Origin: Daedaleopsis sinensis
Lineage: Eukaryota > Basidiomycota > Agaricomycetes > Polyporales > Polyporaceae
Reading direction: 5' to 3'
Length of the DNA: 64,000 bases
Assembly: GCA_033807695.1 (NCBI GenBank)
Contig: CM066305.1
Coordinates: forward strand, 186,001 to 250,000
Shown here: in pieces, positions 1 to 64,000 of the stretch
How positions within the stretch are numbered: the stretch's first letter is position 1
How the letters are laid out: each line of letters begins with the position of its first letter
Translations under genes and position numbers: made by a program
Notes under the pieces: generated by a model
The model's input: only the letters and a program-made list of their open reading frames with translations
Database searches by the model: none
Told to the model about the DNA's origin: nothing

Positions 1-13
1 GGTAAAGAAGCAT
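1..13 (-). CDS. First codons of a second GH43 gene (cut by left edge)
   Basis: Read on the minus strand, the first 13 bases give ATG CTT CTT TAC, i.e. MLLY, the same start as the complete GH43 gene whose ATG is at 3237 (MLLN). The 5' flank beyond this ATG (14 to about 1640) is homologous to the 5' flank of the complete gene. The window therefore begins inside the signal-peptide codons of a tandem GH43 paralogue. Only four codons are visible, so nothing can be said about its integrity. Confidence 0.7.
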
Positions 14-1640
14 AGTAAACGACCGGATGTCCGAGTCACAGGGGAGGAGTCAGGGAGGGTTAGACGGAGGGTTAGACGGAGGAAAGTTGCTTCCACCGTG
101 CCAGTCGGGGTCGGGGGAAGCTCGGCGGCCTCCCTATCGTCTCCCGTCGACTTTTAAACATTCAGATGCCGAATTTGAGTTTATGGAGACGGGGAAGCTT
201 GAGGTTCGACTGCACCGCGTGATGACGATACGGTGGGGACGTGCGGCGCAACCCATCTAGCGCACAGTGTTACACGAAGGTAACTGTCAGCAGGTTATAG
301 TGAGGCGGAAGTTGTATTCCTTGCGGCGAGGAACAGGTGTCGTTGGCCTTGAGACCTTCGCTTCCGACATGGAGAGTGGATTCTGCTACAAGTCACGTAT
401 ATGACCTCACGGTGTCATACACTGGCAGCCTTGATGGATTGGCGGGGAGATCTGGCGTCCGGAAGCTCCAGAACCTGTGTCAATCTGACTCAACAGCGGC
501 CACCTTGTTTACTACCCACCGTATTAGGTGTGCTCAGGGCTATCCCCAATGCCTGTGCCTGTGCGAGCTCAAACAGCGGGACGATCGAGTTCTAGGTTGA
601 ATAGCCAGACCTATTTCATGCATCTCCATCAAGACGTCAACCACTGAAAGATGCCACGCACCGCGGTAATCCATGTGCTTCAAAGCATAGTAGATTTCCT
701 GACCACAGTCGTTCCTGGTGAAGCTGCCTTTATCGTTTGTAGCCATAGCTCTAGTAAAGACCCTGCAAGGTGGGATGCAAGGTGGGAGCACAGAAGTGAC
801 CTACAGGTGCAAGGCACTATGTACTATGTAGTCACTAGCTAGCCTTCACGACGGGAGGTGACAAGGAACAAATTCGTGGAGCGCTGGGAGCATAGCTAGG
901 AGTCAATGATGCCGCCGTCACGCGTCACGTCCGACCGACTGATGCCAGTGGTTCGAGTCTCAGTCACCTACTTATAGACTTTGAGTCTTGGATTCATCCC
1001 GTCAATGCCGTCAAGTCGCTCGGGCGGTTACACTAAGTAAGTACTGCGCCAAGGCCACCGGGTGCCTCAAAACTCAAAGTTCCTTGCGAAACTCGGAGAA
1101 CACGTCCCTGGTGGCGTTGACTCTACCCCGGGAACGGATGGTATCCGAACTCTACTTATTCGCTTGACTATCATGTAGGCCTTAGGTCTGATGTAGGTCG
1201 GTACTATCTGGTACTATTCACAAGTGTGCGTAACACACCTACTACAATGTATGTACCGAGTTGCTCTTTCTCCAACTGCTACTAGAGGATAGACTCGAGG
1301 CTCTAAAGTCCGTTACTTCTAACCAATATGATGATCATGACGAGCAAAAGTAGGAATTCTGATATGAGCATAACAACAACCGATGCATTTAACAGATAAA
1401 CGACAGCGGACAAGAGAACACATGGGACATACATGTACGAACGATATAGATTACTTGAAGTTTGCAACACGCTTCACGCGCCCTGTCGGCTCGCCCCTCC
1501 TGCTCGCGATCATCAACGTTTCAGCACTCAGCACAGCTCAGCACTGGCTTCGGCGGTGAATGCTCGACCACCGTACCTGATCGGCTCAGCGAGCTTGGGC
1601 CTGGGCCCCGACGACGCCTGACGACGCACGGAGGACGAGA
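14..1640. repeat. Upstream copy A of the tandem GH43 duplication
   Basis: This non-coding stretch is a diverged direct copy of 3238-4470. Shared landmarks are the GGAGGA/GACGGAGG-rich leader, the block ACTTTTAAACATTCAGA (about 151 versus 3366), the block around AGCCTTnACGAnGGGAGGTGACA (842 versus 4011), GAGAACACATGGGACATA (about 1412 versus 4291) and GCCTGGGCCCCGACGACGC (about 1600 versus 4455). Copy A has about 300 bp more between roughly 960 and 1260. It contains short GTTAGACGGAGG repeats near 58-84. I see no gene in it. Confidence 0.75.
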
Positions 1641-1789
1641 TGGATGGACAGGAACAAGTATAGTATCTGTTCATCCAATGATCGCAAGTCCGGACCAATA
1701 CAGCCACGTGCACCTTCGCACCTGCTCGTACACATGTCCAAATCATAATCACTCAGATGCCATGACTAGCTATCTGGAAGGCGTCGACG

Positions 1790-3237
1790 TCAAGCAGGCA
1801 AGTCGAACACCTGGTCGAAGCCCGCCGGGCTAGGGAACGCCGGCGAGCTGTCTGCGTTCCATCCAAATGGCTGCGTGCGGATCGTACGCCCGTTCCAGCC
1901 TGCGTTCGGGTCCGCGTCCGCGTGGTAGGCGACGTACGGGACCCCGTTCCGGTCATAGGGGAACGACGCGTGCCCGGGCCCGAACGCGACGTCCGAGCTC
2001 CACATAACCGGGCGGTCGTCGAGGCGCCACCAGTTCCCGGGCACAACTGTGTGTGCAAAGGGAGCGGCGGATAACGAGGTTAGCGGTGTTCTGAGTACTT
2101 CAGTTATGACACGTAACGCTAAGAGAGGGACGTACGCGGGTCGGCGCCGTTGTCGATGCCCATGAAGGCGAGGCAGTAAGCAGACGTCCAGCTACCGGCC
2201 GCGGCTAGAATGTCGGGTGAGTGATCGTACAATAATGCTTAAGTGTGCTGGCGTTGGTGTCGGGGCTTACAGTAGACAAGGAACGTGCGGCCGTTGTGCA
2301 CGAGGATCTCGGGACCCTCGTTGATAGCCTGGCCACCGCTCTGTTGCCATGCGGGCGTGGGCTCGTGCAGGAGAACTCGGTTGCCGGAGATATGTGTCGG
2401 CGAGTCCATCCTCGCGATGTACAAGTTCTGCGTGGTCTGGTGCGCACCGTCCGACCATCCAGACCAGATAAAGTACCTGCAATCACATGGCGTCAGGCGA
2501 CCCGCTCAGACTAGTACAGCTGAAGCTGTGGGAACTCACAGTCTGCTTGGGTCATTTTGGTACTATTCACGGGTGCTTGTTGAGAATGTGCGTGATCGCA
2601 GGAGCACCAGACGGACTTACGATCAGGACGGTGCCGTCAATTGCCCAGTTGTTGTCTGGCGAGGTGATCTGGCCAACAAGCTGCAGTGCACGATTCAGTC
2701 TCGAGCGCACCTGCGCACGCACTACGCTAGAGATAGGCCAGCACTCACATCGAAAGGCTGCATCGGGTCTGTAGTGCTCCTCCCCTTCAAGACGTACATC
2801 CGATGCGATGCATTGTCGCCATTGGAGGCCATCGCAACGTAAATGTAAAACGCGCCTTGAATGTAGTGCAACTCGGGCGCCCAGACATCGGTGAACGGGG
2901 AAGGGGGCTGGTAGACGACCATGCCGGTCTGCGCCCACTGCGCGAGGTTGCTTGACTTGGTGACGCGGACGTCGCCGCCGGTAGTATAAAGAAGGTAGTA
3001 CAAGTCACCGTACTTGAGCACCCAGGGGTCGGCCCCTCCCCCTGGTTTGATCGCTGGGGAGGAACATAGTACGACGGTTAATAAGCACGAGTGGCGGTGC
3101 CCCTCGAGACTCTCAGATGACGCACGGTTGTTATAGGTCGCGCGAGCCACTAGATCACTACTACCATGAGGCACGGGACTTGCCAATGTCGTTGCGGCGA
3201 GCAGAAGGCTCACGAAGAACCAGAAGTTAAGAAGCAT
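1790..3237 (-). CDS. Secreted glycoside hydrolase family 43 (arabinanase/arabinofuranosidase-like)
   Basis: Seven exons on the minus strand: 3126-3237, 2749-3053, 2621-2680, 2518-2525, 2271-2476, 2136-2204 and 1790-2046; 338 residues. Residues 1-19 form a hydrophobic signal peptide ending in LASP, so the enzyme is probably secreted. GH43 enzymes are five-bladed beta-propellers that cleave arabinan or arabinoxylan side chains by inversion. The three expected acids are present: Asp46 in GGGADPW (base), Asp154 in WAIDGTV (pKa modulator) and Glu215 in INEGPE (acid). YLLYTTG, VWAPELHYI, YFIWSGW and GPGHASF are further family motifs. Exon 4 is only 8 nt (CTTCAGCT) and is needed to join DGTVLI to YFIWSGW in frame. 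The gene is the right-hand member of a tandem pair with its 5' flank duplicated. Subfamily and substrate cannot be fixed by eye. Confidence 0.88.
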
Positions 3238-4470
3238 AGTGAACGACCGTCCGAGTCAGAGGGGAGGATTCAGGGAGGGCGAGACGGAGGAAGAGAGGAA
3301 AGTTGCTTCCACCGTGCCAGGAGGGGTCGGGGGAAGTTCGGCGGCGTGGATGTCGTCCTCTGCCGACTTTTAAACATTCAGAGGCCGACTTTGGCTTGAT
3401 GGAGATGGGGAAGCATGAGCTTGAACTGCACCGCGTGATGGCGATACGGTGCGGACGCGCGGCGCAGTCCTTCTAGCGCACAGTGTTATGCGGAGGTCGT
3501 GAGCAGGTGGTAACGTGACATTGTGTTCCTTGCGGCGAGGAACAGTTGTAGTTGGCCTTGTGACCTTCGCTGTCGACAGGAGAATCGCCTTGCACAAGCA
3601 GGGCGGATGCTGCAAGTCTATTATTTGTAAACTTCATTTTGCGCCTCGGTGTCAACTAGCCTTGAGGCCTATAGGCCTAGACTTGCTTACTTACCATACA
3701 TCAACTGTGCCCATGCCAGCTCAAGCAGCCTCGGGACTATCGAGTTTAGGTTGAACTGCCAGGTAATTTCAATGATCTTGCTGCGGCACAATATGGTCTG
3801 ACTGGTCATCGGAGGGACGCCGTGAATTCGCGCATCTCCATCGCGACGTCGACCAAGAGATGCCACGCACCGCGATTACCCGTGCATGTGCTTTTACATC
3901 TTGCTGACCACAGTCGTTCCTAGTGAAGGTATCTTTATCGTTCGTAAGCATGACTCTAGTAGATACCTTTAAGTTGCAAGATACCTACAGGTTTAAAGCA
4001 CTAGTCAGCTAGCCTTGACGATGGGAGGTGACAGAAGAACACATTTGTGAAGCGCTCAGGAAATCATTGGTCAATTTGTCACTCTGCCATCACGGCGGCG
4101 TCACGCGTCACGTTCAACGACCGAGTCCCGACTGGTTGACACTTACATCTGCTACAAGAGGATATAAATGCTCTACTTGAGTCATGCAGCCGCCATTAGT
4201 ATAACCTTCTATCAAATACTACAGGACGAAGGCAGAAATTCTAATAGGCACATAACAACCGATAGCATTGCAGATAAACGATAGCAGACATGAGAACACA
4301 TGGGACATATGTACGAACGATCCAGATTGCAACACGTTCCAGCACCATGTCCGTTCGCCCCTCCTGCTCGCGATCACTAACAATGCACATGTTCGAGCAC
4401 TACTAGCTTCGGCCGTGGAGACTCGAGCACCGTACCCGATCGATTCGAGCTTGAGCCTGGGCCCCGACGA
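3238..4470. repeat. Upstream copy B of the tandem GH43 duplication
   Basis: This is the 5' flank of the complete GH43 gene and the diverged direct copy of 14-1640. The similarity stops close to 4470, just before the 3' end of the cdc14 gene at 4512, which places one breakpoint of the duplication in the GH43/cdc14 intergenic region. No gene is seen here. Confidence 0.75.
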
Positions 4471-4511
4471 CGCGCTGAGAAGCAGACGAACCCAACCCAA
4501 CCCGACCCATC

Positions 4512-7104
4512 TCAACTCAACCCCCACACCCCCGCCTTCTTCACACCCTCGACGAGCGCGTCGACGTTGCCCAACATCGTCCCCAAGATCTCCTTCTTCT
4601 CCTCCATCGTCCGCGCGCCCCGCTTCTTACCCGCCGTCGGCGAGCTCGCGCTCCGCGGCCCCGTCCCGCTCTTCAGCAGCCCAGACCCGCCTGGGGACTC
4701 CAGAGCGAAGTCCGCGAGGCTCTGTGTGCGGCGGTGCAGCTTCGACGACGGCTTCGGAGTCTCAAACGGTGTCGCATGCCTGGGCTGTGCATTCTCGCGG
4801 CTCGGGGTCTGTGCTTCGAGCGAGCTTGCGGACGACAGAGACGAGGCGGACGAGACGGACAGGCCTCGGGAGTGTCCATGGGCACTGACGCCCGTTCCCG
4901 CACGCGATCGCGGGGTGTGCAGTCCTGCACTGCTCTTCCCCGAGTCCTCGCCCTCGGTGTCTTCGGACGACAGCACGTCGCTTGGATTTCGAAGCTTGGA
5001 CGGTAGACCACTTGAAGTGCGCTCGGTGAGTTTCGGGCGTAGACCACTGGGTCCACGTCCGAGATGGGATATCAGCGGCTTCTTCGGGCTGAGTGGGACG
5101 TAGTCGACATCTTTCTTCAGCATGAGGAGCGAACGGGGTTGGCCGCGGCCGAGAGCGTTCGCGGATCCCGTAGGCGGGGTTACGGTGCGATGGGATGGTG
5201 TAAGACCTGGTATAATTTGCTTCACAGCTGGGGCGAATGGTCCTTTGGGCCGATGTGACGCGTGATCACCGTTAGATTTCGCAGGTATCGCGTCGTGGAG
5301 GGATGCGGATGTAGCGGTTGTAGACGTTGACCAAACAGAGAAAGCAGACGATGCGGATGACGAGCGTGAAGATGTATCAGTGTCGTACGCAGATTGAGAT
5401 GTCGAAGGATGTGACCGATGAGATGGCGAAGGACTTCGTGAGCACGGGACCTCGGGGGCGAGTAGATGTGATTCATCGGAAGAGGACGAGGTACCAGGAG
5501 GCGTGGTTTCGTCCAACAGGTAGAAATATAGGAATTCAAGACATTTCATCCTGTGCAAAAGTGTGAGCATCGAAAGAAACGATGACTGCAACGGTCTATC
5601 ACTCTTGATGTACTTATGCGACCAAAGGCCGTAGCCCGGAGGTATATATGTACCAGCAGTCAAGGGCGAGTCAACGTACCTGACTTCACGAGGCGTACCG
5701 GCCCGCTTCAGAATTTTCACGACTACTTGAACGCCGTTGAGGTCTTCGAACGCACGTAGTGCTGGTATGGAGTCAACAAGGATGCAGAGAAGCGTGTCCA
5801 GGATAATCGAGGCCAGAGGTACCTCCGTGGACTTGGGAGTCGGCGTCGCAGAGAAAGAACCCGCTCTAGGCGAGGTGGGGGTACTCGCAGAGGAGGTGGA
5901 GGGACTGAGGTGACGCGATATGAGTAGAAGGTCAAGTAGAACCTATAACATGTAAGCAGAACTTGCGACGAGCAGAAGTATTGTACGCACTTCGAGCGGG
6001 TATCTTCGTCCTAGAAAAAGCTTGCTTGGCTTATGGATAAGCGCGACACCTTGGATGATAGCCATAGCTTGGGCGAGCTGCTCAGCCAGAATCGTCACCT
6101 CGGGTTTTCTGTCGCCTACCAATAACTGTCAAAGAGGCCTCTCGTAAAGTGGAACAAAGACTCACTGTCTGTGGAGCCCTTATTGAGGCACTTCTCCAGC
6201 AACAGTGACGCTGTTGAAGTCCATGTAACAATTCGAGACGATACTACGATTGTAGATGAGCTATGGCCTAGCGGTACGCTGAACAGAATGCATTGGGGGT
6301 AGTTTCACCAGGGTCTTGTCATTGTCTCGTCATCAGGTAAGAAATACGACGAGTTTGCGCAACAATGGAACCCTCCGTGATTTGCATTACTGGACGCTCC
6401 TACGAGCTTGTACAGAAGCATCCCAATCTGCAATCTCCCGACTGTGTCGCTTTTGCGTCGGGGTTGTCGCCGCTCCTCCTACTGGTAAGCATAGTAGCCT
6501 GCTACTGTTTGGACGACAATATTGTCGTGACGATGCTTCACGTCCTCCGGACGGGGAGCGCGAGCTGTCGGTCGAGGGCTCCGAGGACATCACTACTAGG
6601 TGCCCACAATTTGTTGTACTCATGCGTCCGGAGGACATGAAGCAATGGATGCTTCACATTCTCCGAAAGCACGTCGATCTAATGGTCGCGTACATCTCGA
6701 CACACAAGTCGTCAGGCGTGATTGAGAACATCCTCTCAACCCGCCGTCTTTCTGCTCTTATTTGACCCTCTGCAACGATAGATGACGACGCCACAATCAC
6801 ACCATCGCGCCCTTCAACTTGACATGGGGAAGGGGAAAATCGCCAATATAGCGCAGGTAGACGTGATTCATATAGACGTACCATTACACTGAAACGTATC
6901 CTGCAGCGCGTTGAAGTACGCAGGCAGCCCTACAGCCCTTGGGTCGGACGTCTCCGCCAATACGTGTTCAATAGCCACTAGGGCGTCTCCCTTTGTGGTG
7001 ATGGATGTCCTAGTCGAGACCAGCTACTGCACATCAAGGCCAATCCGTAGTTCACAACGAATAGCCCTCACATCATCAAGAGCATCCTGGAGGATGTCGT
7101 GCAT
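4512..7104 (-). CDS. cdc14: Cell division control protein 14 (septation initiation network)
   Basis: Six exons on the minus strand: 7072-7104, 6882-7023, 6166-6243, 5991-6115, 5680-5942 and 4512-5550; 559 residues. The product matches the fungal Cdc14/SIN family (partner of the Sid1 kinase in fission yeast, at the spindle pole body; not the Cdc14 phosphatase). Diagnostic blocks are NALQDTFQCNVSSRIVTW, ILAEQLAQAMAIIQG, KPSKLFLGRRYPLEVLLDLL, LRAFEDLNGVQVVVKILKRA and MKCLEFLYFYLLDE (residues about 48-228). A long Ser/Pro-rich, probably disordered region follows. A conserved C-terminal helix ends in LGNVDALVEGVKKAGVWGLS. Intron 2 (6244-6881) is 638 nt while the other introns are 48-129 nt. The start was chosen because MHDILQDALDD matches the family N-terminus and splices in frame. 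It diverges from the FAH-family gene at 7488. Confidence 0.88.
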
Positions 7105-7487
7105 CGGCGCGATGTTGGCGCATGCGCCGTCTAAGTCGTTGTCCATGACGCCAAAGTCCCTGGAGGTATGGTGTTTCGAGTCAAAGCATGTAGAGAATCG
7201 ACCAGATGTGTCGCAAAAGAAAAGTGCGTTGTAGACGTGGCGGTCAGTGGATAACAAGTGAACAAGATACGAACATGGCGGAACGATGTTCAAAACAGGC
7301 AGCAGCTTCAACCCAGAACTAGGGTTACGTAAATGCTAGCGCGTTCAGATCACGGGATCGAGGGTAGGGCGCGCCGGTAGCCGCTCGTGTGTCCCACGTC
7401 CGGAGTTCCGCTGCCGCACGCTTCTCCTTTACGGCCGCCGTCCTACATCATGGCGAGCGGTTCCCAGCTCTACCTCTTACCATCACC
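7105..7487. promoter_or_regulatory. Divergent promoter region between cdc14 and the FAH-family gene
   Basis: This 383-bp stretch separates two genes pointing away from each other and must carry both promoters. I see no clear TATA box. An open frame on the minus strand continues upstream of the cdc14 ATG, so a longer cdc14 N-terminus cannot be excluded. Confidence 0.5.
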
Positions 7488-8782
7488 ATGTCGCCAATCA
7501 GGACGGTGAGCACCTCATCAAACACGACAAGCAGAGCAGCTTTGACGACGAGGGACAGCAATGGACTCGTCTCATTCGGTTTGTAGCCGCGGAGACAGCT
7601 CAAGTTCACATCGGTGAACCCGTGGACCCAAAGCTTGATGGTGCGTCATATTCTGTTATCGTTCTGCTTCTAGAGACCTCAAATGTTGTCGGTACTTCAG
7701 TTGGGCTTGCGGTTCACCAGAAGAAATCCGTGAAGGCATATGAGATTGTCGGTTCAGCTCTCGACCCGACCGCTCAGGTCACGAAGAACATCCTCACCGT
7801 GAAGCAGCTTCTCGCGCCTCTATCGCGTGAAGAAGTTGGCCTCGTGCGCTGCCTTGGTCTTAACTATGCGGATCACGCGGTATGTTTACCTGTACATCCC
7901 CCATGTACATGTTCCTTACGCCTCCCGGAAAACGCTCAGGCAGAGGCCAACCTTCCAAAGCCTACGTATGTGACAAAGTGTACAAGGGAAGAAAAGTGCT
8001 GATAGCAATCCCCAGCTACCCTGTTCTGTTCTACAAGCCGGTCACGTCTCTGATTGGTCCGGAGGTCCCCGTTACGATCCCAAAGCACGTCCAACCCGTG
8101 GAGAAGCACCTGCCTGACTACGAGGTCGAATTGACCGTTGTCATTGGCAAGGCCGCCAAGAACGTGTCTGAGGCCGACGCACTGGACTATGTCCTAGCAT
8201 ACACTGCTGGCAATGATGTTGGTCATGCAATTACCCCCGTATGATCATGAACAAACAGTCGCTCGTAGATGTCCTTCAGGTATCACCAAATGGCTGTGTC
8301 ACAGTGGAACTTCTCGAAAGGATATGGTGAGTCTAGTTCCCGTGTTGTTCTTCAGCATATTCCTCACTATCCATTCACAGATAACACGACTCCAATTGGG
8401 CCCGTCCTCGTCGCTGCTCATGCCTTCCCTGACCCCCAGACGGTTCTTCTCAAGACTACGGTTAACGGCAAGGTCCTTCAAGACGGCACTACTGCGTATG
8501 TCATTCACTGCCTGCGTTCTAGCCCGCACGCCGCCTGACTATTCTCTATATAGCGACCAGATCTTCAACGTCCGGCAGACCATTGCGTTCCTATCACAGG
8601 GCACTACTCTCCTTCCCGGCTCGATCATCATGACCGGTACACCCAAGGGTGTCGGATTCGTCAAGAAGCCCCCACAGTTCCTCAAGGACGGCGACGACAT
8701 GAGTGTCTGGGTAGGCGGAGGCATCGGCACTCTCATCAACCCGGTGGTTGAGGAGCGTGGCACCACGAAGGCGAAGCTCTGA
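7488..8782 (+). CDS. Fumarylacetoacetate hydrolase-family protein (acylpyruvase-like)
   Basis: Eight exons: 7488-7505, 7559-7640, 7701-7879, 7940-7965, 8016-8217, 8269-8326, 8381-8495 and 8554-8782; 302 residues. The ATG sits in a CACC context and the first exon encodes only MSPIRT before WTRLIRFVAAE. FAH-fold enzymes hydrolyse or decarboxylate diketo acids with a bound divalent metal. Visible family motifs are GLNYADHA, YPVLFYKP, LPDYEVELTVVIGK (metal-ligand glutamates), AYTAGNDMSFR, WNFSKGYD, GPVLV and IIMTGTPKGVGF. Length and layout fit FAHD1/FAHD2-type acylpyruvases or oxaloacetate decarboxylases rather than the longer tyrosine-pathway FAH. The fifth intron has a weak GTTGGT donor. The exact substrate cannot be told from sequence. 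Confidence 0.9.
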
Positions 8783-9563
8783 TGTTCATTTGGGAATGAG
8801 AACATTCTAGGCGAGGTACGAGTGTGGGGAGCCGGTCGGGTGCACGTTCCGTTTGTTAAGCTCAACTAGTCGCTGAGTGATCCTGTCTATTTAGACATGC
8901 TGTCAAATCTGATGAGCCATTTTTGCTTTGCTGAGTGCACGAAAGACCACGATGGAGCAGAACAGCCCCTTGGACGACACATTCTATGTGATTTTGGAGT
9001 GCATATCATCAATTTCCCGTGGCTGCTAAATTCCCATCGTTCAGCGACGATTTGCCCAGCTATTGCCACGCACATGGTCAGTGCGCATACCCGGGCCTCA
9101 ACAGGCTTTAGGCATGACAACTTCTTCATCTTGGCATTTGCGACCCAGTGCTGGGCCTACAAACCAGTCCGGTTGTCCATTGCTCTCACTGACGGGGTAT
9201 TCTCACAGGAGTCTTCAAGTCAGGGTGCGGTCTCCACGCCACTAGCGGTGTGATCCATTCAGGACGGTCGCGCTCACGAATATGAGAGCAGTACCCCTTC
9301 TGTCCAGCACGTTCTCAATGACCTCTCGTGTACCCATCTCGGCGACGCATTCTCGGGCTGCGGCATTATGCCGATGAATCACGCCTCTCACACCATTGGT
9401 CATGTCGCCCTCACGGTGTCGGGGCGGACACAAGACCGTCGGAATGTACGCTTCCCGTGCTGACTCCCTTTCGATATAAAAACACCTGTCGACGTTTCCT
9501 GTTCCTTGGATTGGACGTACCCACCTGCGTCGGCACCTCTAGTCTCTGGCTCCCGTCCGTAGG
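8783..9563. other. Intergenic region with the glyoxal oxidase promoter
   Basis: No gene is recognised here. The region holds the 3' flank of the FAH-family gene and, at its right end, the promoter of the glyoxal oxidase gene. Confidence 0.6.
9475..9482 (+). promoter_or_regulatory. TATA box of the glyoxal oxidase-like gene
   Basis: TATAAAAA lies 89 bp upstream of the ATG at 9564, the usual distance for a fungal TATA box, and the intervening sequence has no ATG in a good context. Confidence 0.6.
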
Positions 9564-11429
9564 ATGAAGTGGTCATTGCTCTCTGCTCTCTCCCTGCTGC
9601 CGTGTCTCGCACGCGCTGCCCCGTCAGCCCCAGCGGCTCCGGGATGGCGCTTCGACTTGAAGAATGCGACGTCCGGCATTGTCGCGCTCGAGTCTATCGT
9701 TGTCTCTCCGACCCTCGTCATCTTCTTCGACCGTGCGTCGGACGACCCGCTGCAGATCAACGGCCACTCAGCATGGGGTGCTCTCTGGAACCTCGAGACG
9801 AGCACCGTCCAGCCGCTGGATGTGCTCACGAACTCCTTCTGTGCTAGTGGGGCGCTGCTCAGCAACGGTACCATGGTATGTTTGTCTGTGCTGTCTTAGT
9901 CTCTCAAAATCCTTGTAGTGACTGTTGTTATAGGCGAGCATTGGCGGTGACCCCCGTGGCTTCGCCGGAAACCCAGCGATCCATCCTGGAAACCAAGCTA
10001 TTCGTATATTCGAGCCGTGCGCATCTCCCACCGGCGAGGGCTGCACACTGTTCGAGGACCCCGAAAACTTGCATCTCCTCGCGACGCGATGGTATCCCAG
10101 CTCCGTCCGTATCTTCGACGGCAGTCTGATAATCATCGGCGGCACGCACGTCAACGCCGCGTTCTACAACATCGACCCGGAGAATAGCTTTGAGTTCTTC
10201 CCGCGCAAGGAGGACACGGTCCGTCCGTCGGCGTTCTTGGAGAGGGCTCTCCCTGCGAACCTATTCCCCAGGTACGTACTTACAGTCTACAGGGCATCAG
10301 TTCTCATCAGCATCAACTGTCTGTATGCCACAGAGCGTTCGCCCTTCCTGACGGGACAGTGTTTATGGTCGCCGGCAACCAGTCAATCATCTACGACATC
10401 GAGAAGAACACAGAGACGATCCTCCCAGACATCCCCAACAACGTGCACGTCACGAACCCCATCGACGGCTCCGCGATCCTCCTCCCGCTCTCCCCGCCCG
10501 ACTTCATCCCGGAAGTTCTCGTCTGCGGCGGCACAGCGACCGACCCGCTCGACCCCTCCCTCCTTTCTTCCCAAACCCCGGCAACTTCCCAATGCTCGCG
10601 CATTACGCTGACCCCGGAAGGCATCAAGAAGGGGTGGGTCGTCGAGCACATGCTCGAGGCGCGCACGATGCCCGAGCTCGTGCATATCCCGAACGGCCAG
10701 GTGCTCATCGTGAACGGGGGCGAGTCCGGCTTCGCCGCTATCAAGACCGTCCAGGATCCGATCGGGAACTCGAACGCGGACCACCCCGTGCTCGTGCCCT
10801 CGATCTACACCCCGGACGCGCCCCTCGGGCAGCGCATCAGCAACGCGGGCATGCCGAACTCGGGCATCGCACGCCTGTACCACTCTAGTGTCACACTCAC
10901 CCCGCAGGGCAACTTCCTGATCGCGGGCAGCAACCCGAACGCGCAGACCGTTGTTGGCCCAAACGTGACGTTCCCGAGCGAGTTCAGGGTGCAGACGCTC
11001 GACCCGCCGTTCATGTTCGTCGAGCGGCCGAAGATCGTGAGCATGCCCGAGAAGCTAGCGTTCGGGAAGCGGGTGACGGTCCCGATCTCGCTCCCGCTCG
11101 CGCTGAGCCGTCCTGGGGCGAAGGTACAAGGTACGCACCCTTTACTGTTTGCGCTGTGTCGTTATCGGTCGCGCTGACCCTAGTGTGTTGCGGCAGTTGC
11201 GTTGATGGATCTCGGCTTTTCGAGCCACGCGTTCCACTCGAGCGCACGCCTCGTCTTCATGGAGGCCACCATCTCCTCCGACCGTCGGTCGTTGACGTTC
11301 GTCACCCCTCCGAATGGCAGAGTGTTCCCGCCGGGACCAGCGACTGTGTTCCTGACGATAGACAATGTCACGAGCGAAGGTGCTTGGGTCATGATGGGCA
11401 GCGGGAACTCCCCGCCGACCCTCGAGTGA
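9564..11429 (+). CDS. Glyoxal oxidase-like copper radical oxidase (AA5_1)
   Basis: Four exons: 9564-9875, 9934-10271, 10334-11130 and 11197-11429; 559 residues. A signal peptide (residues 1 to about 18, LPCLARAAP) indicates secretion. Family members oxidise aldehydes such as glyoxal or methylglyoxal to acids and release H2O2 that feeds lignin-degrading peroxidases. The redox cofactor and copper ligands are all visible: Cys93 (NSFCASG), Tyr158 (TRWYPSS), Tyr399-His400 (ARLYHSS) and His493 (FSSHAFH). Their spacing closely matches that of the characterised Phanerochaete glyoxal oxidase (Cys70/Tyr135/Tyr377/His378/His471). The rest is a kelch-type propeller ([29 protein letters not shown]) and a C-terminal Ig-like domain. 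No WSC domain or GPI signal is seen. Confidence 0.93.
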
Positions 11430-11569
11430 AGGGATTAGGATCGGGTTTTACTTCGTTCGAGTGTAAAACTTTGACATGCTATCTCATATGTAACAGGACC
11501 TCATTTTTTACTCAGAGTCACGCGTACGGCACGAAATGCTCTGCCAAAATGCAATTAGCAGTTGCAGGG

Positions 11570-13220
11570 TCAGTTGGTGATAGTGGTCGACTTACGATCG
11601 AAGCTCTCCGCCGTCATCTTATCCGCGTTCCTCAGAAAGGACCTCACACGCTCTCCCTCCCATGCAGGGATCTCACTCACTTCGGTGGGCACGATTTCCC
11701 CAGTCCCGTCGCGCGCGACCTGCCACCACCTCCACGGCGCGCGCGTACCAGAGAAGTCGTCCTCCTGCCAATCAGAGATGGATTCCCTAATTTCTGCCAG
11801 CCCGATGTAGCGCAGAGAAGGGATGTTCGTAGCCGTGCGTTCCAGGAGCCTCCTAGGGCACTCGCTCGCATCGTGGGCGGCCGCAGGGACCGGGAGGGAG
11901 CCGAGCAGCGATACACATAGCAGTGTGCGAGCTGATTTTGGAGGGACCGTGTCCGCCTGAGCACGGGGACGGACAGGTTGAGCAAAACGGCAGCTCACAA
12001 GGCTCGAAAGTGAGTAAGAGACGTACGAATCTGGTGACGAGTTCCTCAAGGGACGCACAGTGTTCGATCTCGAGCAAACGGAGGGTAGGAACGGCACCTG
12101 ATATATCGTCCCATATACTGCCACACCAAGACACGAAGTTCTCCGGGAACCGTATCGTCAGGCTCACTAGGTGAGATGCGAGGCAAACATTCGAGAGCTC
12201 CCGGGGCAGTCTCTTTGAGGCAGAATTTGCGGAGAAGGTGAATCTGTCTACTGTCATGGACCCCTGCAACAGAGCGTTGTCGGACGCGTTGGCGACAATG
12301 AGATGGTGCACGTGCGTTGGGTATGCAACCGCGGCGGGAAACTTGGACTTCACCAACTGAAGCGTACGGAGGCTGGGAAGTAGCTGGTGAAGCGGGATGG
12401 AGTTCGGGAGATCGGTGTTTCTGAGCTGCAGAGTGCGAACCGTTCGGAGCACGGGTTCAACATAGGCGTCGGTGATATATGATCCTTCAACTCCCGTAGA
12501 TGGACGATCCTGGTCGTCGGAAGCGTCGTCGTCCAAGTAGTGCTCTTCGACTTCGACATCGTTCAGAGTTAGCGTACATAGACGAGGCAGGCCTGAGAAA
12601 ATCTGGAACATTCTCCAAAGCGATATTGAACGACTGGCAGCTATTATGGAGGAGACTGGCACCTTTTTCATCGTGCGGGAGATATAGCGGTAGGAGTACT
12701 GTACGGGTGCAACGTGGATGGTAAGGTGTGTCAGATGTGTGAGGGATGCCACATGCTTGAAAGAAAGTCTAGATAAGAGATCCGACGGGAACTTGAGGTG
12801 TCGCAGGCGAAGGGCCGCTTGGATGAGCTCGAGGGCATGAATTGCGCACAACCTGCCTACAGCTGTGTTCTGGACGTTGTGAACGTTTCGGAAGTTGAAA
12901 TCAAAGGCGAGGGAGTGTATATATAGGGCTCGTGATTCAGTCGCTCCGAAGACGTGTTCACGAACGAGGGCGACTTGTGCGGGCGACTTGCATATGATGT
13001 CCACTGGTAGGGTGGAGAGTACGTCACGGACGTGCTTGGAGATCTGCGCGACAGCAAGTCGGTCCGTGATTGTAAGGTTGGATACGATCTCCCGTAGCAG
13101 GTCGTCAGGTAGCGCTGCAATGACCCGCCGGTCATGACCACGCCTTCGGTCACGGTCCCACTGGCAGTGACTCGTCTGCATATCTGCCAGGCCGGCCGGG
13201 ACTAGCCTATGCTGGCACAT
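11570..13220 (-). CDS. F-box protein
   Basis: Two exons on the minus strand, 12027-13220 and 11570-11956, joined by a 70-nt GTACGT...CAG intron in phase 0; 526 residues. The F-box (residues about 34-75: IAALPDDLLREIVSNL...RLAVAQISKHVRDVL) would bind Skp1 in an SCF ubiquitin ligase. The remainder is a degenerate leucine-rich array (LRHLKFP, LTHLTIHVAP, LCTLTLNDVEVEE, RTLQLRNTDLP, LRTLQLVKSKFP, LVSLTIRF), and the end has TATNIPSLRYIGLAEIRES and a Trp-rich WRWWQVARDG. This matches the very large, fast-evolving agaricomycete F-box family whose substrates are unknown. An acidic linker DDDASDDQD separates the halves. The start is the first ATG; a shorter start at MQTSHCQ is possible. It is convergent with the glyoxal oxidase gene (140 bp apart). 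Confidence 0.85.
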
Positions 13221-13758
13221 AGGGTGGTCGGATAAATCTCCGACTTGTGTTGTCTGTCAGAAGATAATATTCAGCTCCCTTCGTATGCATGAGCAAGTGA
13301 AACAGGTCACCGTTACCATTCGATAGGCCAAAGTCTCTAGTACCTAGATGCAAGTTCGAGAGAACTTCAATTGAATTGACGCGACAGATCTTGTCTTCCC
13401 TAGGCAGACGATGAGGACCTATTGACGTGAGGGAAGGACGGTCCTACAACCGACAGATCTAGAATATTAATCACTGGCAGCTTGCTGCTTCAAATTTAGG
13501 GCTAAGCGCTGCTAGCTTTACTGGACCCTAACCCAAATCTAGGGCTTACCAAGACTTAGTAGTACTTAGTAAGTAAGTCCTTAGTCGTACTAGTAACTAC
13601 TACAGCTAAACTCTTTCCACAACAGCCATCATTAACCATCTGTTCTCGACCCGCTCTCCGCAAGACGTTTCGTCTTTCTCTACAGCTCTAAACCTCGGCA
13701 TCGGTGCCAGAAATTCCACCAGTATTCGCCGGACGAGTACTTCGCAATTTACCCGACG
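13221..13758. promoter_or_regulatory. Divergent promoter between the F-box and YIH1-like genes
   Basis: The two genes point away from each other over 538 bp. The region contains a run of ACTTAGTA/GTACTTAGTAAGTAAGT-type repeats near 13550-13600. No convincing TATA box is seen on either strand. Confidence 0.5.
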
Positions 13759-15105
13759 ATGACCTCGACACCAGAGTCGATGGACGACCTCATCGCCCAG
13801 CTTTCTGCGGATCCGGACTCACCACGCGAAGCCATCGCGTTGGAACTCGGCGGTGCGCGGCTCTCATCTCCGGCGACGATCCGCGCAGAGCCCTCATCTC
13901 GCTGATGTTCTTCCTCTCCGGCCTCTCTCGAACTTGCACTCCGACCTGTATCTTGGGACGCAGTGCTTCAGAGCATCTACGGGGAGGACTCTGTGAACAT
14001 CTGGAAGCCACCAGCTCGTTCAAGGAGCCAGTCGCCCGACCGCAGTGGACCGGGAGCGCAAGGGACGGAGCCGGGGACGATCCGCTTCGAAGTCACGCTC
14101 AGGTACGTTCTGCATCGTTCTCTAGGGCCCGGACCTGTCTCATGGTATATTAGTATTGAGATCCCTGAGGAAGAGGGTCTTGCCGAGTCGGTCACCATTC
14201 TCGTCTCTCTCCCACCCACCTACCCGTCCTTCGCACCGCCTCAGCTGCAACTCCTCTCGCGCTACATCGGCCCCTACGGGGTGGACGCCGCGCTCTTTGG
14301 ATCAGTGCTCCGGACATATATATCCCGTGGGGCGGTCGAGTGGACGGCAGGGAGCGAATGTGTGTTCGACGGGCTGGAGTGGGTCAAGGAGCGCTGCACG
14401 GAATGGCTGGGGGAGCGGATGAGCGAGAAGAGGGTGGGCGAGGTCCTCAGGGAGGACGAGAGGACGCGCGGGCAACACGGGTCCGACGGCCACGAAGAGG
14501 GGTCCCGAAGAGTACCGCGTCAGGTCGCGGACGTGGCTGCTGAGATGCCGCCCGGGATCAGTATCGTCGAGGCGGAGCCCATCCAGGATCGCAAGAGTGC
14601 GTTTGTTGGACGCGCGTGTCGTATCACAGATCCGTCGCAGGTCCCTCTGATACTCGCCCACCTCATGTCGGACCGCAAAATTGCCCGAGCAGCGCATCCG
14701 ATCATCAATGCATGGCGCTGTCGAGTCGGCAACGTTCTACACCAGGGTAGGTCAGATTTGCCATGTCTATTTGCTCATGCTCACCAGCATGTTGTACAGA
14801 CAACGATGATGACGGTGAGACGGCCGCTGGAGGCCGCTTAGCACATCTGCTTCAGATATTGGTACGTCTCCTGAACGTAGTGACACCTTGGGCGTACGAT
14901 TGATCACTGAGATACACAGGAGGTTGAGAACGTGCTCGTTGTCGTGACGAGGTACTTTGGAGGTATCCATCTCGGCCCTGATCGTTTCAAGCACATCAAT
15001 CAGGCAGCGCGTAATGCACTCGACCTCGGCGGCTTCTTAGATGTGCCAGACGATACACAGGCCGGACGGAAGCATGGAAAAGCGCGGGGTGCTGCGAAGA
15101 GGTGA
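13759..15105 (+). CDS. YIH1: YIH1/IMPACT-like protein (RWD plus UPF0029 domains)
   Basis: Five exons: 13759-13852, 13964-14102, 14154-14746, 14800-14861 and 14920-15105; 357 residues. In yeast and animals Yih1/IMPACT competes with Gcn2 for Gcn1 and so dampens eIF2alpha phosphorylation on amino-acid starvation. The RWD part (residues about 30-130) has LQSIYGED, ILVSLPPTYPSFAPPQLQLL and the YI...W pattern. The IMPACT part (from about residue 200) has IQDRKSAFVGRACRI, HLMSDRKIARAAHPIINAWR, ETAAGGRLAHLLQIL, VLVVVTRYFGGIHLGPDRF and INQAARNALD. Intron 2 (51 nt) is a multiple of three and open, so an unspliced form is also possible. A charged linker (residues about 135-195) joins the domains. Confidence 0.9.
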
Positions 15106-15436
15106 TCATACATATCATGTGCCTGAGGGCCACTTGGATTGGCGCGTAGAATTCTTTGAACGTCGACATGGGGCGAGCAATGCATCTCATACGCAGATTA
15201 TTTGCGTCCACATCTTTCAAACAGTAATTAATAAGACGCATCCGGCGTTCGGTCGCACAAGGATCAAGAGTAGGCCACGAAGCTACGGCTCCATGGACGG
15301 TGCGCATGTCAGATAGTCGCGGGATTCACAAAGACGTTCTCTGAGCCTTGTTAGCTGATGATCCAGGTAACGAGTACAGCGCAAGGGTCACTGTGCCGCG
15401 AAGGGAACCATACACCAAGATCAAGAACAAATGGGG
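15106..15436. other. Intergenic region between convergent genes
   Basis: About 330 bp between the 3' ends of the YIH1-like gene and PYT1. It contains presumed 3' UTRs only; nothing else is seen. Confidence 0.5.
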
Positions 15437-16783
15437 TTAAGATGGTGTATACGGAGGAGGCAATGGCTCCGACAGTCCCGACAACCCTGAAATGACAGAC
15501 TCGGCCGCCCGGGTGTCCCGACGTCTGTACCGGTCTCTCCCAACCAGAGAGCGTGATAACCATCCCCGCGAACCCGCTGCCATCGGAGCAGGCTGACGCT
15601 CTGCCACCGTCTGCGGCAGCTCCGATTCGAGAGATAGAGTGCTCGCGATAGCCGGAAGAGGTGGGCCAGGGGGCGAGGTTAGGCTGGTCGCCGCCGAGTC
15701 GGACATGATCATGGGCGGTTTAGAGAGACCGCGGAAATCCTCGGTATTCCTCCACGTCCCGAATGGGCGGATTTCTAAGAAAAAAGCACGACACATGAGC
15801 AAAACGCTAACGCTAGTATCGACACCCACACGTACGCACCGTCGACATCGCGCGCATCCGTACCCTGCGCCCGCCGGGTCCCAAGTCTCCGGTAGCACAT
15901 TACGAGGAACACGGCGAGGATGAGCAAGCCGACGCCGCCGATCACACCTCCGACAATGGCGCCGACGTTGCTGTTGCTGTTGCCTCTGGGCGGGCCCGTG
16001 TCATTCTGCGTCTCTCCTGAGGAGGTCGACTCCGAGGATGGATCGCTGACTGTGCGGCTGCCAGTGAGGATAGCACTGGTCGCAAGCGACTGAGTTAGGA
16101 ATCCGCTTGGAAGACCAGTACTTTCTTCGGAGAGCGACGTGGCGACTGAACGAGACCCAGAAGCTGAATCGATAGATGGACTGATGGAGCCAGAGTCAGA
16201 CAAGAGCTGGGATGTTGAGGCCATGCTCGTTGTCGTGCTGGTAGCGCTTGTCGACGTGGTCCGTGAAGAGGGAGAAGAAGGAGAAGAGGATGGAGATCCA
16301 CCATTGGTTGTGGGCACATACAGAATGTAGTCCAGCCAAAACACGTTCGGCCTCGTCCCATTCACGTTGGTGATCGTGAGCACATGTTTGCCTGGAGCAA
16401 GCATGTCGGACGTGAAGTACTTTTGCGTCGTGATGTAGAGGCCCGGCGCAACAACGGGCGCGGTGAACGTGTCTACGCGCGTGCCGTCTATACTGTAGTC
16501 CGTCGTGGGCACCCCATGCACGTCTACCGAGCCTATAGGACCCCCGACAACGACCTGAGTCCCTGTGATCGTCCGGCTAGCTAAGATGGATTGTCTCATA
16601 TATTCAAGGCATCGCTTAAGACTCACCGGTGAACGTGAATGTGGCCGTCAATCCTGCATCGGCCGCACCATGCTTCGTCCCGTCGATGATCCCTCCGCTA
16701 GTCAAAAACTGCCAACCCGCGGAATACTGTATACTGGGGTCGGCGTCGTCCACGGTCACGAAGGCAGGAGTTACGTCGGACAT
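15437..16783 (-). CDS. PYT1: single-pass membrane protein, PPPY tail
   Basis: Three exons on the minus strand: 16627-16783, 15840-16562 and 15437-15774; 405 residues, both introns phase 1. The N-terminal module starts MSDVTPAFVTVDDADPSIQYSAGW and continues GTQVVVGG, TDYSIDGTRVDTFTAP, ITNVNGTRPNVFWLDYIL. A Ser/Thr-rich stalk of about 100 residues precedes the TM helix VGAIVGGVIGGVGLLILAVF, followed by YRRLGTRR. The 110-residue tail ends in EPLPPPYTPS, a PPxY motif, but lacks the PWYAPP...RAQSLL block found in most other PPxY tails. A head-to-tail neighbour, PYT2, has the closest head (both use the PAFVT-DDADP start), so the two look like one duplication. Confidence 0.88.
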
Positions 16784-16916
16784 TGCGGGGCGATCGTGCT
16801 CGCAGGCGTGCTTGACGGGGTAGCTCGAGGCTGCTCAAGGCCCGGGAGTCCTCAGATTCACGACCGTGACGGTGGAGGTAGAAACTTGAAGTGGCTTGTT
16901 GGCTCGGCAGCGGTCC

Positions 16917-16924
16917 CTTTATAT
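16917..16924 (-). promoter_or_regulatory. TATA-like box of PYT1
   Basis: Minus-strand ATATAAAG lies about 135 bp upstream of the PYT1 ATG at 16783. Confidence 0.45.
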
Positions 16925-18472
16925 GTCTACTCTCATTTTGCTTTTGGACAATTTGTCCAGTCTGAGCATTGCGCTTGACTCGTACGGAGTGCGGCTGTCA
17001 TGTCATTGCACAGGGCGACCGTGATCTTGAGATAAGCCGGTCAGACGCGGATGCTAGTACTATTTCAATTTGTCCACACGTTGGCATGATGGCTGTGCGT
17101 ATCAGCTCACAAGTGCAAGGTCCAAGTCACTACAGGGCAACACACCTCATTCCAGGGCTGCTCAACGGTTAACACAGATTGGTAGATGTACTAGAGCTCG
17201 CTGTTCCCTACGGCTCTAGTCATCCACACTGCTGCGAAGGGCTCGGAAACTGCGCATGACGACTGCAAACACCGCACAAAACGCGACTGGCCCTGTTTGT
17301 GAAAGACAGCTGTGAGAGAAAAGGAGCTAGTAGATCATCAACGCACATCCGACCACGGGCAGTTGACATCTTTGGCGACAGAAGATCTCGGAGAGCGGCT
17401 CCTCCGTAAATTCAAGGCAGTGCATCAGAGATAAGTACAAGTCCACTGACTCGACGCATCATCGTAAGGACACACCTTCACTTTGTGGTAAGTCCTGGTC
17501 AAAAGAGCCGGACCGCAGCTACTTTCTTGAAGCCTATATAGTCGGAATTGAGGTACGGTCACAATGGAGCGAACTGCTCCAGTTGTGGGATGAACGATGC
17601 GATCGTCGCGGTGGCACTGCACGCTAAAACAATGCCCGTACCAAGCCCGTACTACAAATGCGGCTATGAGATCAGTATAATTAATTATAAAGTGTGTCAG
17701 TGGTCACAGAATAGGACCTAAACTGTACACGTACATGACGCATGCTTAGATCCAAGCACAAGAGCGTAGACACCGGGCCCGCGTGGGTGAACGCCGCATC
17801 AATATGAGACTCCGATCCATCGACGGATTTTGACGGATTTTGAAAGGTTCCGCTTCCGTAGGATGCATAGAGACAGTATCTCCGGACAGTCCGTGAGTGA
17901 ATAGAGAGAGGTATGGATAGCGGGAGAGAGGACTACTACTAGCGCCGCGCGCGCTGCCCGCGTCCGATTTCATCGGCTTCAGAACGGCCCCAGGCAGTGT
18001 AATGTTCCTTGAAAAAGACACTAGACGCAAGTCTCTGTAGTATGAGAAGTTCCCTGTGAGGCTGTATCGTGTGTAGTAGAGAGGACGCGCGAAACGGAGC
18101 GAGGCAAGGTTGCGAACTTGAACAAGCCTGAGCAGATTGACGGGCGCCTGTCGCAATGTGTTGTGACTGGGTTGTAGTCACGCTACGATTGGGAGGCAGA
18201 AAGCGATTCACAATGGATTTTAAGAGAGCATCTACTGTACAACAAGAGCTAAACAGGACCCTAGGACAAGTGTACTGGCTTCTTTGCAGCTGCGGCCCTA
18301 GGGGGCCGCCCAGTCTGCATCTGAGAAATGACACGATTGGAAAGTTAACAGACTGCGGACCTTTCGAACGAATCGGAACAAGATATAATCGCCCTCCCGC
18401 CAAACCACAACCACAACCACCAGAACAGAATCAGAATCTCCGGAGCCAGCCAGGGTCCACCGTGGACCCCAG
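16925..18472. other. Intergenic, no gene recognised
   Basis: This is the upstream region of PYT1 and the 3' flank of PYT2. Open frames are short, lack family similarity and show no coherent splicing pattern. Confidence 0.5.
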
Positions 18473-20063
18473 CTACGCATGGGCGCGACGCCCGATCCTC
18501 CGATAATACACCGCGAAGAGCGCGACGAGCACGAGGAGCAAGAGTCCTCCCTGCAGCATGCTGCCACGTCCTGGCCCTGCAGGCACGAGCATGTCGCGCC
18601 CCTCGAGCGGCACCGCCCAGCCGCGAATCCGCGCACCATCCGTGCCCACTGGCAGAGGAGAAAGCGGAGTGGCTCTCCCCGCGAGCTTCACGGTGGTAGT
18701 GACCGGGGGCGGGGTCACCGTAACCGTTTTCGTCGCGACGGTCACCGTGGTGGTGACGGGGGGCGGGGTGACCGTGCGGGTCACAGGGGGAGGGGTGGAC
18801 ACGACCGTCGCGGTCGTCGTCACTGCCGGCGGGGTGACCGTGCGCGTCGCGACGGTGACCGTCGTCGTCACTGGGGGTAAGACCACTTGGAAAGTCTGGG
18901 TCGTGGTCACGGGGGTCACGACCGTCTGCGTGGTGGTCACGGGAGTCGCCACCGTCTGAGTCGTGGTCACGGAGGATATGACGGTCTCGAAGGTCGTGAC
19001 TGGAGTCGCGACAGTCTCGGTAGTCGTGACTGGGGTCGTAAACGTCTCTGTGGTGGTCACCAGTGCGGTGAACGTGTCGGTGGTGGTCACCGGAGTTGTG
19101 AACGTTTCCGTCTCGGTCACCGGGGTCGTGAACGTCTCCGTAGTGGTGATGAGGTCAGTGAGCGTGTTGGTGACGGTCAGAGGGGTCGTGAACGTCTCTG
19201 TGGTCGTGACCGGAGTTGCGACGGTTTCAGTGGTGGTCACTGGGGTCGTAAACGTTTCGGTAAGGGTCTCTAGGTCAGTGAATGTGTCGGTAGTCGTGAC
19301 CGGGGTCGTGAACGTCTCGGTGGTGGTCACAGGAGTCGTGAACGTCTCGACTGTGGTGATCAACTCGGTGAACGTGTCGGTGGTGGTCACCGGAGTTGCG
19401 ATGGTCTCGGTGGCGGTCACAGGAGTCGCAACTGTCTCGGTTGTAGTCACCGGGGACGGGGTCAGCGTGAGCGTCACCGGGGGAGGTGTCACCTCCCGGG
19501 TCGCAGTGACAGTGACGGGGAGAGGTGTCGACACAACCGTCACGGTCTGAGTAGTGGTCACCCGGGAAAGCGAGGACGACGCCGGAGGAGAGGGCGCTCC
19601 CGGGAGAGGAACGAAGCGGATGAAGTCCAACCAGAAGGTGTTCGGGCGTGTCCCGTCGATGTTTGTGATCGTCAACACGTACTCTCCAGGGAGGAGCTTC
19701 GCCGAGGTGAAGTACGTCACATTGGCGACGCCCCCGCCCGGTTTGACCAGAGGTGCGGTGTATATCCCGGCGGGAATCCCATTTATAGAGAACTCGGCAA
19801 TCGGCCGACCGTTGACGTCCACGGATCCCAGCAGGCCGCCAACAGCGACTTGGGTTCCTGCAAGGGCAAGTGAATATGATAGGTATAAATCTCAACAGCG
19901 AGACTTGCTTACCACTAAATGTGAACGAAGCGGTCATGCCCGTACCCGTGGCTCCATGCCTCGTGCCGTTGACGATTCCTCCGCTGGGGAAGAATTGCCA
20001 GCCGGGTGAGTACTGGACACGAGGGTCGGCGTCGTCGATCGTCACGAAGGCAGGGCTCGACAT
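18473..20063 (-). CDS. PYT2: mucin-like member with a minimal tail
   Basis: Two exons on the minus strand, 19913-20063 and 18473-19857, phase 1 intron; 511 residues. The head is MSSPAFVTIDDADPRVQYSPGW, then GTQVAVGGLLGSVDVNGRP, GIYTAPLV and ITNIDGTRPNTFWLDFI. The stalk is exceptional: about 270 residues made of near-tandem TTTETFTTPV / TTTETVATPV decamers and later PPPVTTTVTVAT units, a dense O-glycosylation substrate. The TM helix (GLLLLVLVALFAVYY) is followed only by RRIGRRAHA and a stop, so there is no third exon and no PPxY tail. The protein could be a decoy or a structural wall-spanning form of the family. The ATG at 20063 matches the family start; an in-frame extension upstream has no ATG. 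Confidence 0.88.
18690..19570 (-). repeat. Degenerate 30-bp minisatellite coding for the Thr-rich stalk of PYT2
   Basis: On the plus strand the region reads as repeated GTGGTGGTCACnGGnGTCGnnAnCGTnTC units. On the coding strand each unit gives about ten residues (TTTETFTTPV or TTTETVATPV). The copies differ mostly at third positions, so the array is old or kept by selection rather than newly expanded. Confidence 0.8.
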
Positions 20064-21406
20064 GATGGGCGAGGATGTTGTCGAATTCGAGGCCAAGTGT
20101 GGAGATGAGCTCGCTGTGCTGTAGCGAGTGAAGGAGTGGAGATGTAGATCCGTCTACCATCTACACACTGGTTTATATGTCTTGAGCAAGTGCCATGATT
20201 CAAGCTCCGTTTCCTGCTGCTCCTGCGGATGAATGTTCGTCCGTCGACGTTCCCCAAACAATGACTGGCATGGCATGGATGGGCGGGGCATGTCAGATTG
20301 AAAACAGTACTGGACCCATGCGCGCCGGGAGTAGTACCATTATCCACCAGTGTCCACGACATCGGACGTGTCCCACTTTCCGCCTCGGAGAGACTCCACG
20401 CCGACTAGTGCTTTGCAGAAGATATTGGCCGTCGACAGGCCTGCAGTCGGTCGAGCTGAGTAAGTGAGGACTGAGTACTGATGGAGTACATGTCAGGGAT
20501 AACGGTCAGCTGACCCAAAGCAGAACATACCGCATCCTGAGCCCGAGGCACAGTGTCTCGGTTTGACGGAAGCCAACGATGACAGCACCTCGATCAACAC
20601 TCTCCCGCGATGGTTGCAGTGTGGATAAGTATTGGGCCATCTGCGAAGCCTAGAATCGCACGGGATCAGCTTCTCTTGACCTTCGATGGCATTTGAAGCA
20701 CTGCTGCAACAGAGCCGACAAAGCTAGACGCACCATTGATTGCGACATTAGAAGCGTGGCGAGACAACTACTGCCGAGAGATATTGTCATGAGCTCCCAC
20801 GTGTGAAGAGGTGTAAATGCACTCGGTTGTCTTGCTGCTCACCTTCACGCAGACCAGACCTCTGACATATACTTCCTACTACCTGTACTTGAAGGTTAGA
20901 CATAGGCACCAGGGATAGGTACAGGTGATTTAACAATAGTCGTATATAGATTCTTGAAGAGAGTCGGTGGATATGATGACGCGAACTTCAGCTGAGGCTC
21001 CAACACCCGCTTCTTGAGAGCGGATACCATGCTTCTGTTCGTAGAGCTGGAGCCGGAGTAGTCAGTTTGGGTCACGGGCCAACTCAGGATGATCGAGGTA
21101 CGAACAGACGTAAGCTGCGGACACCACCCGCCTCGATTCCATGCCACGGGTCCACGTTCATTGAGGTCTTGCCACTCGGAACGGCGGGATGGGGAGAGAA
21201 TGCCCAGGTCGGGTGCTAGAGTGTATTGAACATCCGGCCCGTGTCCGTTCCGTCAACCTTGCTGTCGGTTAGGGCACTCCAACACTCCCATCCAGACAGG
21301 CCGGTGGAAGACGTGAGTAACGCTACATGTCCATCAGAGCACGATACAAGTACAAGCGACAAGAGCAGCAGGGCCGCGCAAAGCACACTAGACCGTCACA
21401 GCTCAT
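20064..21406. other. Intergenic region with the PYT2 promoter
   Basis: A minus-strand TATA-like motif (ATATAAA at 20172-20178) lies about 110 bp upstream of the PYT2 ATG. A minus-strand open frame of 83 codons at 20896-21147 is not recognised and has no visible partner exons. Otherwise nothing is seen. Confidence 0.45.
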
Positions 21407-23847
21407 TCACAGTCCCCCAAACGCGATGAACTTGATCTCCATGTACTCGTCGATCCCGTGCCCGCCCTCACGTCCTGTACGTCCGTCAGCAAGCCACGTC
21501 CCCACACACAGGAACAGAAACAAAAACAGGCGCACCTAGCCCGCTCTCCTTCACGCCCCCGAACGGGATCACAGCCTGGCTGATCAGGCCCGTGTTCGCG
21601 CCGACCATGCCCACCTCGAGCGCCTCCGCGACGCGCCACACGCGGCCCACGTCGCGCGAGAAGAAGTACCCTGCGAGGCCCACGGACGTGTCGTTCGCGA
21701 GCCTGATCACCTCCTCCTCCGTCTCGAAGCGCGTGAGCGCCGCGAGCGGACCGAACGTCTCCTCCTGGTTCACGAGCGCGTGCGCCGGCACGTCCGAGAG
21801 CACGGTGGGCGCGAAGAAGCTGCCGGTGCCGGGCACGCGCTTGCCGCCGTGCAGGAGCTGTGCGCCCTGCGCGAGCGCGTCGTCGACGTGGCGCTGCACC
21901 TTTTCGAGTGCACGCTCGTGGATGAGCGGGCCGTGGGTGCTGCGGACGAGGGCGTAAGTACTGAGGGCCGGGCGAGTGGGCGAGAGGGCAGGCAAGCGAC
22001 GTACGTGTCTTTGTCGAGGCCGTTCCCGACCTTGAACGCGGCGACCTTCTCGGCGAAGCGGGAGGCGAATTCTGCGTATATGGACGACTGCACGTATATC
22101 CTGTTGGCGCAGACGCAGGTCTGACCACTCCCGCGGAACTTGCACGTGATGGCACCTGAAGGGAGGGGCCCTTGGTCAATTTGTTGCCAAATACCAACCA
22201 ATGAGAACCAACCCTCAACGGCAGCGTCGACGTCGGCATCGTCGAACACGATGAACGGCGCATTTCCTCCTGCTTCGATGGAGACTCTGCAGGGTGATCA
22301 ATGCCAATGTAACGAATAGTGCTGACAATAACTGCCTACTTCTTCAAACTGGTCGCAGCCATGCCAGCAAGCATTTTTGCAACTGCCGTGCTACCTGTGA
22401 ACGAGATCTTTTTGACGGCCGTGTTCTCGCACATCTCTCGTCCGACTTCGGCAACATTCGCCTGCGTTGTGACGACGTTTATGACTCCCGGGGGTACTCC
22501 TGCGCGGGTAGCGAGCTACATACGCTCTACAGCGTCAAACTAGATTCAAAGTCTGTTACGATGTACACACACCTCAACGAGAGCGAGTGAGGAGAACGGC
22601 GTCTCGGGCGGCGGCTTGATGACGGCCGTGCAGCCCGCGGCAAGCGCTGCGCCGAGTTTGCGGGTGATCATTGCAGACGGGAAGTTCCATGGCGTCAGGA
22701 TTGACCTAGACATGACGTCATGACGACTAGCCGTATGGGAGTCTTGGGTGTGGGACGTACACGACACCTGGCGTAGAGTGTGAGCAAGAGCGTAGCGGAG
22801 AGAAAGGGAGGCGCACCAATGGGTTGCTTGACAACAACGTTGCGGAGGTTCGTGATAGCAGACGGGATCACCTCTGCAGGATGGCGAGTGAGATATTGCG
22901 GTCTTGATACGCACAAGACAAGAAGACTCACCGCCGTATGTACGGACAGCCTCTTCCGCTGTTCGTGCGAGCATCAAGATAAAGTCCTAAATAGAGCAAC
23001 GTTGGAAGGCTCACCGAACCACTGTATTCACAGGTGCTATGTAAGATGCAGGCTACGGTGGCTTCGTGATGCTTACCTCAAGGAATGAAGCACTATACGT
23101 GTTTTCTCCCTACGGCCGTCTTTGTACAGCAGTCTAGGCAACAGAGAGCTCGAGCGTACCTTTGCCTCAGCAAGCGGCTTCCCATTCTCCAGAGTCTGCA
23201 ATACTCTCAGATCCAGCACCGAAGAGGAGCATAGAAGCTACTCACGATAAGACGTGCCAAGTCGTCCGAATTCTCCTTCATGAGTGCATAGAATTTCATC
23301 AAGATATCATGTCGGTGCTGCACATATTGACAAGAATCCATGGGCCATTGAATTCGTATATAAGCCTCGATAGGCGCACCTTGGCCGTCGTTTTACTCCA
23401 CGTCTTGAACGCGTTCGACGCAGCCTCAATCGCAGCCTTGGTCTCCTCAAGACCCATCTCGGGCACGGACCCGAGCTCCTCCGCCGTCGCAGGGTCTATC
23501 GTAGCATACCCGTCAACCAAACGCGCCCGCCCATGGGCTCAACGGATCCACATGCAGGGAGGACGACTTACTAATGACCTTGATCGTCCCACCTTCCTTC
23601 GCATCCACCCACTTGCCGTCAATGTACCCTTGCGAGCGTATCAACGACGCATCCTTCAATCCGAACTGTGCAACAACGTCGTGAGCGAATCACGATCGCA
23701 GGGAGCTCCAGGGGGTGTGCGGCGTACGGCTGATGAGTTGCTCGCCATGCGGTAGCGAAGCAATGTGTGCTTGGCAATAGGGTTAACGCGGAACTTGAAT
23801 GTGGTTGAGGACAAGAGGGAGACGGAGGCCAGACGATGTGGAGGCAT
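21407..23847 (-). CDS. UGA2: Succinate-semialdehyde dehydrogenase (SSADH)
   Basis: Sixteen exons on the minus strand: 23728-23847, 23572-23665, 23380-23495, 23246-23317, 23160-23195, 23077-23109, 23015-23021, 22932-22958, 22817-22873, 22761-22767, 22573-22705, 22340-22515, 22213-22286, 22005-22155, 21536-21939 and 21407-21474; 524 residues. The enzyme oxidises succinate semialdehyde to succinate with NAD(P)+, the last step of GABA use. Motifs: [46 protein letters not shown] (nucleotide site), [17 protein letters not shown] (catalytic Glu), [11 protein letters not shown] (catalytic Cys) and ETFGPLA. The N-terminus ([21 protein letters not shown]) is basic and Ser-rich and looks like a mitochondrial presequence. 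Exons 7 and 10 are only 7 nt each (TGGTTCG and GTGTCGT) and both are needed to keep frame and motifs. In MASNSSA an alternative internal start may give a cytosolic form. Confidence 0.92.
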
Positions 23848-24078
23848 TGTAGGACCCAGAGTCACACCAGGCGTCCGGGCAGGGTAGTGTATATGACCGG
23901 ACTGACACCGAGAGTGCCTAGCAGACTACACAGGGGTCGAGCTGGGATAGAAATGCGTTGTGCGATGACGTGAAGTGGGAGGAGGAGGACAAGCTTGAGA
24001 GAGTCGGGTCTGCGAATCAGTACCAACTTCCGGGCCGAAGGACTGCCGTTCCGATGAAAAGAATACCAAAACGTTACT

Positions 24079-24161
24079 AGCCCACCGCGAGGGTCGAACT
24101 CGCAGCCTTCAGATTCCGCCTAGTAAGAGTCTGACGCTCTATCCGATTGAGCTAGGCGGGC
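24079..24161 (-). tRNA. tRNA-Lys(CUU) with a 9-nt intron
   Basis: The minus strand folds into a canonical cloverleaf: acceptor GCCCGCC/GGTGGGC, D-stem GCTC/GAGC, anticodon stem TCAGA/TCTGA, T-arm GCGAG-TTCGACC-CTCGC. The loop reads CTCTTA, then CTAGGCGGA, then A; removing the 9-nt insert after position 37 leaves a 7-base loop with anticodon CTT. The A box (TAGCTCAATCGG) and B box (GAGTTCGACCC) are intact. A TTTT terminator follows about 7 nt downstream. Confidence 0.95.
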
Positions 24162-24848
24162 TGTGAAAGAAGGTAATGCAGTACATACCATGATCAATAG
24201 TGCTTGACGAAGCCTCACACCCAGCTGCAGGTCGAATATGATTATTACCGCGGTCACCGCCGGCGAGCGATACCTGAAGGCGTTCGAATGTCGTTAAGAA
24301 CCCAAGACGGAGATACTGATGCAGAACAGAATAATCAGGTGCATGCTCGACGGCAAACGAGGGTATGGGTATATGTATTATGGCATAAATTATCGTACAG
24401 CACATATGTTTGACGAAGAAGTAGCAGTGTGGGGAGTCCCAACGCGCGCAGCCTATAGGGCATGTTAGTACGCCAGTTCTAGAACATGCCCGAGGCACAA
24501 AATCGCAAAAGGTAAGTAAGAACAAGCAAGCGGCAGGATGCGCAACACGAGCCAAAAGCAGACTGTTCAGATGCAGAGTCTCCGACCACACGAGCACACG
24601 GCCGTCCGCCCAAGCCGTCAGCCGTCAGCTATCAGCCCCGTGAAACCCGAACGCACAACCGCGCAGTCCCAGTCCCAGTCCCAGCCAAGCTAAAATCAGC
24701 CTCCAGTGCGCCAGTGGTGCCCAGGCCAGGATCCAGCTTCGTTCTCAGCCTCGCAGCGACGTGTCGTCCAGTTCCCAGCATCGCCGCCGGTCGCTGTCCT
24801 AGCCGGCGGCCGCGATATGGTGGGGGAGGGAGGGGGTCTGCCCTGCGT
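24162..24848. other. Intergenic, no gene recognised
   Basis: About 690 bp between the tRNA-Lys and the 3' end of the DUF6699 gene. It includes a short CAGTCC repeat near 24666-24683. Confidence 0.5.
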
Positions 24849-25847
24849 CTACCGAGCACTGGGCCCAACGAGGAGCCTCATGCGCGCGAAGCCGTCCTGC
24901 GCGTTCTCGCGCATGATCCCGCGGAACATGTACCGGTCGAGGAGGTAGTCCACGCGCCGCACGCCCTGCGCCTCCTCGAACGCCTGCGCAGACGGGTAGG
25001 TGCGGCAGCGGCGCGTGTACGCGGCCGAGATCGCGTTCGTCTGCTGGCGCGTGAGCCGCACCCAATCCGTCTGCGCGATCCGTCGCTGCACCGTGCGGTG
25101 GATGGCCATGAGCACGTCGTACACGGTGATGGGCGCCTCGTCCGCCGCGCGTGCCGGCACCCGCGCGCTGAGGAATGGGGACGAGCTCTCGCGCTCGCGC
25201 TCGCGCGCGGTCGTGTGCGGCTCGAGCACGATCGGCCAGTCCGGGAGCTGCTCGCACACGATGCGCATGTGGTACACGGGCGGGTGCGTCGCGGGCTCGA
25301 GCAGCTCCTCGAGCGTGATGGGCGTCCCGGACGTCTGCGTGTAGGACGTGATCCGCTGCGGGTTGAAGGTGTGGAAGGAGAGGTCGAAGAAGATCTTCGG
25401 GCCCGCCGCGCTCTCGCCGTTCAGCAGGGGGTGGATCTGCGGGATGGGGGACGGGCTCTGGAACGGGCTCTGGAACGCGACGGGTTGGATCATCGTCGGG
25501 AATGTCACCCAGGCGGGTTGCGGGAGGCAGGTGTCTGAGCGCCGTCGCTGGTGGGTGAACGCGGGGATGGGGGCGTTAGGGAGAGGCATGACGGGTGGAA
25601 GCGGAGTCACGATGATGGGAGGAGAAGGGAATGGTAACGGGTTAGGAGGCGGAGCCAGGCCGCCGTGCCATGAAGGCCGTCGTGCGCGATGGTAGCCCTC
25701 GTCTTCGAACCGCACTCTACGCTCCGACTGCGGGGTCATTTGCGGGGACGGAGGCAAGTTCATGGGCGGGATGAAGGGTGAGATGTGAGGTTGGTTGTAG
25801 TACGGCACCATGTACGGTGTCTGGTAGAAGAAGTAGGGAGCAGCCAT
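24849..25847 (-). CDS. DUF6699-domain protein
   Basis: One uninterrupted exon of 332 codons. The N-terminal half (residues 1 to about 150) is rich in Pro, Tyr and Ser, includes MAAPYFFYQTPYMVPYYNQP and is probably disordered. The C-terminal half (about 150-325) matches a domain widespread in Agaricomycetes: FFDLSFHTFNPQRI, PITLEELLEPATHPP, IVCEQLPDWPIVL, ITVYDVLMAIHRTVQRRI and VRRVDYLLDRYMFRGI. I name it DUF6699 from memory of that layout. No function is established. The exon is strongly GC-rich (many CGC codons) and has large open frames on the other strand that are shadows. A minus-strand TATAAAA at 25920-25926 lies about 75 bp upstream of the ATG. Confidence 0.85.
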   Translation of the reverse strand: MAAPYFFYQTPYMVPYYNQPHISPFIPPMNLPPSPQMTPQSERRVRFEDEGYHRARRPSWHGGLAPPPNPLPFPSPPIIVTPLPPVMPLPNAPIPAFTHQRRRSDTCLPQPAWVTFPTMIQPVAFQSPFQSPSPIPQIHPLLNGESAAGPKIFFDLSFHTFNPQRITSYTQTSGTPITLEELLEPATHPPVYHMRIVCEQLPDWPIVLEPHTTARERERESSSPFLSARVPARAADEAPITVYDVLMAIHRTVQRRIAQTDWVRLTRQQTNAISAAYTRRCRTYPSAQAFEEAQGVRRVDYLLDRYMFRGIMRENAQDGFARMRLLVGPSAR

Positions 25848-25919
25848 GGTTGCTTCGCGAGGTGTAAGTCAGATATGTAGAGGGTAAAGTGAGGAAGTGA
25901 GCTAGGACTGAGAGGCCGC

Positions 25920-25926
25920 TTTTATA
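25920..25926 (-). promoter_or_regulatory. TATA box of the DUF6699 gene
   Basis: Minus-strand TATAAAA about 75 bp upstream of the ATG at 25847. Confidence 0.55.
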
Positions 25927-28900
25927 TCTCGAGAGGTGGTTGCCTGAATCGGTTTACAGCCACAATGGGATAGACCACCAGTATCGGTTCAGAGGTGGAC
26001 GCGTCGGTGACGAGTAGCGCGCGATAGGTCTTTCGTCTTCGCCGACAGAGATGGCGGTGCGCTGCGGGGAGAGGAGAGACGTTTGTCGGGAGACGTGCAC
26101 TGGCCGGGGCGGGGGACGAGCACTGATTAAGTAGGCCTGCGCCGATTTCAAAGATCGTATCGTCGTGACTCGGCGCTCCTGTGGTATTGTGACATCGCAT
26201 CAGCAAAAAGTGACCGACAGTGGCGAAGATCAGTCGTTGACAAAGAAAAATGCGCGGGCGCTGGACATGCAACCGCTGTAGGCCGGCAGTTACGTAGGCA
26301 TGCGCTGTGGCCTGCAGAACGGTCGGGGCCGCCAATCGTGTCGAGCAGATAAAGATCAGCACCGCTCACCTCGATCAATGTACACAGCGATCGGCCTTGA
26401 CGTGCCCGATAGTGGATATATGAAAGTCAGACGAACGAGATGGTCCTGCCAGAGAGGATTGAGCGATGGCGACGATGGGAAGTTGGAACGAGGAGGAGGT
26501 ACGGCATTTCCGCTGCGTTTATATATTCAGCACTTAAGAGCGTCAAGCTACTCGGAGCTTCAACGAGCGGGGAAATGATGAATGCCTCAGAATTTCGGAC
26601 AGAACATCTCACGGAGAGAGAGCGTCGTCCGCATTATTGTCGAGCGTCCACGAGAACCGCGCAGTGCGGCAATGGTTGTCAACGTGTTTGGGATCGGGGA
26701 ACAAGAGAAGTTTGGCGGTGGCTGGCTCTACCTTCTGGTGGCAGTGCACCATGCCCCCGCCACAGCCTCGCTGAAATGAGGAATATCCCGATCCTTTTGC
26801 TGCATGTAGTCGTCCTTCGGTCACAATTGTCCTCCAAAACCACACCAACCACTATCAGATATGTTTGAACCTGGCGGTAGATCTTCATCGTGCGTGCTTT
26901 GTATACTTATGATCGCTACTATCGTTCACTTCGAAAGTCATACAGGCCGCTGGCGTTTCAAGCTGTCAGGTTTGCCCACGTCACCTGGCTGCCGCTCTTC
27001 AACGTGGCGCGTCGTTGTCGTTGGTGACCACGTTAGGTACCAGGGCGCACTCCTTTGTCTTTCTGACTCGAGTCCGCACAGCCTGAGCTGAAGTCTTTGC
27101 AGGTCCAAGACTCCTTGTATATCGGGTCCTTCTCGACCCACCTGTCCACACAGTACCGCTGCTCGCATCGCAAGTTGTCGTCCTACTCCAATCACTCAGC
27201 TATTGCCTCTCAGAGGTGCATTTCGCCGTATGGACGTACAAGGTCGTGTCGACTTGCTCCGATGATACGGTGACGTGTCGCATTCACGGGTACAAAAGGT
27301 GCCATTTCCGTCTACAGACTCCGGCACTGTGCACACAGCTGAACTTGCCTCATGAATGGTCAGCTACAGTATCGAGTCAACGGCTGTGAATGCGCGGTCT
27401 ACTGCGGTTTCAATACACTAGGCAAGTCCGACTTTTGCGACACGGTCGGACATTCTCCAAGGTTCTGACCATTCTTGCGCGTCCCGGACGGTTCTTCTCT
27501 GCAGCAGGTGGCACTACCCACCTTCCCCGCGGCCGCGAGCACTCGTATCTGCTCAGAAGACACCCCCGAAAAGACAGGATCGGGCCATCAGTGCGGGAGT
27601 GGCCCGCCAACGCTCCCAGTGGCACTGGCTTCGATCCGGTCGGTGCCGCAGGATGCTGCAAGCATCGGTAAGTCTCTCTGGTTCTGTGGCGCAGCTCATG
27701 ATCCATGATTGCAGATGATACTCTCGGACGTCCATGCAAACATTGCAGACCTCATTCGCGCGCGGTCGGGAGCATCGTATTGTGGATAGCCGGTGGAGGA
27801 TCGTCTGCCCGGTTCGTTCGCCCTGGAAGACGCAGCATCCGCTCGCGTATAGACTCGGAAGGAACCTACTGGTGCAGTCTAGTCAGCTCTAGTAGCAGCA
27901 TTCCCCGTATCCCTACGCAGCCACGCGGATCCGACGACTACGCTGCAGCACGCGTCTGTTTGGATAGCATCACCCCCACTAGCTTTGACGGCGTCTGTTG
28001 TGGTTCAACTTGGGAATGCGGCGGCATTGGCGGTGAGTGGGTCACGCGCGGAGCCTGTTGTGTCCCGCCGGGGCGCCCAGTCTAGCTCAGCGGCATCTAG
28101 CCCCTTGACTGGGCTCCTATCTTTGGGTGCGTAGGTGCACCAAGCCTCACCACGGCATGCCCGTCGAACGCCCCGGAACCTCCAACCTTGGTCTTCGTCA
28201 CCGCAAAGCTAGTTGCCATACTGGAGCGTTGACGAGCCCCCTTCCAAGAGTTGTCCAAGAGTGCTTGTCGCCAGTACAGCCATTCATATGGTCTGCCAGA
28301 GCCAGGACCATCATGCTGTCCTGTCCTATCTCCCTCTGGATCCGACGAATGAATGCGAATGCCCAGCGTGCGCTCCGACCCGGAGAGCCGGACGCTTTCT
28401 CGAAGATGGTTGTGGTGCGTGGCTGCGCGGATACGCAAGGGAACATTTGTATGTGCTCACCAATCTGCTAGCTCGGACATTTTCTGGACACTTCGGGCGT
28501 TCTCCAGTGCATTCTTGCAGCGCAATGTAGCTGTGCGAAACCTGCCAGTTGCAGCGGTCCGAGCCCCGGCAGGATACTACTATACTTACTACTTCTCTTG
28601 ACCGCATACCCCTTGAAGCTTCATTATACGCTACTAATTCTCTTATGTTAGCACTCCTCAATCACACACCCTCCTGAAATCCAGACGGCATAATGCTGCA
28701 CTGTAAGTAGCTACTGTAAGTATGCCTTCACATCCAGACTACTTAATAACAAGACTTACCGTAGTATACTACTTTAAGCTTAGTTATGTTTTGTCGGGGA
28801 ACGCCGCACTAGACGCCTGCCTTCTCCGACCTTCTCCGACCCGCCGTGACCCGGACGAAAGGTTGCGTGGGCGCACTGGTTGGACACAGGTTAGTACTCG

Positions 28901-29859
28901 TCTCAACTTCACAGCTCTGTCGCAAACGATATGTTCGGGATATGAGCCTCCTGAACTGGCTCGTTAATAGCATGGCCTGAGGATCCAGAGAGCCAAGATG
29001 CCCGCCGTACAGTCCTCTCACGTTCCGTGGGAGGGGTTTGGTCGAACCTAGCCGTACAGTGACATCAGCGCACGATGAGTGCACAGTGCAGCTTTGATGC
29101 CATCTCATCCTGCGTCCTCCTAACCGGATGCATCATAGATCAAAGTCCATGTGACTGAGTACTAAGTAGTGGGTACGTCTTTTCGGAACTAGTTATCTGG
29201 CTCGACTATCATTGACAGCGTTGAGATAGACAAGACTCGTACTAGACCCTTCAAGTCCGTGGAAGGCTCGCCCAAGCTCACTTCACCGGCGGGGGATGCA
29301 ATACCGACCGGATCCTTCAGCTTGGACTCGGAAATACCCACTCATGGCGGTTAGTATAGTACGTGATTGATGTTGATGGCGTTGCGCACTAATACATGAC
29401 CACGGTCCACGTGTGTCGTACTCCATAGCCTCTCGACACTCGTGAAGCCTTCGGAGAATCGGAAACAATCGTATAACCTCGAAAAGTCGCCGCTGTACTC
29501 TCGCTCAACCGCAGGTTGAAAGAACACAGATCTCTAACTCAGGTGTAAGTGGAACATTGTATTCAATGTGAAAGAACGTGTTTAAGTGAGCCTTATGCTG
29601 CGTTGATAGATGAACGGCCCGGCGGCCATGGCCCTACGATGATCAAGATTTGCCGCGATATTACCACCTGGACTCTCCATAGGGTCGACTCTACTTTCCT
29701 ACATTTGGAAACAGTCGTGATGTCAAGCATGTGCCTTCTCCCAACCCTCTCCTTCGGTCTACTTACTTATCCTGAAATTTCCCCCCGAATGCACTGTTCT
29801 TGCCCTCCCCCCACTTCGTCCCCCGTTTCGTGCAAGACTCGGTGCCCGAACCGATCAAG
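25927..29859. other. Long region without a recognisable gene
   Basis: Nearly 4 kb in which I could not assemble a credible gene. Plus-strand pieces that look coding but do not join into one model are 26582-26779 (ends ...LLVAVHHAPATASLK), 27357-27460 (Cys-rich: NGCECAVYCGFNTLGKSDFCDTVGH), 27520-27665 followed by a clear GTAAGT...CAG intron, and 28240-28440. They may be eroded exons of an old gene. The last 300 bp is the promoter of PYT3. Confidence 0.4.
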
Positions 29860-31425
29860 ATGTCGTCCCCGATGCTCGTCGACGACAGCAACCCCGTCGT
29901 ACAGTACGCTCCTGGGTGGATTTGGGACCAGCTCGTGCACGACGAGGTAGACCATACGCGACATGGGGCGGCGATTGCAGGGATATCCACGCGACTTGGG
30001 TTTACAGGTGCGTTACTCATCATAATCTTACTCTTTCCGATTCTCAAGAAACATCGCTTGCGAACAAAGGCACGGGCATCGACGTGGTTGGCACCCTCGA
30101 GCCTACGGACCTCAACGGGCTACCCTCGACGGTGTACAGTATCGACGGCAAGAACATATCCACGTACACCGCTCCCCTCACGACTTCAAGTACCTTCAAC
30201 GTGACGTTTTTCTCGATGCGCGACCTCGAGCCGGGTACCCACGACATTGTGATCACCAACCTAAATGGCAGTAGTCCAAACATCTTTTGGCTTGACTTTT
30301 TCCTCGTCTACTCCTCTACCTCCGATGTGTCAAAGATCACTCCGTCTACATCTTTCTCTCCGTCCCTACCGACCTCGACTTCGTATGTTACTTTGCATGC
30401 CGTGCGTAGTCTCTTCACTGAGCAATTTCCCCCTTAGGTCTTCTTCCTCGGATCCTGTCGCTGCTACAGGTGGTTCCTCCGGTACGCATCCCCGTGCTTT
30501 CTCGCAGTCCGTAACAGATTCCGAATACGAACATTGTTAGGAGCAGCGAAGTCTAACAACGTTGGCGCCATCGTTGGAGGTATTATTGGAGGTCTCGCCT
30601 GTTTACTCCTCTTCGGCATTTTCCTTCTGCTTTGGAGAAGGCGTAGCCAATCCACCGCTGAACACTCAGATCGTAAGGTCTCCTCCTGAACAATGCGTTT
30701 CACATGGTCAAACCTATCTCATCTACACAGATATCGCGCCATTCTCGCCAGGGAGTGAGCCGTCGATGTCCGCATTCTCCCAAAGCTCCCCAGACAATAC
30801 GCACTCATTTCCGCGCGAAATGATCTTCAACGCCGCCGGCATCGCCTCGCGTCCCCCGACGTCGAGACATTTGCCAGACACAGCATCCACCATTAACCCA
30901 TCCAACTTCACGGAAGTCAGCTCGACGCACCCGTCCCTCTCCCAGAGTGCGCTCAACACCGCGCTGCCCTCCTCCGCCCTCCTCCCGCACTCGCACACGG
31001 CACGCGTCGAGGCGAAGCTTCATGAGTCCATCTACGGCTCCTCGTCAGCCCTGCCCGACTCAGGCTCCTCCGCGCACCAGTCCAGTCCCAGCCCCGCTGC
31101 AGCGCACTCGGAGTTCGACCCTGCCTCCTCCCCAGATGTGACGTCCGAATCAAACCCGAGCAGCCCGAGCCCGGTCAGCCAGAGCCTGGACTCAGCCACC
31201 TCGCTCGTCCATGCCGAGGTCTCGCGCGCACCGTGGACCGCGCCTGCGGAGCGGCAGTCCCGCGCGCAGTCCTTACTCCGCGCGTTCTCGATGCGCAACA
31301 ACGATCGCGCGCCCACCGGCCCTATTAGTGCAGGCGCAAGAGGCGGCGTGTCGGCGCGGGACGTCGACTCGGGCCTCAGATTGTATAGCGATGTCGCCCT
31401 GCCACCGCCTTATACCCCAGACTAA
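29860..31425 (+). CDS. PYT3: five-exon member with both tail motifs
   Basis: Exons 29860-30007, 30070-30382, 30438-30481, 30541-30672 and 30731-31425; 443 residues. The head is MSSPMLVDDSNPVVQYAPGW...VDHTRHGAA, then GTGIDVVGTLEPTDLNG, STVYSIDGKNISTYTAP, FFSMRDLEPGTH, ITNLNGSSPNIFWLDFFLV. The stalk is short and split by two extra introns (phases 2 and 1), unlike the single-exon stalk of most relatives. The TM helix is VGAIVGGIIGGLACLLLFGIFLLLW-RRR. The long tail (about 230 residues) has SRAPWTAPAERQSRAQSLL and ends DVDSGLRLYSDVALPPPYTPD, with a clean PPPY. Head and start are closest to PYT6 (MSSPMLVDDSNP--QY). It is the first plus-strand copy. Confidence 0.88.
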
Positions 31426-32606
31426 GCGCCCGTTGCAGCTCGGGCGCACGTCTGCGTAGGTACTCCATGGTGCGTTCAGCATGTTGGCATAACTTGACTT
31501 TCCACTCATATGCGACCGGTTTCAGATGCTGTACACACTGACGCTTAGGGATGTGTGCAAAATATATGTGCGTCTTGCACGCATTGTATGCATGTGCCGC
31601 GCCATGCTGCCTGTAGGCTGTCGATGCGGTGAGCATCTGAGAGTGACGAGCGCTGAAGCAGAATATCGTATGGGGAGATGGATGACTTCACACAGGACGG
31701 CCAGGTCGAAATGCCCTATGGAGCATGAGCGTACCAGGGACTGAGCCGAGTACGTCCGCGCAATAGTTTAAGGGATGAGTGTTACAAGGCGAGCCATAGC
31801 CAGCAAACCTCCGGATATCTCGTACACTGACAGATATTGACGACACGGACATGTTCGCGGCGTCGCCGAGTCTCGCAGTTCGGCATTCGGCATCCTGGAC
31901 CCTCGGCAAAGTACGCCATCAACTCCTGCCATGTGTTGACCGACCTGATTGACTTTTCAGAATTGTAAATTCGCCATACATGCCTTGTGGAGGGATATGT
32001 TCGAATAATGTTGCTGGGCTCAGTCACTGATGCGCTCGTCTTCGATAGACGTGCATGGCTGTGCTCCTGCTCACGTTTACCCGGATCAACGTGAGGTCTT
32101 CATGTTCTCAGAATGGATCTCAGTATGTGAGCGCTGTGCAGTACGTACATTCTGCACCGACTACCGCTGACACCTCGTACATACATATGGTACTAGGGAG
32201 CGTGGTGTCTCTCGCCAACGCGTGGCGCAAAATCTACACCGTTGACATGTGCCCCTATGCGCCATCCAACAGATTTGATAGACCGTAGCTAACAGTGAGT
32301 GTATTTGTTACATATGTCGGGCAGTTCCTGCTGTCTAACGACCAAGTGTCTTCGTTGAGCATTGCAGCCGCCTCCTTGCACTTCGCTTGCGATGCGCGCA
32401 ACGGAGACATCGCCGCGGTCTCTGCCTTCTGGAACCAAAGACGCCTTCGGTGCTGATGCCAGGTTCGATTGTTTCCCTTGACAGCGGTGTGGATCAATGT
32501 ACCTGCCTATAACTCTACCGGCTCCCCTACAGGGGTGAAGGCGGACATCTACTCCCTTCCTGTCGCTTCCCCCACATTTCCTCTCCTTTCGAGTCAGCAC
32601 TAAATA
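31426..32606. other. Intergenic between PYT3 and PYT4
   Basis: About 1.2 kb holding the 3' flank of PYT3 and the promoter of PYT4. No further gene is seen. Confidence 0.5.
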
Positions 32607-34141
32607 ATGGCCCGCCAGCTGATCGACGACAGCGACTCTGCCGTCCAGTACAATCCACCCTGGCATCCCGATCCGGGTGCGTACATGATGGTCGACCGCT
32701 CCAGGCACGGCGCATCGAACACCGGCGATACTGCGACTCTGTCATTTACCGGTGCGTACAATACCTTGGTGCGCACTTTGAAACTCTCTAATGCGCAGTA
32801 TCAGGTACCGGCATCGAGGTCTTCGGGTATGTGGGGGCGTCGTCGGTGAACGGATATCCCACGACGACGTACGCTATCGACGGCAGCGAGGTCAGGTCCT
32901 ACACACCTCCGTTGGTACCTAACGGCCTCCCGCTGTACAACATCTCGTTCTTCGCGAGCCGTGGGCTGGCATATACCGCACATAAATTGGTGATTACGAA
33001 CATCAACGGCACGAGCCCGAACATGTATTGGCTGGACTACTTTCTTGTTGATGTTCTCACCGACCCTGAGCCCTCGACTCCCAGTCCTGCTTCTATTATC
33101 CCGACCTCGTCGTCAACGACTGAGTTTTCTGTAACCTCAAGCACGACTTCGACCTCCCGAAGTTCGACATCCTTTTCGACCGCCTCCAGGACATCCAAGT
33201 CTTCAGGCGTCTCTACGTCTTCAAGCACCTTCACGTTCTCCTCCGCCATTACTACTGTCTCTACCGTGCCCGAGGGCAATACTTCGTCAATCGCGCCAAC
33301 GTCGCCTGTAGCGACCTCGACGCTTCCATTCTCAGATTCGATCACCTCTTCGGAGACTTCTGTCCCGACCATGACAACAACATCATCCCAAGTTCAAACT
33401 TCCTCCCATCTCCGGGTCGCAGTCATCCTCGGAAGCGTCTTCGGGGTGCTCGTCCTCACATTCATCATCGCATACCTCTGCTTCCGCAAGCGGCGCAAGG
33501 AAAAGAAACACGAAGGCACGTCTCATCCCTATTGAACGACATCTTTACTCACCCAATGTCATGCAGCAATCATTCCTTTCACGAACCCGCCCTCCAGCGC
33601 CGCCCACATAGCGCGCTCCCTCATCGTCAGCTTGACCTCGGACCCGTTCGGCAATATGCCGAAGTCGAAGGACATCGTGACCTCACACAGCCCCCTCGTC
33701 CCCTCGCGCGACATGCAGAAGTCCAACCCATCTAGGCGCGGCCGACCGCTGCCCACGCCGCCTCTCTCGCTCGCGGAGCCGCGTCCTGCCCCCTCTCCGA
33801 CCCGCCCGTGGTCGCTCTCGACGTCCATGCGTTCCGACATCGTCTCCACACAGATGGGGACTCGGAGCCTCCTCTCTGCCCCCGCTAGGAGCCGGTCGCG
33901 TGCGAGAGTCGAAGCGGGCGCCGGTACAAGCAGGGCTGTGGATGAAGGAGGGGCGGCGAGCTCACCGAGTCGGTCATGGCTTGGGCTTAACAGGTCCTCC
34001 ACGATCTCTTCGTCCGGTCCGAAGGCGGCAGGGCGCGCGTTCGTCCAGGAGAAGCTGTTTGACGTCATATATGGGGACGGACGGAGGGATTCGACTGGGT
34101 CTGGTGGTGTACGCCGCCCGGGTGGACGTGCCCGCATCTGA
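32607..34141 (+). CDS. PYT4: member with a divergent tail, possible GC-AG intron
   Basis: Model: 32607-32751, 32805-33515 and 33567-34141; 476 residues. The head is MARQLIDDSDSAVQYNPPW...DRSRHGAS, GTGIEVFGYVGASSVNG, TTTYAIDGSEVRSYTPPL, ITNINGTSPNMYWLDYFLVD. A stalk of about 120 residues is nearly pure Ser/Thr. The TM helix is VAVILGSVFGVLVLTFIIAYLCF followed by RKRRKEKK. Exon 3 is in frame only if intron 2 uses a GC donor (G/GCACGT). The resulting 190-residue tail is basic and Ser/Pro-rich (SRRGRPLPTPPLS) without PPxY. Without that splice the protein stops at 33535 after GTSHPY, giving a tail of about 17 residues. Head and TM are secure; the tail is not. Confidence 0.75.
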
Positions 34142-34719
34142 GTACTGAGCACCGGTGGTCGTTGAGCGCTTTGAGAGAGTAGGTGCGGGAGCCGTGTGCA
34201 TCCATCTGGTCGACCACTTCTAACCCTTCCTGACAATGACTTTATTCAGCCATTGAGACGATGAGTCTTGTCTCTCACACATACCAATGTCGGTCGGGTG
34301 GATATAAGCGAAGTGAGTACCCCGATATCCAGACTCAAAGTTGAACGTTGAACGTTGAACGTTGAACGTTGACGGTTCGCTCTTGTATCTATCGACACGA
34401 AAAGCTTCACTAACTTTTGTTACATCTTGTCGAGTGCCCTGGACAAGACACTCCCCGCTGGGATGCCCATATTCTCCTCTTGTGTTAATGCTATTAGTAT
34501 TTAAGACAACACGTAGCGAACACAAATACCCAGTAGTACTCGCGCTGTCGGGGTCGCATCAGAATATTTATAGGGACAACTCCTGCAGTACAAGTATAAG
34601 TGATGTCCAAGGAGTACGTGTACACAGTACGTCGTACAGTCCACGTCGACAGCCTGCAATTCAAAATCCAATATCCCACCGGTACCGCAGCTAGCCGATC
34701 CCGAAAACAGACAGCTGCC
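34142..34719. other. Intergenic between convergent PYT4 and PYT5
   Basis: Contains the heptamer repeat at 34339-34372; otherwise no feature is seen. Confidence 0.5.
34339..34372. repeat. Heptamer microsatellite
   Basis: About five tandem copies of GTTGAAC between the convergent 3' ends of PYT4 and PYT5. Confidence 0.85.
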
Positions 34720-36332
34720 CTACTCCGGAGTATACGGCGGAGGGAGCGAATTGTCGCTATACAGGCGTAGCCCCGAGTCCTGGTGCTGCGGCGGGGGCGG
34801 CTGCTGGCCCATGTCCACACCCCCGCGATTTGGGGTCAGCGGGGCAAGAGGCGGGTTCAGCGCCGCTCGCCGCCCGCCCGCCGAGAGCACGCTCAGGAGG
34901 GACTGCGCGCGCGCGTGCCATCCGGGCGGCGCGTACCACGGCGAGCGCGATGCCTCTGACTGCACGACTGGCAGTGTGCCGTCGACGATGGTCTGCCCAG
35001 CTAAGGGCGAAGCGGTGGGGAAAGCTGGGGCGGGGGCTGCCGTCGGCGTGGTGGGAGAAGTAAGGTGCGTGGAGCCGTATGAGGACGAGTCTTGGGACTT
35101 CTCGCTAAGGAACGCGTGAGCGTTCGGGTCGGCGAACGTTGACTCCGGTCTGGGAAGGAGCCCGATCTGGGAGGGAGAGGCCAAGTTGTACGTGTAGAGG
35201 TGCGAGTCGGCCTCTGGCAGATGCGCTTCGGCACTTGTACGAGGCGGAGTTGCGTGCAGAGACGCCATTCCCTTAGCACGCCCCCAAGTACCTAGAGGAG
35301 CGGTCCGCTCGTACGTCTCGATTGCTAGTAGACAGGGCCAAAGATGGAGAGGACGGGTGTCAGAGCTTCACCGTGTCGGAGCCGGTCGCAGAAGCACCCG
35401 AGACGTACCTTGACGACGGGAAGACCGTCTGCGCACAATATACACAACGACCAGCAGCGCCACCAACACAAGCCCACCCACGACCGCACCCACGATTACC
35501 CCAATACTGCCACCGTGCTTTCCGGACGCTTGCTCCGAGCCCGCATTCGTGAGCCCGGTTGGTGAACTACCGAATGGCGTCGATGATCCGGATCCCAGTC
35601 CGAGTGGAATGGTCGACTGGGTACCGATGTTTCCTACTGCTGTGGGGTCGGAGGTGCCGGTAGACTTAGACGTTCCCAGTGTGTTCGTCGGAATCGAGTC
35701 AGTCGTCTGCGCTGATCCAGAAGTACTTGTGACCGTAGGAGTGATCGTGGGATCCGTCCCAGAAGCAGTCTGTGTCTGACTCGCCTGTCTATCGTCGGGA
35801 GGCGATGTTGTGTGCGTCACCCCTACGTCAGGGGGCGATGTCGTGTGTGTAGTAGGGCCCGGGGCCGTGGCAGGTGTAGACGTGATGACACGGAAATAGT
35901 CGAAGGAGACCTCCCACATCACTGCGCCGCCGTCGCCAAAGAACTGAAAGGAGTGGCTTTGAGAAGGAAGGTTGTACACCGAGCAGAATGTGACGGTGGG
36001 CTTGGGAGAGGTGAGATCCGCGAGAGGGATGTTCGCGCCGTCGACGGCACAGGAGATGTCTGGCGGCTGCTGGAGTGTCGGGTCAAGATCGAAGAACCCG
36101 ACGAGCTCGATCCCGTTCCCTGATAGATGGAGATGTGGAATTGGCCGGAAAGGAAGCAGAGTGACCGCATCGGCGTACCTTCAAAAGAAAACGTTGCATT
36201 CGAGGTCATCCCCCTCGGGGGCGTGTGTGTCGTCTGTTGCGACGCATCGGAGCGGGAGTCGGTGTGCCAGTGGTGGGCAGGAAGGTATATCACCGCAGCA
36301 TCGTTATCGTCAACGATGTGAGAGGAGCTCAT
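34720..36332 (-). CDS. PYT5: class II head, both tail motifs
   Basis: Three exons on the minus strand: 36179-36332, 35409-36119 and 34720-35291; 478 residues, both introns phase 1 (intron 2 is long, 117 nt). The head differs from the common type: MSSSHIVDDNDAAVIYLPAHHW...TSNATFSFEG, then GTGIELVGFFDLDPT, DISCAVDG, VTFCSVYNLPSQSHSFQFFG and WEVSFDYFRVI; it lacks NGTSP-FWLDYF. Similar heads occur in PYT7 and PYT14. The stalk is Thr/Ser/Pro-rich and the TM helix is IGVIVGAVVGGLVLVALLVV then YIVRRRSSRR. The tail has SRSPWYAPPGWHARAQSLLS and QDSGLRLYSDNSLPPPYTPE. A Gln/Pro run (GQQPPPPQHQ) precedes the last motif. The acceptor at 35292 was chosen because it alone restores frame. Confidence 0.87.
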
Positions 36333-38155
36333 TGCACCCAACGTGCACACCAGCTGTAGCAGAAGGGCCGACAGTCAGAGAGTCGAGGGTATAGTGCGGC
36401 ATCGAACAGGAAGGCGGTAAGTGCGCTGGAGAAGGCTTATAGCAGCGCGAGAGATACACTGAGATACATCATAGATTCGTGATGGATGGGTCGTTCTTCA
36501 GGAACACCCGTAACTCCGCCGGCTGCTTCGGGATCTATAACGTGAAATTGGCAATGCATGGCATCGTTGCACTGGGCACTAGGTCAATATGTCTAGTATG
36601 AAGAAGTGATCGCCAGAAGGATATCGAGCATGCATCGTGTTGACAAGCAAGCCTTCCAATAAATTAGTGAAGCTACGTACCTGAGCTCGACTGTAAGTCA
36701 GTAAAGGACTAGGCAGTATGGTATCCATAGGATGGCAGGTAGTACGTATCTGACGTCAGCTCCTTGGGGAACATGATGTGACGCCAACGAGGCTCTATCA
36801 CGTCCCGTACTGACGTGAGAGAAAGGCGTCAAGGAGCGCAGTCCTTGGCACTTGCCTTGCACGTTAGCTCGACGAAGTTCCAGCGGCCGTTGAGCTCTTA
36901 AGGCCTGTTATTAACTGCATCGAAGTCTACGCCCACAAACCTATTCTTGCCAAGTATGAAGGTTCGTGACTGTCGAGAGCTCCGAGGTGCCGGTAAACCC
37001 TAGAAAACATTTACCCCCAGGGGAATGAACTTAAACATGCAGGGTCTCGTTATTGTTGACCGATAGCAATGCGCCTAACAGACGGTGAAATTGTGAGTCC
37101 GAAGTACCTCGAGATACGATATGCACAGCAACGAGTAACGACGTACATATCCATGCGGCTGGTACCGAAGGAGATCCAAGTACTGTTGTAGCTTGCACCT
37201 TGCGCCCACGGACCGGGTCAAGACTATGGATGATAAGTATTCCGAGGGAGCCCGGCATTTATGTCTTCACTGGAAAGGCAGGAGAGGTTCGTCTGATAGT
37301 TCCGTCGTCCTCCATTATCCTCCACATCACCGCGCATAGGAGTTCCGGTACCAAAGACAGCAAACAGGACGCCGAAGAAGTGCTTACCAGTTTGAACTGC
37401 CTGACGAAACGCCTCGACCCTCCCCTGTAAACCAGGCTGTCAACTTTCCTTAGATCGCAGTCACCATTAGACAGATCTCGATGGCTGCTGTAGATCCGCC
37501 TGCGTTGTGTACATTCGACACTTGCGCGCGGCCATGGAGGCGTTCCGTGACAAGGCCATAAGAAGATTCAAACTCCTATAGTAGTCAGGAAGCGTTTCCG
37601 GCGTTGGGTAGAGGTGCCACGTTCCCCTACTTTGCAAATGTCAGCGCGTCGGCAGAATATGTGCAGCAAGAGTAACAGCTAGTATAGGAATGGACGTTTC
37701 GCTCACGCGAAGTTGAGAGAGGAGGAGGAGGAGGAAGGTAGGAAGAGAAAGGTTGCAACAAAACCGAGAGGAGGACCCAGGCTGGACTCGACGTCCGTCA
37801 GACATGGTCAAATGAGTTGAGTTCCGACGGCGTCTAATAATTGAGTAGGAGCTTAAATGATCTCCCATGCGCGGCTGGCGGCCAAACCTACTACTGCTCT
37901 CTGTTATCCTCCCGCTCTACTGGATAGCTTTACGCCTCCTCCTCACGAATAATTCATAGCCACTCCGGTCACAGCAATCAACAAGTTTACTATATGACGA
38001 CGACAGATCTTGTCGCCGCCGAAGACGTTCACTGCCAAGTTCAACGCTAGTAGTACCGTACTTCAATAATAATCAATGCCACCGGAGACATTGTCTCGAA
38101 GTTTCGTATACTAGGTATCCTCTCCTACATCCAAAACCATACTAATATGCAGCCT
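36333..38155. other. Intergenic between PYT5 and PYT6
   Basis: About 1.8 kb. A minus-strand TATAAG near 36434 could serve PYT5. There is a GAGGAG microsatellite near 37721-37735. No gene is recognised. Confidence 0.5.
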
Positions 38156-39441
38156 TTAGTCCGGAGTATACGCAGGAGGGAGTGCAGGCTCGTTATACAG
38201 TCGCAATCCAGAATCCTGGTGCCTCTCCGAAACGCGCTCGCGATTCCCTCGCCTCCTGGCACTTGCGGACAGCGCACCGAGGAGCGACTGCGCGCGCGAA
38301 TGCCACCCAGGAGGCGCGTACCAGGGCGAGCGTGCCGCTTCCGTATGCACGTCAGGTATCGGTGGTGCGGATGTTGTCTGGTCCCTCGACTTTTCCTCCG
38401 AGACCAGTCCGTGTTCTCTGGGAACAGTAGTAGTGGAGACCGGATGTGGACGAGCACCTAACATTGGTAGGGACGCAGTTGAAGCAGACCGATTGTCGTG
38501 GTTGACTGATCCTCTGGTCACGGTTGTCTGGCAGGGCGAGGAAGCCTCGACGTCAAGTTCCGTCCTACCGGTGACACTCCGTGTTTGAGTGCCAGCGGTG
38601 ATGAGCGATGGTGGCCCTTCCGGGCGGCGGGGTCGTACTGCAGCTGGCACAAACGGCTCGACCGCTGCGATGGTTCGTTTTAGATATTCTTTCATTATGT
38701 CCACAATGACAACGTCTCACATACCTCGAATCGTAGATCGTTTCCTGCGGCGTGTCCAGAGAAGCAGAAAAACAGCCATTCCTAACAGAGCGACACCGCC
38801 CACCACGCCTCCGACGATGGCACCGATATTGTGCTGAGACCTTTGTGGTCCCATCGCGTCAATGGGCGGCGCGGATCCAGAGGGCCCGGAGGGCGAGACA
38901 GAGCTCGACGGAGAGGCTCCAGCACCCGACGTTGTGACTATTGAAGTCTGGGAGGGGATCGTCGAGCTCTCGTCCGGAGCAGGAGAAGTGTCGATAAGGA
39001 AGAAGTCAAGCCAGAAGGTCGCAGAATCAGAAGAGTTGACGACATTCGTAACGACAATCCGGTGGGAGCCTGGGGAGAGATCGCGCTTCGAAAAGAAGGT
39101 GACATTGTACTTTGTCTGTCCTGATGATGTGACTGGTGCGTTATAGGTCCCTGCAAGCTCTCCGTCGACTGTGTAGGTCGTATTGGGTCTCCCACTGGTA
39201 TCCGTCGGCTCCAGCGTGCCGATGACTTGTATCCCAGTGCCTACACTGACCTGTGAGTTGCATTGCCAGCAATGCAAGAGATGCGCTCCGACTCACCTGA
39301 GAACCCGAGTTCAGCTGTCAATCCGTCGAGCCCGGCTCCATGCCGTGTGTGGTCTACCTCCGGTACCAAAGTGTCCCAGATCCATCCCGGCTTGTACTGC
39401 ACCGCCGGGTTGCTGTCGTCTACTAGCATTGGGGACGACAT
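38156..39441 (-). CDS. PYT6: member with PPAY tail
   Basis: Three exons on the minus strand: 39297-39441, 38725-39240 and 38156-38664; 389 residues, both introns phase 1. The head is MSSPMLVDDSNPAVQYKPGWIW...VDHTRHGAG, GTGIQVIGTLEPTDTSGRP, TTYTVDGELAGTYNAPV, FFSKRDLSPGSH. The WLDYF strand is preceded by VVNSSDSATF instead of NGTSP. The stalk is short (about 45 residues). The TM helix is IGAIVGGVVGGVALLGMAVF-LLLWTRRRKR. The tail begins AVEPFVPAAVRPR and carries ARSPWYAPPGWHSRAQSLLG and QDSGLRLYNEPALPPAYTPD, so PPxY is PPAY. This whole tail exon is closely similar, at DNA level too, to the last exon of PYT8 (41848-42350). Confidence 0.9.
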
Positions 39442-39846
39442 TTCTGGCACCGCGTCAAGCCGGCACTGCTTGGTAGGCAATTCGATGAGCTCCGACAATC
39501 TGTGGAAGTTGCGGAGGACTACGGGACAGAGGGAACAGAGTCGAGGGGTGCGGAAAGAGATGCACTACGCGTCTCCCAACTCTTCGAGTCCCGAAAATTG
39601 CGCTTTCAGACTGCCAGTGTCAAGGTTCAATCAGCTCGGGTTTGGGTTTATCCTTGCTCGACCCTCGAAGGCTATCATATATCAGGTGGCGAGAACATGA
39701 GACAGCTCTTCTCACACGTCAGAATGCATTGCGCGCTCGGCCTGCCGACTCCGAGGTACTTACTTTAAGTGTGTAGATACGCAGCACATATAGACCTCAA
39801 GTACCGAAGACTATGCTAGTCATCCGAGATCCCCCCCAAACAAACT
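39442..39846. other. Intergenic between PYT6 and PYT7
   Basis: About 400 bp with no gene seen; it should hold the PYT6 promoter. Confidence 0.45.
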
Positions 39847-41190
39847 CTAGTATGGTGTATATGGAGGATCCAGGGAGAGAGTCGTCCGGGTACGAGCGCA
39901 ATCTCCCGCCAGAGTCCCGGTGCTGCTGCGGGAAGCCATCGCGCTGGCGGCTGTCTTGAACGCAGCTTCTGTCAGCCGAGAGCTTGGCGAACAGCGACTG
40001 GGCGTGCGAAGGCCACTCTTGAGGCGCATACCAGCGTCTGCGTGAGACGTCAGAGCGCACTGGCAGGGAGGGCGAGCGCGGCTGCGTCTGCGCGCCGGGA
40101 GACTTCCGTCTGTCGCCGGATGTGTCTGCCTTGCGAGAACGTCGCAAGCTGACGAGGAGAGCGCGATGTGTTGTTCGGGGATAGCATTGGGTGTGGAGGA
40201 ACTTCGATACCGATGCTACCCCGGGCCGACTGTTCAGCTTCAGATGTCCGGACAGATATCTATAGCCACGTCGTTTTGAACATGGAAGCTGTGGTGCGCG
40301 TCGTGGACGTTGTGCGTCTGGCTTGGTCGCTCCGAATCAGGTGCCCTATCACCCGTCGGATGTTGCGGCATCTCCGGCACGGTCTTTGACTCCCGCAAGG
40401 GAGGGACCAGCTACGGACGCAAACGGGTCAACATTTGACAAAGGCTAGATGAGCATATGAACTAGTAGATGTACGGAAAAGTCAACATACCGCGGCTCTG
40501 AGTTCGTTGTCTCCAATGCCAAAGATGATAGACGAGAACAAGAAGCAAGGCAATACCTCCACCCGCAACACCTCCTGCAACCGCACTGATGTTGTGCGAT
40601 GAGGATGCTTGACTACTTGAAGACAAGCCTGTTGAACCCGTCTGCGAGGGCGAAGCATCGACCGGTTGTGAGCCAAGCTGGCTAGATGATGATGAAGAAG
40701 TAAAGATGGTGCTCGTGGTAGTAGAGGGCCCGGATACAAGGACATTGTAAAAGTCGAGGGAGATTTGCGTCATCGCGGGCTGTCGCGAGCCGCGAAACTC
40801 GGGTCTGGGTGGATTCAGGCCACTCATAGCGCAGAACATCACAGTAGAGAGTCCGCCAGAGTCTGTGAGCTCCGGGACGGACACTGGTGAGCCGTTAAAG
40901 CTGTAAGACAAGCCATGTGCGGGCAGGATAAAGTTGGGGTTGTAGTAGTCAATGAGTTCAGCTCCGGAACCTGTGCTATAGTATGAGCCCGTGTGATATA
41001 TGCGCACATTCTAAGTCAAGAACTCACCCAGAAACCTCAAGCTGATCTTCGCGCTGGCTATGTCAGGACTTGTGAGCGGAATGTGCACTGTCCCACCCCG
41101 GGCTCAGAGCGTCAGAATTGCCAGCTATCCTGACTCGAAAGGTAGGACACTACAGGTGTAAGAATCGTCGATGAAAGAACTATCAATGTC
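39847..41190 (-). pseudogene. PYT7: decayed class II member
   Basis: Recognisable parts on the minus strand are an exon 1 remnant (about 41030-41190: FIDDSYTCSVLPFESG...GGTVHIPL...ISLRFLG), an exon 2 (about 40490-40975: GSGAELIDYYNPNF, VTFC-like TVMFCAMSGL, ISLDFYNVLVS, Ser-rich stalk, TM ISAVAGGVAGGGIALLLVLVY) and a tail (39847 to about 40147: RRRWYAPQEWPSHAQSLF). Exon 1 has two in-frame stops (TAG after FESG and TGA eight codons later) and no ATG upstream in frame. The tail needs a frameshift to reach SLDPPYTPY and a stop. The head is most like PYT14 (GGTVHIP shared). It was probably inactivated some time ago, while the TM part is still open. Confidence 0.75.
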
Positions 41191-41847
41191 ATCATCATGA
41201 TGGAGGCTCAAGAGCTCATCCCTACGGAGTCCGGATGGTGTAGGTCGTAGGGATGGTATTGGAGTAAGGAGACGGGATGATCGCAGAAAGCGGCTCGGAG
41301 GCCCGCCGAGGGTCATAGGAAATCTTCATGCCGTTGTTATGCACTGGTGCTATGTGAACACACACACACTGCGCAGCATCTTGCAAAGTCGCTCGGACCA
41401 CGTGCCTATAAATGCGCAACTAGTACTCGCCGGTTGATCAGGCTCTCAACGCGACGGGGAAGCGCCACATATACGGCGGGATCCGTTCGTGTGCTGTCGA
41501 ACTCGGCCATCGTACATCGTCGCCTGATGTGGTACCACCACTAGGTCGACTGAGATAAGAAGCAGATTCTTGCTTGAGTATACGCGCATGCCGGAGAGTC
41601 AAGGCGAACCGCGTCTCGGAGGACTCGGAGGAGGGACGGAGACAATTTACAAGCTGGAAATCAACCGTAGTACCATAGCGGATTACGTCAGGCGTTTCCC
41701 AGAGCGGGCCGCTCCTCGCCGTTCCCCGACGCCTGCGCCATCTTGAAGGCCTGAAATTTTGAAAGCTTGAAGCTTCCAATGGGAGACATCATTATCTTCA
41801 AGGTTCGTACATCCGTTGCTACATCCGAAACTATAGTATGCAGGCTT
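41191..41847. other. Intergenic 3' of PYT8, with repeated flank copy 1
   Basis: The part from about 41460 to 41765 is repeated at 44150-44475 (see the repeat entries). No gene is seen. Confidence 0.5.
41460..41765 (+). repeat. PYT 3'-flank repeat, copy 1 (after PYT8)
   Basis: A diverged direct copy of 44150-44475. Shared strings include GACTGAGATA/GACAGAGATA-type blocks, GAGTATACGCGCATGCCGGAGAGTC, GGACGGAGACAATT, ACGTCAGGCGTTT and GGGCCGCTCC. It lies about 80 bp beyond the PYT8 stop codon. Confidence 0.75.
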
Positions 41848-43377
41848 TCAATCCGGAGTATACGCAGGTGGGAGTGAGGGCTCGTTATACATGCGCAATC
41901 CGGAATCTTGGTGCCTCTCCGGACCACGCTCGCGACTCTCTCGCCTCCCACCTGCGGACAGCGCACCGAGGAGCGACTGCGCGCGCGAATGCCAACCAGG
42001 AGGCGCGTACCAAGGCGAGCGTGACGCCTCCATGTGCACGTCCTGTACTGCTGTGGGTGGCGTGGATAGTGTTTGTTCTCCTGACTTTTCTTCCGACTCG
42101 GAGACGAGTTGCTCCCCGCCACCGGTAGCAGTAGCCGAGACGGGATGTGGACGAGCACTCAGCAGCATTGGTAAAAGCACAGTTGATGAAGAAGGATTGT
42201 CGTAGTTCACTGATCCTCTGGTCGCGATTGTCTCGCAGGAGGTCTCGACGTCAAGCTCCGTTCCACCGGTGACACTCACACTCCGAGTGCCAGCTATCTT
42301 CAGCGGTCTCCCGCGGGATCGAACCGCAGCAGGTACAAACGGCTCGACCTCTGTGATGTTGCGTTTCAACATCCCCACTTATTGTCCACAATGTTTCACA
42401 TACCTCGAAGAGCGGATCGCCTCGAAGAAGTCACGAGAGTAGTGGGTCTGCAGGGGAGGTTCGCCCAAATGACCTCTAGATTGTCTGTCAGTTTTTAAAT
42501 TGATGTCGTGAATCTGCGTTGACATACCTGAACGTGTGGCCGCTCGCCGTCTTCGCATAAAGAGTACGAGGCCGAGCAGAACGGCAACCAGGGCGACACC
42601 TCCTACAGCGCCTCCTACTATCACGGGAGGAGAAGAGGCACCCTGCGTGGTCCCAGCCATAGCACCAGTAGTTGGATTGTGTTTATTACTCGTAGCTGAA
42701 CTTGATATAGAGAGTGTCGGCTGAGCCTGCGAGAGACGCAGCGAATCCAAGGGCTCTGACGGTGTCGGCAGCGGGAAAGTCGAAGATAACTTAAACGAAG
42801 TCACCGTTACTATTGTGACCTCGGATATGGTAGCGCTGGACGCCGTGTGTACCTGCTCGGTGCTTGTATGGAGTGTGGTGGTTTCGGAAGGAGTCTGTTC
42901 GGTAGCGACATCAACTATGAAATAGTCGAGCCAAAACTTGGATGGGCTGGTGTCGTTGTTATTTGTGATCACAAGCTGGTGGTATCCTGCGAAAAGGTCC
43001 CGCTTTCCAAACACAGTCACGTTGAACTCGGTGTCCCCATCGGGCTTGAGAGACTGGGTTTTATTCTGCACAAAAGCTCCATCGATAGTGTATGTCGTTT
43101 GAGGTACTCCAGCTCGTATGACATTTTCTGCCGTCGTGATGACCTGAATACCGGTCCCTAAGACGAGTTGTCAATATATCTTCAAGCTATGTACGTTTAT
43201 TCTGACGCAGGCGGGATGGGACTCACCGTGGAAGGTGAGAGAGACAGTTTGGCCAGCATGCACAGCCTGATGTCTCGTTCCCCTAAACGCGAGAGGGAAT
43301 GTGTCGAGGTTCCAGCCTGGCGATTCGGAGTACTGTACTACGGGATCATTGTCGTCAATGAAGATTTGCGAGGCCAT
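41848..43377 (-). CDS. PYT8: chimeric member (PYT13-type head, PYT6-type tail)
   Basis: Four exons on the minus strand: 43227-43377, 42528-43157, 42404-42475 and 41848-42350; 451 residues, all introns phase 1. The first exon (MASQIFIDDNDPVVQYSESPGW...GTRHQAVHAGQ) and most of exon 2 (GTGIQVITTAENVIRAG, TTYTIDGAFVQNKTQSLKPDG, ITNNNDTSPSKFWLDYFIVD, TM IVGGAVGGVALVAVLLGLVLF-MRRRR) are nearly identical to PYT13. Exon 3 (EVIWANLPCRPTTL) also matches the start of the PYT13 tail exon. Exon 4 (EVEPFVPAAVRSR, SRSPWYAPPGWHSRAQSLLG, QDSGLRMYNEPSLPPAYTPD) instead matches PYT6. The short exon 3 is therefore a truncated PYT13 tail joined to a PYT6 tail. In the conserved sequon NGTSP the Gly is changed (NNNDTSP) but N-x-T is kept. 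Confidence 0.88.
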
Positions 43378-43792
43378 AGCTTGAACTAGTCGTAGGATGT
43401 CAGTGGGGCGGTCGGAGTGGGAGCGTGTTGTGCTCTCAGCTCCAGTTCTATGCCTGTGGAGACTGAAACGATCAGCGCTCTGTCAATGGCGTTCATCCAG
43501 AGAATGTGATTGAGACAACGCCTGCCGCCCGCATGACATGAAGTATCATGTTGGGTCATCACGAGAACGACCTTGCTTTCTTCGAGAGCTCAGGTAACAT
43601 TCATTCATAGACCCTGCAGTAGAACGGGCATCTCGGCGATCGACTTCTCCACCGAAACGAGATGGATTCGTGCCGGTGCTAAGCACCAAGTGACGGGAGA
43701 GAGGGGCTTGGATTGGTGTTGCCTTACTATGGAGAGCTCGATGGACTACACTGACAACGGTCACCCGATCAAACTGTACAATGACAGATCTT
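42420..43792 (-). repeat. Inverted duplication, left arm (PYT8 head and promoter)
   Basis: The minus strand of this segment matches the plus strand of 54921-56321 along the promoter (AGATCTGTCATTGTACnGTTTGATCG...), exon 1, intron 1, exon 2 and the first part of the next exon. The middle of the stalk is the most diverged part. Confidence 0.85.
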
Positions 43793-44610
43793 ATGTACAC
43801 CTGCGCTCGAGCGTGGGGCGTAGTGGTCGCCGCCTGAAGTTGGTGTTGGCGAGACTCCTCGTGTTATTTCACACACCACACTCTCTGCGGGCATATATAC
43901 GAGGTTGTCAGCGGTAGTCCGTGCAAATTACATACTGCACAGCGCTTACGAACTAATATCCACACCGAGGACATAAAGAAAGCACGTAGATCCACAGCCG
44001 TGCACGTCCATCGGATATTGCGGACGAGCGCATTAGTGACTGAGCCGCGCAGCACTGTTCGAAATGTAAGTGCTCCTCCACGACACAAGGAGGCGACATG
44101 GCTGGCGAGCTCAAAGCTCTAAATGAGTGCTCGCTCGGACCATGTGCCCATTAAGACGACGGGATTCGTTCGTGTGCTTTCGGACTCGGCCATCGTACAT
44201 GGTCGCCCGATGTGGTACCGCCACTAGGTCGACAGAGATAGAAGCAGATTCATGAGTGAGTATACGCGCATGCCGGAGAGTCGACTTTGAGTCGAGGAGA
44301 ACCGCGTCGGAGGATCCGGAGTGACGGAGACAATTCACAAGATAATCCAACGAGTGCCATAGCTCATTATAGTACGTCAGGCGTTTGCAGTTGGGCCGAG
44401 AGGGGGCCGCTCCCCGCCGTCCTACGACAAGGGCGGCGAGCTGAAGCTTTGAAGCTTGAAGGCCTGAAGCTTGAAGTTTCACCTAAAGCGGAGTCTCCGT
44501 CGCACTCATTCTTTGATACATAAACGTCTGAAGAGCGACGATAGAAGAGCCTATACGCACACATAGTACAAAGTTCTTCCGCTCTCAGCAAGTCCGACAC
44601 CAGATACACC
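43378..44610. other. PYT8 promoter region and 3' flank of PYT9
   Basis: About 1.2 kb. The left 415 bp belongs to the inverted duplication and 44150-44475 is flank-repeat copy 2. No gene is seen. Confidence 0.5.
44150..44475 (+). repeat. PYT 3'-flank repeat, copy 2 (after PYT9)
   Basis: A diverged direct copy of 41460-41765, about 135 bp beyond the PYT9 stop codon. Short AAGCTTGAAGG/CCTGAAGCTTGAAG repeats follow at 44440-44475. Confidence 0.75.
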
Positions 44611-46217
44611 CTACTCTGGCGTATACGGTGGCGGCAGCGCCATCTCGCTATACATCCTCAACCCCGAGTCCTGATAGCGCTCCGCCGAGGGTTCTCGCTC
44701 CCGCTCGACCGTCCGCGGCCCTCCCGCAGAGAACGCGCTGAGCAGCGACTGTGCGCGCGACTGCGCGCCGGGCGGCGCGTGCCAAGGCGCACGCGCGATC
44801 TCGGACCTGAAGTTCTGGGGGGTATCAGGGGGTATCAGACCGTCGGGATGCTCGTTGGTAGGGGTGAGGCCTGGGTCCGAGTGATGGTCGCTCGCGCTGA
44901 CGAGAGCGGCGGAGGACGAGGAGTGGATGGTGGTTGCGCCGTACACCGATGGTGAGAGCTTGGAGTCTCCTGCCGAAGAAGAGATGCGACGGCCTGCGAC
45001 CGCCGACGGGCTGATGGAAGCTGAGCCTGACGAACTCGTGGGCATCGGTGGGGCAGACGTGTTTTGAGGAGGGTTTGAGGGTATATGATATGCCGAAGAA
45101 TACGCCGACTCGGAGAATCTGCTCTCGGACGGAGGTCGGGATGGATACGACGGCGACGAGGAGAGGGTAGTCCAATTGCGTGTCGTTTCGGACATCTGTC
45201 GGCCAAGGGGAGGATTGATGTCTGTGAGAATCGGCGTCGTCAGAAAGTGATCTGCGTGATGGGATCGGAGCACGCACCTGCGTGTTCCTGGGATCGCAGT
45301 CTGCGCCGACGCCGCGCACAGAAGAACGTGATAGCAATGAGCACCAGCAAGGATATGCCACCGATCACAGCGCCCACGACTACAGCTGTTCCTGAGCTGG
45401 AGTTCGTGGCGGTTGGGTCCGACGCGGAGCCGAGCACGGTGACTGTCTGAGTACTTGCGGAGGACGACAACGTCGCTGACCCTTCGCTGGCCGAAGCAGC
45501 GGCATTTGAAGAGGTCGGCGATTCTGTGAGGGGTGTAAGAGACGATGCAGAGTTGATCCGGGATTGAGATGATGATGTTGTCGTTGTGTCAGAGGATGAC
45601 GAGGTCACGCTCTCGGACCGCGAAAGAGATGGGGAAGACCCAGATGTCGATGTGGAAGTGGACGGCTGGGTGTTAGTGTGAGGTGGTGAAGTCGTAGCTG
45701 TCGAGGAAGGGACCGTGTGGGTGGTGGTGGTGGTGGTAGGCCCGCTGTTGGTCGGCGGCTGACTGTAAATAAGGAAATAATCTAAGTAGAATGTTGCTCG
45801 GTCGGACCCAAAGTCGGATGTGATGATAATCGTATGTGAACCCGGGGAGAGATCGCGCTTTGTGAAGTAGGTGACGTTGTACTGCGTCGTACTGGTGGAT
45901 GGGGCAGTATAGGAGCCTACGGAGAGCCCGTCGATTGTGTATGTAGTCTTGGGCTGGCCGGCACCGTCAGATGGCATGAGAGTCCCCACCACTTGGATTC
46001 CGGTCCCTGTCAGAGTAAAAAGATGCGATGTCTATTCGGCCATAGTGCGTGAAGAAGCAATCTGCTCACCAGAGAACCCGAGCGAGGCGGTTATGCCATC
46101 TATGTTCAACCAATGCCTGGTGTGGTCGACCTCGTCCTGAACATTCGGCTCCCACGTCCATCCCGACTGATACTGTACGACCGGGTCCGAGTCGTCAATT
46201 AGCTGTGGGGATGCCAT
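44611..46217 (-). CDS. PYT9: archetypal member, PPPY tail
   Basis: Three exons on the minus strand: 46070-46217, 45278-46006 and 44611-45221; 495 residues, both introns phase 1. The head is MASPQLIDDSDPVVQYQSGWTW...VDHTRHWLN, GTGIQVVGTLMPSDGAGQP, TTYTIDGLSVGSYTAPS, YFTKRDLSPGSH, and SDFGSDRATFYLDYFLI (no NGTSP). A stalk of about 140 residues is nearly all Ser/Thr/Pro. The TM helix is AVVVGAVIGGISLLVLIAITFF, then CARRRRRLR. The 200-residue tail is Ser-rich and carries ARAPWHAPPGAQSRAQSLLS and YQDSGLRMYSEMALPPPYTPE. It shows every family feature cleanly and is a good reference sequence. Confidence 0.92.
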
Positions 46218-47684
46218 CGTTTCAACTGTTTGAACATCCCAGCTCGACACTAGTGTTCGTCGTGTCGAACAGTCAGAAATTGTCGATGGGTCCGCGGTCG
46301 AGCGACAACACAGAAGTGAAGTAGGAGATAAGTTGGGAAAGTGTTCAGCGACATGCTGCTGATTGGTGATGCGGACTTATGTCTGTCAAACTTGGTGGCA
46401 AGTCGTCAAAGGTCGTTAGTCGATATCAGTTACCCGAGTGATGCCTGACGTCAGGTCTTCTCACGCTTCGGGAGGGCGTTTCTTCCGGTCACCCGGTGGC
46501 CGCATGCCTCCTCCTCCTCACCCGTGGCTACGGGCAACGATAGTACCAAGCTCTTACCTTGCTGGCAGTTCTCTTTCCCTTGGAACTCCTGGAGCTCTCT
46601 GCGAGTAATACGACATACTACCTCGGTCATCGTAAATCCGACAGACCGCCGGGAATGCTCTGTAAGGTAAAATTTGTTGTAACTCTGATGCTGATGCTGA
46701 TCCTGTTCACGCTGCTGCGTACAGTGGTCCAGGCTCTACAACGTGCTGCTATGGCGCCAGGCACGTTCAATCCGTCTGATTCTTCAGGCTTCCACTGGCA
46801 CAAGCTCCGAGCTCCATGAGCCAATACTTCCATACGCATACTCGGTCACTCGAGAGAGTCGATAACCACCGTCTGTTGAAGGCCGATATAGCTAAGGCAC
46901 GTCCGAGTCGACACTGAAGCCAAGCAAGAGCGTATACAAAAGGTGTGCTGTACTGCTCATACAATTCATCCCGTCCTCCACCCTAGAGAGTGTTGCTTAC
47001 TCTGCTCCGACATAGCTCACTCAACTACCGCGATACTCGTACCGAGCCTGGCTCGAATGGCGCCTGATCAAACATAGAAGCCTTCTGGCTCATACCGGAG
47101 TACGTACCGCCGGACTGCAATGGATGAGAGACCAGTGCTTTCACGTATCGTCCAATTTCTCATATGACCACATGCAGAATGCACATCGGCACTTATATCC
47201 TCAGGAATCTGCAGAGATGGGAGAGACTGTCGGCGGTGTACGCCCACAGTCCTGAGTCGCCATGCTGGCGGGGATGACCTTCACGGTCCCTTCGCTGAGG
47301 GGGCCGAGACCACACTGAAGATGGACTGCGCGCGTCCGTAGAGCTGATAGCGCAAGAAACTCCGCGAGTATCATCGGTGTAACGCCGAGCCCCACCAGAG
47401 TCCCTGCGGTCCCCTTTTCGTCACCTCGAGGTAGTGAACCGTTACCAGGTGTAGTGTATGTGCGATGGGAGGCGTGGAAGAGTTCGTGAGTCTTGGCCTC
47501 CTCCGCGTCTCGCAGCAGCTCGGGCCGACGACTCAGACCCTCCGTTGCAGCATTCTAGTGACACCATGTAGCTCATGATTCATGCCAACCGTACACAAAT
47601 GTCTGATATCCACCACAGCGAAATATCCGGGACGTCGAACCTGAAGGAGCTGCGAGACTCAAATGTCCGAACGATAGCCGGGCC
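46218..47684. other. Intergenic between PYT9 and PYT10
   Basis: About 1.5 kb: promoter of PYT9 and 3' flank of PYT10. No gene is recognised. Confidence 0.5.
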
Positions 47685-49140
47685 CTACTCCGGTGTGTAA
47701 GGCGGCGGCAGTGCCGTCTTAGTGTACATTCGCAACCCAGAGTCCCTATACTGCTGCACCGGCTGCTCGTATTCGGGAGTACGCCTGCCTCGAGCCGAGA
47801 AGGCGCTGAGTAGAGACTGTGCGCTGAGTAGAGACTGTGCGCGCGAGTGCCATCCGGCTGGGGCGTACCACCGCGAGCGCGCGACCTCAGAACAGAAGTT
47901 CTCGGGGGTGTCTGCGCGGCCATGTCCAGAAGGGTATGCGGGCGTGTCGAGGACGGCGTGGCCGTCAGCGGGTGGAACTGGCGTCGAACCAAAGGGCCCG
48001 GGATGGATTGGAGGGATGTCGCCGCTACGAGGTCCGGATATGGGTGCGGCGGTGGACAAGAAGTTGAATTCGTGCATCGGATCCCCTGGATATGACGATT
48101 CGAGGAGGCATGCGGACCGCTCGGGCTCAATGGTGACTCGGAGATGATGCTTCCTAAATATGTGGGATGCAGGCTATAATCAGAAGATTGTGCCGAGGTT
48201 CGGTGGAGTGGAGGAGATCGAGGGGTGGAGGTCGCCGACGCCGCGGAAGAAGCAAGGTTATCCCATTCGCGCATCGACATCTGCCGACTAGGAGTAGAGT
48301 TGGGTAAGGCAGAATTGCACCCTGTGAGAGTACACATTGATCAGGATACCTTTCATCATTTTAAACAAAGAGAGAAGCACGTACTTGGAGTCCCTGAGGG
48401 TTGTCGGCGATGTCGGCGCATATATAAGTAGCATCCAATGGGGGTGAGAATGAGTAAGGACAGGCCGGCTAGAACCGCTCCGACGACGACGGTTGTATTC
48501 AATTTGACAGGCTACTTGGAGGTGGCTGATAGGGTTTGGGGACGGAGACATGAGTTTTGTCACCGTCTGGGAGATTTTAGAGGAAGACAAAGTCGACGTC
48601 GTGTCTGCTCTTGTCTGCTCCCTGAGCATTGAATAATGTAGCGAGATGTGCAGCAACAGAAAGAGAGGATGACCCGGTGACGTCGGAGGTGGAGCTCGCG
48701 GCGGTGTGGGACGTAGGAGATGATGAGACCTGGGAGGTTGCAGTCTGACCTCTGGGAAGGATGCGTGGGAGGACGAGCCTGAGGGTCGAGAGGAGGTAAG
48801 ACTAGAATTCAAGTTACAGCACCGAGCGGCCGCGGCTGTGAGAGGGAGGCTGGTGGAACGACTTTCCTCGACGAAGTCGATGGAGAGGAGGCTTTAACGG
48901 GAGCAGATGCTGAAGGAATGTCATCATCCGGCGACCCAGTATCAATCAGGAAGTAGTCCAACGACACTTGGGCTGGGTTGGTCTGAAAGTCGGTGGTCAC
49001 GACGATAGAGTGAGGGCCCGGCTCCAAATCGCGCTTTGAGAAGAAAGTGACAACGTTGTACTAGGGCTCACTCGTAGAAGGAGCGGTATAGGAGCTATCG
49101 TACCCTTCTAGGAGCGGGGAGTCGGAATTAGTGACGGTCG
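47685..49140 (-). pseudogene. PYT10: frameshifted member
   Basis: Minus-strand remnants are part of the head (SYTAPSTSEP, a TAG stop at 49061-49063, then FFSKRDLEPGPHSIVVTTDF and VSLDYFLIDTG), a TM segment in a different frame (TVVVGAVLAGLSLLILTPIG), a tail-exon start (PSRQMSMREWDNL, like PYT9 GRQMSETTRNW) and, after a further frame change near 48075-48130, the tail end ARSRWYAPAGWHSRAQSLLS ... YRDSGLRMYTKTALPPPYTPE. LLSAQSLLSA shows a 15-bp tandem duplication. No exon 1 is found. The closest relative is PYT9. The PPPY end is still intact, so decay is recent or the tail is under separate use. Confidence 0.72.
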
Positions 49141-50268
49141 ACTCAGCAGCAAAAGATGAAGTGTTTGACACAGAATGAGCTGGGTGGTATACCAGCTTGT
49201 CGCAGATAACGATGCATATATATGCGTAGACCTTCTTCTACTAGTTCGATGATTAAGTTGGCTCCTCGTCATCTTGATTCTTCCTCCTCCTCCCGCCTAC
49301 CACACAACGGGGAGAGGCTCTTTCCCTATCTGAGGAAACTAGTGGAACAGTCGCTGGATACCTATCATTTCCTCATTTTCGAGACCCAGCACGCACGAAA
49401 ACAAAGGAAATGATACATGCCCTTCCAACTTGCGCTGAGAGGGAAAAAGGCCTTTGCCCGTCGTGTGGCCAGAGCCTACAGGAGGAGGAGGAGGAGGAGG
49501 AATTGAATTTAAGCGCACACCACGTCCGGGCTGCGAAGCAAAGAATTCTCACGCCGTTCTCGGATCCGAGTCTGAATCGGAGAGATCTGTCTCCTCAAGC
49601 TCTCTTCTCGCCATGTCATTCTATCAGATGCCCATAACAAATCTTGGCTCGAACTCTTCCACTTGTATAGTACCCTCAAGCACTTACTTATACGCGCGGT
49701 GGAAGGTCACGAAACAACGGTCGTATCACTCATCCAAGACACAGTTCGATCTGTCCAACAATCCAAATGGGCATTCTGTTATAGACTTCCTGCGGCAATT
49801 GCTGATAGTGGCCACGAGAAGCATGTCTTTCAAGGTGCGCGATGTTGATGTTGGTGTTGCATAGGCAGTCCTGGCTGCGTGTTGGCGGCCGACTCGCCAT
49901 CCTGTGGAACGGAATGTTGATGTCAAAGATCCGGTACGTTCTCGCTCGGGATTCAGGTAGCAGCATGCTGACCTTGGCGCAATCACCGCACAATATTGTC
50001 AGGACGACATACCGGTGCAAGGTCATACAGGGAAATTCTCTTTCAGATCCTTAGCCTAGGCTACGAAGGTAACGCCGCAGTACCCTGATAGAGCGACACT
50101 CGGGATAGGAAAGCTCGCCAAGAGGAGGGAGTCGGGTCATCGCATTGTCTACGTGGTAAGCTTCCTTTTGTCGACATCCTCGGATACCCCCATTTCTCCC
50201 CTTTCTCTTCCACTACGCCTCTCGTTTCTCTTCACTCACTGAGCACAAGTGGGCTCCCGAAGCTTCAT
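49141..50268. other. Strand switch point of the cluster
   Basis: Minus-strand copies (PYT5-10) end here and plus-strand copies (PYT11-16) begin. The centre of the inverted duplication, about 49.36 kb, lies in this interval. There is a GGA triplet run at 49481-49500. No gene is recognised. Confidence 0.5.
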
Positions 50269-52308
50269 ATGTCCTCCCCTATCCTTATTGAAGACGATGA
50301 CTCGAGGGTGCAATACTCCAGCGGTTGGATCACAGACCCGTTTGCGGCTGCTCACGGAGGTTCAAGGCATGGTGCCGCGCTGCCTGACATCACGGTGACT
50401 CTCGATTTCGAAGGTATGTCGTAGCGTTGAGCATACATGCATTCACCAAGACTGAGAGTGGACCTCAGGGACCGGTATACAAGTTATCGGTATCCTTGAC
50501 CGTTCAGTCGATAGTGGATATGCGACCACCTCATATTACATCGACGGAAAGCCTGTCTCCACCTACACCTCACCGTTTGAAGACGCCAGACAGTTCAACA
50601 TTTCCTTCTGCTCCGTCCACGATCTCTCCGCTGGCAAGCATACAATCCTTATCACCAACGACAATGGCACTAGTCCCAATCAGTTCTGGCTGGACTACTT
50701 CCTCGTTGACTCGGGATCGAGCACACCGCAACCGACGTCAAGTCTAACCTCCCAGACTCCTTCTCCGACGTCGCCTTCGATCTCATCCCAGTCTCTGAAA
50801 ATGACGCAGTCGATCACATCTCACTCGGATACCTCGGTTACGACTCCTTCGCTCATTTCCACGTCTACAACTCATTCGCTCTCTTCAACGACCACACCGT
50901 CTACAACGTCTACAACGTCTACAGCTTCTACGAATCTTTTGCTCTCTTCGCCGTCTATGCTTTCCGCCTCTCAGAACTCGTCCGACGGTATAGTGCTCAT
51001 TCCAACGTCCTCGGATGGCTCGTCTACTTGGACTACCTCGTTAGCAAGTGCTGACCCGTCAACATCCTCCTTTTCCGCGGCCTCATTGTCGTCGTCGGGT
51101 ACGTCGTCCTCGACCAATGCAAACATCATCGGAGGCGCAGTCGGCGGCACAGTCTCTCTCGCGCTCATCGCAATCATCCTATTTTTTGTGTGGCGGTTCC
51201 GTAAGAACAAAGGTGAATATCACGTACCCATCTATCGCGCCCTAACTACAGCTGACGAACACTTCTACCGCTTCTTTCTCCCGCCGCTATCATCTCAGCT
51301 ATTGCAGAGAAGGCGCTCGTTGCACACGACACGTCTTCCTACGCAGGCACCGAATACAGATCCGCCGCCGGTCTGATCGCACACCGTCACCACTGCCCAT
51401 GCTGCGCTCACTCGACAAGTTCATGCTGCTCGCACTCGCACGGGCACTCGCACGCCCGCTCGCGCCCATCTTACTCGGACATGTCCTCCCGTCCGAGTCA
51501 TTTTGGTGGCTCGATCATCTCGCGCACAAACACGATGGCGGGCACGGACGAGCCGTACTCCAGCGGCCATCGGTACTACGGCTCTGCCCACCTTCCCTCC
51601 CGCGCGCTCAGCGGGGGCCGCTCCCAGTCGCGCGAGCACTACACGTCCGAGTCGCGTTCTCGCGGCCGGGGCCGCTCGCGCACCCGCCACCGCACCGTAT
51701 CCTCCGTGCCGACCTCACAGCTCTCCGAGATCTCTCCCCCGCCCTCCCCTCCGCCCGCAAACTGGTCTCTTGCTCGAGCCCTCGCAGATGTACGGGCCCA
51801 CGCTCAGACGCGGTCCGATGCAGACGTCCTGTCGCCGCGGCGACGAGACCCGATCGCGTCAGAGGCGTCAGAAGAGCCCGGACAGCCTGACGAGATGGTT
51901 GAGCTCGACAGAGGCAGGCTGAGCGCGTACAGCTACAGCGCTGGGCCTGAGCCGTCAAGTGCACGGCCGGTCCCGTCAACTGCAAGTGGCGGGACAGGTC
52001 CTGATGCCGGCGACGGAGTGGAGACCATCCGAAGGATGGAAGTCGTGCAGGCGCCGTGGTACGCGCCGTCCGACCAGCACCCGGATGCGCAGTCGCTCCT
52101 CAGCGCGGTTGCTGGCAGACGGGAGCGACGCAGACGCAGGCGGGGAGTTGGACGCGAGGGAGCGGGAGCGCGGGAGGGAGATGAGGCAGTTACCCCGACG
52201 GCCGTGCAAGTGGCGCGGCCCCTTGGAACTGAGCCAGCGGAGGAGGAAGACTCGGGGCTGAGGATGTACGCCCAGAGCGTACTGCCTCCGCGGTATACTG
52301 CGGAGTAG
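50269..52308 (+). CDS. PYT11: longest member, His/Cys-rich juxtamembrane tail
   Basis: Three exons: 50269-50413, 50469-51212 and 51299-52308; 632 residues, both introns phase 1. The head is MSSPILIEDDDSRVQYSSGW...GGSRHGAA, GTGIQVIGILDRSVDSG, TTSYYIDGKPVSTYTSPF, ITNDNGTSPNQFWLDYFLVD. The stalk is Ser/Thr-rich and the TM helix is IIGGAVGGTVSLALIAIILF-FVWRFRKN. The 335-residue tail opens with a His/Cys cluster (HRHHCPCCAHSTSSCCSHSH), then an Arg/Ser-rich stretch (SRSRGRGRSRTRHR), QAPWYAPSDQHPDAQSLLSA and EDSGLRMYAQSVLPPRYTAE, so the PPxY is PPRY and the final residues differ from the YTP norm. The acceptor could be 9 nt further on (CAGCTATTGCAG), adding or removing three residues. Confidence 0.85.
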
Positions 52309-53176
52309 AAAGATGGTTGGAGGAGCGAGATAGGGGACGCCGTAGGCTGAGTATCTTGGACCAGCTAGAGTATGTTTATGTGACTTGTCCTGATTGTTTG
52401 CTAATGGTCCGCGGGTTAGGTTTCTTGTTTGGTGCGCTTACCATGGTCACGGACACCGACTGTATTTGCTGAATTGTACGCTTCGTCACCTGTGTCTCAC
52501 GCAATAACGGCTGCCACCTTCTCTATCTCTATCCAGGAACGGTCCAGTTCATACGAATTCACTAGCATTATATTGCAAGGGATGCGCTCAGCCTTGTACC
52601 TACAAGATGATGCATCGATGAAGAATAAACATATCAATAGCCCTCGATCCTTCTATCAGATTGTTCGTCCAAAGTGGGTGGCTTTCGGCGTCAGCAACTT
52701 CGAACCCGCTTCTATCTGTCTAACTCCAACACCATAGAAGCTTTTGCTGACGACAACTTCAAGGCAGCTTGATGTACTATGTATGGCGCGCCGCGCTGCT
52801 CAGGGCATCGCCTTATGATGAGGTACTGACTAGAAGTTGTTCAACAGTTTCGAAGACAGTTCTATTCCCCTCAGCAACTCGGCCCGGAAATGTTCGCTGC
52901 ATCGTACCATGTGCTAGTCTGTACGTGTAAGTATAGCCTCTTGTGCATGGTGACAGAGCTTATAATGGCAGATAGAAGGCTCATGCTCAGACCAACCTTA
53001 CATCGTATAAGGCTCTGCGCAAGATTTTGGCCGCGACAATTGGTCATCAATCAAGATGGTACATCGTGAGAGCGCGGTCAGACTTCCGTTCAGTAAAGCG
53101 CAAGCTTTTATAAGTACTTTACATGAAGTCCTTCACCATTTGTGTTCTTCTTTCCCCCCTGCGCTCACCAGGCTAT
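52309..53176. other. Intergenic, promoter of PYT12
   Basis: No gene is seen. TTTTATAAG at 53106-53113 is the likely TATA box of PYT12. Confidence 0.5.
53106..53113 (+). promoter_or_regulatory. TATA box of PYT12
   Basis: TTTATAAG lies about 65-70 bp upstream of the ATG at 53177 but only 10 bp upstream of an in-frame ATG at 53123, which argues for the downstream start. Confidence 0.55.
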
Positions 53177-54444
53177 ATGTCGGACCCGGAGCGTCTCGAT
53201 GACGAGGACAAACACATCAAGTACTCTCCAGTGATTGGGTGGCTATCGGGCTCTTTGGTGGTAATCCCTGGAGTACCGGAAGCTGCGGGAGCTACCTTGC
53301 ATGAAGCGATCGGGGGAGACAGCAAGGCTACCATTAGCTTCCATGGTGCGTCACTCCATATATGCCGCACACGTTATTTGACATCCGCGTTTAGGTACCG
53401 GCATCCAGGTTTTTGGTGTATCCCCACCTGGAGCCGTCCCGACAGCGTCATATACCCTCGACAATAGTCCCATCGACTCGGATCCCAGATCCCCTCCTTC
53501 TGGTCCCCTCGATGTACTACTCTTCTCAAAGCAGGGTCTAGAGCAGAAGGCACATGAGCTGATCATTGCTGTCAATGCCCCTCAACAATACTTCCTAAAC
53601 TATGTCCTTGTCTCCGACACCAAGCCCAGCGATTCAAGCTCAGCCCTTAGCAGCGATACATCCGAGTCCACTAGTACCGCAACCCTTACATCCTCTCCCT
53701 CTACCGGTCCCACAACCGCCTCAGTCGCTCTTTCAACCAACGCGCCTACGTCGGATGACTCGTCCTCTACCACCCCAGTGCCAGGACTTCCTTCCAAGAC
53801 GCCCTCTGAAGCGAGTTCGACACCGGGGGTCGTAACTGTCACAAAGTACAACTCGAGCTCAACGCGAGACCCTACTTCTTCAATCCCTGCAGCAGCGAGC
53901 ACAGCTTCTTCCTCAGATGCAAATGCTTCAGCACGCGGAGGGCTCTCTCAGGAGCCACACCATACGAACACCGCTGCCATCGTCGGCGGTGTCCTCGGGG
54001 TGTTGCTCGTCATCGCGCTGGTTGTCATCTACGCCATGATCCGGAGGCGGCGCAAGTCGAGGGCAGAATGTGAGTGGATATTAACACAGCGTCAAACTTG
54101 TGCTTCTGAACTCACTCGTATCATCTCATGCAGTGCGCTTCCCGGACGAGACATACACATGGCGTGACGGCAAGGACGACGCGGGGGCTTGGAATGAGCC
54201 GAGCTTCCCGGAGCCTACGCCGCTCTCCGATACCCCTCATCAGTCAACATTCGCTCCATCTCAACTGTCGTACGAGACTTCTGCCCCTGTACCAGTGGCA
54301 CCCCACGCTCCTTACTCCAATCCGATGGTTCCCGACTACCCTCCCCTGCAACCACACCAGATTTCGCCCGATCCTTTCCGACAGCCTCGCCATCCTGCTC
54401 TCTCTAGAGATCAGGATGCATACGCCACTTCCGCTATGACATGA
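53177..54444 (+). CDS. PYT12: member with a Pro-rich tail without PPxY
   Basis: Three exons: 53177-53345, 53395-54069 and 54134-54444; 384 residues, both introns phase 1. The head is divergent: MSDPERLDDEDKHIKYSPVIGW...GDSKATISFHG, GTGIQVFGVSPPG, ASYTLDNSPIDSD, FSKQGLEQKAHELIIAVNAP, YFLNYVLVSD. The stalk has about 120 Ser/Thr/Pro residues. The TM helix is AAIVGGVLGVLLVIALVVIYAM, then IRRRRKSR. The tail of about 110 residues (LRFPDETYTWRDGK, Pro/Tyr-rich, PYSNPMVPDYPPLQPHQ) lacks both conserved tail motifs. The start at 53123 would add MKSFTICVLLSPLRSPGY, which resembles a weak signal peptide; it was rejected because of the TATA position and the family start pattern. Confidence 0.85.
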
Positions 54445-55324
54445 ATCAGACCTGGTATTCCCGCGTTCGTGATGTACATGGTCAGACATACCCGTCTAGT
54501 TTGCTTGAGAGTCCGAGCCCCAAACCATGTACACTACCAGGTATCGAAGTCCTCGGCTGCTACTACTCGTACTTGCCTCCGCAGTACTCCCGTGCTCTCG
54601 TCCCAGTCGTGAATTATATATTCTAGCTACTGAGCGTGTTGAGATCATATGTATATGGGTTCCGATTGTTTTGCGAACCAAACAGGTCTCTCCACCGGAC
54701 GCGTCGATTCAGCGTTCAAATAGCCAGGTGTCTTAGCAAGCACGAACTCCTTCCTCAACTTCTCACTTAACTCGCCTCGCCTGCTCATTATTTCTTGATC
54801 TGCCGTGCACTCAACCATGCATGTGCGGGGCAACCGTGGTTCTCGGAATCTCGAGCGTGGATGCAACGCCTACCACGTCCAGACACGCGCCACATTCGAG
54901 CGTAGGTGCCATCTATAAGAAGATCTGTCATTGTACGGTTTGATCGACAGTCGTCAGTGTCACAAGTCCACCGAGTGTGTGGCAACACCAATCCTTCCTC
55001 TCTCTCGTCACTTCTTGCTTAGCACCTGCACGACGCCATCTCGGTTCCGTGCAGAAGTAGAGCTCCGAGATGCCCGATGCACTGTAGGGTCTGTGAATGA
55101 AGGTGAGCCGAGCTCCCGAAGCAAGCAAGTTCGTTCTCGTGGTGGCCCAACATGATACTTCATGACATGTGGGCGGCATGCATCGTCTGAGATCACATTC
55201 TCTGGATGACCGCCATTGACAGAGCGCTGATCGTCTCCATCTCCGCAGGCATAGAAGTGGAGCTGAGAGCACAACACGCTCCCACTCCGACCGCCCCACT
55301 GACATCCTACGACTGGTTCAAGCT
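54445..55324. other. Promoter region of PYT13
   Basis: The right 400 bp (from 54921) is part of the inverted duplication shared with PYT8. No gene is seen. Confidence 0.5.
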
Positions 55325-56321
55325 ATGGCCTCGCAAATCTTCATTGACGACAATGATCCCGTAGTACAGTACTCCGAATCGCCAGGCTGGAACCTCGACA
55401 CATTCCCTCTCGCGTTTAGGGGAACGAGACATCAGGCTGTGCATGCTGGCCAAACTGTCTCTCTCACCTTCCACGGTGAGTCCCATCCCGCCTGCGTCCG
55501 AATGAGTGTACATAGCAAGACATACTGACAAGTCGTCTTAGGGACCGGTGTTCAGGTCATCACGACAGCAGAAAATGTCATACGAGCTGGAGTACCTCAA
55601 ACGACATACACTATCGATGGAGCTTTTGTGCAGAATAAAACCCAGTCTCTCAAGCCCGATGGGGACACCGAGTTCAACGTGACTGTGTTTGAAAAGCGGG
55701 ACCTTTTCGCAGGATACCACCAGCTTGTGATCACAAATAACAACGGCACCAGTCCATCCGCATTCTGGCTCGACTATTTCATAGTCGATGTCACTCCCGA
55801 ACCTCCTTCCGAAACCACCACACTCCATACAAGCACGCATCAAGTACACACTGCGTCTACCGCTTACCTGTCTTTGCCTTCGACTGTCCCGCCGCCGACA
55901 CCATCAGAGCTCTGTACCCACGGCCAACCGCATTCGACGCAGAGTGGGAACCGTACCGATGGCGCTGGTCCAAATTCACAGGTTCAATTTGATTCATCGA
56001 CGCTCTCTAAGTCAAGTTCAGCTACTACGAGTACTACATACCCATTTGTGTTTTCCAATCCTTCCACCAGTGCTATGGCTGGGATCGTGCGGGGCAGTGG
56101 GTCTTCAAACACTCCCGCGATAGTAGGAGGCGCTGTAGGAGGTGTCGCCCTGGTTGCCGTTCTGCTCGGCCTCGTACTCTTTGTGCGAAGACGGCGAGCG
56201 GCCACACGTTCAGGTATGTCAACGCAGAGTCCCGACGTCAATTTATAAACTAACAAACAATCCAGAGGTCATTTGGGCGAACCTCCCCTCCAGACCCACT
56301 ACTCTCGCGACTTCCTCGAGG
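54921..56321 (+). repeat. Inverted duplication, right arm (PYT13 promoter and head)
   Basis: Matches the minus strand of 42420-43792 from AGATCTGTCATTGTACGG through the 5' flank, exon 1, intron 1, exon 2 and the start of exon 3 (EVIWANLP). Confidence 0.85.
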
Positions 56322-56516
56322 CCCGACTCCAAGCTATCAGCCTATAGCTACGGGCGTTCTAGTCAGAGTGCCAGCTACGGAGAGCTATATCAGTCGGCGC
56401 AATATACTACCCCGGATTCCAGAGAGAACACGTCCCCATACGGCACTGCGAATGCATCAACGGCAGAGTTGTCTTTACACAGCTACAGCCTCACGCAGTC
56501 GTATCACGCACTATGA
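55325..56516 (+). CDS. PYT13: member with a Tyr-rich tail
   Basis: Three exons: 55325-55475, 55542-56213 and 56266-56516; 357 residues, both introns phase 1. The first 51 residues are identical to PYT8 (MASQIFIDDNDPVVQYSESP...). Then come GTGVQVITTAENV, TTYTIDGAFVQNKTQS, ITNNNGTSPSAFWLDYFIVD. The stalk differs from PYT8. The TM helix is IVGGAVGGVALVAVLLGLVLF, then VRRRRAATR. The tail of about 85 residues has ten Tyr, mostly in Ser-Tyr-Gly/Ser settings (SAYSYGRSSQSASYGELY, QSAQYTTPDSREN, SLHSYSLTQSYHAL), and no PPxY. It is probably the intact form of the tail that is cut short in PYT8 exon 3. Confidence 0.9.
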
Positions 56517-57202
56517 TAATCCCTTGGATGACCCTGTGAGTGCCGTGATGCTTATAGTACCTCTCTCAAATGCAAGTCGACCAAACTGACCTGGTACTAG
56601 TTTAGTTTACCGGAGGAGCTTGTACAGAATAGCCTCACGACTTGCTTCCGGCGGACGGCGGCAGTCGAGCATCGTCGAATATGCGCCCGAGACTGGCATG
56701 TAATCATTGTAGCCGCACTTGTGCTCGAGAGCAGGTATCCGAGTTTGACGAGACCTATTGAATGTTTGAACTTTGAATCGGTCAGCGCAAAGCAAGTACT
56801 ACAAATGTGCTAACTCCGAGTCAATTACGAGTCGATGTCGACTGCTCGGCCTCGTCGGCGGAGACTAGGCGCCACCGGATCCAAGCATGACCAAACAGAA
56901 ACAGGTTCGGCGCCTCCTCTGTCCCACCACCACCAAACCACCACACCTTCTCGACTCCGAATGCTACAGCTGTTCAATAGTGCTAGTCCCTGAAATTGCC
57001 TTCTGCCAGGATGCTGTCTCTCGTGCTCTGGAATTTGCCTTACTGGACGAGCTTACTTTCACTAACACTGTGTTCAATGTTCATATTCTTGTTGCAGGGA
57101 TAAACTTGAACTACACCGGCGATCACTGTAGCCTGACTCGGTTGTGCTACTGCATTCACGCGGACTGCAGGCAGATGGTCTACAGGAATATGTGCTTAGC
57201 TC
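56517..57202. other. 3' flank of PYT13 with repeated segment
   Basis: From about 56785 the sequence is repeated after PYT14. An open frame at 56887-57375 is not supported as a gene. Confidence 0.45.
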
Positions 57203-57260
57203 GCCTTCTCGAGCATATCAGATATGACCGTTGTCAAGACCGCGGCGGTGCCCTCTCGGG
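56785..57260 (+). repeat. PYT 3'-flank repeat II, copy 1 (after PYT13)
   Basis: A diverged direct copy of 60712-61215. Shared: GCGCAAAGCAAG, CAAGCATGACCAAACAGAAACAGGTTCGGCGCCTCC, CACGCGGACnGC...GCAGATGGTCT, and TATGACCGTTGTCAAGACCGCGGCGGTGCCCTCTC. Confidence 0.75.
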
Positions 57261-57754
57261 GCAAGTACGATCGCTGCGAGTTCGACGACGACGACGGCTA
57301 TCCTCCCCCGCATGCATACAGCGCTTTTCCCGGGATGGAAGGTTCTGCGTTATCTGGATTGTCCGGGATGAGTAGGGTTGCCGGGATGCCTCCTCCAGGA
57401 TATGTGTAAACCGTACGTCCGTCTCTTCCACGCTGCCCAATACTCCCCTCCTCAGCCGCAAATGCAGCCCGGCGTCAACCCGTCATTCCCCACATGCCCA
57501 TGCCTGAACCCGCCTTTGCAGGAGTCAGAGAGCCCGAGGCTCCCGTCATCCCTCCTCTTCCTCCCTCGCACCGCAGCCGCGCAGGCACGCCATATCACCC
57601 TCCGAATCGCATGTACCATTCGCTCGACTCGGATCGCCTCGACGAAGAGACTCGCGCGCGACTGCAACCCCGCTCGCTCGAGGACAGCACGGGCCGCACG
57701 ATCGCGCGCGAGACCCCCGACACACGCCTGCACCTGCACCGTAGTACGGCATAA
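57203..57754 (+). pseudogene. Unassigned tail-like coding remnant
   Basis: Two adjoining pieces look coding but do not join cleanly. The first (57203-57406) reads LAFSSISDMTVVKTAAVPSR...FDDDDGYPPPHAYSAFPG...MPPPGY. The second has QYSPPQPQMQPGVNPSF (from about 57438), then a change of frame near 57485-57500 and HMPMPEPAFAGVREPEAPVI...RMYHSLDSDRLDEET up to a stop at 57754. The Pro/Tyr content suggests a cytoplasmic tail like those of the PYT family, but no head or TM is found upstream. The first 14 codons recur at 61145-61215. It may be a relic of a PYT copy or of an unrelated gene; I do not assign a function. Confidence 0.4.
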
Positions 57755-58721
57755 CCGCCGCTTGTTGCTTTCTGTTGTATGATATGTACAAGTGCGGGTT
57801 CGTCCGGGGGGGCTTACTATGGAAATGTACACAATGAGATCTGTTGTCGTTGTGACTGTCATTGTCATGCTCACCAGTCTGTTTTAGTCCTCTCCTGTCT
57901 GTGGGTCCTTCTGAAAACGACGTCCTACATCTTCAGGTGTGGTAGCGGTAGTGAGGACTTTATACACCCGTACGTTGCTCGTACATGATAGAATATGTCA
58001 CACTGACGCCTCATTATATGTAGGTCCCAAGCTTCTCTCGATTCTAGGTTTTGTGTAGTTTGTACAGCCTCCGAGAGGCGTCCAACCTCTAGACACATCT
58101 GTAAGTTTTCTACCTTCGATTTCCTTTTCTACGTACCTACCATCACCATCTCACCGAGCATAAACTTACTATATCAGCTGATGGTATCACTCTAAACTTT
58201 CCAGCTCTGAATTCTTTTCGATGTTCAATCGATAGAATCAAGATTGCGGCTGCAATCGACTGACACGCCTGACATTGACGACAGGTACTTGGTCCGTCTG
58301 GGAACTAGTACGCATGTCGCCAGGCATTCTCTGACACCGCGGCGAACTGAGCTGAGCATCCTAACCTCCTTATTGAAACCGAACATTACGCTAGCCACAT
58401 TGGATCGGTTACGGTGGCCTGCACGTGTAGCTCGACGGGCCCTATTGGTACGTGATACCACTTGAGGAGGAGCGTACTCAAGAGTCACACTGGCCTATCA
58501 ATCTCTCGATGCAAAATCGCCAACTGGTGATGACTTCTGTTTGTTCATCATCTGAAGAACCTCTAAATGAAAGCCTTACGGTTGCTACCCCTGCGCCCCT
58601 GAAACCTGCCCAGATATATACCCACTGGGCCTCGGATGCACTATCTGCATTGTCCTGCCAGCCGCAGTGGCAGTGAACTCAGTCCTACCCCCCTTCGTTC
58701 CTCGAGTCGACTACTACAGGG
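57755..58721. other. Intergenic, promoter of PYT14
   Basis: TATATA at 58615-58620 is about 105 bp upstream of the PYT14 ATG. No gene is seen. Confidence 0.45.
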
Positions 58722-60387
58722 ATGACAAACGTCTACACCCTCGATGACACAGGAAGCCCGGGGACGGTCTACTATGTCAGCGAGGATAACTGGCATATCA
58801 CGACAGTCGCTGCAGCTTACGGAGGGACGGTGCATATCCCACCCAGAATCTCGGACGTAGGAGAGGTTGCGCTGGCGGCCGCGTTCACGGGCACGTTCCT
58901 CCTATCTTATATATCGCAGTCCGCACGAACGGAATCTGACTGCTTGCTAGGTGTGGGGATCGAACTCGTCGGGTTCTTCAACCAGGCTTCCGGCCTCGAA
59001 CCGCCCCATGACATGTTCTGTGGCATAAGTCACCCGGATCGGTTGTTGGGATTACCGCAAGTCACGGTCTCAGTAACCATAACAGCGACATCTGGGCCCG
59101 CCGTTACATTTTGCGCCATAAGCGGCCTTTCCGATGATGCCTATGAGTTTTACTGGATGGGCACTGCAGGACCAGAGATGTCACAGATCTCGTTCGACTT
59201 CCTTAGAGTCATCAGCTCTACCCCTACTGCACCGATGGCAATCCCTACAGGAAGTTCTATATCTCGATCCCAGCCGCCCGACAGCACCATTCCATTACCA
59301 AATATACCCGCAAGTGTGCCGATGGCAATCCCTACAGGAAGTTCTATATCTCGATCCCAGCCACCCGACAGCACCATTTCATTACCAAATATACCCGCAA
59401 GTGTGCCGATGGCAATCCCTACAGGAAGTTCTATATCTCTATCCCAGCCGCCCGACAGCACCATTTCATTACCAAATATACCCGCAAGTGTGCCGATGAC
59501 AACCCTTGCAGGTTCTGTGTCTCAATCCCAGCCGCCCGATGGAGATAGCTCGCACCATATCACAAGGAATGCCACTTTGGAGATAGCAATCTGCATCAGC
59601 ATCATCCTCCCAGCGGGTCTCATCATCACCTTCTTCCTCTTCCGCAAATTACGCCACAAGCGTCCTCAAAGTGAGTCTGCTGCGCCTGCACTCGTATGCT
59701 TTGATCTAGCGTTAGGACACTCATGAAACGCCTGCCGCAGCGAATTGGGCAAACATGGGGCCTACACGAGAGAGCGACTCAGGGAGCATCATCCCCGAAT
59801 CACATTTGAACCCGCGTGGCTTACCAGAAACGGGATCTCCGACCTGCCTCCTCCTGTCGTCGCCTACAGGACTGAGTCAGCGCGACGTGTCATCTCCATC
59901 CATCCCCAGTATTCTGTCCCTGTCACCGACATCTAACCTCGCGGAGCAAAACTCAGGAAGCGACATCTCTACTGTAGTACACTCTTCCAATCTCGCTACT
60001 CTATGTCACGACACCCGGTCTACAACTGCCCAAGAGAAGCTTCAGGAGCTTCTCTACCACCCATCTCCCACCATCAATCCCCGTCCAATCACCACCCGCT
60101 CTAGCACGGCCTTTGACGCACAGTCCGTGTTAAGCCCGTCGGACACCATGAGCACTAGCACCGTCACCCAGACCTCTCCAACGGCCACGTCTCTCGTGCG
60201 TGAGGAGGCTCTGCGCGCTCCGTGGATCGTTCCCGTACACGAGGAGTCGCAAGCTCAGTCTTTACTACATCTCTACATGGCGCGGAGAGGCCGTGAACGC
60301 CGCCAGGCTTCTCAGACCCGCGATGTGGACTCCGGAATGCGGCTGTACCAGGAACCACACCTCCCTCCTCCATATACTGAGGACTAG
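58722..60387 (+). CDS. PYT14: class II head, repeat stalk, PPPY tail
   Basis: Three exons: 58722-58890, 58951-59670 and 59741-60387; 511 residues, phase 1 introns. The first intron has a GC donor (G/GCACGT) and is 60 nt and open, so an unspliced form (531 residues) is also possible. The head is MTNVYTLDDTGSPGTVYYVSED...YGGTVHIPPRIS, GVGIELVGFF, HDMFCGI, VTFCAISGLSDDAYEFYW, MSQISFDFLRVISS, as in PYT5 and PYT7. The stalk carries three full 29-residue repeats (PMAIPTGSSISRSQPPDSTI...) plus a degenerate fourth. The TM helix is LEIAICISIILPAGLIITFFLF, then RKLRHKRP. The tail has LRAPWIVPVHEESQAQSLLH and DVDSGMRLYQEPHLPPPYTED. Confidence 0.87.
59234..59520 (+). repeat. 87-bp tandem repeat in the PYT14 stalk
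   Basis: Units start at 59234, 59321 and 59408, with a partial fourth from 59495. The first three differ at only a few bases (for example CGATCC versus CTATCC), while the fourth is diverged. The unit length is a multiple of three (29 codons), so copy-number change keeps frame and lengthens the stalk. Confidence 0.92.
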
Positions 60388-61528
60388 TACCTGTATCGAG
60401 AAATAGTGCGCGGGTGTCATGCTAATCCACCACAGGCAACCATTTCTTCCTCAGTTCATTGGACGTGGCAGTCGCGACCTTGCAGCTTACTGAATTTCGC
60501 AGTATATCGATCCCTCATCCCTACTGCGGTTATGGCATTACGGTGATGCTCCGTTTTGGGTGTTGATTTGGGTCTATACCGTGCAGTGACCGCGCAGAGA
60601 TGTAGATAAGCACATTTCCGAGTATCTTCCTAATTATAATCGCCGCCTCCATTTCTGCCACTACGAAAGATAGAGGGGGTAGGTACTAGCTCGTTTTCGT
60701 TGAGCCTGCCATGAGCGCAAAGCAAGCCTACTAGTACAATGTCTTTGGCCTTGTCGGCGAAGCCAAGGCGCCACCGATTCCAAGCATGACCAAACAGAAA
60801 CAGGTTCGGCGCCTCCCTCCGTCCTGGATCCATCCTGATCCATCCCTCTTGCCACATGTTCTCGACGCTCGTCGTCGACTCCGAATACTACAGCTGGTCA
60901 ATCGCGTTAGTCCCGAGTCCCTGCGTTGCATCATGATGTCTCTGGGGCTCTGAGATCTACTTGAATGAACTGCCTCCCTTTAAGCTCTTATCTTGACTGT
61001 TCTTGTGTCCCTGACGGCGGGGATGAACGACTCACACCTACTACAGGTTCAAGTGCCACTGGACACACCTGCTGGCATGCATCCACGCGGACAGCTGGGC
61101 AGATGGTCTGCAGGTACGACTCGTAAGTTGCTGCCTTGTCCTTCCTTAGCTCGTCTTCTCGAGCGTATCAAATATGACCGTTGTCAAGACCGCGGCGGTG
61201 CCCTCTCATCTCAGGCGTCACTCACAAGAGCTTCTGCGGCCGCGCGGTTCAAGGATCCAATCGTGTTCTCCTTCTGATTGGGTACGATAGTACTGGATTG
61301 GAATACTATGGAGAAACGGAGTACTGCACTGAGTCAGCAGAACGCAGAAGGTTAGTACGCCGCCTGTCTCGTCAACGATCTGGCCCGACCATCACTATAG
61401 CTTCCCGATGCCAGTCAGCCCGGGTTCACCCACTCTGCTATAACAACAGCAAGAAGCATGCTGCGCAGACGGTACCTCGCACTTGATACCGCCGCATTCC
61501 CTCGTCCCGTCGAACTGTTGTTTTTCAT
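60388..61528. other. 3' flank of PYT14 and promoter of PYT15
   Basis: Contains flank repeat II copy 2. No gene is recognised. Confidence 0.45.
60712..61215 (+). repeat. PYT 3'-flank repeat II, copy 2 (after PYT14)
   Basis: A diverged direct copy of 56785-57260 with several small indels. At its right end the reading LVFSSVSNMTVVKTAAVPS is kept, after which the copies diverge. Confidence 0.72.
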
Positions 61529-62530
61529 ATGGCTGGGCCAATGTTCGTCGATGATAGCGATTCCCGTGTTCAATACTTGCCGGACTGGGACACAGATCAC
61601 TTTGCTCAGGCAGTAGGTGGGACAAGGCGTAAGGCCGTCCATGCTGGTCAGACGGCAACGCTGGCCTTCCACGGTGAGTATACACATCCTGTTTACCGAC
61701 TGCTTTGACTGATATCTTCCGTCACAGGGACTGGGATCCAAGTCGTCAGCGCCGCGGAATCTGTGGTCCATGCAGGTCACCCACAGATGACGTTCAGCGT
61801 CGACAATGGGGCTTTCGTACAGACCGTCTCCCAGAAGCTTCTACCTGACGGAAAAACTACGTTCAATGTGACCGTGTTCTCCAAGCGCGATCTACCTCTT
61901 GGGGCTCACCAATTGGTCATCACAAATAACAACGGCACTAGTCCATCAATATTCTGGCTCGATTACTTCCTCGTCGATACCTCTCCACCCACTCCTAGTT
62001 CTTCCACGTCCGCGCAGAGCTCGGGATCATCCAACCCTGACACGATATCAACGAACACCGTGCTACCAACCCTACTGCCTCCAACCCCGACTGTCATGCA
62101 CGCTGCTTCAGACTCGCATCCAGGCCAGCCACCCATACCAACAACCACCCTCGTCATCATTCTAGGTGTGATAGGCAGCATCTCCTTGACGATACTCATC
62201 CTCGGGACCGTATTCTTTGTGCGGAGACGGCGGCTCGCAAGGGGATCAGGTGCGTTACGATGTATCTTATTCCTCGATCTATGTTGCTCGTATTCTGACG
62301 TGCTGCATGATACAGCTCCTAGCGGCGGACGAGGAGATGATGTCCTGTACGGTGACGACAAGTCTCTAGTGTCCCGGACCGACTCGAAGTCGTCATACTT
62401 CCCGCCCAGCGCCCGGTACGCATCGCTATTCAAGTTCACCCTCCCTAGATCCAAGCAGCCAGGCGCTGCACCCTCGTTCACTACACTCGCATCGACGCAA
62501 GCAACCGTCCAGTCGTGGCACGCGGTATAG
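61529..62530 (+). CDS. PYT15: short member with a basic tail
   Basis: Three exons: 61529-61673, 61728-62249 and 62316-62530; 293 residues, phase 1 introns. The head is MAGPMFVDDSDSRVQYLPDW...GTRRKAVHAGQTATLAFHG, GTGIQVVSAAESVVHAG, MTFSVDNGAFVQTVSQKLLPDG, FSKRDLPLGAH, ITNNNGTSPSIFWLDYFLVD; this groups with PYT8 and PYT13. The stalk is short (about 55 residues). The TM helix is LVIILGVIGSISLTILILGTVFF, then VRRRRLAR. The 70-residue tail (SGGRGDDVLYGDDKSLVSR...TVQSWHAV) lacks the conserved tail motifs. Confidence 0.88.
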
Positions 62531-63700
62531 CTCATAGACTAGACGGTCACAACCTAGTCGCAACCACGCAGTGAGTCCTGTTACTGGCTACTTCGATGGT
62601 TGTACCGGCGTACTGAGCCAGCATAGGTTGATTGAATTGATGCGTGCGTACTCAACAGTCATCTATTCACTCGGTCGAAGCGGAGACGGAGACGGCTGTG
62701 CCGTCTCTGGCTATCTCTGAGGAAGCTCTACCGATTCAGAAGGCGGGTTGGCACGACAGTGTAGAATATGCGTTCGACACGTTCGTTCTGTACTGTTGCG
62801 CAGCGTGGTATCAGATACCCAGGACGCTTCCAGGCACTTCGGACCAGTCTTGTACTCGTCCCACACGCACGACGACGACTGCGAGCATGATCGAATCCTG
62901 CAGATGTCAAAACACGTTCGATCTGCTCGCTACACATCTGAAGGGCAACAAGCATCTGTCCGCAGCGCGGCGTCCATCTCGAGCCACGTCCGTTTCGTGC
63001 CTCAGACAATGCGGAATGTATCCCGAGAAGGAGGAACATGGCCCGATGAAGAGAGGCAGATTGACGCGTCCTCGAGCCTGTGTACGTATCTCATGGAACG
63101 AAGTTGTCGTGATATGCATGTCATATCGTGGCTGACAATCTGTACTCCAGGATCCGTGCCTCGCCTCTCGAACGCGGTGGCCCCTATCGACGACCTTAGT
63201 TAGCATGATTTCGCACCATGTACCGCCCGAGCGTCCGATGATCAACAGTCAATGGCATGGGTAAGGTTCGCAGGTGACCAGGTCGTCCATCTGAAGCTCT
63301 GTTGCTGACTTGGCAATCTCAGGAAGGCTGTTCTAAAGTCGCAGAATGCAGAGGTGCTTCGTTCTTCAAACAAAGTGAAGCTTCGAGTCCATCTTCGGAT
63401 GAGCCAAGGATAGGATGTGTGGGGGCGCAACGCCAGTAGCGAAGGTGCGTCGTCGCGCGACAAGATGCTGTGATGGTCCTCATTATATCTGTCCCATAGA
63501 CGCCACCTCATGACAGCGTTGCGATGCAGGCCCTGCAGGCAAGCACGCTTGAAATAGCCTCTGCTGGTGGATGTAGGGTGTGCCCTCTTCCGCCTGTCGA
63601 GACTCTGCACTACATCCACGAGGCGTCCCTGGACGTCCACCTTGCGGCCAATCCACCGCTCCTCCCTCTCCAGTCTGAGAGCTGCCGCAATTGAGCAAGA
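62531..63700. other. Region with unassigned coding-like segments
   Basis: Between PYT15 and PYT16. Two plus-strand stretches look coding: 62665-62765 (SVEAETETAVPSLAISEEALPI) and about 62800-63080 (YTSEGQQASVRSAASISSHV... and DEERQIDASSSL). They could be extra tail exons or a relic gene, but I found no consistent splice model. Confidence 0.35.
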
Positions 63701-64000
63701 ATGTCACAGCCCGCCACGACGACTGTTTTCAACACTGACACGAATATAATCTCATACCCTACTGGGTGGTATCCTGCTCAGGGCGGTAGACTACATAAAG
63801 CCGCATCGGGACTCGCAGAAGCGTTTTTCAACTTCACAGGTGAGTGATCTGTTATGTTCTGACTTCCTATGCATGACAAAGAGACCGCGTAGAAACTGGA
63901 GTCGCCGTACATGGTCTGTACGCTCCGCATGACGAGGGCAATACGTGGGTGAATCTGAGCTGTGTGAGCTGTGAGGTGAATGGCACACCGCTACCGGTTC
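63701..64000 (+). CDS. PYT16: partial member at the right edge
   Basis: Exon 1 is 63701-63839 and exon 2 runs from 63893 off the window, with a phase 1 intron as in the rest of the family. The head reads MSQPATTTVFNTDTNIISYPTGW...AFFNFTG, then ETGVAVHGLYAPHDEG, VNLSCVSCEVNGTPLP. The exon 1 end (NFTG) and TGVAV-G entry fit the family, but the following strand with Cys-Val-Ser-Cys matches neither common head class well. Stalk, TM and tail are outside the window. Confidence 0.7.

Follow-up and report, generated by a model that had tools for sequence, protein, structure and literature searches.

Tandem stalked membrane proteins with a predicted CBM35-like head and a C-terminal PPxY motif in Daedaleopsis sinensis

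Introduction

Stalked single-pass proteins are known at the fungal surface as the WSC/Mid2 wall sensors, and dystroglycan combines a mucin-like part and a transmembrane (TM) helix with a PPPY at its end, through which it binds a WW domain. One TM helix together with a cytosolic PPxY or LPxY motif, the same arrangement as proposed here, is also a feature of Commissureless (Comm), PRRG, CYYR/Shisa-like and the yeast Rcr1/Rcr2 proteins, for which NEDD4/Rsp5 recruitment and receptor trafficking have been proposed or shown, according to the available excerpts of PMC5578492. Ear1/Ssh4, Bsd2 and Tre1/2 of yeast are likewise fungal membrane proteins that serve as Rsp5 adaptors, as stated in the accessible part of PMC2810449.

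Here, we have analyzed a stretch of 64,000 nucleotides from Daedaleopsis sinensis (C6:186001-250000 of an assembly of 51.60 Mb and 24 contigs), hereafter called the window, which contains a cluster of paralogous genes for membrane proteins. In our view there is about an even chance that the cluster encodes single-pass surface glycoproteins with a glycan-binding head and a PPxY tail that docks an Rsp5/NEDD4-type ligase.

Results

Organization of the cluster

Fifteen head-bearing loci (g1-g15) were identified within 15.4-62.5 kb of the window, 14 of them by tblastn with the window heads as queries and g12 by profile. An orphan tail fragment without a head (47217-47360, minus strand), recognized from a tail profile (iE 9e-4) and its translation, brings the total to 16 loci, which is the number of paralogs counted in a preliminary description of this DNA. 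Exon 1 and intron 1 could be modelled in 12 loci, with intron 1 splitting the head at one constant place; exon 2 contains the remaining head, the stalk, the TM helix and a run of basic residues. Most loci also have a tail exon, and where one was found, intron 2 follows the TM helix. In the 11 loci tabulated, stalks consist of 37-58% Ser+Thr and every model has one TM helix (KD 2.0-3.0), with 0-2 K/R in the 15 residues before it and 4-7 after it, in agreement with the Ser/Thr stalk, single TM helix and basic stop-transfer described earlier. It should be noted that the gene models are computational, except for g9, which has a full-length counterpart in D. nitida, and parts of g3 that were compared with the D. 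nitida protein P0006. The g9 model is trusted because the D. nitida protein is 82% identical across its full length; exon boundaries are uncertain in g4, in g8, which has two donor sites, and in g13.

Heads of the A/B class occur in g3 (29860-31425, plus strand; A-type, tail end LPPPYTPD), g6 (38156-39441, minus; A-type, LPPAYTPD) and g9 (44611-46217, minus; A/B-type, LPPPYTPE), each with a TM helix and a PY tail, and in the remnant g10 (47685-49096, minus), a pseudogene with a PY tail (LPPPYTPE) in which exon 1 was not found and the head carries an in-frame TAG. A frameshift was at first suspected in g3; plausible extra introns in its stalk account for the reading frame instead. The G class comprises g1 (15437-16783, minus; exon 1 16783-16627, exon 2 from 16562, exon 3 15774-15437), with a stalk of 48% Ser+Thr, a TM helix and the tail end LPPPYTPS, and g2 (18473-20063, minus), which has a T-rich repeat stalk of about 346 residues, a TM helix and a very short basic end; a PPxY tail or tail exon was looked for in g2 during gene modelling and none was found. 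C-type heads belong to g8 (41848-43377, minus), g13 (55325-56516, plus), whose head is a near-twin of that of g8, and g15 (61529-62530, plus), the last two having a TM helix and a second class of tail that ends in SYHAL and SWHAV, respectively. The E class includes g5 (34720-36332, minus; TM helix, LPPPYTPE), g14 (58722-60387, plus; stalk with 87-bp direct repeats, TM helix, LPPPYTED), where a normal GT donor was not seen for intron 1 of the gene model, and the degenerate copy g7 (approximately 39870-41190, minus), with stops in the 5' part and the tail end out of frame. Three loci are loners: g4 (32607-34141, plus; stalk 57% Ser+Thr, TM helix, uncertain exon 3 boundary) has a tail of another class without PPxY, g11 (50269-52308, plus; stalk 58% Ser+Thr, TM helix) has a long tail ending in LPPRYTAE, and g12 (53177-54444, plus; TM helix) has a divergent head and a modelled tail without PPxY.

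Relatedness and predicted fold of the heads

The preliminary description had assigned one architecture with common sequence landmarks to all loci. The order of head, stalk, TM helix and basic run was confirmed, whereas the landmarks GTGIQV, TTYTIDG and FWLDYF are lacking in the E class (g5, g7 and g14). The two head classes distinguished there can be read as branches of one family because the E class matches a 33-protein profile of the first class (hhalign E 1.7e-8, 128 columns). The profiles A4 and A3 included 12 and 3 window heads, and a leave-out control was hence performed head by head. It recovered g12 at iE 2.9e-5, g5 at 3.5e-8 and seven other tested heads at 1e-13 or better; g10, never a profile member, was found at about 1e-11. 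Profiles without E-class rows missed g7 and g14. With g5 in the profile, g14 was recovered at 3.6e-5 but g7 still scored 0.05 or worse, and on these matches g7 and g14 are tied to the family through g5 only. The kinship of the two classes is thus suggested by the hhalign match, the leave-out match and intron place of g5, and the tails.

The head was predicted to adopt a CE2-N/CBM35-like beta-sandwich, a fold of the CBM35/CBM6/CBM36 kind; for the E class, a structure prediction of g14 with three window rows had a mean pLDDT of 44 and was uninformative. The earlier term 'lectin-like' therefore holds for the predicted fold and not for function. No Pfam family was significant over the head, and no CBM family was among the six Pfam families listed for 12 heads (E<=1, with most matches above 0.1 removed by the filters of HMMER). 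When solved structures were searched by sequence, nothing but TM/stalk or insignificant matches appeared. In a viral library, phage tail proteins were matched along with other proteins, and all these matches are taken to reflect the common beta-sandwich. Named homologues carry the labels hypothetical protein, uncharacterized protein or transmembrane protein. Pfam and NCBIfam gave no described family for the cluster proteins, and no paper describing them was among those listed in literature searches; to this extent the family has no described function, as had been supposed. The available text of PMC7827401 mentions 'galactose-binding domain-like proteins' among the genes upregulated in invasive Armillaria tissue; these might, or might not, belong to the present family.

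One alternative is that the proteins are adhesins or wall-integrity sensors of the WSC/Mid2 type, which would anchor the membrane to the wall and signal stress through the tail, with the PPxY serving their own turnover only. The mucin-like stalk, single TM helix and basic juxtamembrane run would suit such a role, and weak Mid2 matches appeared in two of five models (E 0.15 and 0.21) and in 3 of 33 homologues (best E 0.025). However, the matches in the window models are confined to the stalk and TM helix and score 12.3 and 11.8 bits against a Pfam cut-off of 23.2, no WSC domain is among the families listed for window models, homologues and heads, and we know of no fixed terminal PPxY in WSC/Mid2 proteins. 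We consider this alternative unlikely.

N-termini and topology

In each of the 13 window models that have an exon 1, the start lies 6-11 residues ahead of the acidic pair in the head. In 12 of them an in-frame stop lies 6-180 nt upstream of the start with no other Met between; g12 is the only locus with an upstream in-frame Met, and a signal peptide may be possible there. The codons just upstream of the g5 ATG read LSALLLQLVCTLGA, which is leader-like without a Met and could be a relic or the sign of a missed exon. Hydrophobic peaks within the first 35 residues ranged from -0.13 to 1.06 in 12 models and reached 1.72 in g12, where the peak lies inside the head. Most homologues (29 of 33) also begin at the head; among the other four, three are annotated with starts that include an internal Met immediately ahead of the head, and the remaining model begins inside the head. 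Elsewhere in the genome, a hydrophobic leader precedes the same head in 26 of 44 relatives (cut of 1.6 on a 10-residue window) and 2 more have one from a later Met, while 8 lack a leader and 8 have no recognized first exon; L039 and L042, both from the last group, show a leader in another analysis, in which they are named L022 and L034. The charge bias around the TM helix and the cytosolic location of WW partners would place the tail inside and therefore the head outside, and we infer an N-out topology with a cytosolic tail.

C-terminal PPxY motif and the family elsewhere in the genome

With four queries, at least 53 distinct head places were found in the genome at E<=1e-3; the window contains 11 of these. 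Other runs occur at C1:4.617-4.650 Mb (13), C12:517-554 kb (10) and C3 (4+4); the window cluster is one of several. These counts are lower bounds, repeated matches on the same gene being counted once, and the set of 44 loci outside the window leaves out the DNA-pattern matches L001 and L008 as well as two more on C8.

In nine of the 15 window loci, among them the pseudogene g10, the tail ends with PPxY followed by three residues. When the head alone was used as query (residues 1-140 of P0002; 32 matches, itself counted), 30 of the 32 proteins ended in PPxY, each time three residues before the C-terminus; the exceptions were P0012, which ends just past the TM helix, and P0033, which ends in SWHAL. 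The homologues are interrelated, and such counts are not independent trials. A PPxY no more than 12 residues from a stop that closes at least 40 open codons occurs in 25 of the 44 loci elsewhere in the genome. By comparison, the reverse strand gave 1 of 44, and 100 dinucleotide shuffles gave 1.04 (maximum 4). The motif ends the head's own open frame in 12 of the 25 and lies in another frame in 13, as would be expected if a (hypothetical) intron follows the TM helix. Its flanks vary by clan (EAPPQY, LPPLYQQYP, LPPPYTPE), and PPxY therefore survives where the remaining tail has changed. The several tail classes reported earlier could be recognized, including PPxY tails and the second class, -S[WY]HA[LV], which lacks PPxY and occurs in g13, g15 and P0033. 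Both the C-terminal PPxY, shared far beyond the cluster, and the missing signal peptides had been overlooked in the preliminary description.

Evolution of the cluster

The closest protein relative of g9 is D. nitida P0001 (identity 94% in the head, 80% in the stalk, 94% in the TM helix, 78% in the tail and 88% in the last 25 residues), and g3 is 89% identical in the head and 79% in the tail to P0006; both pairs are 1:1 orthologues by tree. The best D. nitida match of g10 is P0005 (tblastn E 4e-84, 46-57% identity). The comparison is a small sample, as the protein search yielded three D. nitida proteins. In the sole recent pair of heads, g8/g13, dN was 0.016 and dS 0.056 (10 differences in 402 bases). 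The head is constrained in the loci compared, and an arms-race signature was not seen in them.

These data bear on allorecognition or somatic incompatibility, in which polymorphic heads would mark self and non-self and their diversity would be maintained by duplication, chimerism and loss. Tandem clusters, damaged copies and a head-tail chimera are what such a system might leave, and the accessible part of PMC8229728 describes the mechanisms behind basidiomycete somatic incompatibility as completely unknown. Nevertheless, the heads are more conserved between species than the tails in both orthologous loci, dN is below dS in g8/g13, and dozens of loci in several clusters contrast with the 3-5 loci cited in the same excerpt. 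Recognition, including allorecognition, had been suggested initially; a rapidly diversifying family of this specific kind is not borne out in this small sample, and allorecognition seems rather improbable.

The g8 gene is a chimera of a g13-like upstream region, head, TM helix and start of the old exon 3 with a g6-like intron and PY tail. Its identity to g13 is 89-92% over a region that begins about 440 bp upstream of the ATG and extends through the head, part of the stalk is unmatched, and identity is 83% across the TM helix, intron 2 and about 50 bp of g13 exon 3; from about 42409, g8 matches the exon 2/intron 2 boundary, intron and tail of g6 at 75%, and g13 and g6 do not match each other directly. 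Blastn end points and alignment place the junction at 42409-42419 (about 10 bp, minus strand). The head tree groups g8 with g13, g15 and P0033 in a single clade (98/94). The other three members end in -S[WY]HA[LV], and g8 has thus acquired its PY tail. That C-type heads originally had such tails is suggested by P0033, g13 and g15; a protein search with the C-type head of P0033 matched P0033 alone. Loss of copies is evident from the damaged loci g7 and g10 and from the orphan tail at 47217-47360. Thus, loci of one architecture that fall into two related classes by head and into several by tail, and that include damaged copies and a genuine chimera, all in one assembly, point to birth-and-death evolution, and the pseudogenes, chimera and evolutionary pattern proposed at the outset are upheld. 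There is a slim chance that the proteins are functionally diverse leftovers, fast-duplicating surface proteins whose only shared role is Rsp5 endocytosis; the several tail classes, relics and broken copies could be read in this way, but the head and C-terminus are constrained across homologues of many species and 1:1 orthologues exist.

A candidate WW-HECT partner

Seven WW matches could be identified in five places of the genome. The three strongest adjoin HECT pieces on one strand (C2:1396360-1398219), giving one WW3-HECT locus; yeast Rsp5 likewise has three WW domains, which recognize PY motifs (available part of PMC2810449). Most of the cluster proteins combine a single TM helix with a PPxY, as Rsp5/NEDD4 membrane adaptors do with PPxY/LPxY, the motif probably lying on the cytosolic side and Rsp5 binding being putative. 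A dystroglycan-like link, in which the terminal PPPY would bind a cytoskeletal WW protein and tie the cortex to wall glycans without ubiquitin, has the same overall plan (mucin-like part, TM helix, terminal PPPY) and WW places besides the HECT locus in its favor, but is very improbable, as no dystroglycan domain is among the families listed in the Pfam scans of window models and homologues and the HECT locus accounts for the three strongest WW matches.

Discussion

In the mechanism that we favor, glycan-binding receptors with an Rsp5-docking tail, the N-terminal CE2-N/CBM35-like beta-sandwich would lie outside the cell and most likely bind carbohydrate, candidate ligands being the fungus's own wall, wood polysaccharide or another hypha. 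The Ser/Thr-rich stalk, probably O-mannosylated, would carry the head through the wall, followed by the TM helix with its basic stop-transfer. In most copies, the PPxY at its fixed C-terminal distance would dock the WW domains of an Rsp5/NEDD4-type HECT ligase in the cytosol, and the receptor or its bound partner would be ubiquitinated and then endocytosed or sorted. The second tail class, without PPxY, should have another partner, and recombination can swap the tail class under a given head, as in g8.

The terminal PPxY, kept amid a freely changing tail, offers a simple handle for Rsp5 WW binding, and the CBM-like head offers a second one for glycan binding. If both hold, wood-decay fungi would read surface glycans in a ubiquitin-coupled way. 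The clan without signal peptides is well suited to tests of N-out membrane insertion. A wider reading is possible, if somewhat doubtful: an undescribed fungal receptor superfamily that couples a CBM-like head to Rsp5 via the C-terminal PPxY, with dozens of copies for combinatorial glycan sensing, an exchange of heads and tails close to intron 2, and a clan that exports a folded head of more than 130 residues without a signal peptide.

With regard to the described systems, the heads showed no significant sequence match to CE2-N, CBM35, CBM36 or CBM6 in the Pfam scan of 12 heads, and they are carried by a membrane stalk instead of a secreted enzyme. Unlike WSC/Mid2 sensors, the cluster proteins have a PPxY tail and form a large tandem family, with no WSC among the families listed; with dystroglycan they have no domain in common among those families. 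Ear1/Ssh4 have SPRY domains and act in endosomes, as far as the excerpts of PMC2810449 describe them, whereas a beta-sandwich head, a mucin stalk and large tandem families are found here; neither Gla nor SPRY is among the families listed for the window models and the homologues (25 of 39 for the latter). Pfam Comm was matched by 1 of 33 homologues (E 0.029), and on this single match no homology with Comm or the other adaptors of its group is claimed. The members of the Comm/PRRG/Rcr group have other N-terminal domains (Gla or Cys-rich in some) and, in the portion of PMC5578492 available, no CBM-like head or long Ser/Thr stalk. By analogy with that group, the cluster proteins would work like a Comm/PRRG/Rcr adaptor that carries a CBM-like head.

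Genomic context and internal repeats

The cluster of head-bearing loci starts after a series of left-flank ORFs (2725-14838) encoding GH43, CDC14-like (SIN), FAA hydrolase, F-box and RWD-domain proteins, together with a glyoxal-oxidase-like ORF whose match falls below the cut-off. Two other genes lie inside it, both on the minus strand: an aldehyde dehydrogenase gene (21489-22175; Pfam E 9.9e-45) and a DUF6699 gene (24852-25868; Pfam E 6.6e-32).

Repeats were observed in the Ser/Thr-rich stalks of two copies. The g2 stalk reaches ~346 residues because of a coding tandem repeat (18890-19458) with TTTETFTTPV-like units, and that of g14 contains near-identical 87-bp units (59232-59539; 91-94% identity). 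Separately, the downstream flanks of g8 (41473-41775) and g9 (44156-44472) were 76% alike.

The intergenic stretches downstream of g13 (56848-57257) and g14 (60747-61207) were 66% alike, which suggests that they belong to a larger duplicated block. Between these two genes, an open stretch at 57230-57409 (+) ends in ...SGLSGMSRVAGMPPPGYV-stop; no head was found for it, and it may represent another orphan tail with a PPxY end.

Outside the window, the DNA-pattern match L001 (G000:C3:4621774-4624790) combines GTGIQV, a landmark of the first head class, with a TM and a long tail in one reading frame. This frame lacks the terminal PPxY and ends in SHKSFYAI, and L001 is possibly a further family member bearing another tail class.
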